64,000 bases of DNA from Sipunculus nudus (lineage: Eukaryota > Annelida > Sipuncula > Golfingiida > Sipunculidae). Below the pieces are notes generated by a model, which had not been told where the DNA came from, searched no databases, and was given only the letters and a program-made list of their open reading frames with translations. Positions 1-64,000 of the stretch are shown piece by piece (position 1 is the first letter of the stretch; the number at the start of each line of letters is the position of its first letter). The DNA lies in NCBI GenBank assembly GCA_026874595.1, contig CM049311.1, positions 38,460,676 to 38,524,675 of the forward strand, in the 5' to 3' direction. The position numbers and the translations under genes are program-made.

Positions 1-3
1 CAA

Positions 4-658
4 TTGACAGACATCTGGAGAGCACAACATCCAGGGACACTTAATTACACATGGCATAGGCATAACCCAAAACCTGTGTTTTGTCGCCTGGATTACTTTC
101 TAATTAGTGATAGTCTTTGTAATTACATTTATAGTTCCGACATTGATAGTGGATATAAAACAGATCATTCACTGATAAATATAGGTTTAATGTCAAGTGA
201 TCATCCACGCGGGCCAGGTTACTGGAAACTCAACTGTTCTCTCCTTGAAGATGAGGTTTTATATAAAACAGATTAAAGAATGTATAAAAATGACTGTAAA
301 ATATAATATAGAAGCTAACCCAGCCACACTTTGGGATACATTAAAATGTCAAATAAGAGGTGAAAGCATAGCTTATGCTACTAACAAAAAGAAAAAAATT
401 TGCTGATAAATTAACCTTATTAGAGAAAGAAATGCGCAAAGCCCAGCTCCAATATAATAAAACTAAAAACCAGAAGATAAATGCAAATGGGAAATGACAG
501 AAAATAATCATAAATCCTTTATTGAGGAACGAACCAGGGGAGCTACAGTCAGATGCAGATCCAGATGGTTCTCTGAAGGAGATAAACCAACAAAATATTT
601 CCTAAATTCAGAAAAAAGAAACTTTGAACAAAAATCAATTCTTAAGTTGAAAGATAAA
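4..658 (+). pseudogene. LINE ORF2, endonuclease C-terminal end and linker (broken)
   Basis: The frame from 4 reads LTDIWRAQHP, NYTWHRHNP, CRLDYFLISDSL, DSGYKTDHS and GPGYWKLNCSLLED. These are the closing motifs of the APE-type endonuclease of L1/Tx1 LINEs (the RLDYFLIS and SDH-type blocks). The frame is shifted near 276, continues in another frame with LWDTLKCQIRGE, and again at 494-660 with RSRWFSEGDKPTKYFLNSEK, a conserved linker before the reverse transcriptase. It stops where the element at 659 begins. Confidence 0.85.
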
Positions 659-3420
659 CAAGTGACCCATGGGTCATGACGCTCAGCTGACTGGGAAGAG
701 ATTCGCAAAAGGAAATTTTATCATCTGAATGTTAGTATATACCCATTCAACTGAAGCATCAAACAGATTAACCAACAGGCCAAGATTGTGTCTGTATTAA
801 TATATATATAAAAAATAGAGAAAAAATGCGTAAAAAATACAGGTGGCTTCACCAGTCTGCAGAAACTAATAAAAACACTTAATGGTCAATATCCATGAAA
901 AGAATCGTGGTGATCTCTGCATTAGTTGTTCAGATACTTCAGCTTTTGTATCAATTTTTCCATTATTCTGAGGGATACTTGAGTCCTATAGCTTGAAGGA
1001 TATGGGTAACAGAGACCTAATTTCAGGTTTCCACAGACACTTTTCATGGGCCTCCTTGCATGACAAGAATGAAGATTCTAGGTCCAGTTGTTACAATTTG
1101 TGCCACTTTAACAGATGACACCATCCTTAAAGGTTTCAAAATAGAGAAAAAAAATCGAAAAATTGAATAAAATACAGGTGGCAAAATGTATGGTTGTTGA
1201 GCTATCAGGAACTAATCCCACAGCTTGCTCGATACCTGTCAGTCTCAAAAGGAATACCACACAGGCCACATATAAGATCAAAATATAGCAAAAGATCAAG
1301 GAAATCCATGCAAGAATTATTGTGAAACGGGTGCTTCCATATTAATTTTTATTCAATACAAGCCAACTGTACTGAGCTTTCATAAATGATGGTCATATTT
1401 ATTAAATCTTTGACCCAATGCAAGATTACATTAATATACATCCCCCTGCATTCACTTTAATAGTTCTTGAGATAATATGTTCTAAAGGAATTTAAAGATG
1501 GCGTCCTGGTGGCCATATTGGATTTCTGACAGGTCAGAAATTGAACAACAAACATCCTCTAAAAGGGACCAAACATCATAAAAACTGTCCTGGCAAAAGG
1601 ATTTCTAAAATGGCTACCTGGCAGACATAATGGTTTTCTGACAAGTCACACATCCTCCAATAAGACACTAAACTTGTAGCAATTGCTTCAAAGAATGTAA
1701 CAGCTATAAATGTCCAAAACAATTCAAAAGGCATGATCAGGTTGGAGAGCTCTCATATCAGATTTATGAACATGCAAATGTAAAAAGTGCGAGTCCAATT
1801 TGTTTTAATTATCAGCTTGCTATTCAATGGGGTCAGCAGGGTAGGTAAACTGCAAAACCTAAAAGAAAAGAAATGCAGAAAGCATCACTAAGAGTCTTGT
1901 AATCAAATAAAGCCATCCTAAATCCAGGTACAGACCCACATATTATCAGAACAAACACTTGCTGGTATATCTGATGATTTGTATAATAATATTCAGATAT
2001 CTGGAAAACTAAGTTTATTGCTATGATTCCATGATATAAACTGCAAAATGTTCCCATCATTTTATAAATCAGTAGCTAAACTTAACACTTAACTCTCATA
2101 GTCTTAATGCCTGGCCAAAGCATTCCGGCAACAGTGTTTTTGGTATGCACTAATGATATATCCTTATCACTCCATGAGCTGATACAAAAGGGAGTCATAT
2201 ATCACAAGTGTCACTGACAATTATGGGCACATAATGAGATGTACCAGTTGTGAGTGCCATATGGTTATATATACAAGAAAACAAGAAAAATAGAGATGGG
2301 TCTACAAAATAAGTTATTGTGAACTTCCCTGACCTACGACCTTGGCCTTTTGCCCACATATCAACTGGATTCTTCCTAAATGATGGGTAACTACTAACCA
2401 CTTACATCTGGCCGGGTGTAATTACTTGGCAACCAATGAGTGAATAACTTAGACCTGCAACCTTTAACCTCCTGACCAGCTGACCTCAAAATCAATTAGT
2501 TATTTCTTCATGCAAAAAGACCCATAAATATGAAGTTTGAATCAAATTCAGTGATGCATAGATGTGGCATATGTGAAAGACTGAAGGTTTGGGTTGAACA
2601 GTTTCACTTGAAATATGTTCACAAGCATTTAGAACAATATTGTGACCTTGACCTTTGACCTTTTGAACTCGAGCTCAACATCAATAGGCTTCTTCTCCTA
2701 TTGGTAGGTAAGCCATATATGACAGATGGAAAGTATAGATTGAAAAGTTTGCTGAAAATGACTCCACGCAAGAAGAGGGTGCTGTGAACTTGACCTTTGA
2801 CCTAAAAATCAACAGGTCTTTTCCCCTGTTGGCAGAGAAGCGATATCAGTGCCGAAAGGTTTGGAATGAAAGGTCTAGCTTAAAATGTGTCCACAACCTT
2901 TTCAAAGAAGTGGATCCTGTGACCCTGACCTTTGACCTTGTGACCTCAACATCTATAGGATTCTTCTCCCACTTAGTAGGTGAGCTATATGTGAAAGATC
3001 AAAGAATTGGGATGAAAGGTTTGGCTTAAAATGCATCCACAGGCTTTTCAAAGAAGTTGGTTCTGTGACCTTGACCTTTGACCTTGTGACCTCAAAATAA
3101 TTATGGTTCTTCCCTTGTTGGTAGGTGAGCTGTATGTGAAAGATGGAAGGTTTGGGATGAAAATTTTGGCTAAAAGAATTATTTCTGGGGGGTGCAAACA
3201 CACCCCATAACTTCAAGAATATAGATCGCAGTGACCCAATTTCAGGTTTGCAAGGAGATCTTTTTAGAACCTCTAAGACTGCATAGGGTTCATGGCCCTA
3301 GCCCCTATGGCTACGATTTGTGCCCTGCTAACTGACGGACGGCCGGCCGGACAGACGGAAGGACGCCGGACAAAGACCCATCGCTATAGCCAAGCATGAC
3401 TGAAAGTCAGCTGAGCTAAA
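659..3420 (+). mobile_element. Helentron-like non-autonomous element, family 1, copy A (inserted in LINE)
   Basis: The left end is CAAGTGACCCATGGGTCA (palindrome GACCCATGGGTC) followed by GCTCAGCTGAC. The right end is GTCAGCTGAGCTAAAA, so GCTCAGCTGAC recurs inverted at both ends. A GACGG-rich stretch precedes the right hairpin. The interior has one unit of the 337-bp core repeat (about 810-1300), a non-repetitive middle, and a TGACCTTTGACCT satellite (about 2325-3180). No open frame looks like a protein. Lack of a visible target duplication, insertion in an A-run and the end structure fit Helentron-associated elements (HINE). Confidence 0.8.
2325..3180 (+). repeat. About 140-bp satellite carrying TGACCTTTGACCT
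   Basis: Four successive monomers carry the exact 13-mer TGACCTTTGACCT at 2649, 2791, 2926 and 3072 (spacings 142, 135 and 146). Two diverged monomers precede them. Other shared monomer parts are GTAGGTGAGCTATATGTGAAAG and a GGTTTGG-ATGAAAGG-TTGGCT phrase. A truncated relative lies at 39600-39800. Confidence 0.9.
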
Positions 3421-5721
3421 AAGGAAAACTCATTGAGGACACAAAACTAATTTTAAAAGAACAGTTTCAATTTTATAAAGATTTATATACACCAGTTGAA
3501 ACTCAAGATGGCTGTACCCATCAGTTTATTACAAAAGAGGAATTAAATACACTAAATGAAGAGGAGGCACTCATTTGTGAAGGAGATCTTTCTCCATCTG
3601 AAATTCATAAAACAATAAAATCCCTCAAAACCAATAAAACACCAGGGCCTGATGGATTCCCAGCAGAATTTTATCAAAAATTTTGGTTGGATTTAAAAAA
3701 ATACTTTATGGATGCTATTAAATATTCCTTTAACAACAATACACTGCCATTAACAATGCGCCAAGGCATCATCTGCCTTATCCCTCAGAAAGGAAAAGAT
3801 TCTCTATTATTGAAAAACCGGCGTCCTCTCTCTCTTTTAAATACAGATTATAAAATACTTGCCAAGACCATAGCTAATAGACTCAAAACTACACTACCTT
3901 CAATCATTCACTGTGATCAAACAGGTTTTATGAAAAAAAGATATATTGGAGAAAATATAATCAAAATTACAGATATATTTGCACATTCAAACAAACATAA
4001 GATAAAAAGCTATCTCATATCAATAGATTTTGAACAAGCCTTTGATTTTTTAGAATGGCCCCACATTCAAAATACATTAGATTTACTAAATTTTGGACCA
4101 CATTTTAGGAAATGGGTACAAGTACTTTATTCAAATATTAACAGTTGTGTCATAAATAGAGGATGGGCAAGTACATACTTTCCTATAAGGAGGGGTCTAA
4201 GGCAAGGTTGGCCCTTGTCTCCCTATTTATTTATACTCGCCTCAGAAATTTTAGCTGTTAAGATACGGAATAATGCAAAAATTAAAGGTGTAAATATTGG
4301 GGGTTATGAACACAAATTAATTCAATATGCAGATGATACAGTTGTTACTCTCACTGGTGGTTCCCAGTATGTTAAAGAACTTCTTAAAACATTTGAAATG
4401 TTTCACAAAATCTCTGGACTTAAAGTAAATGTTGAAAAATCTGTAGTAATGCCTATGACACTTAATGCTGATGAACAAGATAATACAGAAAGGTTAGGTC
4501 TCAAATGGAGCACTGAACCAGTAAAAATTTTGGGAATATCTGTCCATCCTGACTAGAGAAAAATGAAAAACATTAATTATAAAGAAATCCTCAGCAAAAT
4601 TAAAACAATTCATGTATGGTCATACAGAGGTATGTCACTGTCAGGGAAAATTACAATTATAAAAGCCCACATCTTATCGCAACTGATGTATGCACTGCAA
4701 GTGTCACCAAATCCATCCTTTGATCCTTAGCTTATATAAATGATACTGAAGCCTTACTTTGGAAATTTATATGGGGTAAACAAGACAGGATAAAACGAAC
4801 TACTCTTATAGCACCAGCAGAAAAAGGGGTACTAGATATGGTACATTTGAAATCTAAATTTGATTCTTTAAAAATTTCTTGGGTAAAGCATTTCTTGTCA
4901 GGCCCCTTGGATGAAGGTTGGAGGCAAATTGTTAATTTACAATTTAAGAGACTGGGCTCTTACCTATTCAAATGTAACCTTAAGTCACGTGATACAGGTA
5001 AATTTGATAAAACATGCAATCCATTTTGGAGAGATGTTTTAAATGCATGGTGCAAATACAATTTCAAAAATGTATATACTCCTGACGAAATTGTCAAGAG
5101 TTATTTTTCAACTCTCATATCAAAATAGATAAAACAAAGGTGTATAATAAAGAATTATATAATGCAGCTGTAACAAAATTGTATGATGTTTTAAAATATA
5201 ATGGTAAAAACTATATATTCCAGTCACATGCAGAACTTGTAGACAGTACAAAAGCAAAATTAGATAAAATGCAGTATATGTGTTTAATCGATGCTATCCC
5301 AGCTGTTTGGAAAAAAACGGTGAAAACGTGTATAAACATGGATAACTACAGTCCATATAAACCAAAAATTGAAACAATAATGAATATCAAGAAAGTTACA
5401 CAAAAGGTTTATAATGATTTAATTCTAGCAGTCTGTACAGAACCTAAGAAGGCTATTGAAAAGTGGTCTAAAGAAATGCAATGTGATTGTCAAGATTTTG
5501 TATTTGAAGCCTTCAAGAACATAAAAAGAACCACAGTATCAGAAGTATTAAGAATGTTTCAGTTCAGAATAATTCACAGAAATATAACTCTCAACCCTTT
5601 TTTATATTGGATAGGTAAAGCTGATAGTGAGCTCTACTCACTCTGTAAAAAAGAGAAGGAAACTCTTGTGCATATATTTTATAGTTGCTGTGTAACACAG
5701 ACCATATTATCACAATTAAAA
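3421..5721 (+). pseudogene. LINE ORF2, reverse transcriptase domain (broken)
   Basis: The frame is open from 3423 to a TAG at 4554-4556. In order it shows GKLIEDTKLI (directly continuing the linker cut at 658), TPGPDGFPAEFY, RPLSLLNTDYKILAK, DQTGFMKKRYIGENI, ISIDFEQAFD (motif A), GLRQGWPLSPYLF (motif B, with Trp where most LINEs have Cys), QYADDTVVTL (catalytic motif C) and KILGISVHP. Downstream the same protein continues with stops and shifts (4838-5128 MVHLKSKFDSLKISW; 5140-5721 ending near SCCVTQTILSQLK). The second Helentron-like element cuts it at 5722. The overall pattern is closest to Tx1-like L1 LINEs. Confidence 0.92.
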
Positions 5722-8240
5722 CAAGGGACCCATGGGTCACGGCGCTCAGCTGATCGTGATTGGACTATAAATGTTTCTCCACTGTGATACTATATCGAGT
5801 CGATAAAGCTTATGAATATCATGTACATGTTGGGCTATTATAAAGGAATGTAATGTAATATGTGAGTAAATGATAAATGAAATTACCTGACTGATGGATT
5901 AATAGAGTCAAATAAAGTGGTTTATTTTTTATTTATTTAGGAGGGGTTGAAAATTGTGATATATTTGAGCAAATATGAATGCAATGACAGCAGTAATAAG
6001 CAGTAGTAGATGATAAGGCTATTTGTTGAAGGATCTAAAGTGTATGGTAGTCTGCAAGCGTTCAATTTGACAGATATGATGTTATGATTATCTATGTGAT
6101 TTATGAATATGTGACTGTATGACACAATATCTCTTTAGTCTTGACAATGTACATTATTGTGATGCCCACTATGTCTACATATTACACAATATTGACATAA
6201 TTTCTGGCATGTACATAGGTACCTATGGACGAATAGTTATACAAAATATTAAAGTATGAATATATCTGATTCATCTTGTTCTTGCTTACTGAGGCTGACT
6301 TTGGGATGGGGTTCGGAGAAGGGAAAAGTGAGGGTAGCACAAAGGTGGATGTAGAAATATTCTATTGTAATGTTTTTCATTTATAAGAATATGAAAAGCT
6401 AAGAGGAAAGGGGCCCTCCTACTTGGTTATAGTAAAGTTCTAAATATATGATTGCAAACTAATACTCTGACAAGACTGTCATGAAGAAAAACAGTAAAAG
6501 TTTTGAGATACTGTGTTGCATACGAAAATTTACAGATGGACAGGCAAGTGGACAGAATGGACTAATACCTTTATTTCACTCTAAGAGAATAATGCATTTA
6601 AGTTTATATATAATCCTATTTTTTTAAGCAGATCCACTTTTTCCATTAAGAAGTTTTTATCTGTATCATTTTTTTATTTACAGGTTTATAAATTTTTAAT
6701 TAAAAAACCTGAAAATATAAGTTAAAATATTAGAATTGTTGCAAAAGTTGCAATCATTATATATACAGAGTAAAAAACATTGGGTCATATTATGCATACA
6801 CATATATTTTATTATTTTTAAATCATAAATGTTTTAACTGATTTTAAAAGAAAATAATGCCACAACATGGCATCTACAAGAATATTCCTTGAATCACTAT
6901 TAAAAAGTTTTGCATATTGGAGTTTTCAGGACATGCTTAATTTTATTCACCAAAATAAAATAAAAGTAAATTTGACAAAATAAAACATCTTTTCAAATAA
7001 AGTATACACACTGTTGGTTGAATGAGGGAGAAACAATATCATTGTGCTAATTACTATCCCAGTTTTAATTAATTACTGGAATTAATAGTCAATTTCACAC
7101 CTGGTGAAGTTTTTACTCTTCTGAAGTAAGGAATTACTTATCTCATGAACATCGAGACTTTCACAGCAATACACCACTTTGTGGACACAATTAAATGTAC
7201 ACTTTAATCATTTTAACCCTGGTGGTTCAATACAAAATCTAAAATGTAGCATGTCCAAGAATAAAATAAAATACAGAAAAATTATAACATTCATCTAGTT
7301 TATGCACCAGCTGGGGGGGGGGGGGGGGATGAGTGCAGGGCAAGGGGAAGCCTGCTAGTAGTGGCCAAGCTGGGCCAAGGTAAGCTGCCTGAGGTGGGTT
7401 ACATAATGCAAGTGAAGGCTGTACTACTAGGTGGGCTAGATGTAAACAACACTTGACATGGTGTGTGAAAACATGAATAAAAGCTATTCATTCCAATCAA
7501 TTTCTTTTGAAAGTTCAGATTTTAAAAGATTAAATCCTTATGCATATATGCTGGGAAAATTAAATCAACAGTGCCAAAGTTGGACAAAATTTAAGGTATT
7601 GTTTTTTATTTATGCTAATAACTTGAAAAATTTGCAAAATTCAGATCTTATTTTGGGTAAACAATTGAATTTTGATTAAATAAAGTTATATTCCTGAAAA
7701 AAAGGTCTCTAGGTTCAGCAATTCTCATGTGAGTAAATATATTTCCTGATTTTTTTTAAAAATTGCATTATGTGTTGGCCCATAACTTCAAAATAATACT
7801 CAATACTGACCTAATTTTTGGTATGTTCATAGAAAATGTATAAAAGAATGAATACTAAATACGATCAAAAACAGATCAGGGGTTTTGATATTAGGCAGCC
7901 TTGAAGTGTAACAATGGCTTTTTTTTATGGAAAACAGAGTTTTTTTCCTTAATATCTCGAAGGAACAATATCCTAATGACCCAATTTTCGGTATGGTAGG
8001 AGATTTTGGGGACATCTAAAATTATGTCAACAGCCTGGGGAGCATAGAGATGTGCACTGAATGACCTACAGTCATCAAAGTGGACTGCATGATAATGTAA
8101 GGGAATACAACAAGAGCCTCAAAAAAAAATCAATGACTAGCCTAATTTTGCAGCTTTTATTTTCAAATTTGAGATTTTAACAGATTAAATCCTTATGTAT
8201 ACATGGTGTGAAAATTAAATCCACAGTACTTACAGGAAAA

Positions 8241-10120
8241 CAAGGGACCTATGGGTCACTGTGCTCAGCTGAAGTTGACCTTGAAGGTAAAAATCTAAAA
8301 TAATATCAAATGGAGATCAAGTGTAAGAGGAAGAGGTAATAAAGGCCATGGTTGGTTCATATGATTGGTATGTATTGATGAGCAAGAAATTGTTGCAAAT
8401 AATATTTTGTGACCTGACCATGTGTTTCCTAATGTTGAAACTGAAGCATGTGAGCAGTTTTATGAACAAATGATCTGTACTATTACCATGATCATCAGTT
8501 GGCTTTTTGATTAACTGTTGACATTTCAGTATTTCAATTGAATCTATTTTTTTGTATAATATATATTATTAAATATATATGTATTTTTTTATGAAATGTT
8601 TACAGATGAAATATAACTAATTAACAACATAAAACAGGGCAAACAAAGCCTGATCTCAAATTCTGCTGTGGCATGAAAATAATGAACAAATGTTTTTATT
8701 AAATCCTAATTTTTTTATCACATCAATTTTTTTAAAATTTAAGTTTATATTTCTATACATTTCCAATAAAACAGATACATCTGAATATAAAAGTTGATTC
8801 ATAATTCTCAACTGCATCATCATAAATCTCAATCTTGTCATATAACACCACACCATGCATACAAATGTTTATTTATTTTTTACCACAAAAATGTATCTTT
8901 TAAATCTGCAAAACAATAAATATCTAAAAATAATACCTGATTAGATTTCACAATTTTTAATTGTGTCTTTATTTATCCATAATGTGCTTCATATTTTATA
9001 AATTTAAGCATACTGATGGGTTCAATTATATCTGTTAAAATCATTTAAAAGAAAATTAATTTCTTTAAAAATGCTACATTAACACAACATGGCATCTTCT
9101 GGATTACACTTGAATTACTTTTTTAAGGAAAGTTTTTGTATATTGGAGTGGAAACAGCGTTACAATTAAGGAAATACATTGAAAACAATAAATATTACAC
9201 TTAGTGGGTTGGGTTTGCGGGGGGGGGGGGGGGGGGGGGGGGGGGGAATTGGGGTGGTGATATTAGAATAACTGTACACCTGTCACAGCAGGGGGTCTCC
9301 CCAAGTGACTGTAACAAATCAGAAACCTTGGCATAGCCCGACTTCCAGTAACCTGGAGTGGGACCCTGCATCTGTAATCTGTTATCAAAGCAAATGACTA
9401 CAGTAGAGCCTCAAGAAAAAAAATCAATAACTAGCTTAATTTTAAAGCTTTTATTTTCAAATTTCAGATTTAAACAAATTTAATATTTATGTTTACATGC
9501 TGTGAAAATTAAATCAATGGTACATACAGGAGAAAAACGTGCCATGGTCAAAGTTGGGCTAAATTTAAGGTATTGATTTTATTTTTATGCTAATAACTTA
9601 AAAAATTTACAAAATTCAGATCTAATTTTGGGTAAACAATTAAATCTTAATTAAACATAGTTATATACTTGGGAAAATAGACTCTAGTTTCAAAATTTTT
9701 CATGTTAAGTGAGTAAATATTTTTCCTGATTTTTTACAAAGTCTATTATGTTCGGGCCCATAACTTAAAGAATTTATAATTAACAAACTTAATTTCTGGC
9801 ATGTACATAGGAACTATATAGAAGAATATTTATGGTAAATATGAGGAAAAACAGATGAGTGGTTTTGATATTAGGCAGTCCAGAAGAGTAAAAATAGGTT
9901 TTTAATAAAAATTTGAGGTTTTTCCTTAATTTCTCAAAGGAACGAAGTCGCAAGTACCCAGTTTTCGGCTTGGTAGGAGATCTTGGGGACATCTAACATT
10001 ATGCTGAATTTTGGATTCCTAAGTCTTACGGTTTCAAAACGTGCCACATCTACGGACGGACGGACGACGGACAATGGACCACGACTATAGCTCAGATGAC
10101 TTATAGTCAGCTGAGCTAAA
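8241..10120 (+). mobile_element. Helentron-like element, family 1, copy C (nested in copy B)
   Basis: It starts CAAGGGACCTATGGGTCA and ends with the family-1 hairpin and CTGAGCTAAAA. The flanks rejoin into an uninterrupted satellite unit (ACTTACAGG-A-run-CGTGYCATGG), the same phrase that is intact at about 12185-12205 and 14510-14535. This shows a discrete nested insertion into an A-run. Its left unique part (8280-8540) recurs at 26855-27140. A run of 28 G lies at 9219-9246. Confidence 0.8.
9219..9246 (+). repeat. 28-base G homopolymer
   Basis: Twenty-eight uninterrupted G within copy C, a potential quadruplex. Shorter G or C runs occur at about 7313, 17161, 25663, 31958, 42419, 46012 and 54542. 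Confidence 0.95.
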
Positions 10121-10740
10121 AACGTGTCATGGCCAAAGTTGGGCAAAATTTAAGGTATCAATTTTATATTTTTGCCAATATTTAAAAACATTTAACAAAT
10201 TTTGATCTAATTTTTGGTATACAATTAAATTTTGATTAATTAAAGTTGTATTACTGGAAAAAAGTCCCTACCTTTAACACTTTTGGTCTTAAGTGACAAA
10301 ATATCTTCCTGATTTTTTTACAAAGTGCATTATGTTTGGGCCAATAACTTTTTTAAATTATATAATACTGACTTAATATCTGGCATGTACATAGGAACTA
10401 TATAGAGGAATATTTATGGTACATATGAAGAAAACCAGATGAGTGGTTTTGATATTAGGCAGTCCTGAAGTGTGAAAATAGATTTCTAATAAAAAATTGA
10501 GGTTTTTCCTTAATATCTCAAAGGAACGAAGTCCTATTGACCCAATTTTTGGCATGGTAGGAGATTATGGGGACATCTAACTGTATGCCGAAATTCAGAT
10601 TCGTAGGTCCAACGGTGTCGAAACGTGCCAGTCTTACGGACGGACATCCAGACGGACAGACGGACGGACAGACAGACGGACGGACGACGGACAATGGACC
10701 ATGACTATAGCTCAGATGACTTATAGTCAGCTGAGCTAAA

Positions 10741-11021
10741 AATGACTTGCAAATTTACATATTATAATACCTGAAAGTAGTTTCAGTATGAAGTCTGTTA
10801 TCTTCAGCTACAACAACAATCCTCTGTTAAACACCCTCACATTATTAGTTAAACGATTTATATATGTGAGTAAATGTAAAGATATTATGCCAAATTTCAT
10901 CAATTACCAATCATATGTCAAACAGATCTATACCATAGAAAAAAATATTGCTTGTAAGAATGGTAACATATCCCTACATTATAAAAAGTGGGATGAAATG
11001 TTTTCTGAAACCTCAGCTTAG
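10741..11021 (+). pseudogene. LINE ORF2, C-terminal domain
   Basis: The frame ends MKSVIFSYNNNPLLNTLTLL, VKRFIYVSKCKD, then KNIACKNGNISLHYKKWDEM before the stop at 11019-11021. The block VIF...LN.L.L..K.YIY followed by IA...N....H..KW is the usual end of L1/Tx1 ORF2. It directly resumes the protein cut at 5721. Confidence 0.8.
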
Positions 11022-11498
11022 CAGTTGAGAATCATTCAAACCATCTGACACAGACAACAACCTCTAAGAATCCCCCCCAATCATTTCTTTCTTCTCTCTC
11101 TCTTGGTTTTTTTTTTTTTTTTTTAATCATGATAACCCCTCTTTCTCCACCCTGAGATCATTTTCATGCAACCATGAACAAAATTTAAACAAGTTGATCA
11201 TGTTTATTTTTAAATATATACTAAAATACTTGTGCAAGAGACATTCTGTTCTTACTGTAAGTTTGACTATATACGTATTATGTTTTATTTCACGTACTTT
11301 GTTTCAAGTAGCATTTATGTCTTAAGTATGACTCTTTCCTTATTCTACATACTACTTTCCTGTGTCACTTGTGTTTTGCTTGTATTGTATTGTCATATTA
11401 TTTGTTGTAAGTCGCTTTGTGATTGTATTGTACTGGTTTATTAGTTTCCTTTTTGTAAGATGATTTATGGAATAAAAAAAAAAGAAAAAAAAAAAAAA
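11022..11498 (+). mobile_element. LINE 3' UTR and poly(A) tail
   Basis: Non-coding sequence with a T-run (about 11107-11124), pyrimidine-rich stretches, then GGAATAAA followed by an A-tract to 11498, as expected of the LINE 3' end. The sequence after the A-tract is satellite. Confidence 0.75.
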
Positions 11499-12509
11499 GT
11501 GCTCTCAGGAAACAAATGTGCCATGGTCAAAGTTGGGCAAAATTTAAGGTACTAATTTTATATTTATACTAATAACTTATAAAATTTGAAAAATTCAGAA
11601 CTAATTGTTAGTATTCAATTGAATCTTGATTATATAATGTTACATCCCTGACAAAAAATCTCTAGCTTCAGCAATCCTCTTGTTAAGCGAGTAAATATAT
11701 TTTTCCTGATTTTTTAAAAAGTGCATTATGTTTGGGCCCATAACTTAAAACAATTACGCAATACTGACATCATTTCTGGCATGTGCATAGCAAATGTATA
11801 GAAAAATATGTATATTATATATGATCAAAGTCAGATCAGTGCTTTTGATATTAGGCAGTCTTACAGTGTAACAATGGGTTTTTTTATGGAAAAATGAAAT
11901 TTTTCATTAATATTTCAAAGGAATTAAGTCCTAGTGATAAAATTCTTGGCATGGTAGGGGATTTTGGAGACATCTAACTGTATGCTAAATCTAAGGAACT
12001 TAGAGCTGAAGCTGGGGAGCTGAGCTCTAGCAAACTGCATAACACTAGCTTGATGTAAACTTGATGTGACATGGTGCTTGAAAACTTGAATAAAATCTAC
12101 AGTTTTTGATCAACTGGTTTCAAATTTTTGGTGTAAACAGACAAAATGCTAACAAAAACATGCTGTGAAAATTAAATCCACAGTACTTACAGGAAAAAAA
12201 CGTGTCATGGTCAAACTTGGGCAAAATTTAAGGTACCAATTTTATATTATTGCCAATATTTAAAAAAATTTAACAGATTTTGATCTAATTTTTGGTATAC
12301 AATTAAATTTTGATCAATTAAAGTTGTATTACTGAAAAAAAGTCCCTACCTTTAACACTTTTGGTCTTAAGAGACCAAATATCTTTCCTGATTTTTTTAC
12401 AAAGTCCATTTTGTTTGGGCCCATAACTTTTTTTAATTAAATAATACTGACTTAATTTCTGGCATGTACATAGGAACTATATAGAGAAATATTTATGATA
12501 AATATGAAA
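11499..12509 (+). repeat. About 670-bp satellite unit(s) of family-1 core
   Basis: The unit contains the phrases GTGCCATGGTCAAAGTTGGG, TTTGGGCCCATAACTT, CTGGCATGTACATAG, TTTTGATATTAGGCAGTC and GGCATGGTAGG in fixed order. The same order recurs at 9520-10120, 10121-10740, 13836-14520 and 14520-15129, and on the minus strand at 57262-58260 and 63020-64000. Copy D is inserted at its right edge. Confidence 0.85.
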
Positions 12510-15129
12510 CAAGGGACCTATGGGTCACGACGCTCAGCTGTTATATATGATAAAAAAATATTATTTAGAAATGAGGCACATGCTGGTTTTGTGTGGTAAT
12601 AAATATAAGCTGTATTATGAGTTGTTGTTGTTTAGCTTATGTATGATTTTGATAGTACCTTTGGAGACAGGGAAGAGGATTGATTTCATTTGTTTTATTA
12701 ACAAATGGAGTACTATTGTCACACAGATTTTGACTTGGCCATATAACTTATTTAAGCAGAACATATAATATAAGAGTTTAACTATTTATTAAAAAAAATT
12801 ACAAATATTGTCCCAAATATAATTTTTATAAAAAATAATAAGAGAATCATATGATTTTTTTAAATGAAATATAACTGATATGATTATTAAAATAATATTA
12901 AAGAATATATTCATGAATGCATTCATGAATACATTTTGAAAGTATTTGCACGAGTATTCATATACTTTCATTTTTACCTAAATTCCTATTCTTTATGCAA
13001 GAAATTTTATAATGGAGTACATAATCATATTCGTATTTAAATACAATTACAAAGTATTTGCACCATGTCTGGTATTTATTCAGTTTCACCAACCAATGAT
13101 GTTGAGAATCCAGAATATACAAAATTCACACATTTAATAATGATCATAAGTACCTGGTTTTATGGCTTTTATTTATATTAAAAAATAACTGTAAAAAAAT
13201 TCATTTTGGACTAATTTCACATCAATGTACACACTAGACATAGTAGGAATCTAGATTAATATTATCAACTGCATCTTTGTCTATCATTAATTTCCTTCAT
13301 ATGATCCCTAATGATTAATAATGAATAATATGATTTACTTCTTTATCATTAAAATTGAACTGAAAAATGCCATAGGTGACTGCATGGTGTTATTTGGAAT
13401 ATGTGACATTTTACCCATCGATACAAGATTCTTATATCATCAGTAACTGCAAGTTAATTTCCTGTTATTATAAACTAACAAATTCCTTTTCTATTTTTCT
13501 TTAATTTGTTATTAAAAACCAATAAAAATTTATTAATTTATTGTTTATTGTTATGTTGTTGGTTAAAACTACTAGATGAGTTGGGTTGGACACCTGGATC
13601 AACTGTGGCTGGCCATAAGCTGCCAGGATGCCTCGCCTCAAGCGTGCATAATTTGATGAAAGGTCAACAAGGTCAACATACAGGTGACTCAAGAGGGGCT
13701 GGAGAGAGCCAAAGTCTGACAGGGTCTCATAAAAAACATTAATAAAAGCTACAATTTTTGGCCAATTTCTTTCAGCTTTCTACACTAAAAAGCTGAAATC
13801 CTAATGTGTGCATGATATGAAAATTATATCAACAGTGCTCACAGGACACAAACGTGCCATGGTCACGGTTGGGCAAAATTTAAGGTACTAATTTTATATT
13901 TATACTAATAACTTATAAAATTTGAAAAATTCAGAACTAATTTTGGGTATTCAATTGAATCTTGATTAAAAAATGTTACATCCCTGACAAAAAAATCTCT
14001 AGCTTCAGCAATGCCCTTGTTAAGGGAGTAAATATATTTCTTGATTTTTTACAAAGTGCATTATGTTTGGGCCCATAACTTAAAACAATTACGCAATACT
14101 GACATCATTCTGGCATGTGCATAGAGAATGAAAAATATGTATATTATTTATGATTAAAGTCAGATCAGTGGTTTTGATATTAGGCAGTCTTGAAGTGTAA
14201 CAATGGGTTTTTAATGGAAAATGAAGTTTTTCATTAATATCTCGAAGGTATTAAGTCCTAGTGACCAAATTCTTGGCATGGTAGGGGATTTTGGAGACAT
14301 CTAACTGTATGCCGAATTTAAGGAACTAAGAGCTGAAGCTGGGGAGCTGAGCTCTTGCAAACTGCATAACACTAGCTTAATGTAAACAATATGTTACATG
14401 GTGCTTGAAAACTTATTAAAATCTACAGTTTTTGATCAACTGGTTTCAAATTTTTGGTGTTAACAGTTGAAATGCTAACAAAAACATGCTGTGAAAATTA
14501 AATCCACAGTACTTACAGGAAAAAAACGTGCCATGGTCAAAGTTGGGCTAAATTTAAGGTACCAATTTTTTATTTTTATTAATATTTTAGAAAATTTAAA
14601 AGATTTTCATCTAATTTTGGGTATACAATTTAATTTTGATTAATTAAAGTTATATTACTGGAAGAAAGGTCAATAGCTTTAACATTTTTTGTGTTAAGTG
14701 ATCAAATATCTTTCCTGATTTTTTACAAAATGCATAATGTTTGGGCCCAGAACTTTTTTAAATTAAATAATACAGACATAATTTCTTGCATGTACATAGG
14801 AACTATATAGAGGAATATTCATGGTAAATATGAGGAAAAACAGATGAGTGGTTTTGATATTAGGCAGTCCTGAAGTGTGAAAATAGGTTTTTAATAAAAA
14901 ATTGAGGTTTTTCCTTAATTTCTCAAAGGAACGAAGTTGCAAAGACCCAGTTTTCGGCTTGGTAGGAGATCTTGGGGACATCTAACATTATGCCGAATTT
15001 TGGATTCCTAGGTCTTACGGTTTCAAAACGTGCCACATCTACGGACGGACGGACGGACGGACAGACGGACGGACGACAAACAATGGACCACGACTATAGC
15101 TCAGATGACTTATAGTCAGCTGAGCTAAA
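12510..15129 (+). mobile_element. Helentron-like element, family 1, copy D
   Basis: Left end CAAGGGACCTATGGGTCA plus GCTCAGCTG; right end hairpin and CAGCTGAGCTAAAA. The flanks (AATATGA... and ...AACCAGATGAGTGG) rejoin into a normal satellite unit. The left 1.25 kb (12510-13760) has a closely related copy on the minus strand at 63019-62350 plus 59736-59146. The rest (13836-15129) is two satellite units and the right end. Short open frames in it have no sign of being real genes. Confidence 0.8.
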
Positions 15130-15400
15130 AAACCAGATGAGTGGTTTTGATATTAGGCAGTCCTGAAGTGTGAAAATAGATTTCTAATAAAAAATTGAGG
15201 TTTTTCCTTAATATCTCGAAGGAACGAAGTCCTATTGACCCAATTTTTGGCATGGTAGGAGATTTTTGGGACATCTAACTGTATGGCAAATTTCAGATTC
15301 AAAGATCCAATGGTGTCGAAAAGTGCCAGTCTTACGAACAGACATCCGGACAGACGGACGGACAGACAGACGGACGGACGACAGTTTGACATGTGACCCA
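15130..15400 (+). repeat. Remainder of outer satellite unit
   Basis: Continues the satellite cut by copy D (GATATTAGGCAGTCCTGAAG, GGCATGGTAGGAGAT, GACGGACGG-rich stretch) but lacks the terminal hairpin, so the outer element is truncated on its right. Confidence 0.75.
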
Positions 15401-15776
15401 TTCTTCCACAATATTTGGCACTTCAAGCTGTAACATTTTTTGAGATAGTATAGGTTTCAAACGGCAGACGGCCAAAGCCATCACATATACTAACAGGTTT
15501 GCTAAAAATCAGCAAAATGTATTTTAGTCACTGTGCTGACAGTATTTGTCTTTGGCAGATATTAATAATGAATAAATATGTTTAAATCTAAATCTTACAT
15601 GAACAGAAATAAAAATGACCGTTACACTTCCTGATCCATTTTTTACAACATACTGCCACATTTGCAACAACACTACTTCTTCCAATACTTGAGGTAGTAG
15701 TGTTGTAGCGGTAATTACCACAAAAAATATTTTCTTCTATATTTACAAATTTGTCTGAATGTAACATTCCACTTAC
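15401..15776 (-). other. Start of the large CPT1 intron 7, unique part
   Basis: This is intron sequence between the exon-7 donor and the satellite and transposon block that fills 1-15.4 kb. I see no exon or further element in it. If CPT1 continues leftward, this intron exceeds 15 kb. Confidence 0.6.
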
Positions 15777-15884
15777 TGGCTCGAGTTTTTGTGTGTCTAT
15801 CTGTTTACGGAACTGCAGCATTGCATATACAACATTAGCTGCTCTGGCCACCTGGACTGATGTGGGCTTCACAAACAGAGCATC
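15777..15884 (-). CDS. CPT1: CPT1 coding exon 7 (last one visible)
   Basis: This exon has 36 codons, [20 protein letters not shown] followed by [16 protein letters not shown]. It continues the family segment that follows the VNSNYY motif. The acceptor is TTTGTAG and the donor is a perfect GTAAGT, after which the open frame is intron read-through ending at a stop. The next expected exon (family segment around the CSAQ/ERMFNT motif) is not found downstream within the window. Confidence 0.94.
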
Positions 15885-18800
15885 CTACAAAATACCACAA
15901 GTACCATAAGTCAAGGAAATCCTTCAGGTTTAAGTGTATGAGAAGTGATATTGTCTGTGTGTGAGATACAAATTATCATATACAATCTGCCTTCATTAAT
16001 CTAAGCAATTGTTTAACTGTAACAGAAACAAATTTTTACATAATGCTTACAGCTTGCAGAGTATTGATTTTAACATTGATAAAACTCATGTTTTGAGATG
16101 CCATTTGGTGCCCAGCATTACATGCAGTATGCAGTCATCCTACCACATTTGTCAATTCTTTATATTTACATATTCTGTTGATTTTCTTTAAAGTCCTTCC
16201 CAAGTTAAGCTAACCCAACTTTTGCAAATAATGAATTCATGAGAAAAGAGTTTTCAGATACATACAGAAATCATTAATATTTCCATACAATTTTACCCCT
16301 AAAAAATTCTCAAAACGTTATTTAAAATATTCTGCACTGATAGACAACAATAATTGGCAGACTTTCTTATGTTCTTATGATTTCAAACAACTCTGTGAAT
16401 TTACTACAGCTTTCACCAGAAAGGTTGGATATTCTGTAACAAACTTACCACGCCGTAGTAGTTGCTGTTCACCATGATTGGGGATCTACCTCTAAGATAT
16501 ACATATTCCTCCCACCAATCAGAGACCTAAGCATGTGATTAAATAACAAATCTGTATAAATGAATGCATAAAGGTTTAACAAAAAACATCAAAACAGAGA
16601 TATACTGTAGTTTTTACATATTTAATTTTTCTTATACAGTCTGGCAGCGTATTATGCATCTTATTAAAGATGTCAACTGATACTCATAATAATGTAGAGA
16701 CTTACTTAGGCTAACCTTGGCCATTTAAATATACATACGGTAAGTTCAACATTACACCTATTCTGAGGGATGCTTTATATTGATGCAACCAGTGAAGGTT
16801 TTTCAGGACAATGCAAGGGATTCAGTAAATATTGACATGTATTTAGAGTGGTGTGTTGATTTGTATGAGTCGATTTTCCTCACATAGTTGGTTGACCACC
16901 AGGACTTGAGTATCAGATAGCGCTGCAGCTTGTGACCGATGCCGGCCAGGAACTCTTCTGCTAACTTCTCCATCCTCTTGTATTTCTCATCCTCTAAGAA
17001 TGGTCGGACTGACCGCAGGTACTGTAACATTAAGGTCATATGTATTATACAAAACATTTACCCCTACTAATAACTCAAGAAAACATTTATCCTCTGTATT
17101 TTTTAAAAAGAATTTTGCAGGCTGAGGACTAGGTGCAAGGACGGTCACTAGCCAATTACTTGGGGGGGGGGAATATAATTACTTTTAAAAATACTGAAAT
17201 TCGAAACTTACTAAACACTTCAAATTCATATATGTGCATTTGGTGATCCTACAAAATTGAGATTTGCTTAAATGGTTTTTAGCATTCAGCTTTATTGCCT
17301 CTGTCAGGATAGCATGCATTCATCCCTGGTCATGTGTGTGTGTTTTGTTCACCACTGAACTCTAGCAAGCATTAAACGGAATCTCAGGAAATATTCTGAG
17401 CATTTCGGGAACTGGGCAATATGAAATGCATTTGATTTAGGGGTGGATTCGGCACAAGATCCAGATTCAGGAATGTCATCAAGGAATCTTCACAAAAGTA
17501 CAGTCACTTATGCATGAATAAAACTGGGAATAAGAGCCGAATAAATGAATGCAAACACTGTTTTGGTAGCATCCCACAACAGGGACCCCCTACATGGTGG
17601 AGGCTTGCATTCCTTAGAATGGAGTTTTCTAGTCCACATAAAACTTCTCCACATCAAATCAGGAGAGCCATACTTACATATTCAGAAGAACTGAACCTCC
17701 TTCACCAACTGCTAAGTCTGAGTGCTGATTATGGACAAAAATGTAGCTAGGACCACCAAATATGTTTGCCAACTGAAATAGTTCTTTGTAATGGTTTTTG
17801 GCTAAACGAACATATAAGGTTTCTGGTGTACATGTTTCTCAGCTGTGTGTAGCATACTCACCCTGCTCATGGTTTTATCCAGCGGAGGTACAGGTAACTT
17901 TGGTAGAGAACCCTGGTAACTGTACAACAAGGGGTTCTTTCCTGTCATCAGTTTTGTAACCATCTACCAAAGATAAAAAATATGTGATCATTGCACAAGT
18001 TGATTAAAGTCATATTTGATATATAACTTCTTATGATAGGTACATCAAAAAGCTTAATTTTGGACGTTAGTGTCAGGAAAAATGTGTACAAAATTGGGCG
18101 ATGATAGCTGAAGCCATTCCTAGGGTACTTATAGATAGTCATTCAACAGTGATACTTCATACTGAATAATAAACTAACTAAAAACCAATGCTCATAAAAA
18201 TAGTCAATTAATCACAGAATATATCAATTTAAATAAAATCCATTTACTCAAAGATGTACTTGCAAGTTAACATATCAATCGTATTTTTCTTTGGACATAT
18301 TGACCTTCTGGCAATGTTTTTAGAGTCACATAATACCATTACGAGACTTGGTGGAGATTTATCTGAGACAAAAAGTTTTCAAGGAATAGTGTACATGAAT
18401 ACGCTTACTGATACATAATTAATGTTCAACGAAGTATCATACCAGCCAGACTTTGGAGCGGAGAGACATTCTGCCACGTGGCTCATACATCCATCCTGTA
18501 TAAGAGAACAATGCTTTCAGCGTGTAGCGGATGGTGATGATGATGGCCAGCCACAGCACCACCGAGAAGACCACGCAGCTAATATACGTTGTTACAGGGG
18601 ACTCCAGTGATGATACCCTGTAGATGAATGTAACATAAGTTAATACAGGAAAATTGTCAAAATACTCCATCTGCAGCTATCTGAGTAAATATGAATAAAA
18701 TAGCTACACATTTTCAGTCATGATTTGGCATCAAGGACACATAACCAAAATGTTCTGAACATTCATGATGAGACATCTTTCTCACAAAAATTACATTTTT

Positions 18801-21800
18801 ACTTTAACTGCATGCTTATAATGAAAGTTCCATCACATGATTACATGATGGGCACCCCAACATTGTCTACAAGAGATGAACAGTAAAAACTCGAAATTAC
18901 GACCACCAACTAGACTTTGATGAAGTGGTTGCATTTTTGAGGTGGTCGTCTAAGTAAGGTTGTATATAAAGAGCAAAAAGGAATTGGGACTGTGGACAAG
19001 TGGTCGTCGTTTTTTGAGGTGGATGTAAGGCAAGGTTTTACTGTATATGTCCAGTCAAGATTCTGACAATCATACCACTTAGGAATGTCCAATGCTGCTT
19101 CTAATGAAACCACATTGAAAATTACAGAGCTGCTAACTGTTAATATATAGCTGCAATTATTTCAGGGCTCAACATTAAGGGTTAACTGCTTGCCATGGGA
19201 AAGTTAAAGTTTCAGTAATTGGTGTAAGGGCAAACAAAAGTCAACTTCTACTTGCACCACTGGGCATGTGGTCCAACATGACTTTTACCCAAAGGACTGA
19301 ATCTTAGCCAATCTTCAATTAGCCATTTCTTTCTTGGAGAAAGGAAATAGTATTGAAAATACCTCTTCACTTAAAATAAACTGTAACTTTATCTACAGGT
19401 ACAGATACTGAAATATTCATAACCAAAAAACCTTTGAACATTTTTATTTTCTAACTCTCAATACAACAAGCAACACAATCATGTGGAATTGTACACACTT
19501 TGTGTTCCTTGCTGTGAGTACTGATTTTTTTTACCAAAGACCCAATTGAAGAAAACAGCTTGTGTGATTGCACAAAACCAACTCAGAAACATGCAGAGCA
19601 ATATCTTTTTCTAAATAAAATATTGTGCAAAGATGATTTTGTGTGTTAACTTGTAGCAAAGGGTGATGATACCTGTAGATGACTAAACACACAGATTACA
19701 GACATGGCAGACATTATTAATGGCAGCTTAGTTTAGCTTAGCTTAGAAATGTGCTGAAAGCTTGACCTGGAATTATGCTTGACCACTTACAATGAAAGGC
19801 TTTCTGGCGGGAGTTTTATATTATACTAATACATTTTCATTCATACAGTTTTGTCATTGAAACAAGCTTGTACTTGCTAGTAGACATTAGACTAATCACG
19901 GGACCTATGACATTACATGTGTCATCGTCTTACTTTAACATGTATTAACCTAAATGATATAGAACATTAAAACTGGTTTGCACCCTAGTTTTAGAAACAG
20001 AACAATCGCTAAACATACATAGGCTAGGGTACAACAACTGATTTAATTGTGTCTTGCGGTTATCTCCACAAGCAAAACATATTATTCACTACAGTGACAT
20101 CATTTCTGTTTACACAGACTTAAAATAGGTCATCATGGCTGGGGGCAATATTCTCTGATTAAACTGCAAGGGAAGGCAAAAGGTGTGCCACCAGACGACT
20201 GGCTCTGTATTAATCATTTATGAGAAGTCGATAATTGTTCAGTCTGACATGCCTGAAACATAAAATGGTGAAAATCCCTTGAATTATTTCTAAAGTGACA
20301 AATGTGTTGTCACGATACTTCATATCAATATTTTCTACATTTGGATAACTGAATTATGGTAATCAACTAAGATATTATACAATAACATAATATGAATAAC
20401 AAAACAAAAGTTGTGTTTTTGTTGGCTGCTTTAGCTGTGAGTGAATGCGTGTGGTCTTACCCTGGTAGGTGGTCCTCCAGCTTCTTTATGATTCCCCGGG
20501 ACGGGTCCACGCCAGCCAGGTACAGGGCCAGCACCATGCTGATCATGAACAACAAGCTCCAGGGTTTGGCTGGATACACACCATTATGGAAGTTATTCTG
20601 TTAAAAAGACCAGCACAGTATATAAATCAATGAGTTGTGGTGGTACACTACCTTATGCAAAACATAAATTGTTTTTTGAAGACTCTATTGCTCACTGTAC
20701 TAGTCTGGCACATTCCTGTCAGGTGCCTGAGCTCCACTGTTAATGAATTTTTCCTCTAGGTAAGGTGTGAACCAAAGCCAACCATCAACTGGTTCAGAGT
20801 CAGACACACTGTATATTCACTCTTCTCTGGTGTTTCAATGACATATCCACTTAAAGGGGACCAATAATCTTTCTTACCTTTCTAAACTGAAGGTTATCCA
20901 TTGGAGCTTTTATAAATATAGGCCAGAAATATCACCTCACACAGGCTGCTTGTTTTATTTATATCAACGTGTTTATAATATGTGGGGGGCCCGCCAAAAT
21001 AATCAAAACAAATTCTTCAAGGGCATCTGGCAGCAAAGCAGATTTGTAAGACAGAGCTTTGCAAATGGCGTTTTGCAACAAGTGATCTTTCTAGCTAAGC
21101 ATATATGTAACCTACCACCTTAGGTTACATGTTTTACCTGTTTGTCAACTTGCTGCATTTACAAATGAGTTGTTGAAAAACAAGTTCATAAATCCTTTAC
21201 AAAAGCCTTATAAGCACTTTTTTACAACCAAATAACTTAGATCATTCATATATATACACACAGGAAGCCAGACATCACATAAATTCTTTTTGAAAGGTAG
21301 GTGAATGGGCACCTTTAAATTAGGAGGGTAATGGGGACAGTCTAGTAAGGTAAAAAACCTGCCATGGTCAGGCTCGAATCAATAGCCTCCCCCTCCCCCC
21401 TCTTCCTTTCCGGTAGTCATACATGTTAACTACTCAACCATTGGGACTGTTATTGTAATTACTGTAATTACATTTGCAAATAAGTATAATTGTAATATGA
21501 TTTTTTAAGGTAACTGTAATTAATTATATTTGGATGTAATTGACCTTATCCCTGGTCCTGATATGAGATCAGGTCTGACCAGATTTCGCTATCACTGACC
21601 TGATAAGGACAGGTCAGAGGAAATACTGCAATCTACTGTCTGATAGGAAAGTGTCCTTGTACCTGGGCACCTTGTGTATTTGCTACTTATCTAAGCATCA
21701 ATGTATGGATCTGAGCAAAACAAACATTAAACATATGACCAGCCCACTAAATCAATTTTATACTTGATAACTTGTGAAAAATTGTAATTCTATGGGTGAC

Positions 21801-24800
21801 CAACATTCAATGATATTTTTTTTTTAATGGCTGTGAAAGGTTAAATACAGTTAAATTTCATCCACTTCTGAAATATGAAATACTCATAGTTTAATATGAG
21901 TGAAAAGGCCTTGTTCTAGAGAAATAATTTTTCACAAACCAGTCACACAGTTTTGTAATTTGGCACATTGTGAATATACAAGGAAGTATGATTGTGGTAA
22001 TGTTCATCTAAAATGTATATGACAAAAAAAGAAAGAAATTTCCATACTGTTTATCTTTGAACCTATAATCCTGTATGAAAGAAATGCTGGTGGGCTTATC
22101 ATTAAATCACTGAGTATGAAGAAAATGAGAATGCTTCCCTTCACTGCAATGCTTGTACCAAGGAAATATAAACATATATGTACAAACACCCTATTTCTGA
22201 TTCATCCAGACAGGATTCAATCTGTCTTAAACCCTGATCCAGATATGGGCTTGACCACATCCTGATTGATCGGTAACAGGATCTGGGCCTTCTGTAGATA
22301 TATATGCAAAACATACAACAATATACAATAAATGCAAAAACGAAAGATTTAGAACAAAATATTAAAAATAGACTTATGAGGCTCAAGTTATATTAACATG
22401 TGTTAAATGATAGCATGAATATTTGCCTCTGTTTTCTCCAAAACCCTGAACTTTTTGTTAACACAAAGTTATGTATATCCCCAAAATAATTAAGAAATCA
22501 ATTATTTTGCTAAATCAATAATTAAGATATTATTATAAATAAGGATATTTGATCGATTTTATACTTCATACAAACGTGGACCCTTTGAGGCAGTGAGGCC
22601 TCAGGACAGGTTTTTTTACTTAGAGTAACATAGAAACATGTCATAGGATTACAAAGTGCATGTGGAGATTGTGGACGTGGGCTGATAAATATGTTGGACA
22701 ACTAAAGCTATGACATATCTGGCAGAGGGCCAGTCAAACCAGATACTTGTTACGAGATGTCACATACAAAATTTGGAGCATCTCCAAGCTTCATTAGTTT
22801 GTACAGCTTCATACAACTGAACTGTACTGTAAATACCTCTGATCACTTGTGGTCAGATGAACCATACATTAATTTAAGGCTATTGTGTCATATTACGAAT
22901 GAAGAACTTAGTTGAGATTTTAGAAAATCTGTGAAAATATGATTTCAAGGTTCAGTTGAGTTGTCTATACAGGTCTTATTAAACAATACTTCCATTACAG
23001 ATACAGTAAACCCTTGCCTCATGACCACCTTCGTTTAGAAACTACCTCATCATAACATCAATTGTTACATGTTCCCCATTCTATTTTTGCTTTCTATATG
23101 AGACCTCCCTTAGACGACCACTTGAAAAATGCAACCACTTTGTTGAGGACCCTTGGTGGTTCTAATTTAAAGATTTTACTGTAGGTAAACAGGTGGGTAC
23201 AAGATTCAAACTAACCATGCTCATCGAGGCTCAATGTCAGACCACATATCAATAGAAATGTACCTGATCAAATGGCCTATTTACCGTTCACTAAGGTTAA
23301 AGTTTCACTATTTTTTAACATAAAATGACAGATAACTTTCAAATGGCCCAATTTAGCTCAAGAAATAACAATACTGTAAAGATGTAGTGACAAATGCTCT
23401 ACCTTAAAAAAAAAATATAACAAACAAAACACAAAAATAAACAATGAAGTGCCCTGGTGATTTTTATCAAATGAGTATGAATGTTATAGGCCCTAGATTA
23501 ATAACAACTAAATGACAATGCAAGTCTAAACTGTTTCAATGGTATTATGTAAGCATTGGTTTAATTATTCTGACCTTTATCCAGCTATAATGTGTACTAT
23601 GATTCAGCAGGCAATTGTAAAGCACAAAACAGACCAACATACATGTCACACGTGCGTGAAACTTGCACACAGGCTACGTGTGCAGCTAACCGCAAATTCA
23701 AAACACATTAATGTAGCTTCAATGGGCATGACATGCAGCAGATTGAATTTTTTTATATTAATTCACTAACCTTCTGTCGAGTAATTGGTTTATTATAAAT
23801 CTTGATAATAAGCATTGGTAAAATTGTTTAATTATGCTGCTGTTTGTGACAAAACATGTTCAAAATTTGACAGAACTCATAAACTACTGACTACTGTTCA
23901 TGATAATCATATCTTTGTTGCACATTTTCAGTTCATTCATAATTATATACACCAGCATTAGTAAGCAATGTTAAATTGATAACTACAAATGTGTTAGTTA
24001 CCTGCAGTTATATACTGAATGTGTGCTGTGAAAGTTATGTCATTATTACAAGATATGCCATTATAAGATATTTCCATGTGGCAAGGGTGTCAGGCGTCAA
24101 AAACCCTTTCAGGGGCAACAGCTGACAAGGATTCTTAAGATGCGTGTGGTGCGTGTGAGAGTATGTTTAGGGCTTAACAACAGAATTTTAACAAATGACA
24201 AATATGTGAAATACGAAAAATCATTTTTCTGAATTTGATATCTGAGAAGATCATTAAACATCATAACAAAATACCAGAGACCTAATTTTCAGGGGCAACT
24301 GCTGACAAGGATTCTTAAGATGCGTGTGGTGCGTGAGAGTATGTCTAGGGCTGAATAACAGAATTTTAACAAATGACAAATATGTGAAATACGTAAAATC
24401 ATTTTTCTGAATTTGATATCTGAGAAGATCATTAAACATCATAACAAAATACCAGAGATCTAATTTTCACTGAACTGGGGCTCTAAACAAACCTTTAAAG
24501 CAGCATGTCACAAGATTACATCTGATCTAAAATTTAACAGCTACAAATTTCATATCAGGAAAATTATTACCATGATGCTCAACCACTTTTAAACTTTGGC
24601 CTCTGAACTAACTGGAAATAAATACTTAAAATAAATGGCTTCATATTTGTGGAGTTAAAATTTTGCTATTTTCACATTTTCATTGTTTTGCAAGGGTTTC
24701 ATTTTTGTGATCTCACCATACAATAATATACACAAATATAATATATTTGTAAATCCATGATTATATTTATATATATGTGCATAAAGTCGTCACACTGGAT

Positions 24801-25958
24801 GGAGACATCGAATATTTGTTAAATATTGGTAGAAACATTGAAAGATCTGATAATCTCTCATTTACAGGTCACATACAAGATACTTTGAGATAAATATATA
24901 TATTTGCCTGTCAATGTGTCTTCGAAGATAGGGTTTATCTTCGCAATAATTTCCTTTTCGCGATTATCGCGAATTTGAAACCCTCGCAAACAAAAAGACA
25001 ATCATAGTACACACTGATTGTATCTACACATAATACATTTGAGTAAACATGTTAAAGGTTAAATAGTAATAGCAATCAAGATTAATGGTACCCTTGTCCG
25101 GGCAGAAAAACAAGGCAATGGGTCAGGTTTTATCGTGGATGTTTTTCCTCCTTCATGTGATGAATCACTAATATGTCCACGTGATGGGTTAGTCCCATCA
25201 CAAGTGTACTTGACTGTCCGTGAAGATTTATAATTTTGTTTATCAGCCTTTTTCTTTTCAGACCCTTGGTACATTTTCATTCTGATTGGGACGAAGTAAA
25301 ATACTGCCCAAAATGTCAAGGTGAATTTTAATATATGATGGTTATTATCTTGGCCTGTTTTATTCACAGAGGTGAAAATCCAAACACTGAACCTTTAAGA
25401 ACAGGCTTCAAGATTCATTGGTATGTCTAAACTTTGGTAAGCTGTTTATTTATAACCTTAGGGTTTTATTTTTTTTTCAAATAATGTTTTTGCTGCAGAT
25501 AACTGCCTCACTTTTTAATGCTTGCTTAAGCAGGTACATCTGCAGAATTCCATTCTGGTTTTGGATGAAGGCTGAGGCACACTGAGGAACCCCCGAAAGG
25601 TGCACTCATTAATAAAAGAAACATTCTCCCCACTGAGCTTGTAGTTTGCTCACCCTGCCTTGGGGGGGGGGGGGCAACTGTGAAAAATCTCACTGCTCCT
25701 CAACTGAGACTGGAACTCATGATCTTCCCCGCTTGAAGCCCTTTAGCCACTGGGAAAACAAAAATCAAAACATTTCCTTCTGATATCATTAAGAGTGGGG
25801 GTAGGTACTGAACTTACCTTCATTCTGGCTACCCGTTTCTTCCATGACCTGACCCCGCTGTGCCACACAGCCCACAGTGCTTCATGATTCAGGTTGAGAT
25901 TGACGCCCTCCGGTGTCACAGTAAATGAGAAGGCCACCGCATTATGAGCTTCTCCCAT
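15777..25958 (-). CDS. CPT1: Carnitine O-palmitoyltransferase 1, 5' half of gene (7 coding exons, 3' part outside window)
   Basis: CPT1 sits in the outer mitochondrial membrane and transfers long-chain acyl groups from CoA to carnitine, the malonyl-CoA-controlled entry step of mitochondrial beta-oxidation. Joined exons 25958-25818, 20597-20461, 18617-18443, 17963-17862, 17021-16884, 16526-16449 and 15884-15777 read in frame for about 293 residues. Recognisable family segments in order are the N-terminal [18 protein letters not shown], the VYPAKPW region, two membrane helices, the [17 protein letters not shown] block, the YLRSVRP block, [20 protein letters not shown], the [12 protein letters not shown] motif and the [16 protein letters not shown] helix. 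All junctions have GT donors and AG acceptors with consistent phase. Known family members are about 770 residues, so the catalytic His domain is missing here. I searched 1-15.7 kb on the minus strand and saw no further CPT1 exon. Confidence 0.95.
16449..16526 (-). CDS. CPT1: CPT1 coding exon 6 (VNSNYY motif)
   Basis: This exon has 26 codons, [20 protein letters not shown] followed by SNYYGV. It is one of the most conserved stretches of CPT1 and related carnitine acyltransferases. The acceptor is TGCTTAG and the donor GTAAGT. Confidence 0.95.
16884..17021 (-). CDS. CPT1: CPT1 coding exon 5
   Basis: This exon has 46 codons, [20 protein letters not shown] then [20 protein letters not shown] then WWSTNY. 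It matches the early acyltransferase domain of CPT1, including the strongly conserved LKSWW-TNY block. The acceptor is TTACAG and the donor GTGAGG. Phase 0 on both sides gives the family sequence TNY-VSDWW across the junction. Confidence 0.94.
17862..17963 (-). CDS. CPT1: CPT1 coding exon 4
   Basis: This exon has 34 codons, [20 protein letters not shown] followed by [14 protein letters not shown]. It aligns with the family segment that reads LYSFQxSLPRLPVP and opens the choline/carnitine acyltransferase domain. The acceptor is TTGGTAG and the donor GTGAGT, both in phase 0. Confidence 0.93.
18443..18617 (-). CDS. CPT1: CPT1 coding exon 3 (second transmembrane helix)
   Basis: This 175-bp exon encodes 1 base plus 58 codons. 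It contains the second hydrophobic helix, [20 protein letters not shown], followed by [20 protein letters not shown] and LRSKVWL, which match the CPT1 family segment after its second membrane span. The acceptor is CTACAG and the donor is GTATGA, weaker than the others but in phase 0 with the next exon. After this helix the chain returns to the cytosol, where the catalytic domain lies. Confidence 0.93.
18618..20460 (-). other. CPT1 intron 2
   Basis: Intron between coding exons 2 and 3. It holds one MITE at 18891-19043 and otherwise no recognisable feature. Confidence 0.8.
18891..19043. mobile_element. Short MITE with CAGTAAAA termini, copy 1
   Basis: This 153-bp element starts CAGTAAAAACTCGAAATTAC and ends with the inverse GGCAAGGTTTTACTG. 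Its inner arms repeat the phrase GACCACC/GGTGGTCG in opposite orientation. The right side is followed by TA. A second copy lies at 23004-23181. The CAGTAAAA end and TA flank suggest a mariner/Tigger-like non-autonomous element; this is inferred. Confidence 0.7.
20461..20597 (-). CDS. CPT1: CPT1 coding exon 2 (first transmembrane helix)
   Basis: This 137-bp exon encodes 45 codons plus two bases: [13 protein letters not shown], then the hydrophobic stretch [17 protein letters not shown], then [16 protein letters not shown]. The hydrophobic stretch is the expected first membrane helix of CPT1, and the following polar part starts the short intermembrane-space loop. The acceptor TTAACAG and donor GTAAGA are clear. 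The codon left open (GG) is completed by the first G of the next exon. A plus-strand reading frame across the same bases is a shadow. Confidence 0.93.
21365..21450 (-). mobile_element. tRNA-like SINE remnant
   Basis: On the minus strand an A-box-like TGGTTGAGTAGTTAACATG is followed about 50 bases later by a B-box-like GATTCGAGCC. This spacing and content fit a tRNA-derived SINE head. No cloverleaf with complete arms can be drawn, so it is not called a tRNA gene. Confidence 0.45.
23004..23181. mobile_element. Short MITE with CAGTAAAA termini, copy 2
   Basis: This 178-bp element begins CAGTAAACCCTTGCCTCATG and ends AGATTTTACTG. It is flanked by TA on both sides (23002-23003 and 23182-23183), consistent with a TA target duplication. 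The inside repeats GACCACC and GACGACCACTTG like the copy at 18891, in the opposite orientation. Confidence 0.75.
24111..24469. repeat. Two-copy 180-bp tandem duplication in CPT1 intron
   Basis: Units 24111-24290 and 24291-24469 are nearly identical. Both begin AGGGGCAAC-GCTGACAAGG and end near ACCAGAGA-CTAATTTTCA. Differences are a few substitutions and small indels, so the duplication is recent. Confidence 0.9.
25690..25757 (-). mobile_element. tRNA-like SINE remnant
   Basis: On the minus strand CAGTGGCTAAAGGGCTTCAA resembles an A-box region, and GAGTTCCAGTCTC a degenerate B-box about 30 bases on. The call rests on these two motifs only. Confidence 0.35.
25818..25958 (-). CDS. CPT1: CPT1 first coding exon (N-terminal regulatory domain)
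   Basis: The exon has 47 codons from ATG at 25958 to AAG before the donor GTAAGT. This equals the 47 codons that vertebrate CPT1A has before its first coding-exon junction. It begins MGEAH, keeping the Glu at position 3 and His at position 5 that are known in CPT1A to matter for malonyl-CoA sensitivity. I chose this start because of that match, a good Kozak context (CAAAATGG), and a convincing acceptor (TTTCAG) just upstream that would put the exon start at 25966. The frame is also open upstream to ATGs at 26048 and 26045, and a second acceptor-like TTGTTCAG lies at about 26063-26069. A 30-residue N-terminal extension from an alternative exon start therefore cannot be excluded. Confidence 0.92.
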
Positions 25959-26469
25959 TTTGGCAGCTGAAACATCAGTAAGACCAATGTCAGCTTTAAA
26001 GTTGTCTTTCACTGGGTGAGCAACACCATTTGTTAACCTATCCATCATCGACTTATCTCAATCTGAACAATAACCACAGCAAATCAGTGTTCACACAATT
26101 TTAATCTTTAATAAATCTTCCTTTTTTCACTCCCATTAGAGCTAAGCTACCACCTCTTGTATGACCTGTATCAAATGTGATTATAAATCTTAATGATCAA
26201 CACTTCAGATAAACTGGACAATGTCTCCCTATCTCCCAGAATGCTCTGATAAACCTGGTGGACCTCAGTCACTGTGTGTCACTGTGATGGGATTGTACTC
26301 AGATTAACAGTACAGTTTTCTGCAAGGCTGGAGGCCAGCCAAATCCGATACCATTCCCTCCTGATTAATCGGACAAATGACCAACTTCAGTGAATATATA
26401 TCAAACTTACATAGTTCTTATATATTCAAATATAGTTCATATATAAATGATATAGAATATATGGTATGT

Positions 26470-27140
26470 CTTTATGAAGGATCCGTAACTTCTGAAACTA
26501 ACACAATATTGACCTAATTTCTGGCAAGTGCATAGGAAATATGCAGAGAACCAAATATGCCAAATCTGAATGAAACAACACCAGTGGTTTTGTAGTGGGC
26601 AGTGATGCAGTGTAACATTAGTTTTTTTTATGATTTCAAAATGGAGGTTTTGCCTAATTTCTCAAAGGATCAGTCTCTGAACTGATTTTCAGTGCAGGAG
26701 AACTTAGGGACATCTAACTCTATTGAATGTTGAAATTTGTAGGTCTTATGGTTTCAAAACATGCCTTGTTAACAGAAAAAATGTTAAATCCTAACAATTT
26801 CATGAGGACCCATGACTGATAGAAATTCTTGTCCCCTAGGATATAGGCAGATCGAGGTAAAAATCTAAAATAATATCAAATGGCGATAACGTCTATCAGG
26901 AAAAAGTAATACAGGCCATAGCTGGTTGACATGATTGGTTTGTATTGATGAGTAAGAAAAAGTTGCAAATAATATTTTGTGACCAAACCATGCATTCTCT
27001 AACTTTAAAATTGAAGCATGTGAGCAGTTTGTGAACATAAGATGTATATTATAAATAACTATGATCATTGGTTGGCTTTTTGATAAATTGTTGACAGTTT
27101 AGTAGTTTACACATTTGCACAATTGGATCTATTTTTTTTT
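26470..27140. repeat. Decayed satellite and family-1 fragment
   Basis: 26480-26770 resembles the 650-bp satellite (CTGGCAAGTGCATAGGAAAT, GTGGTTTTGTAGTGGGCAGT). 26855-27140 matches the unique part of copy C at 8280-8540 (phrase GGTAAAAATCTAAAATAATA). No ends are preserved. Confidence 0.7.
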
Positions 27141-27199
27141 TAACTAGATATATCATAGTATCCCCAGACAATTAATCCCCCCTCCCCCCTTTAAGAACT

Positions 27200-28410
27200 G
27201 GCCCCCATCTTCAGCAACAATTAATATCAGTCCACACTCATAGAAAAGGTCACTCTCATAGAAAAGGTCATGACTCCAATTTCAATATACATCATCCCAT
27301 AACCCATATCTATGTATATGCATAATATGAAAGAAATCTGTCCATTAGTTTTTGACTTATAATGCTGACAGTACTGTTAGGTGGCAATGATGGGGTATTA
27401 AACGGCACGAAAACAAGTAAAAGAATAACAGGTGGCTCTATCAGTTTCCGGTACATGACAACACTATCCAAGAATTTCGGTCAAGTTGATTTTTGGACCA
27501 ATCAATGCATCCCTTATTGAGATATTAATGATTTTGTGTGATTTTCACCATTAATGGCAATATTCAAGGTCAAGGCCACTCTCATATGAAAGGTCATGAC
27601 CCAAATTTAAATAAACATCATCCCATAACCCATATCTATGTATATGCATAATATGAAAGAAATCTGCCCAATTTTTTTTACTTATAATGCTCACAGTACT
27701 GTTAAGTGGCAATGATGGGGGTATTAAACGGCACGAAAGCAAGCTAAAGTATAACAGGTGGTGCCACCTGTTTCCAGTACATGACATTACTATCCAAGAT
27801 CTTCGGTCAAGTTGATTTTTGGACCAATCCGTTATTGAGATTTTAATGATTTTGTGTGATTTTCACCATATATGGCAATATTCAAGGTCAAGGCCACTCT
27901 CATAGGAAAGGTCATGAACCCAATTTAAAATAAACATTATCCCATAACCCATATCTATGTATATATGCATAATATAAAAGAAATCCGTCCATTAGTTTTT
28001 GACTTATAATGCTCACAGTACTGTCATGTAGCAATTTTGGGGGTATTAAACGGCACACAAACAAGTAAAGAATAATAGGTGGCACCACCAGTTTCTGGAA
28101 CATGACAAGCTTATCCATGATCTTCCATCAACTTGATTTTGGGATCAATCCATGCAAGATTTCTTGAGATATTTAAGAATTTGTGTTATTTTCCCCAAAA
28201 TTTGACCTATTTAAGGTCAAGGACACTCTCCTAGTCAAGGTCATGACCTCATTTTAGATAGGCGTCGTCCTCTCACCCATATTTATACATATACCAAGTT
28301 TGGTAAAGATCCGTGAAATATTTTTTGAGTTATCGTGCCAACAAGATTTATATGCCGCGGCGGGACCGGTATGAAAACATAGTATCCCCCGACTTTGTCA
28401 GGGGATACAA
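27200..28410 (+). mobile_element. Family-4 element: 318-bp satellite with terminal hairpin
   Basis: About three and a half units of about 320 bp share CAAGGTCAAGGCCACTCTCA, CCCATAACCCATATCTATGT, GGTATTAAACGGCAC, an AGGTGG-CCACC phrase and GGACCAATCC. The block ends in the hairpin GTATCCCC...GGGGATAC at 28382-28408 followed by AA. The phrase AAACATAGTATCC before the hairpin is the same as at the family-3 right ends (35585, 49935). A minus-strand relative occupies about 53690-54375. No left end was found. Confidence 0.7.
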
Positions 28411-31400
28411 TTATTCAATATATGTTAGCTCCAACACAAATTCTTTTATGGATAGCCAGATGATTTATGACTGCAAGGTCTACCTCTTGGTGTTTTAGGA
28501 CTGTTATTTTTTTAAGAAGTGCCCCTCTGTGTTGAAAGTGCCCATGTATGCACTGATGGAAAAATAGCTTAATATTAACAGCTTTGCTTTTCTTAAACAA
28601 ACTGAAAGTGACAGATTATGGACAGAAATCTGAATGCAACTGAAAGTTATTTAACCATATTAAGGAAACTGTGACTGCTTGATGAATTCAAATAATAATT
28701 CATCATATAAGGCAGAATAGAAATCACTGCATGTTGGCTTTTCCAAACACTGGAAAGATGAGTTTCATCATAAATTTACCCTGCCAAACTAGAATGACAA
28801 TTTTAATTTGTACTGTGATAAACAGAAATTATTTAATGGAATGATTAATTTGTCTCTGGGAAGTTCTGGACCCTCCCAAATCCTTTTTCACTCCTAAAAA
28901 ACAAATGAAATAAATTTAATTCTTCAAACCTACACACTGATCCCTTTCCTAATGTGAAATGATATTTACAATGCATAATGAAACTACAGTTAATAAACAT
29001 TCAACAATCAAACAGTTTTTTTCAATCCTACCTTTTTACGGTTATGTCAACTTGAACATTGGTATGAGCACTAACCTTGTCAAGGTGAACACAGATCTGC
29101 GTCACAACAATAACTACACTGACTGACCAGGGCCAGGTTTGTTGATCAGTGTATTATCAAAGCTTTGACACAATTATGTACCAATGTTGTGCACGCCTGC
29201 TAAGTTCATAAAGCAGTCATGTATCCCTGAAATAACCTATAGCTCATTCCTTTTTACATCGCTGTACCACACTGATAGGAGACAGCTTAATAAATTATAC
29301 GTACTCCTCCACACAACATCTTATGTATCAATATGACAGGCTCTAGTAAACATTAAAGGTGCATGTCATTATGTGGTACTGGTTGACTGACAAGAACGAC
29401 AGTTGTAGTTACAACTTGCCTGTCATAGGTATACAGGGTGTGAGCTTAACAATTCAAGCTCTACCGCATAATTTTAAGATTTACATTTAAAATGACACCT
29501 AAATTCTCATAGTAAAGGCCACACATAACTATGATACATGAATTCTATCAAGTTTGTATGGTTCTTTTGATTTAAAAAAAAACAGTATATTTTACACATA
29601 AATATACATGCACTGGAGACAATATATATATATATATACTTGTAACTGAAATGAGACATCAAAGTATACCTTACCTTTCTATGAACAGAAGCCAGCTAAG
29701 GGTATCAAGTAAAAGGTGACAAAAACCACCTCATAAGAGATTTATTGATTCAGCAACAAGACCTGAATTATAGTAATATCCCCTGGTGTTAGCTGACAAA
29801 ATAACTTTCTTGTTGTATAAATAAAGTCACCATAACTACATTGTCAGTAAGACTCATTAACACATGTTGTTGGGGCCTTCATAGTAATTAAGTATTTGTG
29901 CCTTGCTTCATAGCTGGCATGAGCCCACATAATTCAGCTAATCATCATAATTAATCTCTACACAATTAAGAATTAGTACTTTACAGCTGGTTCTTTAGGT
30001 CCTTTAATTTGACCACAGAATGAGATTTAGCAAGAATGAACACACCTTTCAATATGCACTTAATTCTTTCATTTCTACATTTAATTAAGATTTAAATACA
30101 GATGTGGCAATCCTATTTGCTAGTCATTATTTCCCTTGGGAGAGCTGGCTAACAAGCTACTGTATCTGGCAGGTGGCCTGAGTAACAAAACACCTGAATT
30201 TACTGAGGTCAAGGTTGGTGGCCTGCTGTGGTATCCCTCTGAGAGAGACTACTCAGGTGCCCAGAAAGAAGGGCACACTTGAAAACAAGGGTTGGCCAAG
30301 GTCGGTAGCCTGTTTGCAAATAAGAAATGTTCACGTGAGGTTAACACACATGAGAAGCAGAAAGCATAAATATCTGTTAACTGAAAGCTTCCCCTGTGAG
30401 GCTGTCCTGCTTTACACATGCTAGGTCAGGGCTGAACTATTGAAAGTACTTGCCAAGTAGGGAAGTTACATTTAGCTTTTACTTGTCCTACATGGTTTTT
30501 ACTTGCCCTACAAAATCAATGATTGCAGCCACAAACACAAAAAAGGGTTCCATATAATTATTTTACAACAATAAACATGTGTAAGTGTTTGTTTGTTTGT
30601 AGTATTTTATTTAATATCAGCACAGATTCACATTCTTGTCATTTAAGATGGAGGTATTACAATATGATTTCATTTCCCCAAGAAAGAATATTGCAACAGG
30701 TAACTGAAGATTAGTTAAGATGTGACATTTGGCCTTTGCCCAGTCAGGAAAGTAGTAGCCTACTTTTGGTTACCCTACCACAATTATCTGCCCAGGATGA
30801 GCATGAAGGTCATTCTCATTTGCGATGTGCCCTGTTTTTCTAAACATAATTTCCTATATGGAACTGGTTTCTCATGAAGTGGATAACACTATTATTAATT
30901 TCTCCAATGCCACATATTTAATACCTGAATGAAAACATGAAAGCATTAAGGCTAAATTTAGAAACAGTAGAAATCCCTTTATTCTTAAGCTAAGGGACAC
31001 TGTTCAGATAAATGGTCATTAGCATAAATGATTCTGCATGGAGGTTACTACTGTATTTACTGAAAGACCAAAATCAATGAATCTAGCCCATGGATATTAC
31101 AGGATGGCTACAATATCCTATTACATTTTTATCAATTTAATCAATACACCATGTTATATACAAAATCACTGCCCTTAAAAAATAAGCATCAATCAACTGT
31201 TATTTTACCAAATTCATGTCATGTATAGCTCCAATGATAACTCATATGATATGTTGTACAAATGTAGAAAGTAGACCAGGAAAGCTCAAAAGTGTTTAAA
31301 TACAGGTGTTTATAAAAGAATGAAATGAAAAAGTGAATAATAAATAATCAATTCTAATAAAATAATTTTATTATTTCTCTTTCTCAAACGGCAATTATTG

Positions 31401-31900
31401 TTTCTATTATACCAAAGTTCTTGAGTAACCACCTTCAGGAGCCAGAGAACAAGTCATTAAATTAAAAAAAAAAATACTGAAACGGCTTGACTTATCACAA
31501 TGGTAACAACACTCAGATCACCGTTTTCCTTCAGGAACCAAAAGATAACTTGCCTTTAAACAAAAGGCTATCAACAGGCCTTGTGATCTTATGTGACAAT
31601 CATATTGTTATGAGGGAAATAGTACTTACAATTTTTCATCATAACAGACACTGCTGAACTGAGCAGGCATGCAGCAGACGCTTAAAAAAACATATGATAA
31701 CCTTGTTTTGAAAAAGGGGGCACTAACTAGTGCAGACATAGTGGTCAAAGTCTGGTGTGAGTAAGTAGGCCACGCATGTACAACTCATTGATCCTGTTAC
31801 TTTTTATCTGATCTTTCTACTGGCGGTGACTGATATGTTTATTACCCAATATACCTGGTCTCCTTATATGGGCTGCAGCAATACGAGTATGGTGGTGTAA
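28411..31900. other. Unassigned sequence, no gene seen
   Basis: AT-rich DNA upstream of the CPT1 coding region. It contains a short TA microsatellite (about 29622-29638). I see no exon, RNA gene or recognised transposon here. A non-coding CPT1 exon could be present but cannot be recognised by eye. Confidence 0.6.
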
Positions 31901-31902
31901 GG

Positions 31903-32070
31903 TAAAAAAAAAAATAAAAGGTATGGTTCTCAAGCACCACCCATGTAAATTTTAACCCCCCCCCCCCCCCGGCATCAAATTTTTATTTTGATTTTCATCT
32001 TTCAAGATAAAATAATACAATTTTGATCAGATTTCCTTTGTTTTGTAGTGCTTTAACCTGTTTAGCATGA
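31903..32070 (+). repeat. Interspersed repeat, copy 1 of an inverted pair
   Basis: About 160 bp matching the reverse complement of 47806-47968 at high identity (AAAAGGTATGGTTCTCAAGC, TTTTAACCCCC, TTTTATTTTGATTTTCATCT). It includes a C-run at about 31958-31972 that is only five C long in the partner. Confidence 0.85.
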
Positions 32071-32196
32071 AAATTCTGTTATTATCAAGCTTTTCCCTGA
32101 TCATGTGACACTTTTATTAAAACATTCAAAAAAAGGTAAAAAAAAAATCACCGCCTGCACTAATATCTGAAAAAAAAGCCTGAGAACCAAAACATT

Positions 32197-32330
32197 TTTT
32201 TTTGGCTGAATGGTTAGTGCACCTGACTCTTGACCGCAACGTTGTTGGTTTGGGTCCTGATCCAACTGCCTTCTGCACTAATCTCCTAGCCAAAGTCTTT
32301 ACCACAAAGGTGCATCATTTAGTGACACAT
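32197..32330 (+). mobile_element. tRNA-derived SINE head
   Basis: TGGCTGAATGGTTAGTGCAC fits an A box, and GGTTTGGGTCCTGATCC about 30 bases on fits a degenerate B box. A T-run precedes it. No proper acceptor stem is visible, so it is called a SINE and not a tRNA gene. Confidence 0.5.
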
Positions 32331-33061
32331 TTAAACCAACAGATTTTTTCAAAATGTGACATTTTTTATATTATTATTATACAAAATGAACATACAAAAC
32401 AAGGAGAAAAACAAATACACAGAACAAATATCAAACATCACATAGTTACACATACACAAGTATGAATATAGTCAAAATTAAATATTAATCTTAATTAGAT
32501 TTCAAAGACCAAAAATAGCATGTAAGTGGATTAAATTTGAAACATAAAATAAGGTGAAAATATTGAAGCATACTAGTTTAATCAAATATTTTGCCTCATG
32601 CTCAACCAGAAAATTCTTATTTGAATTATCATCAGTAGGGGACACCAGTAAAGTGTCAAGTTCCTCCTCAAGTATTTTTGAAAGAGGTATACAGTTTTTC
32701 ATGTATTTCCTGTGCATACGTAGTAAATACCAAAGGCTTATTCACAAACCAATTCTTAAGAAACTAAAAGGTGTGTTAAAATTACTAATTTTGGCAAGCT
32801 ATACAGAATTCTGATAGTGATCCCAATTCAATAAAGCTTATACCTCTAACTAACAGGGTTGTTATTTTTCCCGGGAAAAACTAGTTTTTCCCAGACAGTG
32901 GGAAAAACCCGGGATTAATTGGGAATAACTGGGGATAACTGGTTAGTACCGGGAATTACTGGGGAAAATGTCTGATCAAAATTTTTGAGAGAGTATAATG
33001 ATGTATATTAATAATTAATTAATTCTGTTTAATGTTACATGTTGAAATTATATTATATGTG

Positions 33062-33124
33062 TGTGTGTGTATATATATATACACATACATATATACATAT
33101 ATGCATATATATATATCCACGTGA

Positions 33125-33203
<79 letters not shown>

Positions 33204-33205
33204 GT
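33062..33205. repeat. TG and TA dinucleotide microsatellite
   Basis: A (TG)n block is followed by long (AT)n with two short interruptions. Open frames across it are low-complexity artefacts. Confidence 0.97.
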
Positions 33206-33470
33206 GTGTGTGTGTGCAATATTTCCACAACTCATACTTGTGCATTACTATTACTTAATTACCAATTAACTGCAACATAAACTTTAGTAGGTGAGCTGAC
33301 AAAAGTAATCAAGCATGTTAACCTAATCAAGGCCAAGTTAATCTTGGGGGTACAGAAGTTTGAAGAAGCTATGCTAGTCATGTAGGGCTCATACAACTAG
33401 TTAGCTAGGGTGAGAAGAAACCAACCACCCATTTTGGCATCACTTGGGGAAACCCTGTCCAGCATGATGC

Positions 33471-33474
<4 letters not shown>

Positions 33475-33534
<60 letters not shown>
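33475..33534. repeat. (AT)n microsatellite at left edge of the foldback
   Basis: Sixty bases of pure AT repeat directly abut the left inverted repeat; a matching tract abuts the right one. Confidence 0.97.
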
Positions 33535-33537
<3 letters not shown>

Positions 33538-34166
33538 ACAGGACAAACTCCGATCCAGTAGAATCGTCGATCCTACTAGGACAAAGTCCTTTGTACAAGG
33601 AGAAACTCCGATCAGACTTTCTACTAGTAGGATCGGCGATTCTACTAGGACAAACTCCGATCATAGCCTCTACTAGGACAAACTCCGATCAACCAGAGAC
33701 CACAACATAATTATACTTTCTACTTGTAGAATCGGTGATTCTACTAGAACAAACTCTGATCATAGCCTCTACTAGAACAAACTCGTATCAACCAGAGACC
33801 ACAACATAATTAGACTTTCTACTAGTAGAAGTGGTGATTCTACTAGGACAAACTTTGATTGTAGTCTCTACTGGGACAAACTCTGATCGTAGTCTCTACT
33901 AGGACAAACTCCAATTGCATGTAGTCTCTACAAGGAGAAACTTACCATAATTTACCTTATTTCTGAAACCTGAAATTAAAAATGAATAAAACACAGTAAT
34001 ATTTTAACCAAATGTTTTATTTATGTATTTGAAAAAAAAAAAGGGAAAAATAAATACAAGCACATATGATAAAACACAATATCCCACGATTATATATACA
34101 AGTCACAGATATACATCTAAATGTTTCATTCAGACATATTCATACAATTTTATTTGATAAAAAAAA

Positions 34167-35620
34167 ACTAGAATACGGGTAGTCGACAAGCGACTACGTG
34201 TATCTGCCTAAATCAGAGTGGAACGGGTGAAGTGAGGCATGGATTGAGTAGCAAGGGGAAATAGAGTGAAGTGTTGCATATTAGCATGGATGTCTGCAGC
34301 CAAATGGTGTATGTAGGTTGCACCACCTACCACAAAATCCAGAAAGCCATCCAAGTTGTATACATATGCAAAATTTGAGGCAGATAAGTCAAACCACTAT
34401 ATGTTTATGAGTGATTTTAGCCCGTGGCAGACAAACTGATGGACGCTGTGCAAAAATGGTTGAAGGTGGCGCCACCAGTTTTGCGTATGATAAAGAGTTA
34501 TGTGAGAACTATACACATGCAAAACTTTGGCCCAATCGGTCAAACGGTTCCCAAGATATGAGCTTGGATGTCTGCTGCATAAACTAGAATGCAGGTGGCG
34601 CCACCTGTCATAAAATCAGAAAAGCTATCCAGGATGTATACGCATGCCGAATTTCAGGTGAATTAGTCAAATCACTGCAGAGATATGAGTGATTTTATCC
34701 CATGGCAGACAAACAGATGGGAGCTGTGCAAAAATGGCTGCAGGTGGCACCACCAGTTTTGCGTATGATAAAGAGCTATGTGAGATCTATACACATGCAA
34801 AATTTTGGCCCAATCGGTCGAACGGTTCCCGAATTATGAGCTTGGATGTCTGCAGCGTAAACGTAAATGTAGGTGGCTCCACCTGTCATAAAATCAGAAA
34901 AGCTATCCAGGATGTATACGCATGCCGAATTTCAGGTGAATTAGTCAAATCACTGCAGAGATATGAGTGATTTTATCCCATGGCAGACAAACAGACGGGA
35001 GCTGTGCAAAAATGGCTGCAGGTGGCGCCACCAGTTTTGCGTATGATAAAGAGCTATGTGAGATCTATACACATGCAAAATTTTGGCCCAATCGGTCGAA
35101 CGGTTCCCGAATTATGAGCTTGGATGTCTGCAGCGTAAACGTGAATGTAGGTGGCGCCACCTGTCATCAAATCAGAAAAGCTATACAGGATGTATACGCA
35201 TGCTGAATTTCAGGTGAATTACTCAAATCACTGCAGAGATATGAGTGATTTTAACCCAAGGCAGACGAACAGCTGGACACTGCAAACATGGTTGCAGGTG
35301 GCGCCACCATTTTTTGTGTATGTTATAAAGTTATCCAAGGGCTACATTTGTGCAAAAAAATTTTCCTGATCCGTCAAACGGTTCCCGAGATATGTGGGTT
35401 TATATGTGGAAACAGACGCACAAACGGACGCAGAGCGCAGAGGAAAGGTCAGAGGTCAAAACAAAATCGGGGCGCAGCAGTTCACATGTGACCCAAACAT
35501 TATCCCGGGTTTCGAAAAAATTCCGCCCAGCGGTTATGGAGGAGTTCTCCGGACACCTACGTGGCGGCGGCGTGCAGCTGAAAACATAGTATCCGCAAAA
35601 CTCTGTTTTGGCGGATACAA
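34167..35620 (+). mobile_element. Family-3 Helentron-like element inside the foldback
   Basis: The left end ACTAGAATACGGGTAGTCG contains a hairpin (GTAGTCG-ACAAG-CGACTAC) followed by TGTATCTGCC. The right end is a hairpin whose outer part is GGCGGATACAA, the inverse of TGTATCCGCC. The core is a 278-bp dimeric satellite (34465 to about 35310). A second copy lies at 48642-49973. Protein-like frames in the satellite repeat exactly every 278 bp and are artefacts. Confidence 0.8.
34465..35310 (+). repeat. 278-bp dimeric satellite with GGTGGCGCCACC
   Basis: Half-units of 128-130 and 147-150 bp alternate. Each starts with the palindrome GGTGGCGCCACC or a one-base variant (34465, 34594, 34743, 34871, 35021, 35150, 35297). 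The two halves share ATAAA-AGCTAT and TATAC-CATGC phrases but otherwise differ, making a two-monomer higher-order unit. The phrase CAATCGGTCGAACGGTTCCC marks one half, ATATGAGTGATTTTA the other. Confidence 0.92.
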
Positions 35621-36653
35621 TTACAAAGATAAGCACAAGCACATGTAAGCACAAACTGTTTACCTACTTGTATATATGTAAAATTCCTGAATATTGATCT
35701 AAAATATTTCATTAAGTACAAACTGAAGTCCTTAGATCTCAAAACAATGAAGGCCTAGCTGACCATACTGACAATTGATAGGTTGATGCCTAGGTGTCCC
35801 ATACACCTTGAATTCCAGATACTCTATTATTTATGTGTATAAATATCACTATCATTAGTTTTAATTTTCTAACTTTATACACAAACTTACTTTATACCAG
35901 TACATACAGATGACTGATCTTTATTTCCCCTGTACACTATAAGGAGCAATCATATACAATACAGCCTAATAACAAGAATTCTAGGAGTATAGTACATAAA
36001 ACAATGAATAAATATAATGGTTTTACAAAAAAAAACCTAACATGTCAACCATAACCATATACCAGTGTTTAACCCCACATTAAAAACCAAACAAACAACC
36101 GTTGTCCTGTATATTGTATAAAACAATCATGATATACTCTAGTCTTTTAGAAAGTCTGTGTTTTTAATGTGTTTAATTTATTCATAATCTCAGGTTTCAG
36201 AAATTAGACCATTATGGTAAGTTTGTCCTAGTACAGATTATGATCGGAGTTTGTCCTAGTAGAAGCTCTGATCAAACTAGTACATTTATATAGGATTGGG
36301 AGTTTGTCCTAGTAGAGACCACGATCTGAGTTTGTCCTAGTAGAATTGCCGATTCTACTAGTAGAAAGTCTAATTATGTTGTGGTCTCTGGTTGATCGTA
36401 GTTTGTCCTAGTAGAGGCTATGATGGGAGTTTGTCCCAGTAGAATTGCCGATTCTACTAGTAGAAAGTATAATTATGTTGTGGCCTCTGGTTGATCGGAG
36501 TTTGTCCTAGTAGAGGCTATGATTCGAGTTTGTCATAGTAGAATTGCCGATCCTACTAGTAGAATGTCTGATCGGAGTTTCTCCTTGTAGAAAGTCCGAT
36601 CGGACTTTGTCCTAGTAGGATCGACGATTCTACTGGATCAGAGTTTGTCCTGT

Positions 36654-36656
<3 letters not shown>

Positions 36657-36731
<75 letters not shown>
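36657..36731. repeat. (AT)n(GT)n microsatellite at right edge of the foldback
   Basis: An (AT)n tract then (GT)n directly follows the right inverted repeat. Confidence 0.97.
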
Positions 36732-36735
<4 letters not shown>

Positions 36736-37239
36736 AGATGATATTTCCTTTTAATTCAGTCAGATATCTGCTGGTCTCTCCTTTTATAAGATTATTAGAG
36801 GTTTTTCCCATTTTCCCACTTTGAGAGGTTTTTCCAAAGGCGGTAAATATCAGTATTTACCAGCTGGTAAATACCACTCTGGGAAAAACTTAACCACCCT
36901 GCTAACTAACCCATATTTATGCCCATGTGTCAAACTTTTTAAAGAAATTTGTTGATTTGTTTTGGTGATCTTGCTTGTAAAAAGAGTCTGAAGGCACAAC
37001 CTTAATGAAACAACAGCATGCCCTACCTCCAGATCTGGAGATATAAATACTGGTACTCTGAAACAGCATGTCATTGTATAACGAGGTCACCAGTCATCCA
37101 ACTCACCTGTGAACTTGTTGAAAAATTGGTGTATCAAATTTGAGGGAAAAAATGCAACACTACAAACACTCTGATGGTGCAGACCAGCATGTTTGTGCTT
37201 TGTAGCTTACAGAATATATCACCATCCGTGTCGTAACCT

Positions 37240-37418
37240 TGTTTCATGGTTCAAAAGAGATTTTACTAGATCTGTCCCAGTATTAAGCATGGCTTTTCTA
37301 GGTCTAACAGTTATGATTTGTGCCCTTTAAATATAAGACCACATGACTGGATGAAAGGACGAAGAACAAAGACCCATCAATAATGCTTAGCATGTCTAAA
37401 AGTCAGCTAAGCTAAAAA
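37240..37418 (+). mobile_element. Solo right end of family 1
   Basis: It contains GGTCTAACAGTTATGATTTG, a decayed GACGAAG stretch and AAAGTCAGCTAAGCTAAAAA. This is the family-1 right end with two changes in the hairpin. No left end is nearby. Confidence 0.65.
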
Positions 37419-37445
37419 CATGTTAAGAATAAAATACCTACTATG

Positions 37446-37447
<2 letters not shown>

Positions 37448-37481
<34 letters not shown>
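37448..37481. repeat. (AT)n microsatellite
   Basis: Pure AT dinucleotide tract of about 34 bases. Confidence 0.95.
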
Positions 37482-37483
<2 letters not shown>

Positions 37484-37865
37484 GATAAAGTACAAATAGT
37501 AAACCCAGAATATGACAGATGACTTGGTAAGCGGAATAATTCACAGGTGTGGGTTCTTATCGTGCATGATAACAGGGATCAAAGTCTGTGTCCAGTCACT
37601 TGAAATAGACATGTGCGCCAAACAACAGGGCCAGATATCCTCTATCAAGCAACTGATATTGTAATTTAAGATTAATGATCACTGTGAATATTAAAATTTT
37701 ACAAAGGCAGTCTCTGTAAATTCCTTCCCTTCAAAATCAAGAATGAACTACTGTTTCAATGTTATTATATGATATCTCAAAATTCAAATTAGTTCAACTA
37801 AATTGAAACCAGGTTTATTGAAATTTCTGCACAATAATGACAATTTTTAAAAATATGAAAAAGAG

Positions 37866-38797
37866 GTGACCAAGGGGTCATGACACTCAGAGGACTACGA
37901 AGACATTCACAAAAGGAATTTTATCAACTGAAAGCCCAATTTTGTAGATGGTATCCCCATTCAACTGAAGCATAGCTAGGTAGTGGGTAACAGAGACCTA
38001 ATTTCAGGTTTCCAAGGTGATTTTTCATGGAACTCCCTGAATGTCAAGTTAGAAGATCCTAGGAGCAATTCCAGGACTATCTTTGAAGATCTCTTAAATA
38101 AAAATTTATATAAAATGCGTAAAAATTGGGAAAAATTCACATGGCGTCACCAGTCTGCAGGAACTGATGAAACATTCCATGTTCAATGTGCATGCAAAAA
38201 ATCATGGTGATGAATGCATTAGATGTTCAGAAACTGGAGGTTTTTTTAAATAAAATTTTTAATCATACTGAGGGCTACTAACAAGCCCTATAGCTCAAAG
38301 GATAACAGAGACCTAATTTCAGGTTTCCAAGGAGATTTTTCATGGACCTTCCTTCTTGTTAAATTAGAAGATTCTAGGTTGAATGGTTACGATTTGCACA
38401 CTGTTAACGGACAACTTCATCACTGAAGGTCTCAAAAAGAGAGAAAATGTGGAAAAATTAAGAAAAACACAGGTGAAGCAAACCAGCCTGCAGAACTGAT
38501 GAAACTCTCCATGATCAACATGCGTGCAAATAATCATGATGACCAATGCATTTGTTGTTCAGATACTGGAGCTTTTGTGTCAAATTTTTAATTATCCTAG
38601 GGGGTACATCTGCCCCATAGCTTGAAGGATATGGGTAACAGAGACCTAATTTAAGGTTACCACAAAGATTTTTCATGGACCTCACTGCATATCAAGTAAG
38701 AAGATTCCAGGTCCAGCGGTTATGAGTTGTGCCTGGTTAACCGAAGGACAGACAAAGAGTGATTGCTATAGGTCAGATGACTTTCAGTCATCTAGAA
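37866..38797 (+). mobile_element. Decayed family-1 Helentron-like element
   Basis: The left end is GGTGACCAAGGGGTCATGAC (decayed palindrome). The interior has two to three units with the phrase GGTAACAGAGACCTAATTT-AGGTT. The right end CAGATGACTTTCAGTCATCT is decayed. It corresponds to the flanking parts of the element at 48474-52317. Confidence 0.75.
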
Positions 38798-39289
38798 ATG
38801 ATTCTACCACATACATATTTATTTCACCAATTAACTGAAACAACATTATGCATAAAATTTTGACATATCTGGAACATAATTTTCTAAGATAAGGTAAAGC
38901 TAATCTGAAACCCTGGGAAGGTAAGTTAATAACTACCCCAAACCAGCAATGTGCAGTTTTCAGCCTGTCTAAAGCTGATACCGGTAATTTATTTGACATC
39001 AAACAAACTTACTGAAATAAACTTTTAATATAGTTATTATATCCTGACCTGTGACCTAACATAACTGTTTACTGCTTAGCCATGTGGTTTCATGCACTAG
39101 GTACCTGCCATTTTACAAACAAAGAACACACTACAGCCTGGTGTAAGTCAGGGCAAGAAATTTACTATATTTTGGCAGATATTAGCAAATAAATAATACC
39201 TTAATTGAACATTATTATTTTCATTATTTCAGTAGTTCAAGCAAACTGTAAGCGTATACCGTCCATGGATGAGTGACAGCAGTCATGTA

Positions 39290-39413
39290 TAGAGGTACGG
39301 ACCAGACCGCTTGGACCGGTCTGGTCCACAAGTTTTGACTGGACCAGACCGTACCGCTAACATTTAGTACCGGACCGCTATTACCCTGGACTGGACCTGT
39401 CCGTACCGCTCTA
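39290..39413. mobile_element. 124-bp foldback MITE rich in GGACCAGACC
   Basis: The ends are TAGAGGTACGGACCAGACCG and CCTGTCCGTACCGCTCTA, inverted relative to each other. Inside, GGACCGGTCTGGTCC and GGACCAGACCGTACCGC form further nested palindromes. It is strikingly GC-rich against its surroundings. Confidence 0.7.
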
Positions 39414-39534
39414 CCTTTAAGGTTTAAGCTATGAATCTGAATTAATGGATTTATCATCAATCTACAAATCTTGCTTAGGACAAGGTGAAATTAACCTCTC
39501 AAAGAAAGACTCTTTAGCTATGTAAAATGTATTA

Positions 39535-39800
39535 ACTAGGGACCCAGGGGTCTCGACGCTCAGCTGAATTTGTCAATAAGGATATTTTCATGAAATTTTC
39601 CAGAATGAAGGTTCGGTGACCTTAACCAATGACCACGTTGTGACAAAAAAATCTGAGAACTTATTATCCTTCAACTTGCAGCATTTAGATTATTGTAACA
39701 ATCTATTAAAAGAGTTGGGCCAGTGACCTTGACCTCTGACCAGGTAACCTCAAAATCTACAGATTTCTTCCACTTTTGGCAAGTAAGCCATGTGTGAAGA
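39535..39800 (+). mobile_element. Truncated family-1 left end with DR1-type satellite
   Basis: AGGGACCCAGGGGTCTCGAC followed by GCTCAGCTGA is a mutated family-1 left end. It leads into two diverged monomers of the satellite at 2325-3180 (GTGACCTTGACCTCTGACC, AAGTAAGCCATGTGTGAAGA). No right end. Confidence 0.7.
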
Positions 39801-41085
39801 TGGCTTGAATGGAGATTATGATATGATGTGATTGAAATATATGTGTTAGAATGTGGGAATATTGATGGTAAAATGACCAAGATCTTGTTTGAAATTTGGT
39901 GCGTTTACTTTTTTATTCTTTATTATCATTCAAACAGGGCTACCTGAAGTAAGATACTTTTTACCAACAAAATTTTTTAAGTGTCAGTATCATAAAATAT
40001 CTGGATTGACATGCATTTAATTAAGACACCCAATTACTGATTCATATAAACCACTGTAAAAAGCAAATAAATTGAAAAAATATCAGTCTGGCAAAAAATT
40101 GTTTGTGTCCTGCAAAAAATTCAGCTGTCCTACAAATTTTTACCCAAAGCAGAACACCTTTCAGAATATTTCAAGCCCGGTAAATAGATAAATTTATATG
40201 TCAATGATAAAATGGCCATATTGATGTAATGGGCCAATAGAGCAGGAACACAGTGAACACAGGATAAATTCACAAGTTATTTTTTTTAATGTTCAATTGA
40301 TATCATTAATAGAGAATGTGAAATGAACCTTATGTATTAGACTGTTTTTAGACCTGGTTACAAATATTATAAATTTCAATATTTCTTCAGCAAATACTGA
40401 AATGCAATATGAATTGAATACCACACATTCAAGCAAAAAATTATCGGTATTTTTAGACATACCCCCAATTTCTAAAGCAGAGTAATTGCCTTGGTACATA
40501 AAGACATTAAAACAGCCTGATCAAAGTGAAAATGTGTGATGAACAATTCCACACTGGCCATGGAGAGTGCCTCATATTAGTTATTATAACAAGTTGTACT
40601 GTCCATGTAAAATAAATGAAGTTTATAGAATATATCTGCACCATCTTTTCTGTCTACTCACTTGCCATCTTTCACATTTTTAGAGAAAAGATATAATATA
40701 TTTGTTTTCTTTCCTGTTTCCACTCAGTTACAACTAACACCCATAATATACAAATGGTATCCAAAAGCTTGTTGAGGACTAGTCAGAGGGTTCATTTTGG
40801 CTTCACTGCATTCAGGCCCTAACTGTGTGAAAGAGATATCAGAATTTAGTTATTAAGCCATTTAAAAGAGGTGAAAAACTCTTTGTCTTTTTTTACAGAT
40901 TTAATATAAACACATTTTTATGGTGTCCTATTTAGTTTAAAGTAAAAGATGATGTAATAATACTGTATCTTACACTGCTTGGCGTAGTTGGATACAGGGC
41001 GCTGCAATAGCTCCTTGGAAAAATAAAATAAACTAGATAAAGCATGCAAATACATGAAGTGTCCCATGGTCACATAATTTCAGGA
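39801..41085. other. Unassigned sequence, no gene seen
   Basis: AT-rich DNA with no recognisable exon, RNA or element. Confidence 0.55.
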
Positions 41086-41089
41086 AATC

Positions 41090-41830
41090 ATCAATATACA
41101 CCTTAAACCACTTTATGATGATATTTAGTCATTGTTGAAAATACATGTGCTAACAAACTGCACAAATATGGACCAAGTTCAAACAAAAGTTGATCAGGTT
41201 GAAGGATTCACTTGTCGATGAATTCCACTAAATTAAAACAAAATCCAATCAAAACCCTTGGTGCTATTGCGCTTACAAACAAATGATGTCCAAAGTCTAA
41301 CTGTGACTTGACTGCTTAAGTCAAGTAAATAAGCAAAATGGTTACTATAAGGCCCACTGATGAATAATGCACGGTTTGGTCAAATTCTGATGAATAAAAG
41401 AGCATTATAGAAGCATTAATATAACACATACAATTATTACAATAGCATTAATATAAGCATGCTGTCTGACCTAGTTTTATGGCAAAATTAAGTCAGAGTG
41501 ACCTAACCTCAGAAATCTATGTAGAATTAGTATAATGAAATATTGCTATACAAGAATATTTGACCATATGCCCGAGATATTCCTTGAACAGCTTTTTCAT
41601 CATATTTAGTCATTGGTGAAAATGCCAAAGTGCTAATAAAATTGCGCAAATATGGGTCAAGGTCAACCAAAGTTAATCAGTTCAAGAGTCATTAGTCAAT
41701 GCCTTCCACTAAATTTGAACAAAATCCTATTAAAACCCATGGAGCCATCGTGCTGATGAACAAACGGTGCGCCCAGTCTACTGTGAGTTGACCTTAAGAG
41801 CATAAGTCAAGGTCACAGCACCAGAAAACA
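41090..41830. repeat. Two diverged copies of an about 220-bp repeat
   Basis: 41098-41320 and 41603-41820 share ATATTTAGTCATTG-TGAAAAT, GCGCAAATATGG/GCACAAATATGG, TTCCACTAAATT, AACAAAATCC and ACCC-TGG-GC phrases in the same order. They are separated by about 280 bp of other sequence. No terminal structure seen. Confidence 0.75.
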
Positions 41831-41849
41831 TTTTTTGCCTCAATAATAC

Positions 41850-44092
41850 AGAATTATAATATAATATTTACAGCTGCCAGCATTTAGGAGTTGTGTAGAT
41901 GGGGCACCTTATTCACAAAATTTTACTCTTTATATAATCTTATGAAAATATTGCTTTGTGAATAGTGTGGATTTGAAACCCACAAAAAGCCAGTATGTGG
42001 CATCAGAGACTTGTTACAGGAAAATCATTGACTGGTTCATAACCAGGTATGAAAATAAAAACAGTGATATTAATCTGTAAATATATATATAATATAATAT
42101 AATATAATATATTAGTATATTACATTACTTTATAACTGGGAAGTTTCGTGTTACACAAAAGTCCATATCATACTGCCCATAAAACCCATATATGAGGGTT
42201 TTAAGACTTGCAAGGGCTGAATCAATATACCGATACATCAAAATGCCACATCAATATGGTAACCGGAAGAAAAAAGTTTGAGATTGAAATTTTAATACCC
42301 AATAATAAGCTAATATTTAATACCCAATTTAATAGGCATATGAGGTTAAAGAAAAAGATAGACATTACGTTTCTCAATATTTCATATCTTATGCCATTTA
42401 TGAAATGAAAAACCTAGTCCCCCCCCCCCCCCCAGGCTTATAATTTGAAATGAGTACAAGTCTACAAAGCCCAAAGTGGACAGCACTGAGACTGAATCGG
42501 TTGTCCAATACCCAACCCTACTTATTGCCATACCCAGCTAAATCCAGGTATAACCCACCTAGTACCTACGTTTACCCTGTCGGGTATAGCTGCCCAATCC
42601 TGGGAAAGTGGCTGTGGAATAGAGTATACACAAGTTGTACCTGAATTGATAGTAAAATTAAACTTTCTGCCAAAAGGAATGCACATGGTAACTGTACTAG
42701 GGTCACCCTCTGACAAACACTACGATACACTCATTCAAATTTGTATTTGAAGCAAAAACTGGTATGAATGGATAAATTACCATCTTCTGAATATGTCAAT
42801 GCAGTATTGTGCCAATACTTTGTTAAATAAAAGAAAACAAGTGTTTTGCACACCTGACAAGGTGTCAAACTATTCATAGAAAACCATCAACAACCACAGA
42901 AAACTACCAAAAATCAACAAAAAGCACTTGGAATCAGCAAAGTTTTATTTTACACATTCCTGAAAATTTTAGTTGTTTTAACTGATAAATACCATAAAAT
43001 AATAAGATTTATAGGGTGCAAAGTATTATTTACAATAATAAATAACAAAATAAATAATTTACGTATACCTGTATAAATTCATTTCACAATTTGAACTTAT
43101 GACTAATTCTCAAATTATTCTAAAACATAATTTTTAATGTATTTTAGGCAATAATAAAATTTATAATTCAATAGTATGATTTTTATATTGAAGGTAGAAC
43201 CTAACGCTGTTTAGTATGTGCCCCGTGACTTGGATAAAGGGAAAGGTATTGCCACCTGTTGGCCAAATCTGTTACTAACATTGGTAACAACAGCTTGACA
43301 GGAGAGAAATAAATGCCAAATTCTGTATAAATTATTAATTTTTATCAATCTTATTATTTTATGTTTGTTATCAGTGAAAACAATTAAAATTAAAATATAC
43401 AGGAGTGTCAAGTAGTTTGATTTTCATAGTTTCAGTATTTTTGGTTGATTTTAGATGGTCTTCCATGGTTTTCTGTGTCCTAGCTACCACATGACAAGTG
43501 TTCAGCTTGATTGCATGTTGCGCAACAAGGGGACAGCGTCATAGCCTTATAGATGGCTGCCAGCTCAGCTGGTGAACTAACTGCAACATGAGCCACTTTC
43601 ATATTTCATTTCTTTATTTCCTAAAATCATAACATAATATAGCCCATAGCTTTCGTGCTCTCTCTTTGCGCTTCAGCTCCCTCCGCTGAGAGAGCCCTAG
43701 TATGAGGTGTTTGAAAACTGGAGACATGCCACTGGACAATAAAACAATTATCTCCCAGCTAAAAATGTGTCATATATATAAGAATACAAACATATTTGTA
43801 TCATATGGTAACACAACATACCACTTTAAAATCGTCATGTCCATTAAACAGTTGAATCAGGTAGGTCTATATCTCAAGCGGTAAAAACAAGCGTGTCTGG
43901 AGGGGATTTCCTTGTTAAAACATCATACCCGTTTTCAACCTCCAGCGCAGAGTCAAGATATGTTGTGTTTAGCCTTAGCATTCATGATAAATTTCTGTAC
44001 GGAGAATGATGCAACACACACGCCATCTGGCGATTGTCCCAACTTTAGGAACAACTGTCAGGTCCAGGGAAGGTAAACTTTTAAAGTGAGTA
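41850..44092. other. Unassigned sequence with simple repeats
   Basis: Contains a (TAATA)n-like tract (about 42086-42110), a C-run (42419-42434) and a segment at 42725-42815 that recurs inverted at 45850-45940. Nothing coding is convincing; the short open frames at 42450-42716 on both strands are overlapping and unsupported. Confidence 0.55.
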
Positions 44093-44100
44093 CTGTTTAG

Positions 44101-45630
44101 GCGGTGTGACTATTTACCGTCCGGGACTCCCTGAATACCGTCCGGGACCCAGCTGTACCGCCCAGGACACCAGAACTAGATTAAAAATATTACTTAAATG
44201 CATACAAACACTTATTGATGTTAAGTACGATTTTATTGTCCAGATCCCAAGAAATATTGCTTTAATTAGCGACTGTACAGGGATTTTTGTTATTTTTAAT
44301 TACGATTCTATTTGTTTAAAGAGAGATAAAAGATACCTTAGAATTTCCACCCACAATTGTGCAAACAACTACATACAATATATAACTGATAGAATGAATT
44401 TATCTCTCTCTCTCTCCCTTTATAACATCATCAATATTGAATACAATTAAATATATCTATGAGGGTCGCATTTTTTTTACCATGAGGATGAGGCCTTTAC
44501 TGATGTGCGTATTGCTGATAGTATTATGTATTGCTAATATAATTAATGACACGTTATGATTACTACAATATGGAATATAATAAAATAAAGCTATATGAGG
44601 GTCGCCTATGTTAACCATGAGGATTAGGCCTTTATTGATTTGTGTATTGCCGAAAGGATTATGTTTTGCAAATATAATTAATGACACGATATGATTACAA
44701 CAATACGAATAAGCACACGGCATGTATCAGTGACAGCACCATAGACCACAGCCGTCAAACCGGGAAGATGGCAACGGTTCAACGCATTGTATAACAACTC
44801 CTAATCACACCAACTCGCTAATTAATTATGTCACACCGACAGGCGTTCAGGGTTTTGGTGGAGCAATTAGTGGCAGGCGATTATTGATCAAAGGGTCAGT
44901 TTTCCCCGACTTTCGTCCTCGACTAGGTAAGAATTTTTCAGGACTAGTTCTGTTGCCCTGGACGGTATATTGGCGGGTATAATCACATTCTGAATACACA
45001 TGGTTACAATTTATAAAAATATTAATATGATCATTTCCATGGCAATATAGGCCTACCAAACAATTTTATTCTTATTAAAAATATAATCGTAATATCTTTT
45101 GAGTGTTAATATTATAATATGTAGTATATTTAATTTGGCTATTGTGCATGGTTGATCTCAGGCCTGTTCGGGGCTTTTTTTGGTTTCCCCGTACGGTATT
45201 CTGGGGGGAAGAAGTATATTCAGAATGCATATGATTAACAATATTAATAATAATTATAATAATAATAATATTAATAGTAATAATATAATCAATAACATGG
45301 CGTTAAACTGATATATTCATATTAAAATATAATAATCACAAGCTGTGGAATATAATCACATGATCTTTGAGTGTTTTGAAATGTAGTATATTTTGTTATT
45401 GTGCATTAGTGCGCATCAGGTCTGTTTAGGGCTGGTTTTGTTGACCCGAACGGTATACTGGAGGCCCGGTCGGTCCCGGAAGGTCTGCATGCATTTAAGT
45501 AATACTTTTAAGCTTATTCTGGTGTCTGGGACGGTGTCTTAGTGACCCAGGCGGTACAGCTATTTCCCGGACGGTATTCAGGGAGTCCCAGACGGTGTCG
45601 GGTGGTCCCGGACGGTAAATAGTCACACCC
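44101..45630. mobile_element. 1.5-kb hAT-like MITE with CGGTCCGGGA-type arms
   Basis: The left arm reads GGTGTGACTATTTACCGTCC and the right arm is its reverse complement (GGACGGTAAATAGTCACACC). The inverted similarity extends about 120-150 bp to TTACTTAAATGCAT. The 10-mer CTGTTTAGGC flanks or overlaps both ends (44093-44102 and 45631-45640), containing a probable 8-bp target duplication. Inside are two 120-140-bp tandem units (44456-44720, phrase ATGAGGGTCGC) and three about 250-bp-spaced copies of an ACGGTATWCTGG phrase. No transposase. Confidence 0.82.
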
Positions 45631-45849
45631 CTGTTTAGGCATTAAAGCAGGGGTTACAACAAAATTACTAGTTAAGGCGAATACATTAACATTTTTTTGC
45701 CCCTGAAGATGTAAGCTTCCCTATTACAAACACAATATTGGATTTTATAGGAATTTTTGCCCAGTACAGGATTTACGTTCTCCAGTTTACTTGAAGCTTC
45801 ACATGCGTCAAGTATCCATGGAATGGATACATACGCCGCATTATAACAT

Positions 45850-45940
45850 GCAGTTAGACATAATACAGCATTGCATAGTTTTATTAAACAAATGATAATT
45901 TATCCATTGATGCCAGTTTTTTGCTTCAAATTCAAATGAG
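45850..45940. repeat. Inverted copy of 42725-42815
   Basis: The reverse complement shares GAAGCAAAAAACTGGCATCA and ATGGATAAATTA with the segment at 42725-42815. The pair flanks the MITE at 44101. Confidence 0.7.
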
Positions 45941-46154
45941 TGTTTTTTGGCGTTTTGGGGGACCGCTGTACTGTAAAGATAAACAAGTTCCATGCACGAG
46001 TGGCTCTGGATGGGGGGGGGGGGGGGGATTCTGTCTCCTCTGGTAAACGTGAGTGGCCAACTTTTGAGACAGACGTTCAAGTGCCAAAAGTAGCAACAGA
46101 GATAGATGTGTCAGTTAAAGTTACGGGAAGTATACAGTAAAACTGATTACCTAC

Positions 46155-46612
46155 CTATGCAGGCGAGCCAAAACTGTATGACTGTGTCGCTTGTTTGAGT
46201 TTGTAAACAAGACGCTGCGGTCGAGGGGACCCTCCCAAAAAACTGACTCTGCTGGAAGGTCAGCCTCGTTTTAATTGAAGATCCCACACAAACGGTAAAA
46301 TACTCAGGTAACGGCCCGTTATTTCTGTTGCACACCAGCAATTATATTTTGCTGGACATCTTCAAACTAAAGCCAGATTGTGAGACGAAATAATCAGCTA
46401 TTGTAAAATGAACAGCTGAATCGTCATCGTGTGAATTTGCCGTATTGAAACGGGTTTTGTATGATTATCTAAACACTTTCTCAACAACAGTCAATAATAT
46501 TTCCTTTAAATGCCGACAGATGTCACGGTTGTCTTGTAAACAACATGGCGACCTTGTTGCGCGCACATTCCTAACTGAATCAAGTTTGCGGACTTAACAC
46601 AAGTGGCATCTG
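46155..46612. promoter_or_regulatory. Candidate divergent promoter region
   Basis: This patch has more CpG than its surroundings. On the minus strand a donor-like GCATAG/GTAGGT lies at about 46154. On the plus strand CAACATGGCGAC (46541, a YY1/TISU-like motif) is followed by a donor-like CATCTG/GTATGT at 46612/46613. These would be non-coding first exons for CPT1 (minus) and for the gene starting at 55162 (plus). There is no direct evidence of transcription. Confidence 0.3.
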
Positions 46613-46619
46613 GTATGTG

Positions 46620-48470
46620 TAAATCATCCCGGGATCATAGAAATGGGGATGAACTAAACCAATTTTTAAGGTAATATCATACACATTTTTCAGGAGAAAC
46701 GATTTTCATTCAACTAGAATGCACATTGAACCTGTCACGACAGAACATGTTTTGGCAGGTTGACACTGACAGGTTTCACTTGGACCTTGGTATGTCAACC
46801 TGTCAACTAACATCTGATCATGGATGCAGTCTGTGCTCTCTCTCATGGCCAATATAGCATTTCATATTGTTATAGCACCTCATGTGACAGTTGTTAAGAA
46901 TTCAGCCTTCAATGTCTGCTCAGTCAAAACGGGTGTCGCATAAATTGTTACCTTACAAAGGCCAATACATATTTTCCTGAGAAATTTCCATATTTCATTT
47001 TGCTTATACCTGAAGTTTATTATATAAAAGGTGGAAATCTGGTTTCCCTGCACAAGGGGTGTGGGCAGCAGCCCTCACCATACGCTAAATCCAGCTGTTC
47101 AAATACAAATTGTTCCCCATTTCAGTACGCGATACATTGCGCTTGACTCGGAGCTATAAATGAGCAAAAATTGCCTTTACTGCAATCATGTCTTCATGGC
47201 CACAAGTGCTTGACACAATATCAACTAACATAATCATTGCTATTGGCTATGGTGACAATAAGGGGGAAATAGGGCTCCGGCCTACACCAGCCTTTCTATC
47301 AGATTATCAATAATTGAACTCGTTTATCCTTGCTTTTAGGGGTTTCACACCTTAAATAAACCATCGAGTCCAAAAAAAAAATGTGTTTTGAATTTCAATC
47401 TTCTTCACTTCTATAACTTATCCTGTCTACTTACTAAAAACCATAAGGTATGAAACCTGTATCTTGGAACGAAAGGTCACGCCAATACTTTGTCTTGAAT
47501 GTAGATGGATATTCAGATATTATAAACACTAGACCCAGTAATGAAGATGTCCATAGAAACACAGGGATGTGTATGTTCATGACCATAAACAGGTCAAGCC
47601 TAAAGGCCGGCCCATTATTTAGATTGCACTGATTTATATTTGTCTTAAGCCAAACAATTTTACTAAAACCCTTCTTCGTGCACATATGGCTTATCCACTT
47701 ATAGATGAAAAGCCTTCCATTTTGAGGTAATGAGGTCAAAGGTCAAGGCCACAGGCTCCACTTCTTAAAAAATTGTAAATATTCCAGATATGCCTTAGGC
47801 CTTATTTTTGCTAAACAGATAAAAGCACTACATAACATAGGAAATCATATTAAAATTGTATTATTTAATCTTCTTGAAAGATGAAAATCAAAATAAAAAT
47901 GTTTGATGTGGGGGTTAAAATTGATGCGAGCGGTGCCTGAGAACCATGCCTTTTATTTTTTGGGCCTTAAGGCAAGGTCTTCAAACTTGGTTGATGTTTT
48001 CTGCATGGCCAAGGCTAAAAGTCGCTTGGTTTCTATGAGGCAATGGCCACCGGTTGGCATGCATGGCAGCTCAAAGAGTATGAAATACCTTACGGTGTCA
48101 CAAATTTAAGGCTGCACATGCAACTACGGTACAAGGGATTTTTTTCTGTGGACAATTAATCTGTCAATCAATCAGTCTGGTCTCAGCTGAATATCAAGAC
48201 CCCTGGGTCACTTGTTTAGTCAGAGAGGTCTAGTTTTATACTTCGATGAGCATTTGATAAGCTGTCACTGATAGTTTCTGATAGTATCGGTTTTGGATCA
48301 GGGCCAAGAATCGGACCAACAAGAGCTGGTGTTGCATGTTTAAAATTTGGTGCTGGATGCACTTTGTGATACCACACTCATTGGTCTGATTACACTTCTG
48401 TGCTCTGTGCCAACCCAAGTTGCCAAACCCAGAGAACCTTGCCATACAAAGCAGTTGTTAAAACAAGTGA
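46620..48470. other. Unassigned sequence
   Basis: Contains a perfect AGGTCAAAGGTCA at 47733-47745 and an interspersed repeat (47806-47968). Reading frames at 47434-47739 and 47903-48109 show no family resemblance. Confidence 0.55.
47806..47968 (-). repeat. Interspersed repeat, copy 2 of the inverted pair
   Basis: Reverse complement of 31903-32070 at high identity over about 160 bp, including the shared GAAAGATGAAAATCAAAATA and GAGAACCAT phrases. The family is unknown. Confidence 0.85.
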
Positions 48471-48641
48471 CCCATGGGTCATGACGCTCAGCTGACTGGG
48501 AAGAGATTCACAAAAAGAAATTTTATCATCAGAATGGTAGATACCCATTCAACTGAAGCATCAAACAGATTAACCAACAGGCCAAGATTTAGTCTGTATT
48601 TATATATCTGAAAAATAGAGAAAAAATGTGTAAACTTTAAA

Positions 48642-49973
48642 AACTAGAATACGGGTAGCCGACAAGTGACTACGTGTATCTGCCAAAATCAGAGTGAAGT
48701 GAGGCACGGATTGAGTGGCAAGGGGAAACAGAGTGAGGTATGTTGCATATTAGCATGGATGTCTGCAGCCTAAATGTGTATGTAGGTTGTGCAACCTACC
48801 ACAAATCCAGAAAGCTGTCCAAGTTGTATACATATGCAAAATTTTAGGCAGAAAAGTCAAACCACTACATGGATATGAGTGATTTTAGCCCACGGCAGAC
48901 AAACAGACAGTTGCTATGCAAAAATGGTTGCAGTTTTGTGTATGATAAAGACCTATGTGAGATCTAAACACAAGCACAATTTTGGCCCAATCGGTCAAAT
49001 GGTTCCTGAGATATTAGCTTGGATGTGTGCAGCGTTAACTAGAATGTAGATGGTGCCACCTGTCATAAAATCAAGAAAGCTATCCAGGATGTATAAACCT
49101 GCAAAATTTTAGGCAGTTATGTCAAACCACTACAGAGAAATGAGTGATTTTAGGCCATGGCAGACCAACAGACAGACGCTGTGCAAAATGTGCAAAAATG
49201 GTTGCAGGTGGCCCCTCCAGTTTTGTGTATGATAAAGACCTATGTGAGATCTATACACATGCAAAATTTTGGCCCAATCGTTCAAACGGTTCCCGAGATA
49301 TGAGCTTGGATGTCTGCAGCATAAACTAGAATAAAGGTGGCGCCACCTGTCATAAAATCAAGAAAGCTATCCAGGATGTATAAAACTGCAAAATTTTAGG
49401 CAGATATGTCAAACCACTGCCAAGATGTGAGTGACTTTATTGCACGGCAGACAAACAGACAGACGCTGTGCAAAAATGGTTGCAGGTGGTGCCACCAGTT
49501 TTGTGTATGATAAAGAGCTATGTTAGATCTATACACATGCAAAATTTTGGCCCGATCGGTCAAACGGTTCCCGAGATATGAGCTTGGATGTCATCAGCGT
49601 GAACGTGAATGTAGGTGGTGCCACCTGTCATAAAATCAAGAAAGCTATCCAGGATGTATAAAACTGCAAAATTTTAGGCAGATATGTCAAACCACTGCCG
49701 AGATATGAGTGACATTATTGCAAGGCAGACAGACAGACGCTGTGCAAAAATGGTTGCAGGTGGCGCTACCAGTTTAGCGTATGTTATAGAGCTATCCAAG
49801 GGCTACCTTAGTATAAATTTTATTTCCTGATCAGTCAAACGGTTCCCGAGATATGAGCTTGGAAAGCTGATAAAATCAAGTCCCAGAGGAGCTCTCTGGA
49901 AACGAACGCGGCAACGGCAGAGGAACCCGGTCAAAAACATAGTATCCACAAAACTTCGTTTTGGCAGGTACAA
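48642..49973 (+). mobile_element. Family-3 Helentron-like element nested in copy E
   Basis: The left end AAACTAGAATACGGGTAGCC and the hairpin region GTAGCCGACAAGTGACTAC correspond to 34167. The right end has AAACATAGTATCCACAAAAC and GGCAGGTACAA. The core has about three 280-bp dimeric units. The uninterrupted target (AAAAATGCGTAAAAAATACA) is seen in copy A at about 823-842. There is no target duplication apart from A bases. Confidence 0.82.
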
Positions 49974-49974
49974 A

Positions 49975-52240
49975 AATACAGGTGGCTCCACCAGTCTGCA
50001 GAAACTAATAAAAACACTTACAAACATCAATATCCATGCAAAGAATCATGGTGATCTCCCCATTAGTTGTTCAGATACTTCAGCTTTTGTATCAAATTTT
50101 CCATTATTCTGAGGGATACTTCGGAGTCCTATAGCTTGAAGGATATGGGTAACAGAGACCTAATTTTAAGTTTCCACAGGCACTTTTTATGGGCCATCTT
50201 GCATGACAAGAATAAAGATTCTAGGTCCAGTTGTTGCGATTTGTACCCTGTTGACAGATAACCACATCTTTAAAGGTATCAAAAAAAAGAGAAAAAAAAT
50301 CATAAAAATTTGAAAAAAATAGAGGTGGCGCAGCCAGTCTGCAGAAACTGATGGAACAGGTCATGATCAATATGTATGCCGAAAATCATGACCATCAGTG
50401 TTGTAGTTATTGAGATACTGCAGTTTTTGTATCAAATTTTCCATTATTCCGGGGGGTAATTTGGAGCCATACAGCTTAAAGAATATGGGTAACAGAGACC
50501 TAATTTCAGGTTTCCATGGAGACTTTTCATGGGTCTCCCTGTGTGTCAAGAATGAAGATTCTAGGTCTAGTTTTAATGATTTGTGCCCTGTTAACAGATG
50601 TTCATAACTTTAAAGGTCTCAAAAATAGAGAAAAAATTGTAAAAAAACCCGAACAAATACAGGTGGTGCCACCAGTCTGCAGAAACTGATGAAACACTCC
50701 ATGATCAATATCCATGAAAACAATTATGGTGATCTCTGCATTAGTTGTTCAGATACTTCAACTTTTGTATCAAATTTTCCATTATTCTGAGCTGTACTTT
50801 GGAGTGCCATAGCTCAAAGGATATGGGTAACAGAGACCTAATTTCAGGTGTCCATGGAGACTTATCATGGGGCTCCCTGTGTTTTAACAATGAAGATTCT
50901 AGGTCCAGTCCTTACGATTTGTACCCTGTTGACAGATAACTACATCCTGAAAGGTCTCGAAAATAGAGAAAAAAAATTGTGAAAATTTGAAAAAATACAG
51001 GTGGCACCACCAGTCTGCAGGTACCTCTTGATCAATATGTATGCCAAAAATCATGACCATCAGTGTTGTAGTTATTGAGATGTTGCAGTTTGTTTTTATC
51101 AAATTTTCCATTATTCTGGGGGGTTATTGGGAGCCCCCCATAGCTCAAAGGATATGGGTAACAGAGATCTTATTTCAGGTTTCCATGCAGACTTTTTATG
51201 GACCTCTCAGTGTGTCAAGAATGAAGATTCTAGGTCCAGTCTTTATGATTTGTGCTCTGTTAACAGAAAGTTCACATTTTTAAATTTGTAAAAAATCGAA
51301 AAATTCAGGTGGCGCCACCAGTCTGCAGGAAGTGATGGAACATCTCATGATCAATACGTATGCCAAAAATCATGACCATCAGTCAAGTAGTTAATGAGAT
51401 ATTGAAGTTTTTGTATGAATTTTTTTACTTTTCTGGGGGGTACTTTGGGGCCCCATAGCTCGAAGGATATGGGTAACAGTGATCTAATTTATGGTTTCCA
51501 CGGAGACTTTTAATAGGTTTCTCAGTGTGTCGAGACTGAAGATTCTAGGTCCAGCGTTTACGATTTGTGCCACGTTAACAGATGACAGCATCTTTAAACG
51601 TCTCAAAAATAGAGGAAAAAATTGTAAAAAAAACGAAAAATACAGGTGGCGCCACCAGTCTGCAGGAAGTGATGGAACATCTCATGATCAATATGTATGC
51701 CAAAAATCATGACCATCAGTGTTGTAGTTATTGAGATATTGAAGTTTTTGTATGAAATTTTTTACTATTCTGGGGGGTACTTTGGGGCCCCATAGCTTGA
51801 AGGATATGGGTAACAGAGACCTAATTTCTGGTTTCCAAGGAGATTTTTCATGGACCTCTCAGTGTATCAAGAATTAAGATTCTAGATCTAGGCTTTACGA
51901 TTTGTGCCTTGTTAACAGATGTTCACTTTTTTAAAGGTCTCAAAAATAGAGAAAAAAATTTGTAAAAAATCGAAAAATACAGGTGGCGCCACCAGTCTGC
52001 AGGAAGTGATGGAACATCTCATGATCAATATGTATGCCAAAAATCATGACCATCAGTCAAGTAGTTAATGAGATATTGAAGTTTTTGTATGAAATTTTTG
52101 ACTTCTCTGGGGGGTACTTTGGGGCCCCATAGCTCGAAGGATATGGGTAACAGAGACCTAATTTCTGGTTTCCAAGGAGATTTTTCATGGACCTCTCAGA
52201 ATCCCAAGTTACAAGGTTCTAGGTTCAGCGGTTACGATTT
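49975..52240 (+). repeat. 337-bp satellite core of copy E
   Basis: About seven units share AGGTGGCGCCACCAGTCTGC, GATCAATATGTATGCC, ATTGAGATATTGAAG, GGATATGGGTAACAGAGACC and ATTCTAGGTCCAG. GGTGGCGCCACC is exact at 51308, 51645 and 51982, giving a spacing of exactly 337 twice. One unit occurs in copy A (810-1300). Confidence 0.93.
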
Positions 52241-52434
52241 GTGCCTGGTTAACGGACGGACGACGGACCAAGAGTGATCGCTATAGCTCAGATGACTTTC
52301 AGTCAGCTGAGCTAAAAATGCCATCTGGGATGACTGCAGTGTATACCTGTTGCTTGAGGAGTGTAATTTGCTGTGGTTGCATTTTTATTTGTAAGGGTTT
52401 TAATTTTGCGATATTTGCAAATGTTAATTAATTG

Positions 52435-53250
52435 GTGTCAGTCTTAATGAGCAGGGTCTGAATGGGCGTGCTGCTTTTGAGCATGGTTTTAATGCGCGCG
52501 GTCTGGATGGGCGCGTGACCTAATTAGGTCTTGATGGGCGTGGGCCGTCTGGCTGTGTTGCCCCATGTGAATGGAGAGGACGCTGGTATCTTTGATATTC
52601 CTTCATTTATATCAATAAACAATTCTGAAAATAACAAAGGAGTATGACTGGCCGTGTACGACCATGTAAATAGAGATTAGCGTCATTTTTTTTTTACAAA
52701 TCGTCAGTGATATCATTTAACAATCATGGAAAACAACAAAGCAGTACCGGTCGCCGTGCCTGTCCATGTGAATTTAGAAAAGCGTCGGTACTTTTAAAAA
52801 ACTTTTAGTCATATCTTTAACAAATTGTGAAAATAACAAAGCAGCAGTTTTTTAGGTGCTACGTACTTGACACTGGATACGATCGACCATTGACTTACGG
52901 CCAACCGCTTGGCATGACACGCATGATATATATATGAAAATAATAATTTCATACGCATGATAAGTAATATCACTGACGGTTCGTAAAAAAATACTGACGC
53001 TAATCTCTATTTACATGGTCGTACACGGCCAGTCATAATTCTCCTTTGTTATTTTCAGAATTGTTTATTGATATAAGTGAAGGAATATCAAAGATACCAG
53101 CGTTCCTCTCCGTTCACATAGTGCAACACGGCCAGATGGCCCACGCCCATCAAGACCTAATTAGGTCACGCGCCCATCCAGACCGCGCGCATTAGAACCA
53201 TGCTCAAAAGCAGCACGCCCATTCAGACCCCGCTCATTAAGACCGTAATC
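52435..53250. mobile_element. 816-bp foldback element with about 290-bp arms
   Basis: The left arm contains GTCTTAATGAGCAGGGTCTG, ATGGGCGTGCTGC, GACCTAATTAGGTC and AGAGATTAGCGTC. The right arm is the reverse complement at high identity. The 9-mer AATTAATTG flanks it at 52426-52434 and 53251-53259, a probable 8-9-bp target duplication. Two to three about 110-bp units with AACAAAG-AGTA and GGCCGTG phrases lie in the left half and loop. The arms are GC-rich against an AT-rich surround. Confidence 0.85.
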
Positions 53251-53689
53251 AATTAATTGCGAATATGAAACCCTGGGGAATAAGATGCCTGATAAACTAA
53301 GAAGAAGAAGAAGGAATAATGCATCTGCTCAAACAGTTTAGTTATCACACAACCTAATCAGCAACCTGTGCATGGTGTCAAACTGGTCCATGCATACAAG
53401 CATTAATTATAGTAAAAACACAGGGTCATATGGACTGTGACACAAGTCATAAGTTAATGACTAAACCAGAACTGAGTGAGGTATTGTAGAATTTATTCTA
53501 AATCAGTTCTAAATCTAAATCAGTTCACATACTACTGTATTTTATAGGTTCAGGTGCAATCACAAAAATGAAACCCTTGCGAAACGTTCAAAATGAAGAA
53601 ATCACAAAATTTCACCCGTGCAAATATATAGCCAACCACAGTATATTAAGGTGTGTAGAATGATCAACAGTCAAGAGATGAATTGATTT

Positions 53690-54375
53690 GATGTGATTGT
53701 AAACACAACATAAGCACATAGCTTCATTTTTGAGGAAAATCACACTAATCCTAAATATCTCAAGAAACCTTGCATGGATTGAACCAAAAATCAAGTTGAC
53801 CAAAGATCATGGACAGTGTTGTCATGTTCCTGAAACTGGTGGCGCCACCTATATTCTTTTCTTGTTTTAGGTATCATTGCAACTTGACAGCACTGTAAAA
53901 ATTATAGGTTAAATACTAATGGACAGATTTCTTTCATATTATGCATATACATAGATATGGGATATGGAATGAGGTATTTCTAAAATGTTGTCATGACCTT
54001 TACCATGAGAGGGGCCTTGACCTTGAATATTTCCATATTTGGTGAAAATCACATAAAATCTTTAATATCTCATTAAGGGATGCATAGATTGGTCCCAAAA
54101 GCAAATTGACTGAAGATCTAGGATAGCTTTGTCTGAGATGGGAGACAGGTGATGCCACCTTTTTTCCTTTTCTTGTTTTCGCGTCTTTTAATACTCCTAT
54201 CATTGCCACTTGACAATACTGTTAGCAGTATAAGTAAAAATCTAAAAGACAGATTCCTTTCATATTATGCATATACATAGGGATGGGTTATGGGATGAGG
54301 TATATTTAAACTGACCTTTCCTATGAGAGTGGCCTTGACCTTGAATATTTCCATATTTTGTGAAAAATATTGTTT
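53690..54375 (-). repeat. Family-4 satellite, inverted copy
   Basis: The reverse complement matches the 318-bp units at 27200-28380 (CATATTATGCATATACATAG, GGCCTTGACCTTGAATATT, GACAG-ACTGT). It carries an exact GGTGGCGCCACC at 53838. About two units; no hairpin end seen. Confidence 0.8.
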
Positions 54376-55132
54376 CTCAAGTCAATAGATGTATCTATCT
54401 GAAAATCAAAATGGAAGATGTCAGATGATAAGATGTTGAAAGAGACAAGTGACCTTGGTTTTGAAGGTGACCCCTAAAAGGAACCATGTTTAGCTTGCCA
54501 AGTGTCAGTTTATGCTTCTGAAGATTAGGGCCTATTTTTGAAGGGGGGGGGGGGGATTAATTGTCTGGGGATACTATGGCATCTGAGATGCCAAGAAATG
54601 TCTAGTTGTAAAATTGGAATTGCTATGCTAGCAAGTATATATATTATATATGAAGAAATGAAGAAGAAAGGTGATATCCTTTTTGCCAGGAGCTGGTGTT
54701 GTTCTTATTACAAACTTCTGGGATTGAAGTGAAGCCTGGTGGCTTCTTAGTTGGTGTAAGAAACTGACAGGGTTTCAGTTAATGCCGGCTTGTTACATCA
54801 ACTGAGAAAAACCACCAAGCTAGTCCAAATAAAGGTTTTCCCTTTCAACTATCCTTAAGCACATGGTATGTTGAACAACAGGTTTATAAACCACTCCATA
54901 GAAATGCTTCTTGCCATAAGATTATATTTTCTAAAACTATAGTAAGAAATAGTGATGTAGTGATGAAATCGGCATTCTTTGTAAGATGTCATATGATTAG
55001 AACAAGAACATTTCCATTTCAAAATATTATAGATTGAATCATTTTTTAGAATGCACTTTTTAAATAAGTGCACCTTTTCTTATTCATGAACTTGTTCAGT
55101 ACAAAATCTTTTCCACTCTTATGTAAAACAGG
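54376..55132. other. Unassigned sequence upstream of the 55162 exon
   Basis: Contains a G-run (about 54542-54554). No element or exon recognised. Confidence 0.5.
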
Positions 55133-55254
55133 TTGTGAGTGAACAGATCTGAAGCCACAAGATGGCGCCAGTTGACTGGGATGAGCTGATGGGGCTGGAT
55201 GTGGCCAACCTTGAGGGGGACACAGCAGAAGACATGTACCCAGTCCTCTCAGAG
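55133..55254 (+). CDS. First coding exon of an unidentified gene (coding part 55162-55254)
   Basis: An acceptor-like TATGTAAAACAG ends at 55132. It is followed by 29 untranslated bases with an in-frame TGA, then ATG at 55162. The 31 codons read MAPVDWDELMGLDVANLEGD then TAEDMYPVLSE, ending in phase 0 before a donor GTTAGT. The peptide is acidic and codon choice is balanced and GC-rich compared with the surrounding AT-rich DNA, as for a real exon. The start sits in CAAGATGGCGCC, which differs from the TISU consensus at one position. I do not recognise the family, and found no further exon to 64000. Confidence 0.6.
55158..55169 (+). promoter_or_regulatory. TISU/YY1-like element over the start codon
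   Basis: CAAGATGGCGCC overlaps the ATG. TISU (consensus SAASATGGCGGC) directs initiation on very short 5' leaders and binds YY1 at the DNA level. 11 of 12 positions match. Confidence 0.45.
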
Positions 55255-57261
55255 GTTAGTGCCTTGCAGCTCTGTCAAGCCAAATAACTGTATTAATTAA
55301 ATTGTATTAAAATTACTGCAGCTTGCTCACACTGCACACTAACCCTTCCACCAGAGTTTTTTTCTACTCAAACAAACCTCTTCCAGTGAAGTACTGTAAG
55401 AAATGGCTGGGACTACTTGTCTCAACTGTCAAAATCAAAATTTGTTACATTTCAGGGAAATACCTTCTGTTTACTTTTCACATAGGCATTCTTACAAGTT
55501 ACTAAATATTGCATATTTCATGAAGTCCTTACCACAAAGACACACATATATATATAATTTCTTCTGAAAGCAATTCTTTTTCAACTTACTTTAACAGACT
55601 ACATTACTCTCTAAGTCTTTACTTCATTCATATCTTTGCAATCTGTGAATGTAGAAACACTGGTGCATTGTAGGTTTTAGGTTCGAAAGCCCACATCCTA
55701 ACCAGCAGAGTTGTATGTTTGTGAGACTGCTCATTGTGACTGAAGAGTGTTATCCATTATCATCCTTATGACCATCATCAGCATTAAGGAAATAATCAGC
55801 GAGGCTCTTTTATAACATGCAGTGTTTAAGTAAAAAGGCTTTTAGAAAATGGCTAATATTATAATAAATGGCTTATATATGTTACAGTCAATGTGTAAAA
55901 TAAGTCAATTTGTAAATTGCCTGAAATTTTATAAAAGGCACTTAATTAAATGACTGAAATTTTATTTGACACATTGACTGAATCGATATGGAATAGTCTG
56001 TTGTTTCACATATCTCATTATTGTGAAACAAACAATGTCATTTTGTATAACCAATTACTTTTAAGTAAACATTATGCCTGTTTCATCCTTCTAGGCTATT
56101 CATGAAGATTACTGATCACGTAATAAAACTAAAATACACCAACTGGTGAGGGGTAATCAGAATCATATAGTTTAAATATGATAACTAAATGAAATATGAA
56201 TGCCATATTTTACAAATCATATGGCTACATTTTTGCTTATGAAAGAATGAGAATCAAGTCAAATGGAAGCTTTTGCTTCAATAAAACATCAAAAAGCATT
56301 AAAATGTGCAGTAACATTTGAAATGAACAATGTTGATTGTAGAATGTTGAAGGATAACCACCGTTACATGTTTTGTTATATCAAATACATGATTAAGATA
56401 TCATTAAGTCAGTGACAAAGGGTAGGGTCTAATCACATTTATACCATCTATATTTGTTAATGTACTTTTAATGAGGTTGCCATTCACATTCTTTGATTGG
56501 AGCCAACCTTTGTGGGAGCTGGTAGTGTAGGGTAGTCAACTATAGTCAATAAGAAAGTACAGAAGCGCAATTTAATTTGGAGATAAATAAAAGAATTTAA
56601 TTTTGCTATAGAAATAATAATTAACAAAATTGTGTCACAGTTTCCTTAAATATTAAAAGTGTTTTATCTCTCAGAAATAGCTAATTACTAACTTAAACCA
56701 ATGACTGATTTCATGGCATGATTCACTCTTTTCCGTGACATTGTTCATGGGACCCAGTTATTTAAGCACAAATTTAAATGATCCATGCAGATTTTGAGAA
56801 TTTAAACAAGAACATGAAGTTTTATTGTGAAATTACAAGCAGCCGATCCAAGCGTTCATGATGGGGGGAGGGGAGAGTTTCTCAGGAGATATTTGCTGCC
56901 CTTAGTATTTTTAGGTCAAACATTTTAATATGTTGTTGGTATCTGAAGCGAGAATATTCCTAGTTATTTCACACCAATTTTGCTTCACCCTCATTGACGG
57001 AGGGGGACACATCTTCCACACACCCTCCCAAAGTGCAAAAGGAAATTTAGTCCATGAGATTCATATTATTTACATTTCACATGATTGCATAATTATTTCT
57101 GCAAGAACTTTAATTAAGCCAGATGGACACTTTTGATCAAATAAATTATTAAATTGTGCAATATTATGATGTAACATGTATTAATGTTTTGTAAGAGTAA
57201 GGTATAAAAAATAAATGAAATGTCATTTTAACCATTTTAACTTTATAACAATAGTATTTAA
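55255..57261. other. Intron of the 55162 gene, no further exon seen
   Basis: AT-rich. Holds a 96-bp palindromic MITE (55885-55980); otherwise nothing recognisable. Confidence 0.5.
55885..55980. mobile_element. 96-bp palindromic MITE
   Basis: It starts CAGTCAATGTGTAAAATAAG and ends TTATTTGACACATTGACTG. The inner arms also pair (CTGAAATTTTAT and GACTGAAATTTTATT phrases). TA-rich flanks. Confidence 0.65.
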
Positions 57262-58261
57262 TTTTTAGCTCAGCTGACTAAAAGTCATCTGAGCTATAGT
57301 ACTGGTCCATTGTCCGTTGTCCGTCCGTCTGTCCGTCCGTCTGCCTGTCCATCCGTAGATTTGGCAAGTTTTGAAACCGTAAGACCTAGGAATCTAAAAT
57401 TTGGCATAATGTTAGATGTCCCCAAGATCTCCTACCAAGCAGAAAACTGGGTCTTTGCAACTTCCTTCCTTTGAGAAATTAAGGAAAAACCTCAATTTTT
57501 TTATTAAACACCTATTTTCACACTTTAGGACTGCCTAATATCAAAACCACTCATCTGTTTTTCCTAATATTTACCATAAATATTCCTCTATATAGTTCCC
57601 CAATGTACATGCCAGAAATTAGGTCTGTATTATATAATTTAAAAACGTTATGGGCCCAAACATAATGCATTTTGTAAAAAATCAGGAAAGATGTTTGATC
57701 ACTTAACACAAAACATGTTAAAGCTATGGACTTTTTTTCCAGTAATGTAACTTTAATTAATAAAAATTAAATTGTATACCCAAAATTAGATAAAAATCTT
57801 TTGAATATTTTAAAATATTAACAAAAATAAAAAATTGGCACCTTAAATTTTGCCCAAGTTTGACCATGGCACATTTTTTTCCTGTAAGTCCTGTGGATTT
57901 AATTTTCACATTTTGTTTATGTTAGCATTTTGTCTGATAACACCAAAAATTTGAAACCAGTTGATCAAAAACTAGATTTTATTCAAGTTTTCAAGCACCA
58001 TGTAACATATTGTTTACATTAAGCTAGTGTTATGCACTTTGCAAGAGCTCAGCTCCCCAGCTTCAGCTCTCAGTTCCTAAAATTTGGCATACAATTAGAT
58101 GTCTCCAAAATCCCCTACCATGCCAAGAATTTGGTCACTAGGACTAAATACCTTCGAGATATTAATGAAAAACTTTATTTTTCCATTAAAAACCCATTGT
58201 TACACTTCAAGACTGCCTAATATCAAAACCACTGGTCTGACTTTAATCATATATAATATAT

Positions 58262-58725
58262 ATGTCGAGGGAAGAATGAGAATCTGGGAAGATCCGGAAT
58301 CCTCCCGGGAAAAATTAGAATTCTGATTTTTCCCAGGAAAAATGAGAATCCAGAGAAGGTATGAAGAGATTCCCATTCTTCCCGGGAAGAATGAGAATTC
58401 TCATTCTTCCTGGGACAAATGAGAATTCCAGTCTCTCCCGGGAAAATTGAGAATTCTCATTTTTCCCGGGAGAGACTGGAATCCAGTTTTGAAATTCAAA
58501 CCTGGGAAAAATGAGAATTCTTATTCTTCCCGGGAAGAATGGAAATTATTGATGCCAACTTAACTCTTTTAATTTTTTTCATACTTATTTCTCGTTTCAG
58601 AAAGAAACTTTGATCATCTTTTTTTCATATAAATTCTGAATTTTTCAAGTGTTAAAAAAGAAATAAATAGTACACTCACATAAATTAGAAATATGTGAAT
58701 AAAATATGAAGCTGACAAAAAAGTG

Positions 58726-58772
<47 letters not shown>

Positions 58773-59146
58773 GTTTAAAGGGCTTAGGAATAACTACACT
58801 CGTTGACACAAAGTATTATGATGCTGTTTGTGTGTTTGTTGATCTGACCACTTTGATCAATAAACATCAATCAGTATTGATTGTAATGCAGTGCGATCAA
58901 AGGTTGTAGTCAAAATGTGTTTTCTGCTTTCTTTCATGACAAAAAAAATGTAACTGTTCTTTTAGCAATGGTCAGTTAATAACATTAAAGTTTTGTTATG
59001 ATACTGTAGTAAAATATGCAAACTTAACCCACCTTAACTATTAAAAGGATATCATTTAACAAATTGGAGCTGGCTGGGAAAAATAAGAATTCTGGGTTTT
59101 CCCGGGAAAAATCAGAATTCTCATTCTTCCCTGGAAAAATGAGAAT
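58262..59146. mobile_element. Palindromic TTCCCGGGAA block around a TA microsatellite
   Basis: 58266-58555 and 59070-59140 contain many head-to-head copies of GAATTCTCATTCTTCCCGGG and its complement. Between them is AT-rich sequence with (TA)n at 58727-58768. The two clusters are inverted overall, and the block interrupts the satellite at 58262, so it is probably a foldback insertion. Confidence 0.65.
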
Positions 59147-60189
59147 CAAATGATAGTATTGTTGCTTTTATTAATGTTTTTATGAGACCATGTCAGACCT
59201 TGGCTCTCTCCAGCCCCTCTGGAGTCACCTGTATGTTGACCTTGTTGAACTTTCAGCAAATTATGCATGCTTGAGGTGAGGCATTCACTCGGGCAGCCAG
59301 GCAGCTTATGGCCAGCCACAGTTGATCCAGGTGTCCAACCCAACTCATCTAGTAGTTTTAACCAGCAACATAACAATAAACAATAAATTAATAAATTTTT
59401 ATTGGATTTTAATAACAAATTAAAAGAAAATAGAAAAGGAATTTGTTAGTTTATAATAACAGGAAATTAACTTGCAGTTCCTGATGATATAAGAATCTTG
59501 TATCGATGGATAGAATGTCACATATTCCAAATTACACAATGCAGTATTTTTCAGTTCAATTTTAATGATATAAAAGTAAATCATATTATTCATTAATAAT
59601 CATTAGGGATCATATGAAGGAAATTAATGATAGACAAAGATGCAGTTGATAATATTAATCTAGATTCCTACTGTGTCTAGTGTGTACATTGATGTGAAAT
59701 TAGCCCAAAATTAATATATTACATTTATTTTTTTTTTAGCCAACCTGTGAGCTTATGCGATGGTGCGGCGTCGTCCGTCCTGTGTCGTACGTTGTGCGTC
59801 GTCTGTACGTTGACCATAGCTGTCTCAAAAATGGCAGGAGCTAGCATCACCAAATTTTTTGCAAATATTCAGTCATCCAAAAAACTTTATCGGATTTTGT
59901 TTATTTTTTTTCTAACTGCATTTTCTTAGATTTTATAGGGAAAAAGCTAAAAAAACTTCAAAAATCTTCTTCTCTGAAACTGTCCAGCCAAATTGTCCAA
60001 TATTTCACAGAAATGATCCCTGAAACAATCTTTTTCAAGTTTGTTCGAATGGTTCCAGTTGGGAGATTTTTGGCTGAGTTACAGGAGGTTGAACTTTGTT
60101 AACTGTGCAAAAAAGCATATTAAAATTTAAATCTCAGAAATGGCTCGAGCTATCATCACCAAATTTTATGCCAGTGTTGGTCACATGAG

Positions 60190-60780
60190 TCATATCTGAA
60201 ATTGAGGTATTGGTGGCACCACCTGCATCGGCCTTTTTTGTACGGGGTCATCAGTGCCCGTATCACACTGACAGCTACAAATAACTTCTTCTCTGAAACG
60301 AAATGGCCAAATTGTTTAATATTGCACAGAAATGATCCTAGGGTAGTGCTTTCTGAAGTTTGTTCAAATGGTCTCAGTTCAGTGACTTTTGGCTAAGTTA
60401 TGGGAAGCTGAATTTAGTCATATGCCATAACAGCCCATTTTAGCTAAGTGGCTACAAAAATCTTTTTCTCAAAAACCACTGGGCCAAATTCTTAAATCTC
60501 ACACATTAATTATCCTTAGATGTTGATAATTCAAGTTTGTTCAAGTTTGTCTCAGTTCAGTGACTTTTGGCTGAGTTATGGGGAGCTGAATTTAGTCATA
60601 TGCCATAACAGCCAATTTTAGCTAAGTGGCTACAAAAATCTTCTTCTCAACAACCACTGGGCCAAATTCTTAAATCTCACACGTTAATTACCCTGAGATG
60701 TTGATAATTCAAATTTGTTCAACTGGTTTTGATTCAATGATTTTTGGCTGAGTTATGGGAAGCTGAACTTTGCCATTTTG
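60190..60780 (-). repeat. About 178-bp satellite of family 2
   Basis: Units share CCATAACAGCC-ATTTTAGCTA, CCACTGGGCCAAATTCTTAA, ATGTTGATAATTCAA and TTTTGGCTGAGTTATGGG. Copies of the same phrase start at about 60424 and 60602. Confidence 0.8.
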
Positions 60781-61544
60781 TTGTATTTTCCCATATGAGT
60801 TATAAACCTACAAAACATTTTTCGACTGATGATGATACTGAGGCCAGTTTGTTAAATATTTTGCAAGAATAATTCCCTGAATCATTCTTATAATAATTGT
60901 CTTTTATGGTTCCAAAAAATGAATTTGGCTGAATTATAAAGATTGAATTGAGTCATTTTACCAAATATGCTAGCTGTGTGAAGCAGATACATTTAGCCTA
61001 GCACCAGTTTATCAGCATCCATTACATCATGCCTCTAGACATTTAGATTTCAGGTTATCTATGGAAAATATTGACAAGAATGTTTTTAAAAGCTTTTAAA
61101 AAATGTAGATTTATGATATTACCTATCATCTGTACACTAACTCATAATTTCTCAGGAATAGCAGGAGCTACCATCCCCAAATGTTATGCAATTATCTGTC
61201 ACATATCAAATGTTGATGGATTCATCTTATTTTTGCTTTCTGCATTTACTTAGATTTTACAAGGAAAAAGCTGAAAAAAACTTGTAAAAGTCTTCTTCTT
61301 GTAAACAGTCCAGCCAAATTGTCCAAATTTTACAGGAATAATCCCAGAGGCGAGCCCTCTCAAGTTTGTTCCAAGGGTTTGTGTTGGATAAATTTTAGCA
61401 GAGTTACATAACAGGCCAAGATTGTGTACGTTTCTTGAATAGGTTGGGAAACTGCCAACTGTTTCAGATTTGGCAACAGATCAAGAGTTCATTCAGTGAA
61501 GCCAAATATAGGTCAACAGTTCAGTCAGTGCAACCAAGCACAAG

Positions 61545-61632
61545 GCATGTGATCACCTCATGGGCAGCATGTGATCATCTCATGGGTAGCATGTGATCTC
61601 CTCATGAGTATCATGTGATAACCTCATGGGTG
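61545..61632. repeat. Four-copy 22-bp tandem repeat
   Basis: Four units of GCATGTGATCACCTCATGGG plus two bases, with few changes. Around it (61440-61880) an irregular about 33-bp motif CAAGAGTTCACTCAGTGCAG recurs. Confidence 0.85.
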
Positions 61633-63019
61633 TCATGCCCCTCAGGGCTGCATATGGAGCCATTCTGTGAGCTTATGCAATTGTGTGGCTACTATTTCAG
61701 ATTTGGCAATAGGCAAAAGGTCAGCCTGGATTTATTTATAGCTTTGGCAGACTGCCAACTGTTTCAGATTATGCAACAGGTCAAGAGTACACTCAGTGCA
61801 GCCAGGTACAGGTAAAAAATTCACTTAGTCTAGCCAGGTGCAGGTCAAGAGTTCACTCAGTGCAGTAGCCTGAGCCAGTAATTTGTCACAGTACACTCGG
61901 GGCAACTGCCTTTCTCACCTAAGCCTGGTCAGCCCCGTGCATCAGACTCAAGGTAAGTTTGATGTATTGGCCTGATATTCTGACCTGTCTATGTGTTTTT
62001 ATGGCTTTCTCGTTCACAAGACAGGTGTCGCCATCTACAATGACTTTTGCAAAGTGTATTTGCCTGCTTAATTCTACAGAAGAATTTGATATATCAGCCT
62101 GAAATTGGGCATATATGTACATGTCAAATAGCTTTGTTGTATACAAGACTGGTGGTGCCACCTACAATAATTTTTGTGTTGTGTGCACCCATGCCAGAAT
62201 TTCAGCAGTGATGTTTGTGTATTGTCTTGTTCAAAATGTTTAGTACTTGCATTGTTCATATATATGAAAAGTAGTGGTTCAACACTGAAGCGTTATACCT
62301 GGTGTATATCCATATGCACAGGTTCGCATTAGGCCTGTAGGCCTTGTTTAATATAAATAAAAGCCATAAATCCAGGTACTTATGATCATTATTTAAATGT
62401 GTGAATTTTGTATATTCAAGATTCTCAACATCATTGTTTGGTGAAAACTATATAAATACCAGACATGGTGCAAATACTTTGCAATTGTATTTAAATAAGA
62501 ATATGAATATGTACTCCATTGTAAAATTTCTTGCATAAAGAATGGGAATTCAGGTAAAAATGAAAGTATATGAATACCAGTGCAAATACTTTCAAAATGT
62601 ATTCATGAATGCATTCATGAATATATTCTTTAATATTATTTTAATAATCATTTCAGTTATATTTCATTTTTAAAAATTATATGATTCTCTTATTATTTTT
62701 AATAAAAATTATATTTGGGACAATGTTTGTAATTTTCTTTAATAAATAGTTAAACTCTTATATTATATGTTCTGCTTATAAGTTATATGGCCAAGTCAAA
62801 ATCTGTGTGACAATAGTACTCCATTTGTTAATAAAATAAATGAAATCAATCCTCTTCCCTGTCTCCAAAGGTACTATCAAAATCATACATAAGCTAACCA
62901 ACAACAACTCATAATACAGCTTGTATTTATTACCACACAAAACCCGCATGTGCCTCATTTCTAAATCATATTTTTTTATCATATATAACAACTGAGCGCC
63001 GTGACCCATAGGTCCCTTG

Positions 63020-63446
63020 TTTCTCATATTTACCATAAATATTCATCTGTACAGTTCCTATGTACATGCCAGAAATTAAGTCAGTTAAGTATAAATTCTT
63101 TAAGTTATGGGCCCGAACATAATGGACTTTGTAAAAAAAATCAGGAAAAATATTTACTCACTTAACATGAACAATTTTAAAACTAGAGTCTATTTTCCTG
63201 AGTATACAACTATGTTTAATTAAGATTCAATTGTTTACCCAAAATTAGATCTGAATTTTGTAAATTTTTTAAGTTATTAGCATAAAAATACAATCAGTAC
63301 CATAAATTTTGCCCAACTTTGACCATGGCACGTTTTTTCCCTGTAAGTACCATTGATTTAATTTTCACAGCATGTAAACATAAATATTTAATTTATTTAA
63401 ATCTGAAATTTGAAAATAAAAGCTTGAAAATTAAGCTAGATGTTGA
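63020..63446 (-). repeat. Satellite unit flanking copy F
   Basis: Reverse complement of the 650-bp satellite (phrases TTATGGGCCCGAACATAATG and ACTTTGACCATGGCACG). It separates copy F from copy G. Confidence 0.8.
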
Positions 63447-64000
63447 TTTTTAGCTCAGCTGACTGTAAGTCATCTGAGCTATAGTCGTGGTCCATTGTCC
63501 GTCGTCCGTCCGTCTGTCCGTCTGTCCGTAGATGTGGCACGTTTTGAAACCGTAAGACCTAGGAATCCAAAATTTGGCATAATGTAAGATGTCCCCAAGA
63601 TCTCCTACCGAGCCGAAAACTGGGTCTTTGCGACTTCATTCTTTTGAGAAATTAAGTAAAAACCTCAATTTTTTATTATAAACCTATTTTCACACTTCAG
63701 GACTGCCTAATATCGAAACCACTCATCTGTTTTTCCTCATATTTACCATAAATATTCCTCTATATAGTTCCTATGTACATGCCAGAAATTAGGTCTGTAT
63801 TATATAATTTAAAAACGTTATGGGCCCAAACATAATGCATTTTGTAAAAAAATCAGGAAAGATGTTTGATCACTTAACACAAAACATGTTAAAGCTATGG
63901 ACTTTTTTTCCAGTAATATAACTTAAATTAATCAAAATTAAATTGTATACCCAAAATTAGATCAAAATCTTTTGAATTTTTTAAAAAAATAACAAAAAAT
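63447..64000 (-). mobile_element. Helentron-like element, family 1, copy G (right end, cut by window edge)
   Basis: TTTTAGCTCAGCTGACTGTA with the hairpin AGTCATCTGAGCT, then GTCCGTCC repeats and the 650-bp satellite. This is the 3' end of a minus-strand copy whose 5' end lies beyond 64000. Confidence 0.85.

Follow-up and report, generated by a model that had tools for sequence, protein, structure and literature searches.

HINE-type elements and their monomers in the window

Our analyses of a 64,000-nucleotide stretch of Sipunculus nudus DNA (the window) have identified tandem arrays and isolated monomers that carry copies of the palindrome GGTGGCGCCACC (the box) and belong to an old tandem-repeat group, the central repeats of HINE-type elements. 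HINEs are short, non-coding, Helentron-associated rolling-circle transposons. The features, with box positions given as start coordinates, are as follows.

842..853, forward strand: isolated 337-type monomer, box with 2 mismatches.
27140..28410, reverse strand: 318-bp family HINE-like element; boxes 27431 (3 mismatches), 27757 and 28078; left border by eye.
34279..35400, forward strand: array no. 1, with tandem repeats of a 278-bp dimeric unit (129+149 bp); boxes exact at 34465, 34594, 35021, 35150 and 35297, variant at 34316, 34743 and 34872.
34168..35625, reverse strand: HINE-like element around array no. 1; stems computed, borders and subterminal repeats by eye.
38140..38572, forward strand: two decayed 337-type monomers, boxes at 3 and 4 mismatches.
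48640..49975, reverse strand: second 278-type HINE-like element; boxes 48785 (3 mismatches), 49049, 49207, 49336 (exact), 49485, 49614 and 49759; ends by eye.
49972..52253, forward strand: 337-bp tandem array; boxes 49981, 50324, 50662, 51000, 51308, 51645 and 51982 (the last three exact).
52252..52320, reverse strand: terminal part of the 337-type HINE-like element, with an inverted repeat after a short ACGG-type run.
53700..54600, forward strand (monomers on the minus strand): second 318-type HINE-like element; boxes 53838 (exact) and 54148; borders by eye.
60122..60223, reverse strand: monomer of a further family, single box at 60212.
61941..62162, reverse strand: monomer pair with a spacing of 127 bp, boxes 62024 and 62151.

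The element around array no. 1 has a hairpin, GTAGTCGACAAGCGACTAC, at one end (34179-34197), an inverted repeat, GTATCCGC..GCGGATAC, at the other (35589-35618), and subterminal inverted repeats TATCTGCC/GGCGGATA that agree by eye with one mismatch. Inverted repeats are also present at the end of the 337-type element (TAGCTCAG..CTGAGCTA, 52284-52314) and in the first 318-bp element (GTATCCCC..GGGGATAC, 28382-28408), in which no stem was found at the left border. The 5' inverted repeat is a perfect stem of 8 in three of five elements (at 35589, 52284 and 28382), a stem having been present in 5 of the 12 stretches tested. The 5' subterminal inverted repeat is imperfect by eye in the second 278-type element, where a perfect stem of 7 was found at neither end, and none was found in the second 318-type element, at whose left end no stem was detected either. 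A 3'-end palindrome occurs in two of the four elements in which that end was located (34179-34197 and, as TGGCATCTGAGATGCCA, 54577-54593) and was not found at 48600-48740 and 27080-27230. A candidate microsatellite, the short ACGG-type run at ~52252-52269, adjoins the 337 element, and none was seen by the 278 and 318 elements. The central arrays are short, with 2-8 boxes, and no stop-to-stop frame of 120 aa occurs in these elements.

The ten exact box copies listed by the sequence-only reading are present at exactly the starts it gave (34465, 34594, 35021, 35150, 35297, 49336, 51308, 51645, 51982 and 53838), and the one-base variants that it noted were likewise recovered, with exact starts at 27757, 49485, 49614, 50662, 51000 and 62151. 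To these our search adds six further one-base variants (28078, 34743, 34872, 49759, 49981 and 60212) and seven two-base variants in the window. The claimed excess over chance is borne out by 29 window copies at up to 2 mismatches vs 0.47 expected (100 shuffles, maximum 3). The proposal of one box per monomer does not hold for the 278-bp unit, which is a dimer with two boxes at spacings of 129 and 149 bp. The palindrome conceals orientation, and five copies (53838, 54148, 60212, 62024 and 62151) lie in minus-strand monomers. At up to 3 mismatches the window holds 34 places, two of which (43245 and 55161) show no surrounding monomer by eye and were excluded, leaving 32 monomers. A monomer profile trained on these 32, which had been picked by their box, has 35 window matches, the same 32 among them.

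Probable common descent and conservation of the box

The sequence-only reading described the families as otherwise unrelated, with remaining sequences that do not obviously align. The second statement holds by eye; however, a spaced pattern runs through the families and their profiles match weakly, and the first is too strong, the cores resembling diverged relatives of one monomer. When the box is excluded, the 278A profile matches 278B at E 2.1e-6, the 318 profile matches unlabelled monomers at E 2.6e-5 and 278A at E 8.7e-3, and the 337 profile matches 278A at E 6.5e-3; the 337 and 318 profiles show no mutual match at E<1. Against reversed targets, three profiles gave nothing under E 1 and one match was obtained at 0.076. 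Shared descent of the families is likely, with weak support for 337 and 318. The outcome that the sequence-only reading had named as speaking against it, viz. descent from one recent monomer with uniform divergence, was found only in its first part: common descent is likely, but it is old and the divergence is non-uniform. The box provides a sequence handle linking repeat families that look dissimilar in overall sequence.

The genome contains 111,729 exact copies of GGTGGCGCCACC, vs 14 for the reversed control, a density of ~78 per Mb. The conserved unit is the asymmetric 13-mer A-GGTGGCGCCACC and not the bare palindrome: just 1,182 of the 111,729 exact copies lack the flanking A on both sides, and the 5' neighbour of the box is A in all 145 scored monomers, while the 3' neighbour is A in 88, T in 55 and C in 2 (a set partly made of loci fetched for holding an exact box). 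Among 40 sites with a flanking A on neither side, drawn from 50 listed, 36 (19 + 17) matched the monomer profile; of the other four, one (L083) is 318-type by eye and three were assigned to no family. An ATGC(C)AAAATTT segment, loosely common to the monomers, follows ~40 bp downstream of the 13-mer, and the left-half variant AGATGGCGCCACCA has a genome count of 2164+2199. In a separate 200-kb sample, a box at up to 3 mismatches stood just upstream of 21/21 matches to a box-free profile, vs 29/5000 random 35-base stretches.

Along the genome, adjacent box copies tend toward the same strand, and the minus strand is without any scored copy at C1:0.12-0.87 Mb. Part of this strand coherence is tandem duplication, and base skew showed no clear link with strand in 10-kb loci and window parts. 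Searches elsewhere returned no known RNA family reaching its gathering threshold in the window, no relatives of the box pattern in prokaryote genome contigs, and the 12-mer in a bacterial chitinase paper only among the full texts of openly licensed PMC papers. In viral contigs the spaced pattern was found in four, all with one same unrelated stretch, and a second pattern in none.

Within families, non-CpG departures from consensus amount to 26/480 cells (5.4%) in the box vs 863/5834 (14.8%) elsewhere (window and sample), and none of 111 other ten-column windows, CpG columns dropped, is as low as the box. With CpG columns included the counts are 49/576 vs 943/6130, and 0/107 other windows are equally low. 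The contrast persists with a single monomer per element (non-CpG box 2.8% vs 13.5%; 143/152 matches, families with at least 5 elements, in a partly box-selected set). When only the 200-kb sample is counted (18 monomers of the families included), the box has 8/180 departures vs 312/2121, and 8/112 other windows are equally low, those with positions given all lying near the GAGATAT end; hence there are two kept segments, of which the box is one. The expectation that the box is more conserved than its surroundings is accordingly upheld against the monomer average, but the segment near GAGATAT comes close to it and equals it in the 200-kb sample. Cross-family identity in the 32 window monomers is 0.838 in the box vs 0.410 outside, a figure that is inflated because those monomers were selected by their box. 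Decay of the box is concentrated at its central CpG, which is hit by C>T or G>A in 9 of the 12 one-base variants in the window, and its halves have 31 (right) and 20 (left) departures, each out of 725, in the 145 monomers.

Possible causes of box preservation

We consider it tentatively, with a probability of roughly 0.45, that the box is a constrained segment of old HINE repeat monomers that was spread by HINEs and kept through recognition by a sequence-specific DNA-binding protein. Such recognition would be the cause of its preservation, and elements that retained the site in their repeats would have been amplified more; some amplification step retaining the box would, however, look identical. 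The most specific candidate binder would be the host zinc-finger protein CTCF, another host factor being about equally likely. CTCF is named because the consensus published for Drosophila CTCF (dCTCF) is AGGTGGCG (in the portion of PMC5462476 used here). Matches to AGGTGGCG number 15 in the window vs 0.24 expected, every one of them inside a box. The longer CTCF motif, which we take to be CCASYAGRKGGCRS, shows 2-3 mismatches or no match at the boxes, its best window match (55155, 1 mismatch) lying outside them. In addition, a CTCF half-site would not need the right half of the box, yet that half is kept about as well as the left. The CTCF identity of a putative binder is a lead only. It is quite improbable that the HINE group seeded the genome with >100,000 copies of A-GGTGGCGCCACC that act as oriented architectural sites of CTCF type, strand coherent over ~100 kb-1 Mb, with an insertion polarity that records replication or chromatin-loop direction; against such coherence, pairs <100 kb apart are on the same strand in 10/16 cases (p 0.21), and a runs test on one site set alone, thinned to 100 kb, gives p 0.16-0.19.

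A role in transposition, in which the Helentron Rep/helicase/endonuclease or a partner recognises the box during rolling-circle copying or tandem amplification and box-less copies are not multiplied, is an alternative that we regard as possible though unlikely. Assigned boxes lie nearly always within HINE-type monomers and the box is retained across families, as this role would have it; however, the monomer at 48935 in the second 278-type element has no box, as though 13 bp had been deleted between two AG repeats, and still stands inside an array. The accessible part of one study of bivalve satellites proposes the conserved motifs and palindromes of such repeats as promoters of repeat propagation, but also finds the conserved motifs of BIV160/Cg170 to have no statistical link to junctions (PMC5139131), and the structures that define Helentrons, in the sections of PMC4067079 drawn on here, are subterminal repeats and a 3' palindrome, not central repeats.

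Somewhat less probable again is inheritance alone, by which the box would be a well-preserved part of an old monomer by happenstance, with no present role. The further segments common to the families fit this account, as does the second segment, kept about equally well within families; it is opposed by the divergence of non-CpG box positions within families at about one-third of the average, and by the persistence of the slow rate with one monomer per element in the partly box-selected set (2.8% vs 13.5%).

A function of the palindrome itself, as a single-stranded hairpin or a dyad-symmetric homodimer site, is improbable, and we reject the hairpin form: the 12-bp dyad is perfect, its halves are about equally preserved, the box at 34594 folds well as single-stranded DNA (z -3.05) and in the 48785 monomer a change on one side of the dyad is compensated at the mirror position, but three of the four boxes tested fold like shuffles and not better, compensated change at an outer pair is seen in only 1/145 monomers, and the left A is without a mirror T in 90/145.

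Comparison with known repeat systems

The CENP-B box is a short conserved site present in each satellite repeat unit, and the monomers described here resemble CENP-B box satellites in having a short conserved site within the repeat unit. They differ from them in sequence and in forming dispersed short arrays, not centromeric blocks. The sequence-only reading had suggested a CENP-B-type box; this is rejected, the CENP-B core, presumably TTCGNNNNANNCGGG, being absent from the boxes, with a single 1-mismatch match at 24959, outside the boxes (1.93 expected).

Rodent B2 SINEs provide an example of CTCF sites spread by transposable elements. Like such sites, the box repeats carry a core of the AGGTGGCG type at very high copy number; unlike them, they appear to agree over the 8-base core only and not over the longer motif. 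If protein-bound, the box would amount to a highly abundant protein site spread by transposons, and would allow a direct test of whether satellite-carrying HINEs shape chromatin.

The DINE-1/Helentron elements share their architecture, including central repeats, with the window elements, and differ from them in that the part of the account considered here describes no central protein-binding box (PMC4067079). The bivalve satellites BIV160/Cg170 are, in the text available to us, a large family of diverged monomers with two well-conserved motifs and a pearl/HINE-like link, and the window monomers resemble them, by description alone, in having two kept segments (PMC5139131). For the Cg_HINE elements of Crassostrea gigas, the likeness is again by description and not by sequence: their monomers are mostly 140-180 bp and no GGTGGCGCCACC box is named in the portion of the source used (PMC7492417). 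These elements are short, with subterminal inverted repeats, an inverted repeat, a microsatellite, a terminal palindrome and a short central satDNA-like array, an architecture shared by the window elements, in which only the run beside the 337 element is a candidate microsatellite, and some of their repeat clusters share two conserved segments while the rest of their sequence is dissimilar (PMC7492417, same portion).

Abundance of the box and its carrier elements

The 12-base palindrome GGTGGCGCCACC (referred to here as the box) recurs in tandem-repeat monomers of Sipunculus nudus, and all ten of the exact copies reported for the window by the sequence-only reading are present at the positions claimed. 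Within two mismatches, the box occurs 29 times in the window versus 0.47 expected, the maximum in dinucleotide shuffles being 3. The whole genome (1,426,538,692 bases in 153 contigs, with the window at C6:38460676-38524675) contains 111,729 exact copies, versus 14 of the reversed 12-mer used as a control. This corresponds to 78 per Mb, and the 13 exact boxes in a 200-kb sample drawn from 20 places on contigs C1-C10 correspond to 65 per Mb; 10 of these 13 coincide with monomer-profile matches at E<1e-3.

The box arrays are housed in short non-coding elements, and perfect stems were identified at 5 of the 12 element-end stretches tested. A short ACGG-type run is also present in the element carrying the 337-bp monomers.

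Features of the carrier elements (window positions)
35589: inverted repeat (perfect-stem search of element ends)
28382: inverted repeat (same search)
52284: inverted repeat (same search)
34179: terminal palindrome (same search)
54577: terminal palindrome (same search)
33540-36655: large element with long inverted ends of AGGACAAACTCYGATC-type repeats and (TA)n at both borders (by eye)

By eye, the first 278-type Helentron-associated interspersed element (HINE) is nested inside the large element, and three open frames at 3420-5787 (3420, 4724 and 5086) resemble a broken non-LTR retrotransposon reverse transcriptase.

Kinship of the monomers and conservation of the box

The 278-bp unit is dimeric, with halves of 129 bp and 149 bp that hold one box each (halves 278A and 278B). 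The 32 oriented monomers of the window (27 on the plus and five on the minus strand; 43245 and 55161, within 3 mismatches, were excluded as lacking monomer context) share a spacing, judged by eye, in which the box is followed by a GATC whose end lies about 33 bases downstream, by ATGC(C)AAAATTT at a distance of about 40-51 bases, and lastly by GAGATAT. A stricter kinship test used single-family profiles with the box left out of each. The 278A profile detected the 278B monomers without exception (15 of 15, best E 2.1e-6), and the 278B profile all 14 listed 278A monomers (E 1.4e-8), with the 278A monomer L011_7485, absent from the family lists, counted as unlabelled. The 318 profile matched four 278A monomers (best 8.7e-3) and, more strongly, some unlabelled ones (2.6e-5), the 337 profile matched three 278A monomers (best 6.5e-3) and one 278B monomer at 0.43, and between the 337 and 318 families neither profile matched the other at E<1. 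Against reversed targets, three profiles gave nothing under E 1 and the 318 profile gave one match at 0.076. On account of these matches, the common descent of the 278A and 278B halves is clear, and for the 337 and 318 families a shared descent, to which the fixed spacing and the common box also point, is weakly indicated. Three separate 278 arrays each begin with a monomer whose box is of the GGTTG type (48785, 34316 and L011:7456); at 48785 both mirror positions have changed.

A downstream profile that excludes the box, trained on the 32 window monomers picked by their box, gave 35 window matches at E<1e-3, namely these 32 and three others, at 38493 (box with 4 mismatches), 48935 (box lost) and 28283 (truncated end). 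With a profile trained on box-chosen monomers, the 200-kb sample is the fair test of conservation. There, all 21 matches of this profile have a box directly upstream (10 exact; one, two and three mismatches in five, three and three cases, respectively; none above 3) versus 29 of 5000 random 35-base stretches.

Departures from the family majority, counted in four families with at least 4 members (window and sample pooled), amount to 49/576 cells in the box versus 943/6130 in the rest, or 26/480 versus 863/5834 with CpG-context columns dropped everywhere, and none of the windows outside the box is as low (0/107 and 0/111, respectively). The Fisher p of 5e-11 overstates this conservation, because copies from the same array are not independent. 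With one monomer per element, in a set that includes loci fetched for holding an exact box, departures are 2.8% in the box versus 13.5%. The next-lowest windows lie near the GAGATAT end (7.8%). In the sample taken by itself, the box has 8/180 departures, and 8 of 112 other windows reach an equally low rate. A segment near GAGATAT, about 75-95 bases downstream, is conserved within families of the sample about as well as the box itself, so that the monomers would hold two kept segments, which counts against a unique role for the box.

The kept motif is asymmetric. Among 145 scored monomers (152 profile matches minus seven at which no box with up to 4 mismatches occurs; box-selected loci included), an A stands immediately to the left in all 145 and the mirror T on the right in only 55, and the box halves are nearly alike (20/725 departures on the left, 31/725 on the right). 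Genome-wide, 1,182 of the 111,729 exact boxes have no flanking A on either side. Forty such loci were fetched among 50 listed; 36 match the monomer profile, L083 by eye belongs to the 318 type, and L092, L093 and L099 are unassigned. L092 and L093 are two copies of another repeat unmatched by the monomer profile.

Strand coherence of neighbouring monomers

Neighbouring box monomers of different families tend toward the same strand, with sharp flips (C1:0.12-0.87 Mb; C1:0.95-17 Mb; and the window, with blocks 842-52253 (+) and 53838-62162 (-)). Where the window flips, at 52440-53265, long inverted arms appear foldback-like by eye. In C1:0.12-0.76 Mb, all 20 singly fetched boxes have plus orientation (19 assigned by profile and one by similarity), as do 89 of the 92 boxes (at most one mismatch) in another 20 pieces, from C1:0.20-0.87 Mb, with none on the minus strand and three unscored; these sets overlap in part and cover 90 of the 100 places listed (all but 734296 and nine starting at 917026). 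Beyond the C1 start strands are mixed, and copies of an oriented 337 pattern number 211 in the forward and 183 in the reverse direction.

For the first 100 of these 337-pattern copies listed, distinct-array pairs agree in strand in 8/8 cases under 200 kb, 5/9 at 200-500 kb and 6/17 at 0.5-1 Mb. Enlarged by sites of the A-less box, 13/17 pairs under 200 kb agree (p 0.027), and with a second batch 21/28 (p 0.01), or 10/16 under 100 kb (p 0.21). For C1 without its first 0.95 Mb, all lists pooled, one site per 50 kb gives 22 strand runs versus 34.9 expected (p 0.0009), and of 40 pairs less than 150 kb apart 25 have the same strand (p 0.08). When only the AGATGGCGCCACCA-variant sites are used, p is 0.025 with thinning to 50 kb and 0.16 with thinning to 100 kb. 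Six AGATGGCGCCACCA copies at C1:3704381-3756282 lie on one strand, spaced about 10.2-10.4 kb, a series that suggests tandem segmental duplication. Strand coherence is owed in part to such duplication, and could arise from replication polarity, gene strand or duplication; a base-skew analysis was uninformative.

Candidate function and comparison with known repeats

The box is best explained as a putative protein-binding site spread by HINEs, with CTCF as the most specific candidate; the CTCF core consensus matches, but the longer motif does not. PMC5462476 gives AGGTGGCG as the consensus for Drosophila CTCF. A CTCF gene and motif are reported from an annelid (PMC7854359), and from a squid CTCF together with a CCCTC-like motif at the borders of domains (PMC9023564).

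The longer CTCF motif does not occur at the window boxes. The window's best match to the full motif is CCACAAGATGGCGC at 55155-55168 (one mismatch), outside any recognised HINE monomer.

The main rivals to the protein-binding reading are that the box is a site for the transposition machinery, and that it has been kept by plain inheritance. The likeness to a CENP-B box proposed from sequence alone is disfavoured, as is a hairpin.

A full-text search of openly licensed PMC papers for GGTGGCGCCACC returned one match, which was unrelated. HINEs with satellite-like repeats (PMC7492417) and repeat families with common short conserved motifs (PMC5139131) are already known. The layout of the box-carrying elements is that described for HINEs in PMC4067079 and PMC7492417, and the two kept segments recall the two conserved motifs that PMC5139131 reports for BIV160/Cg170.
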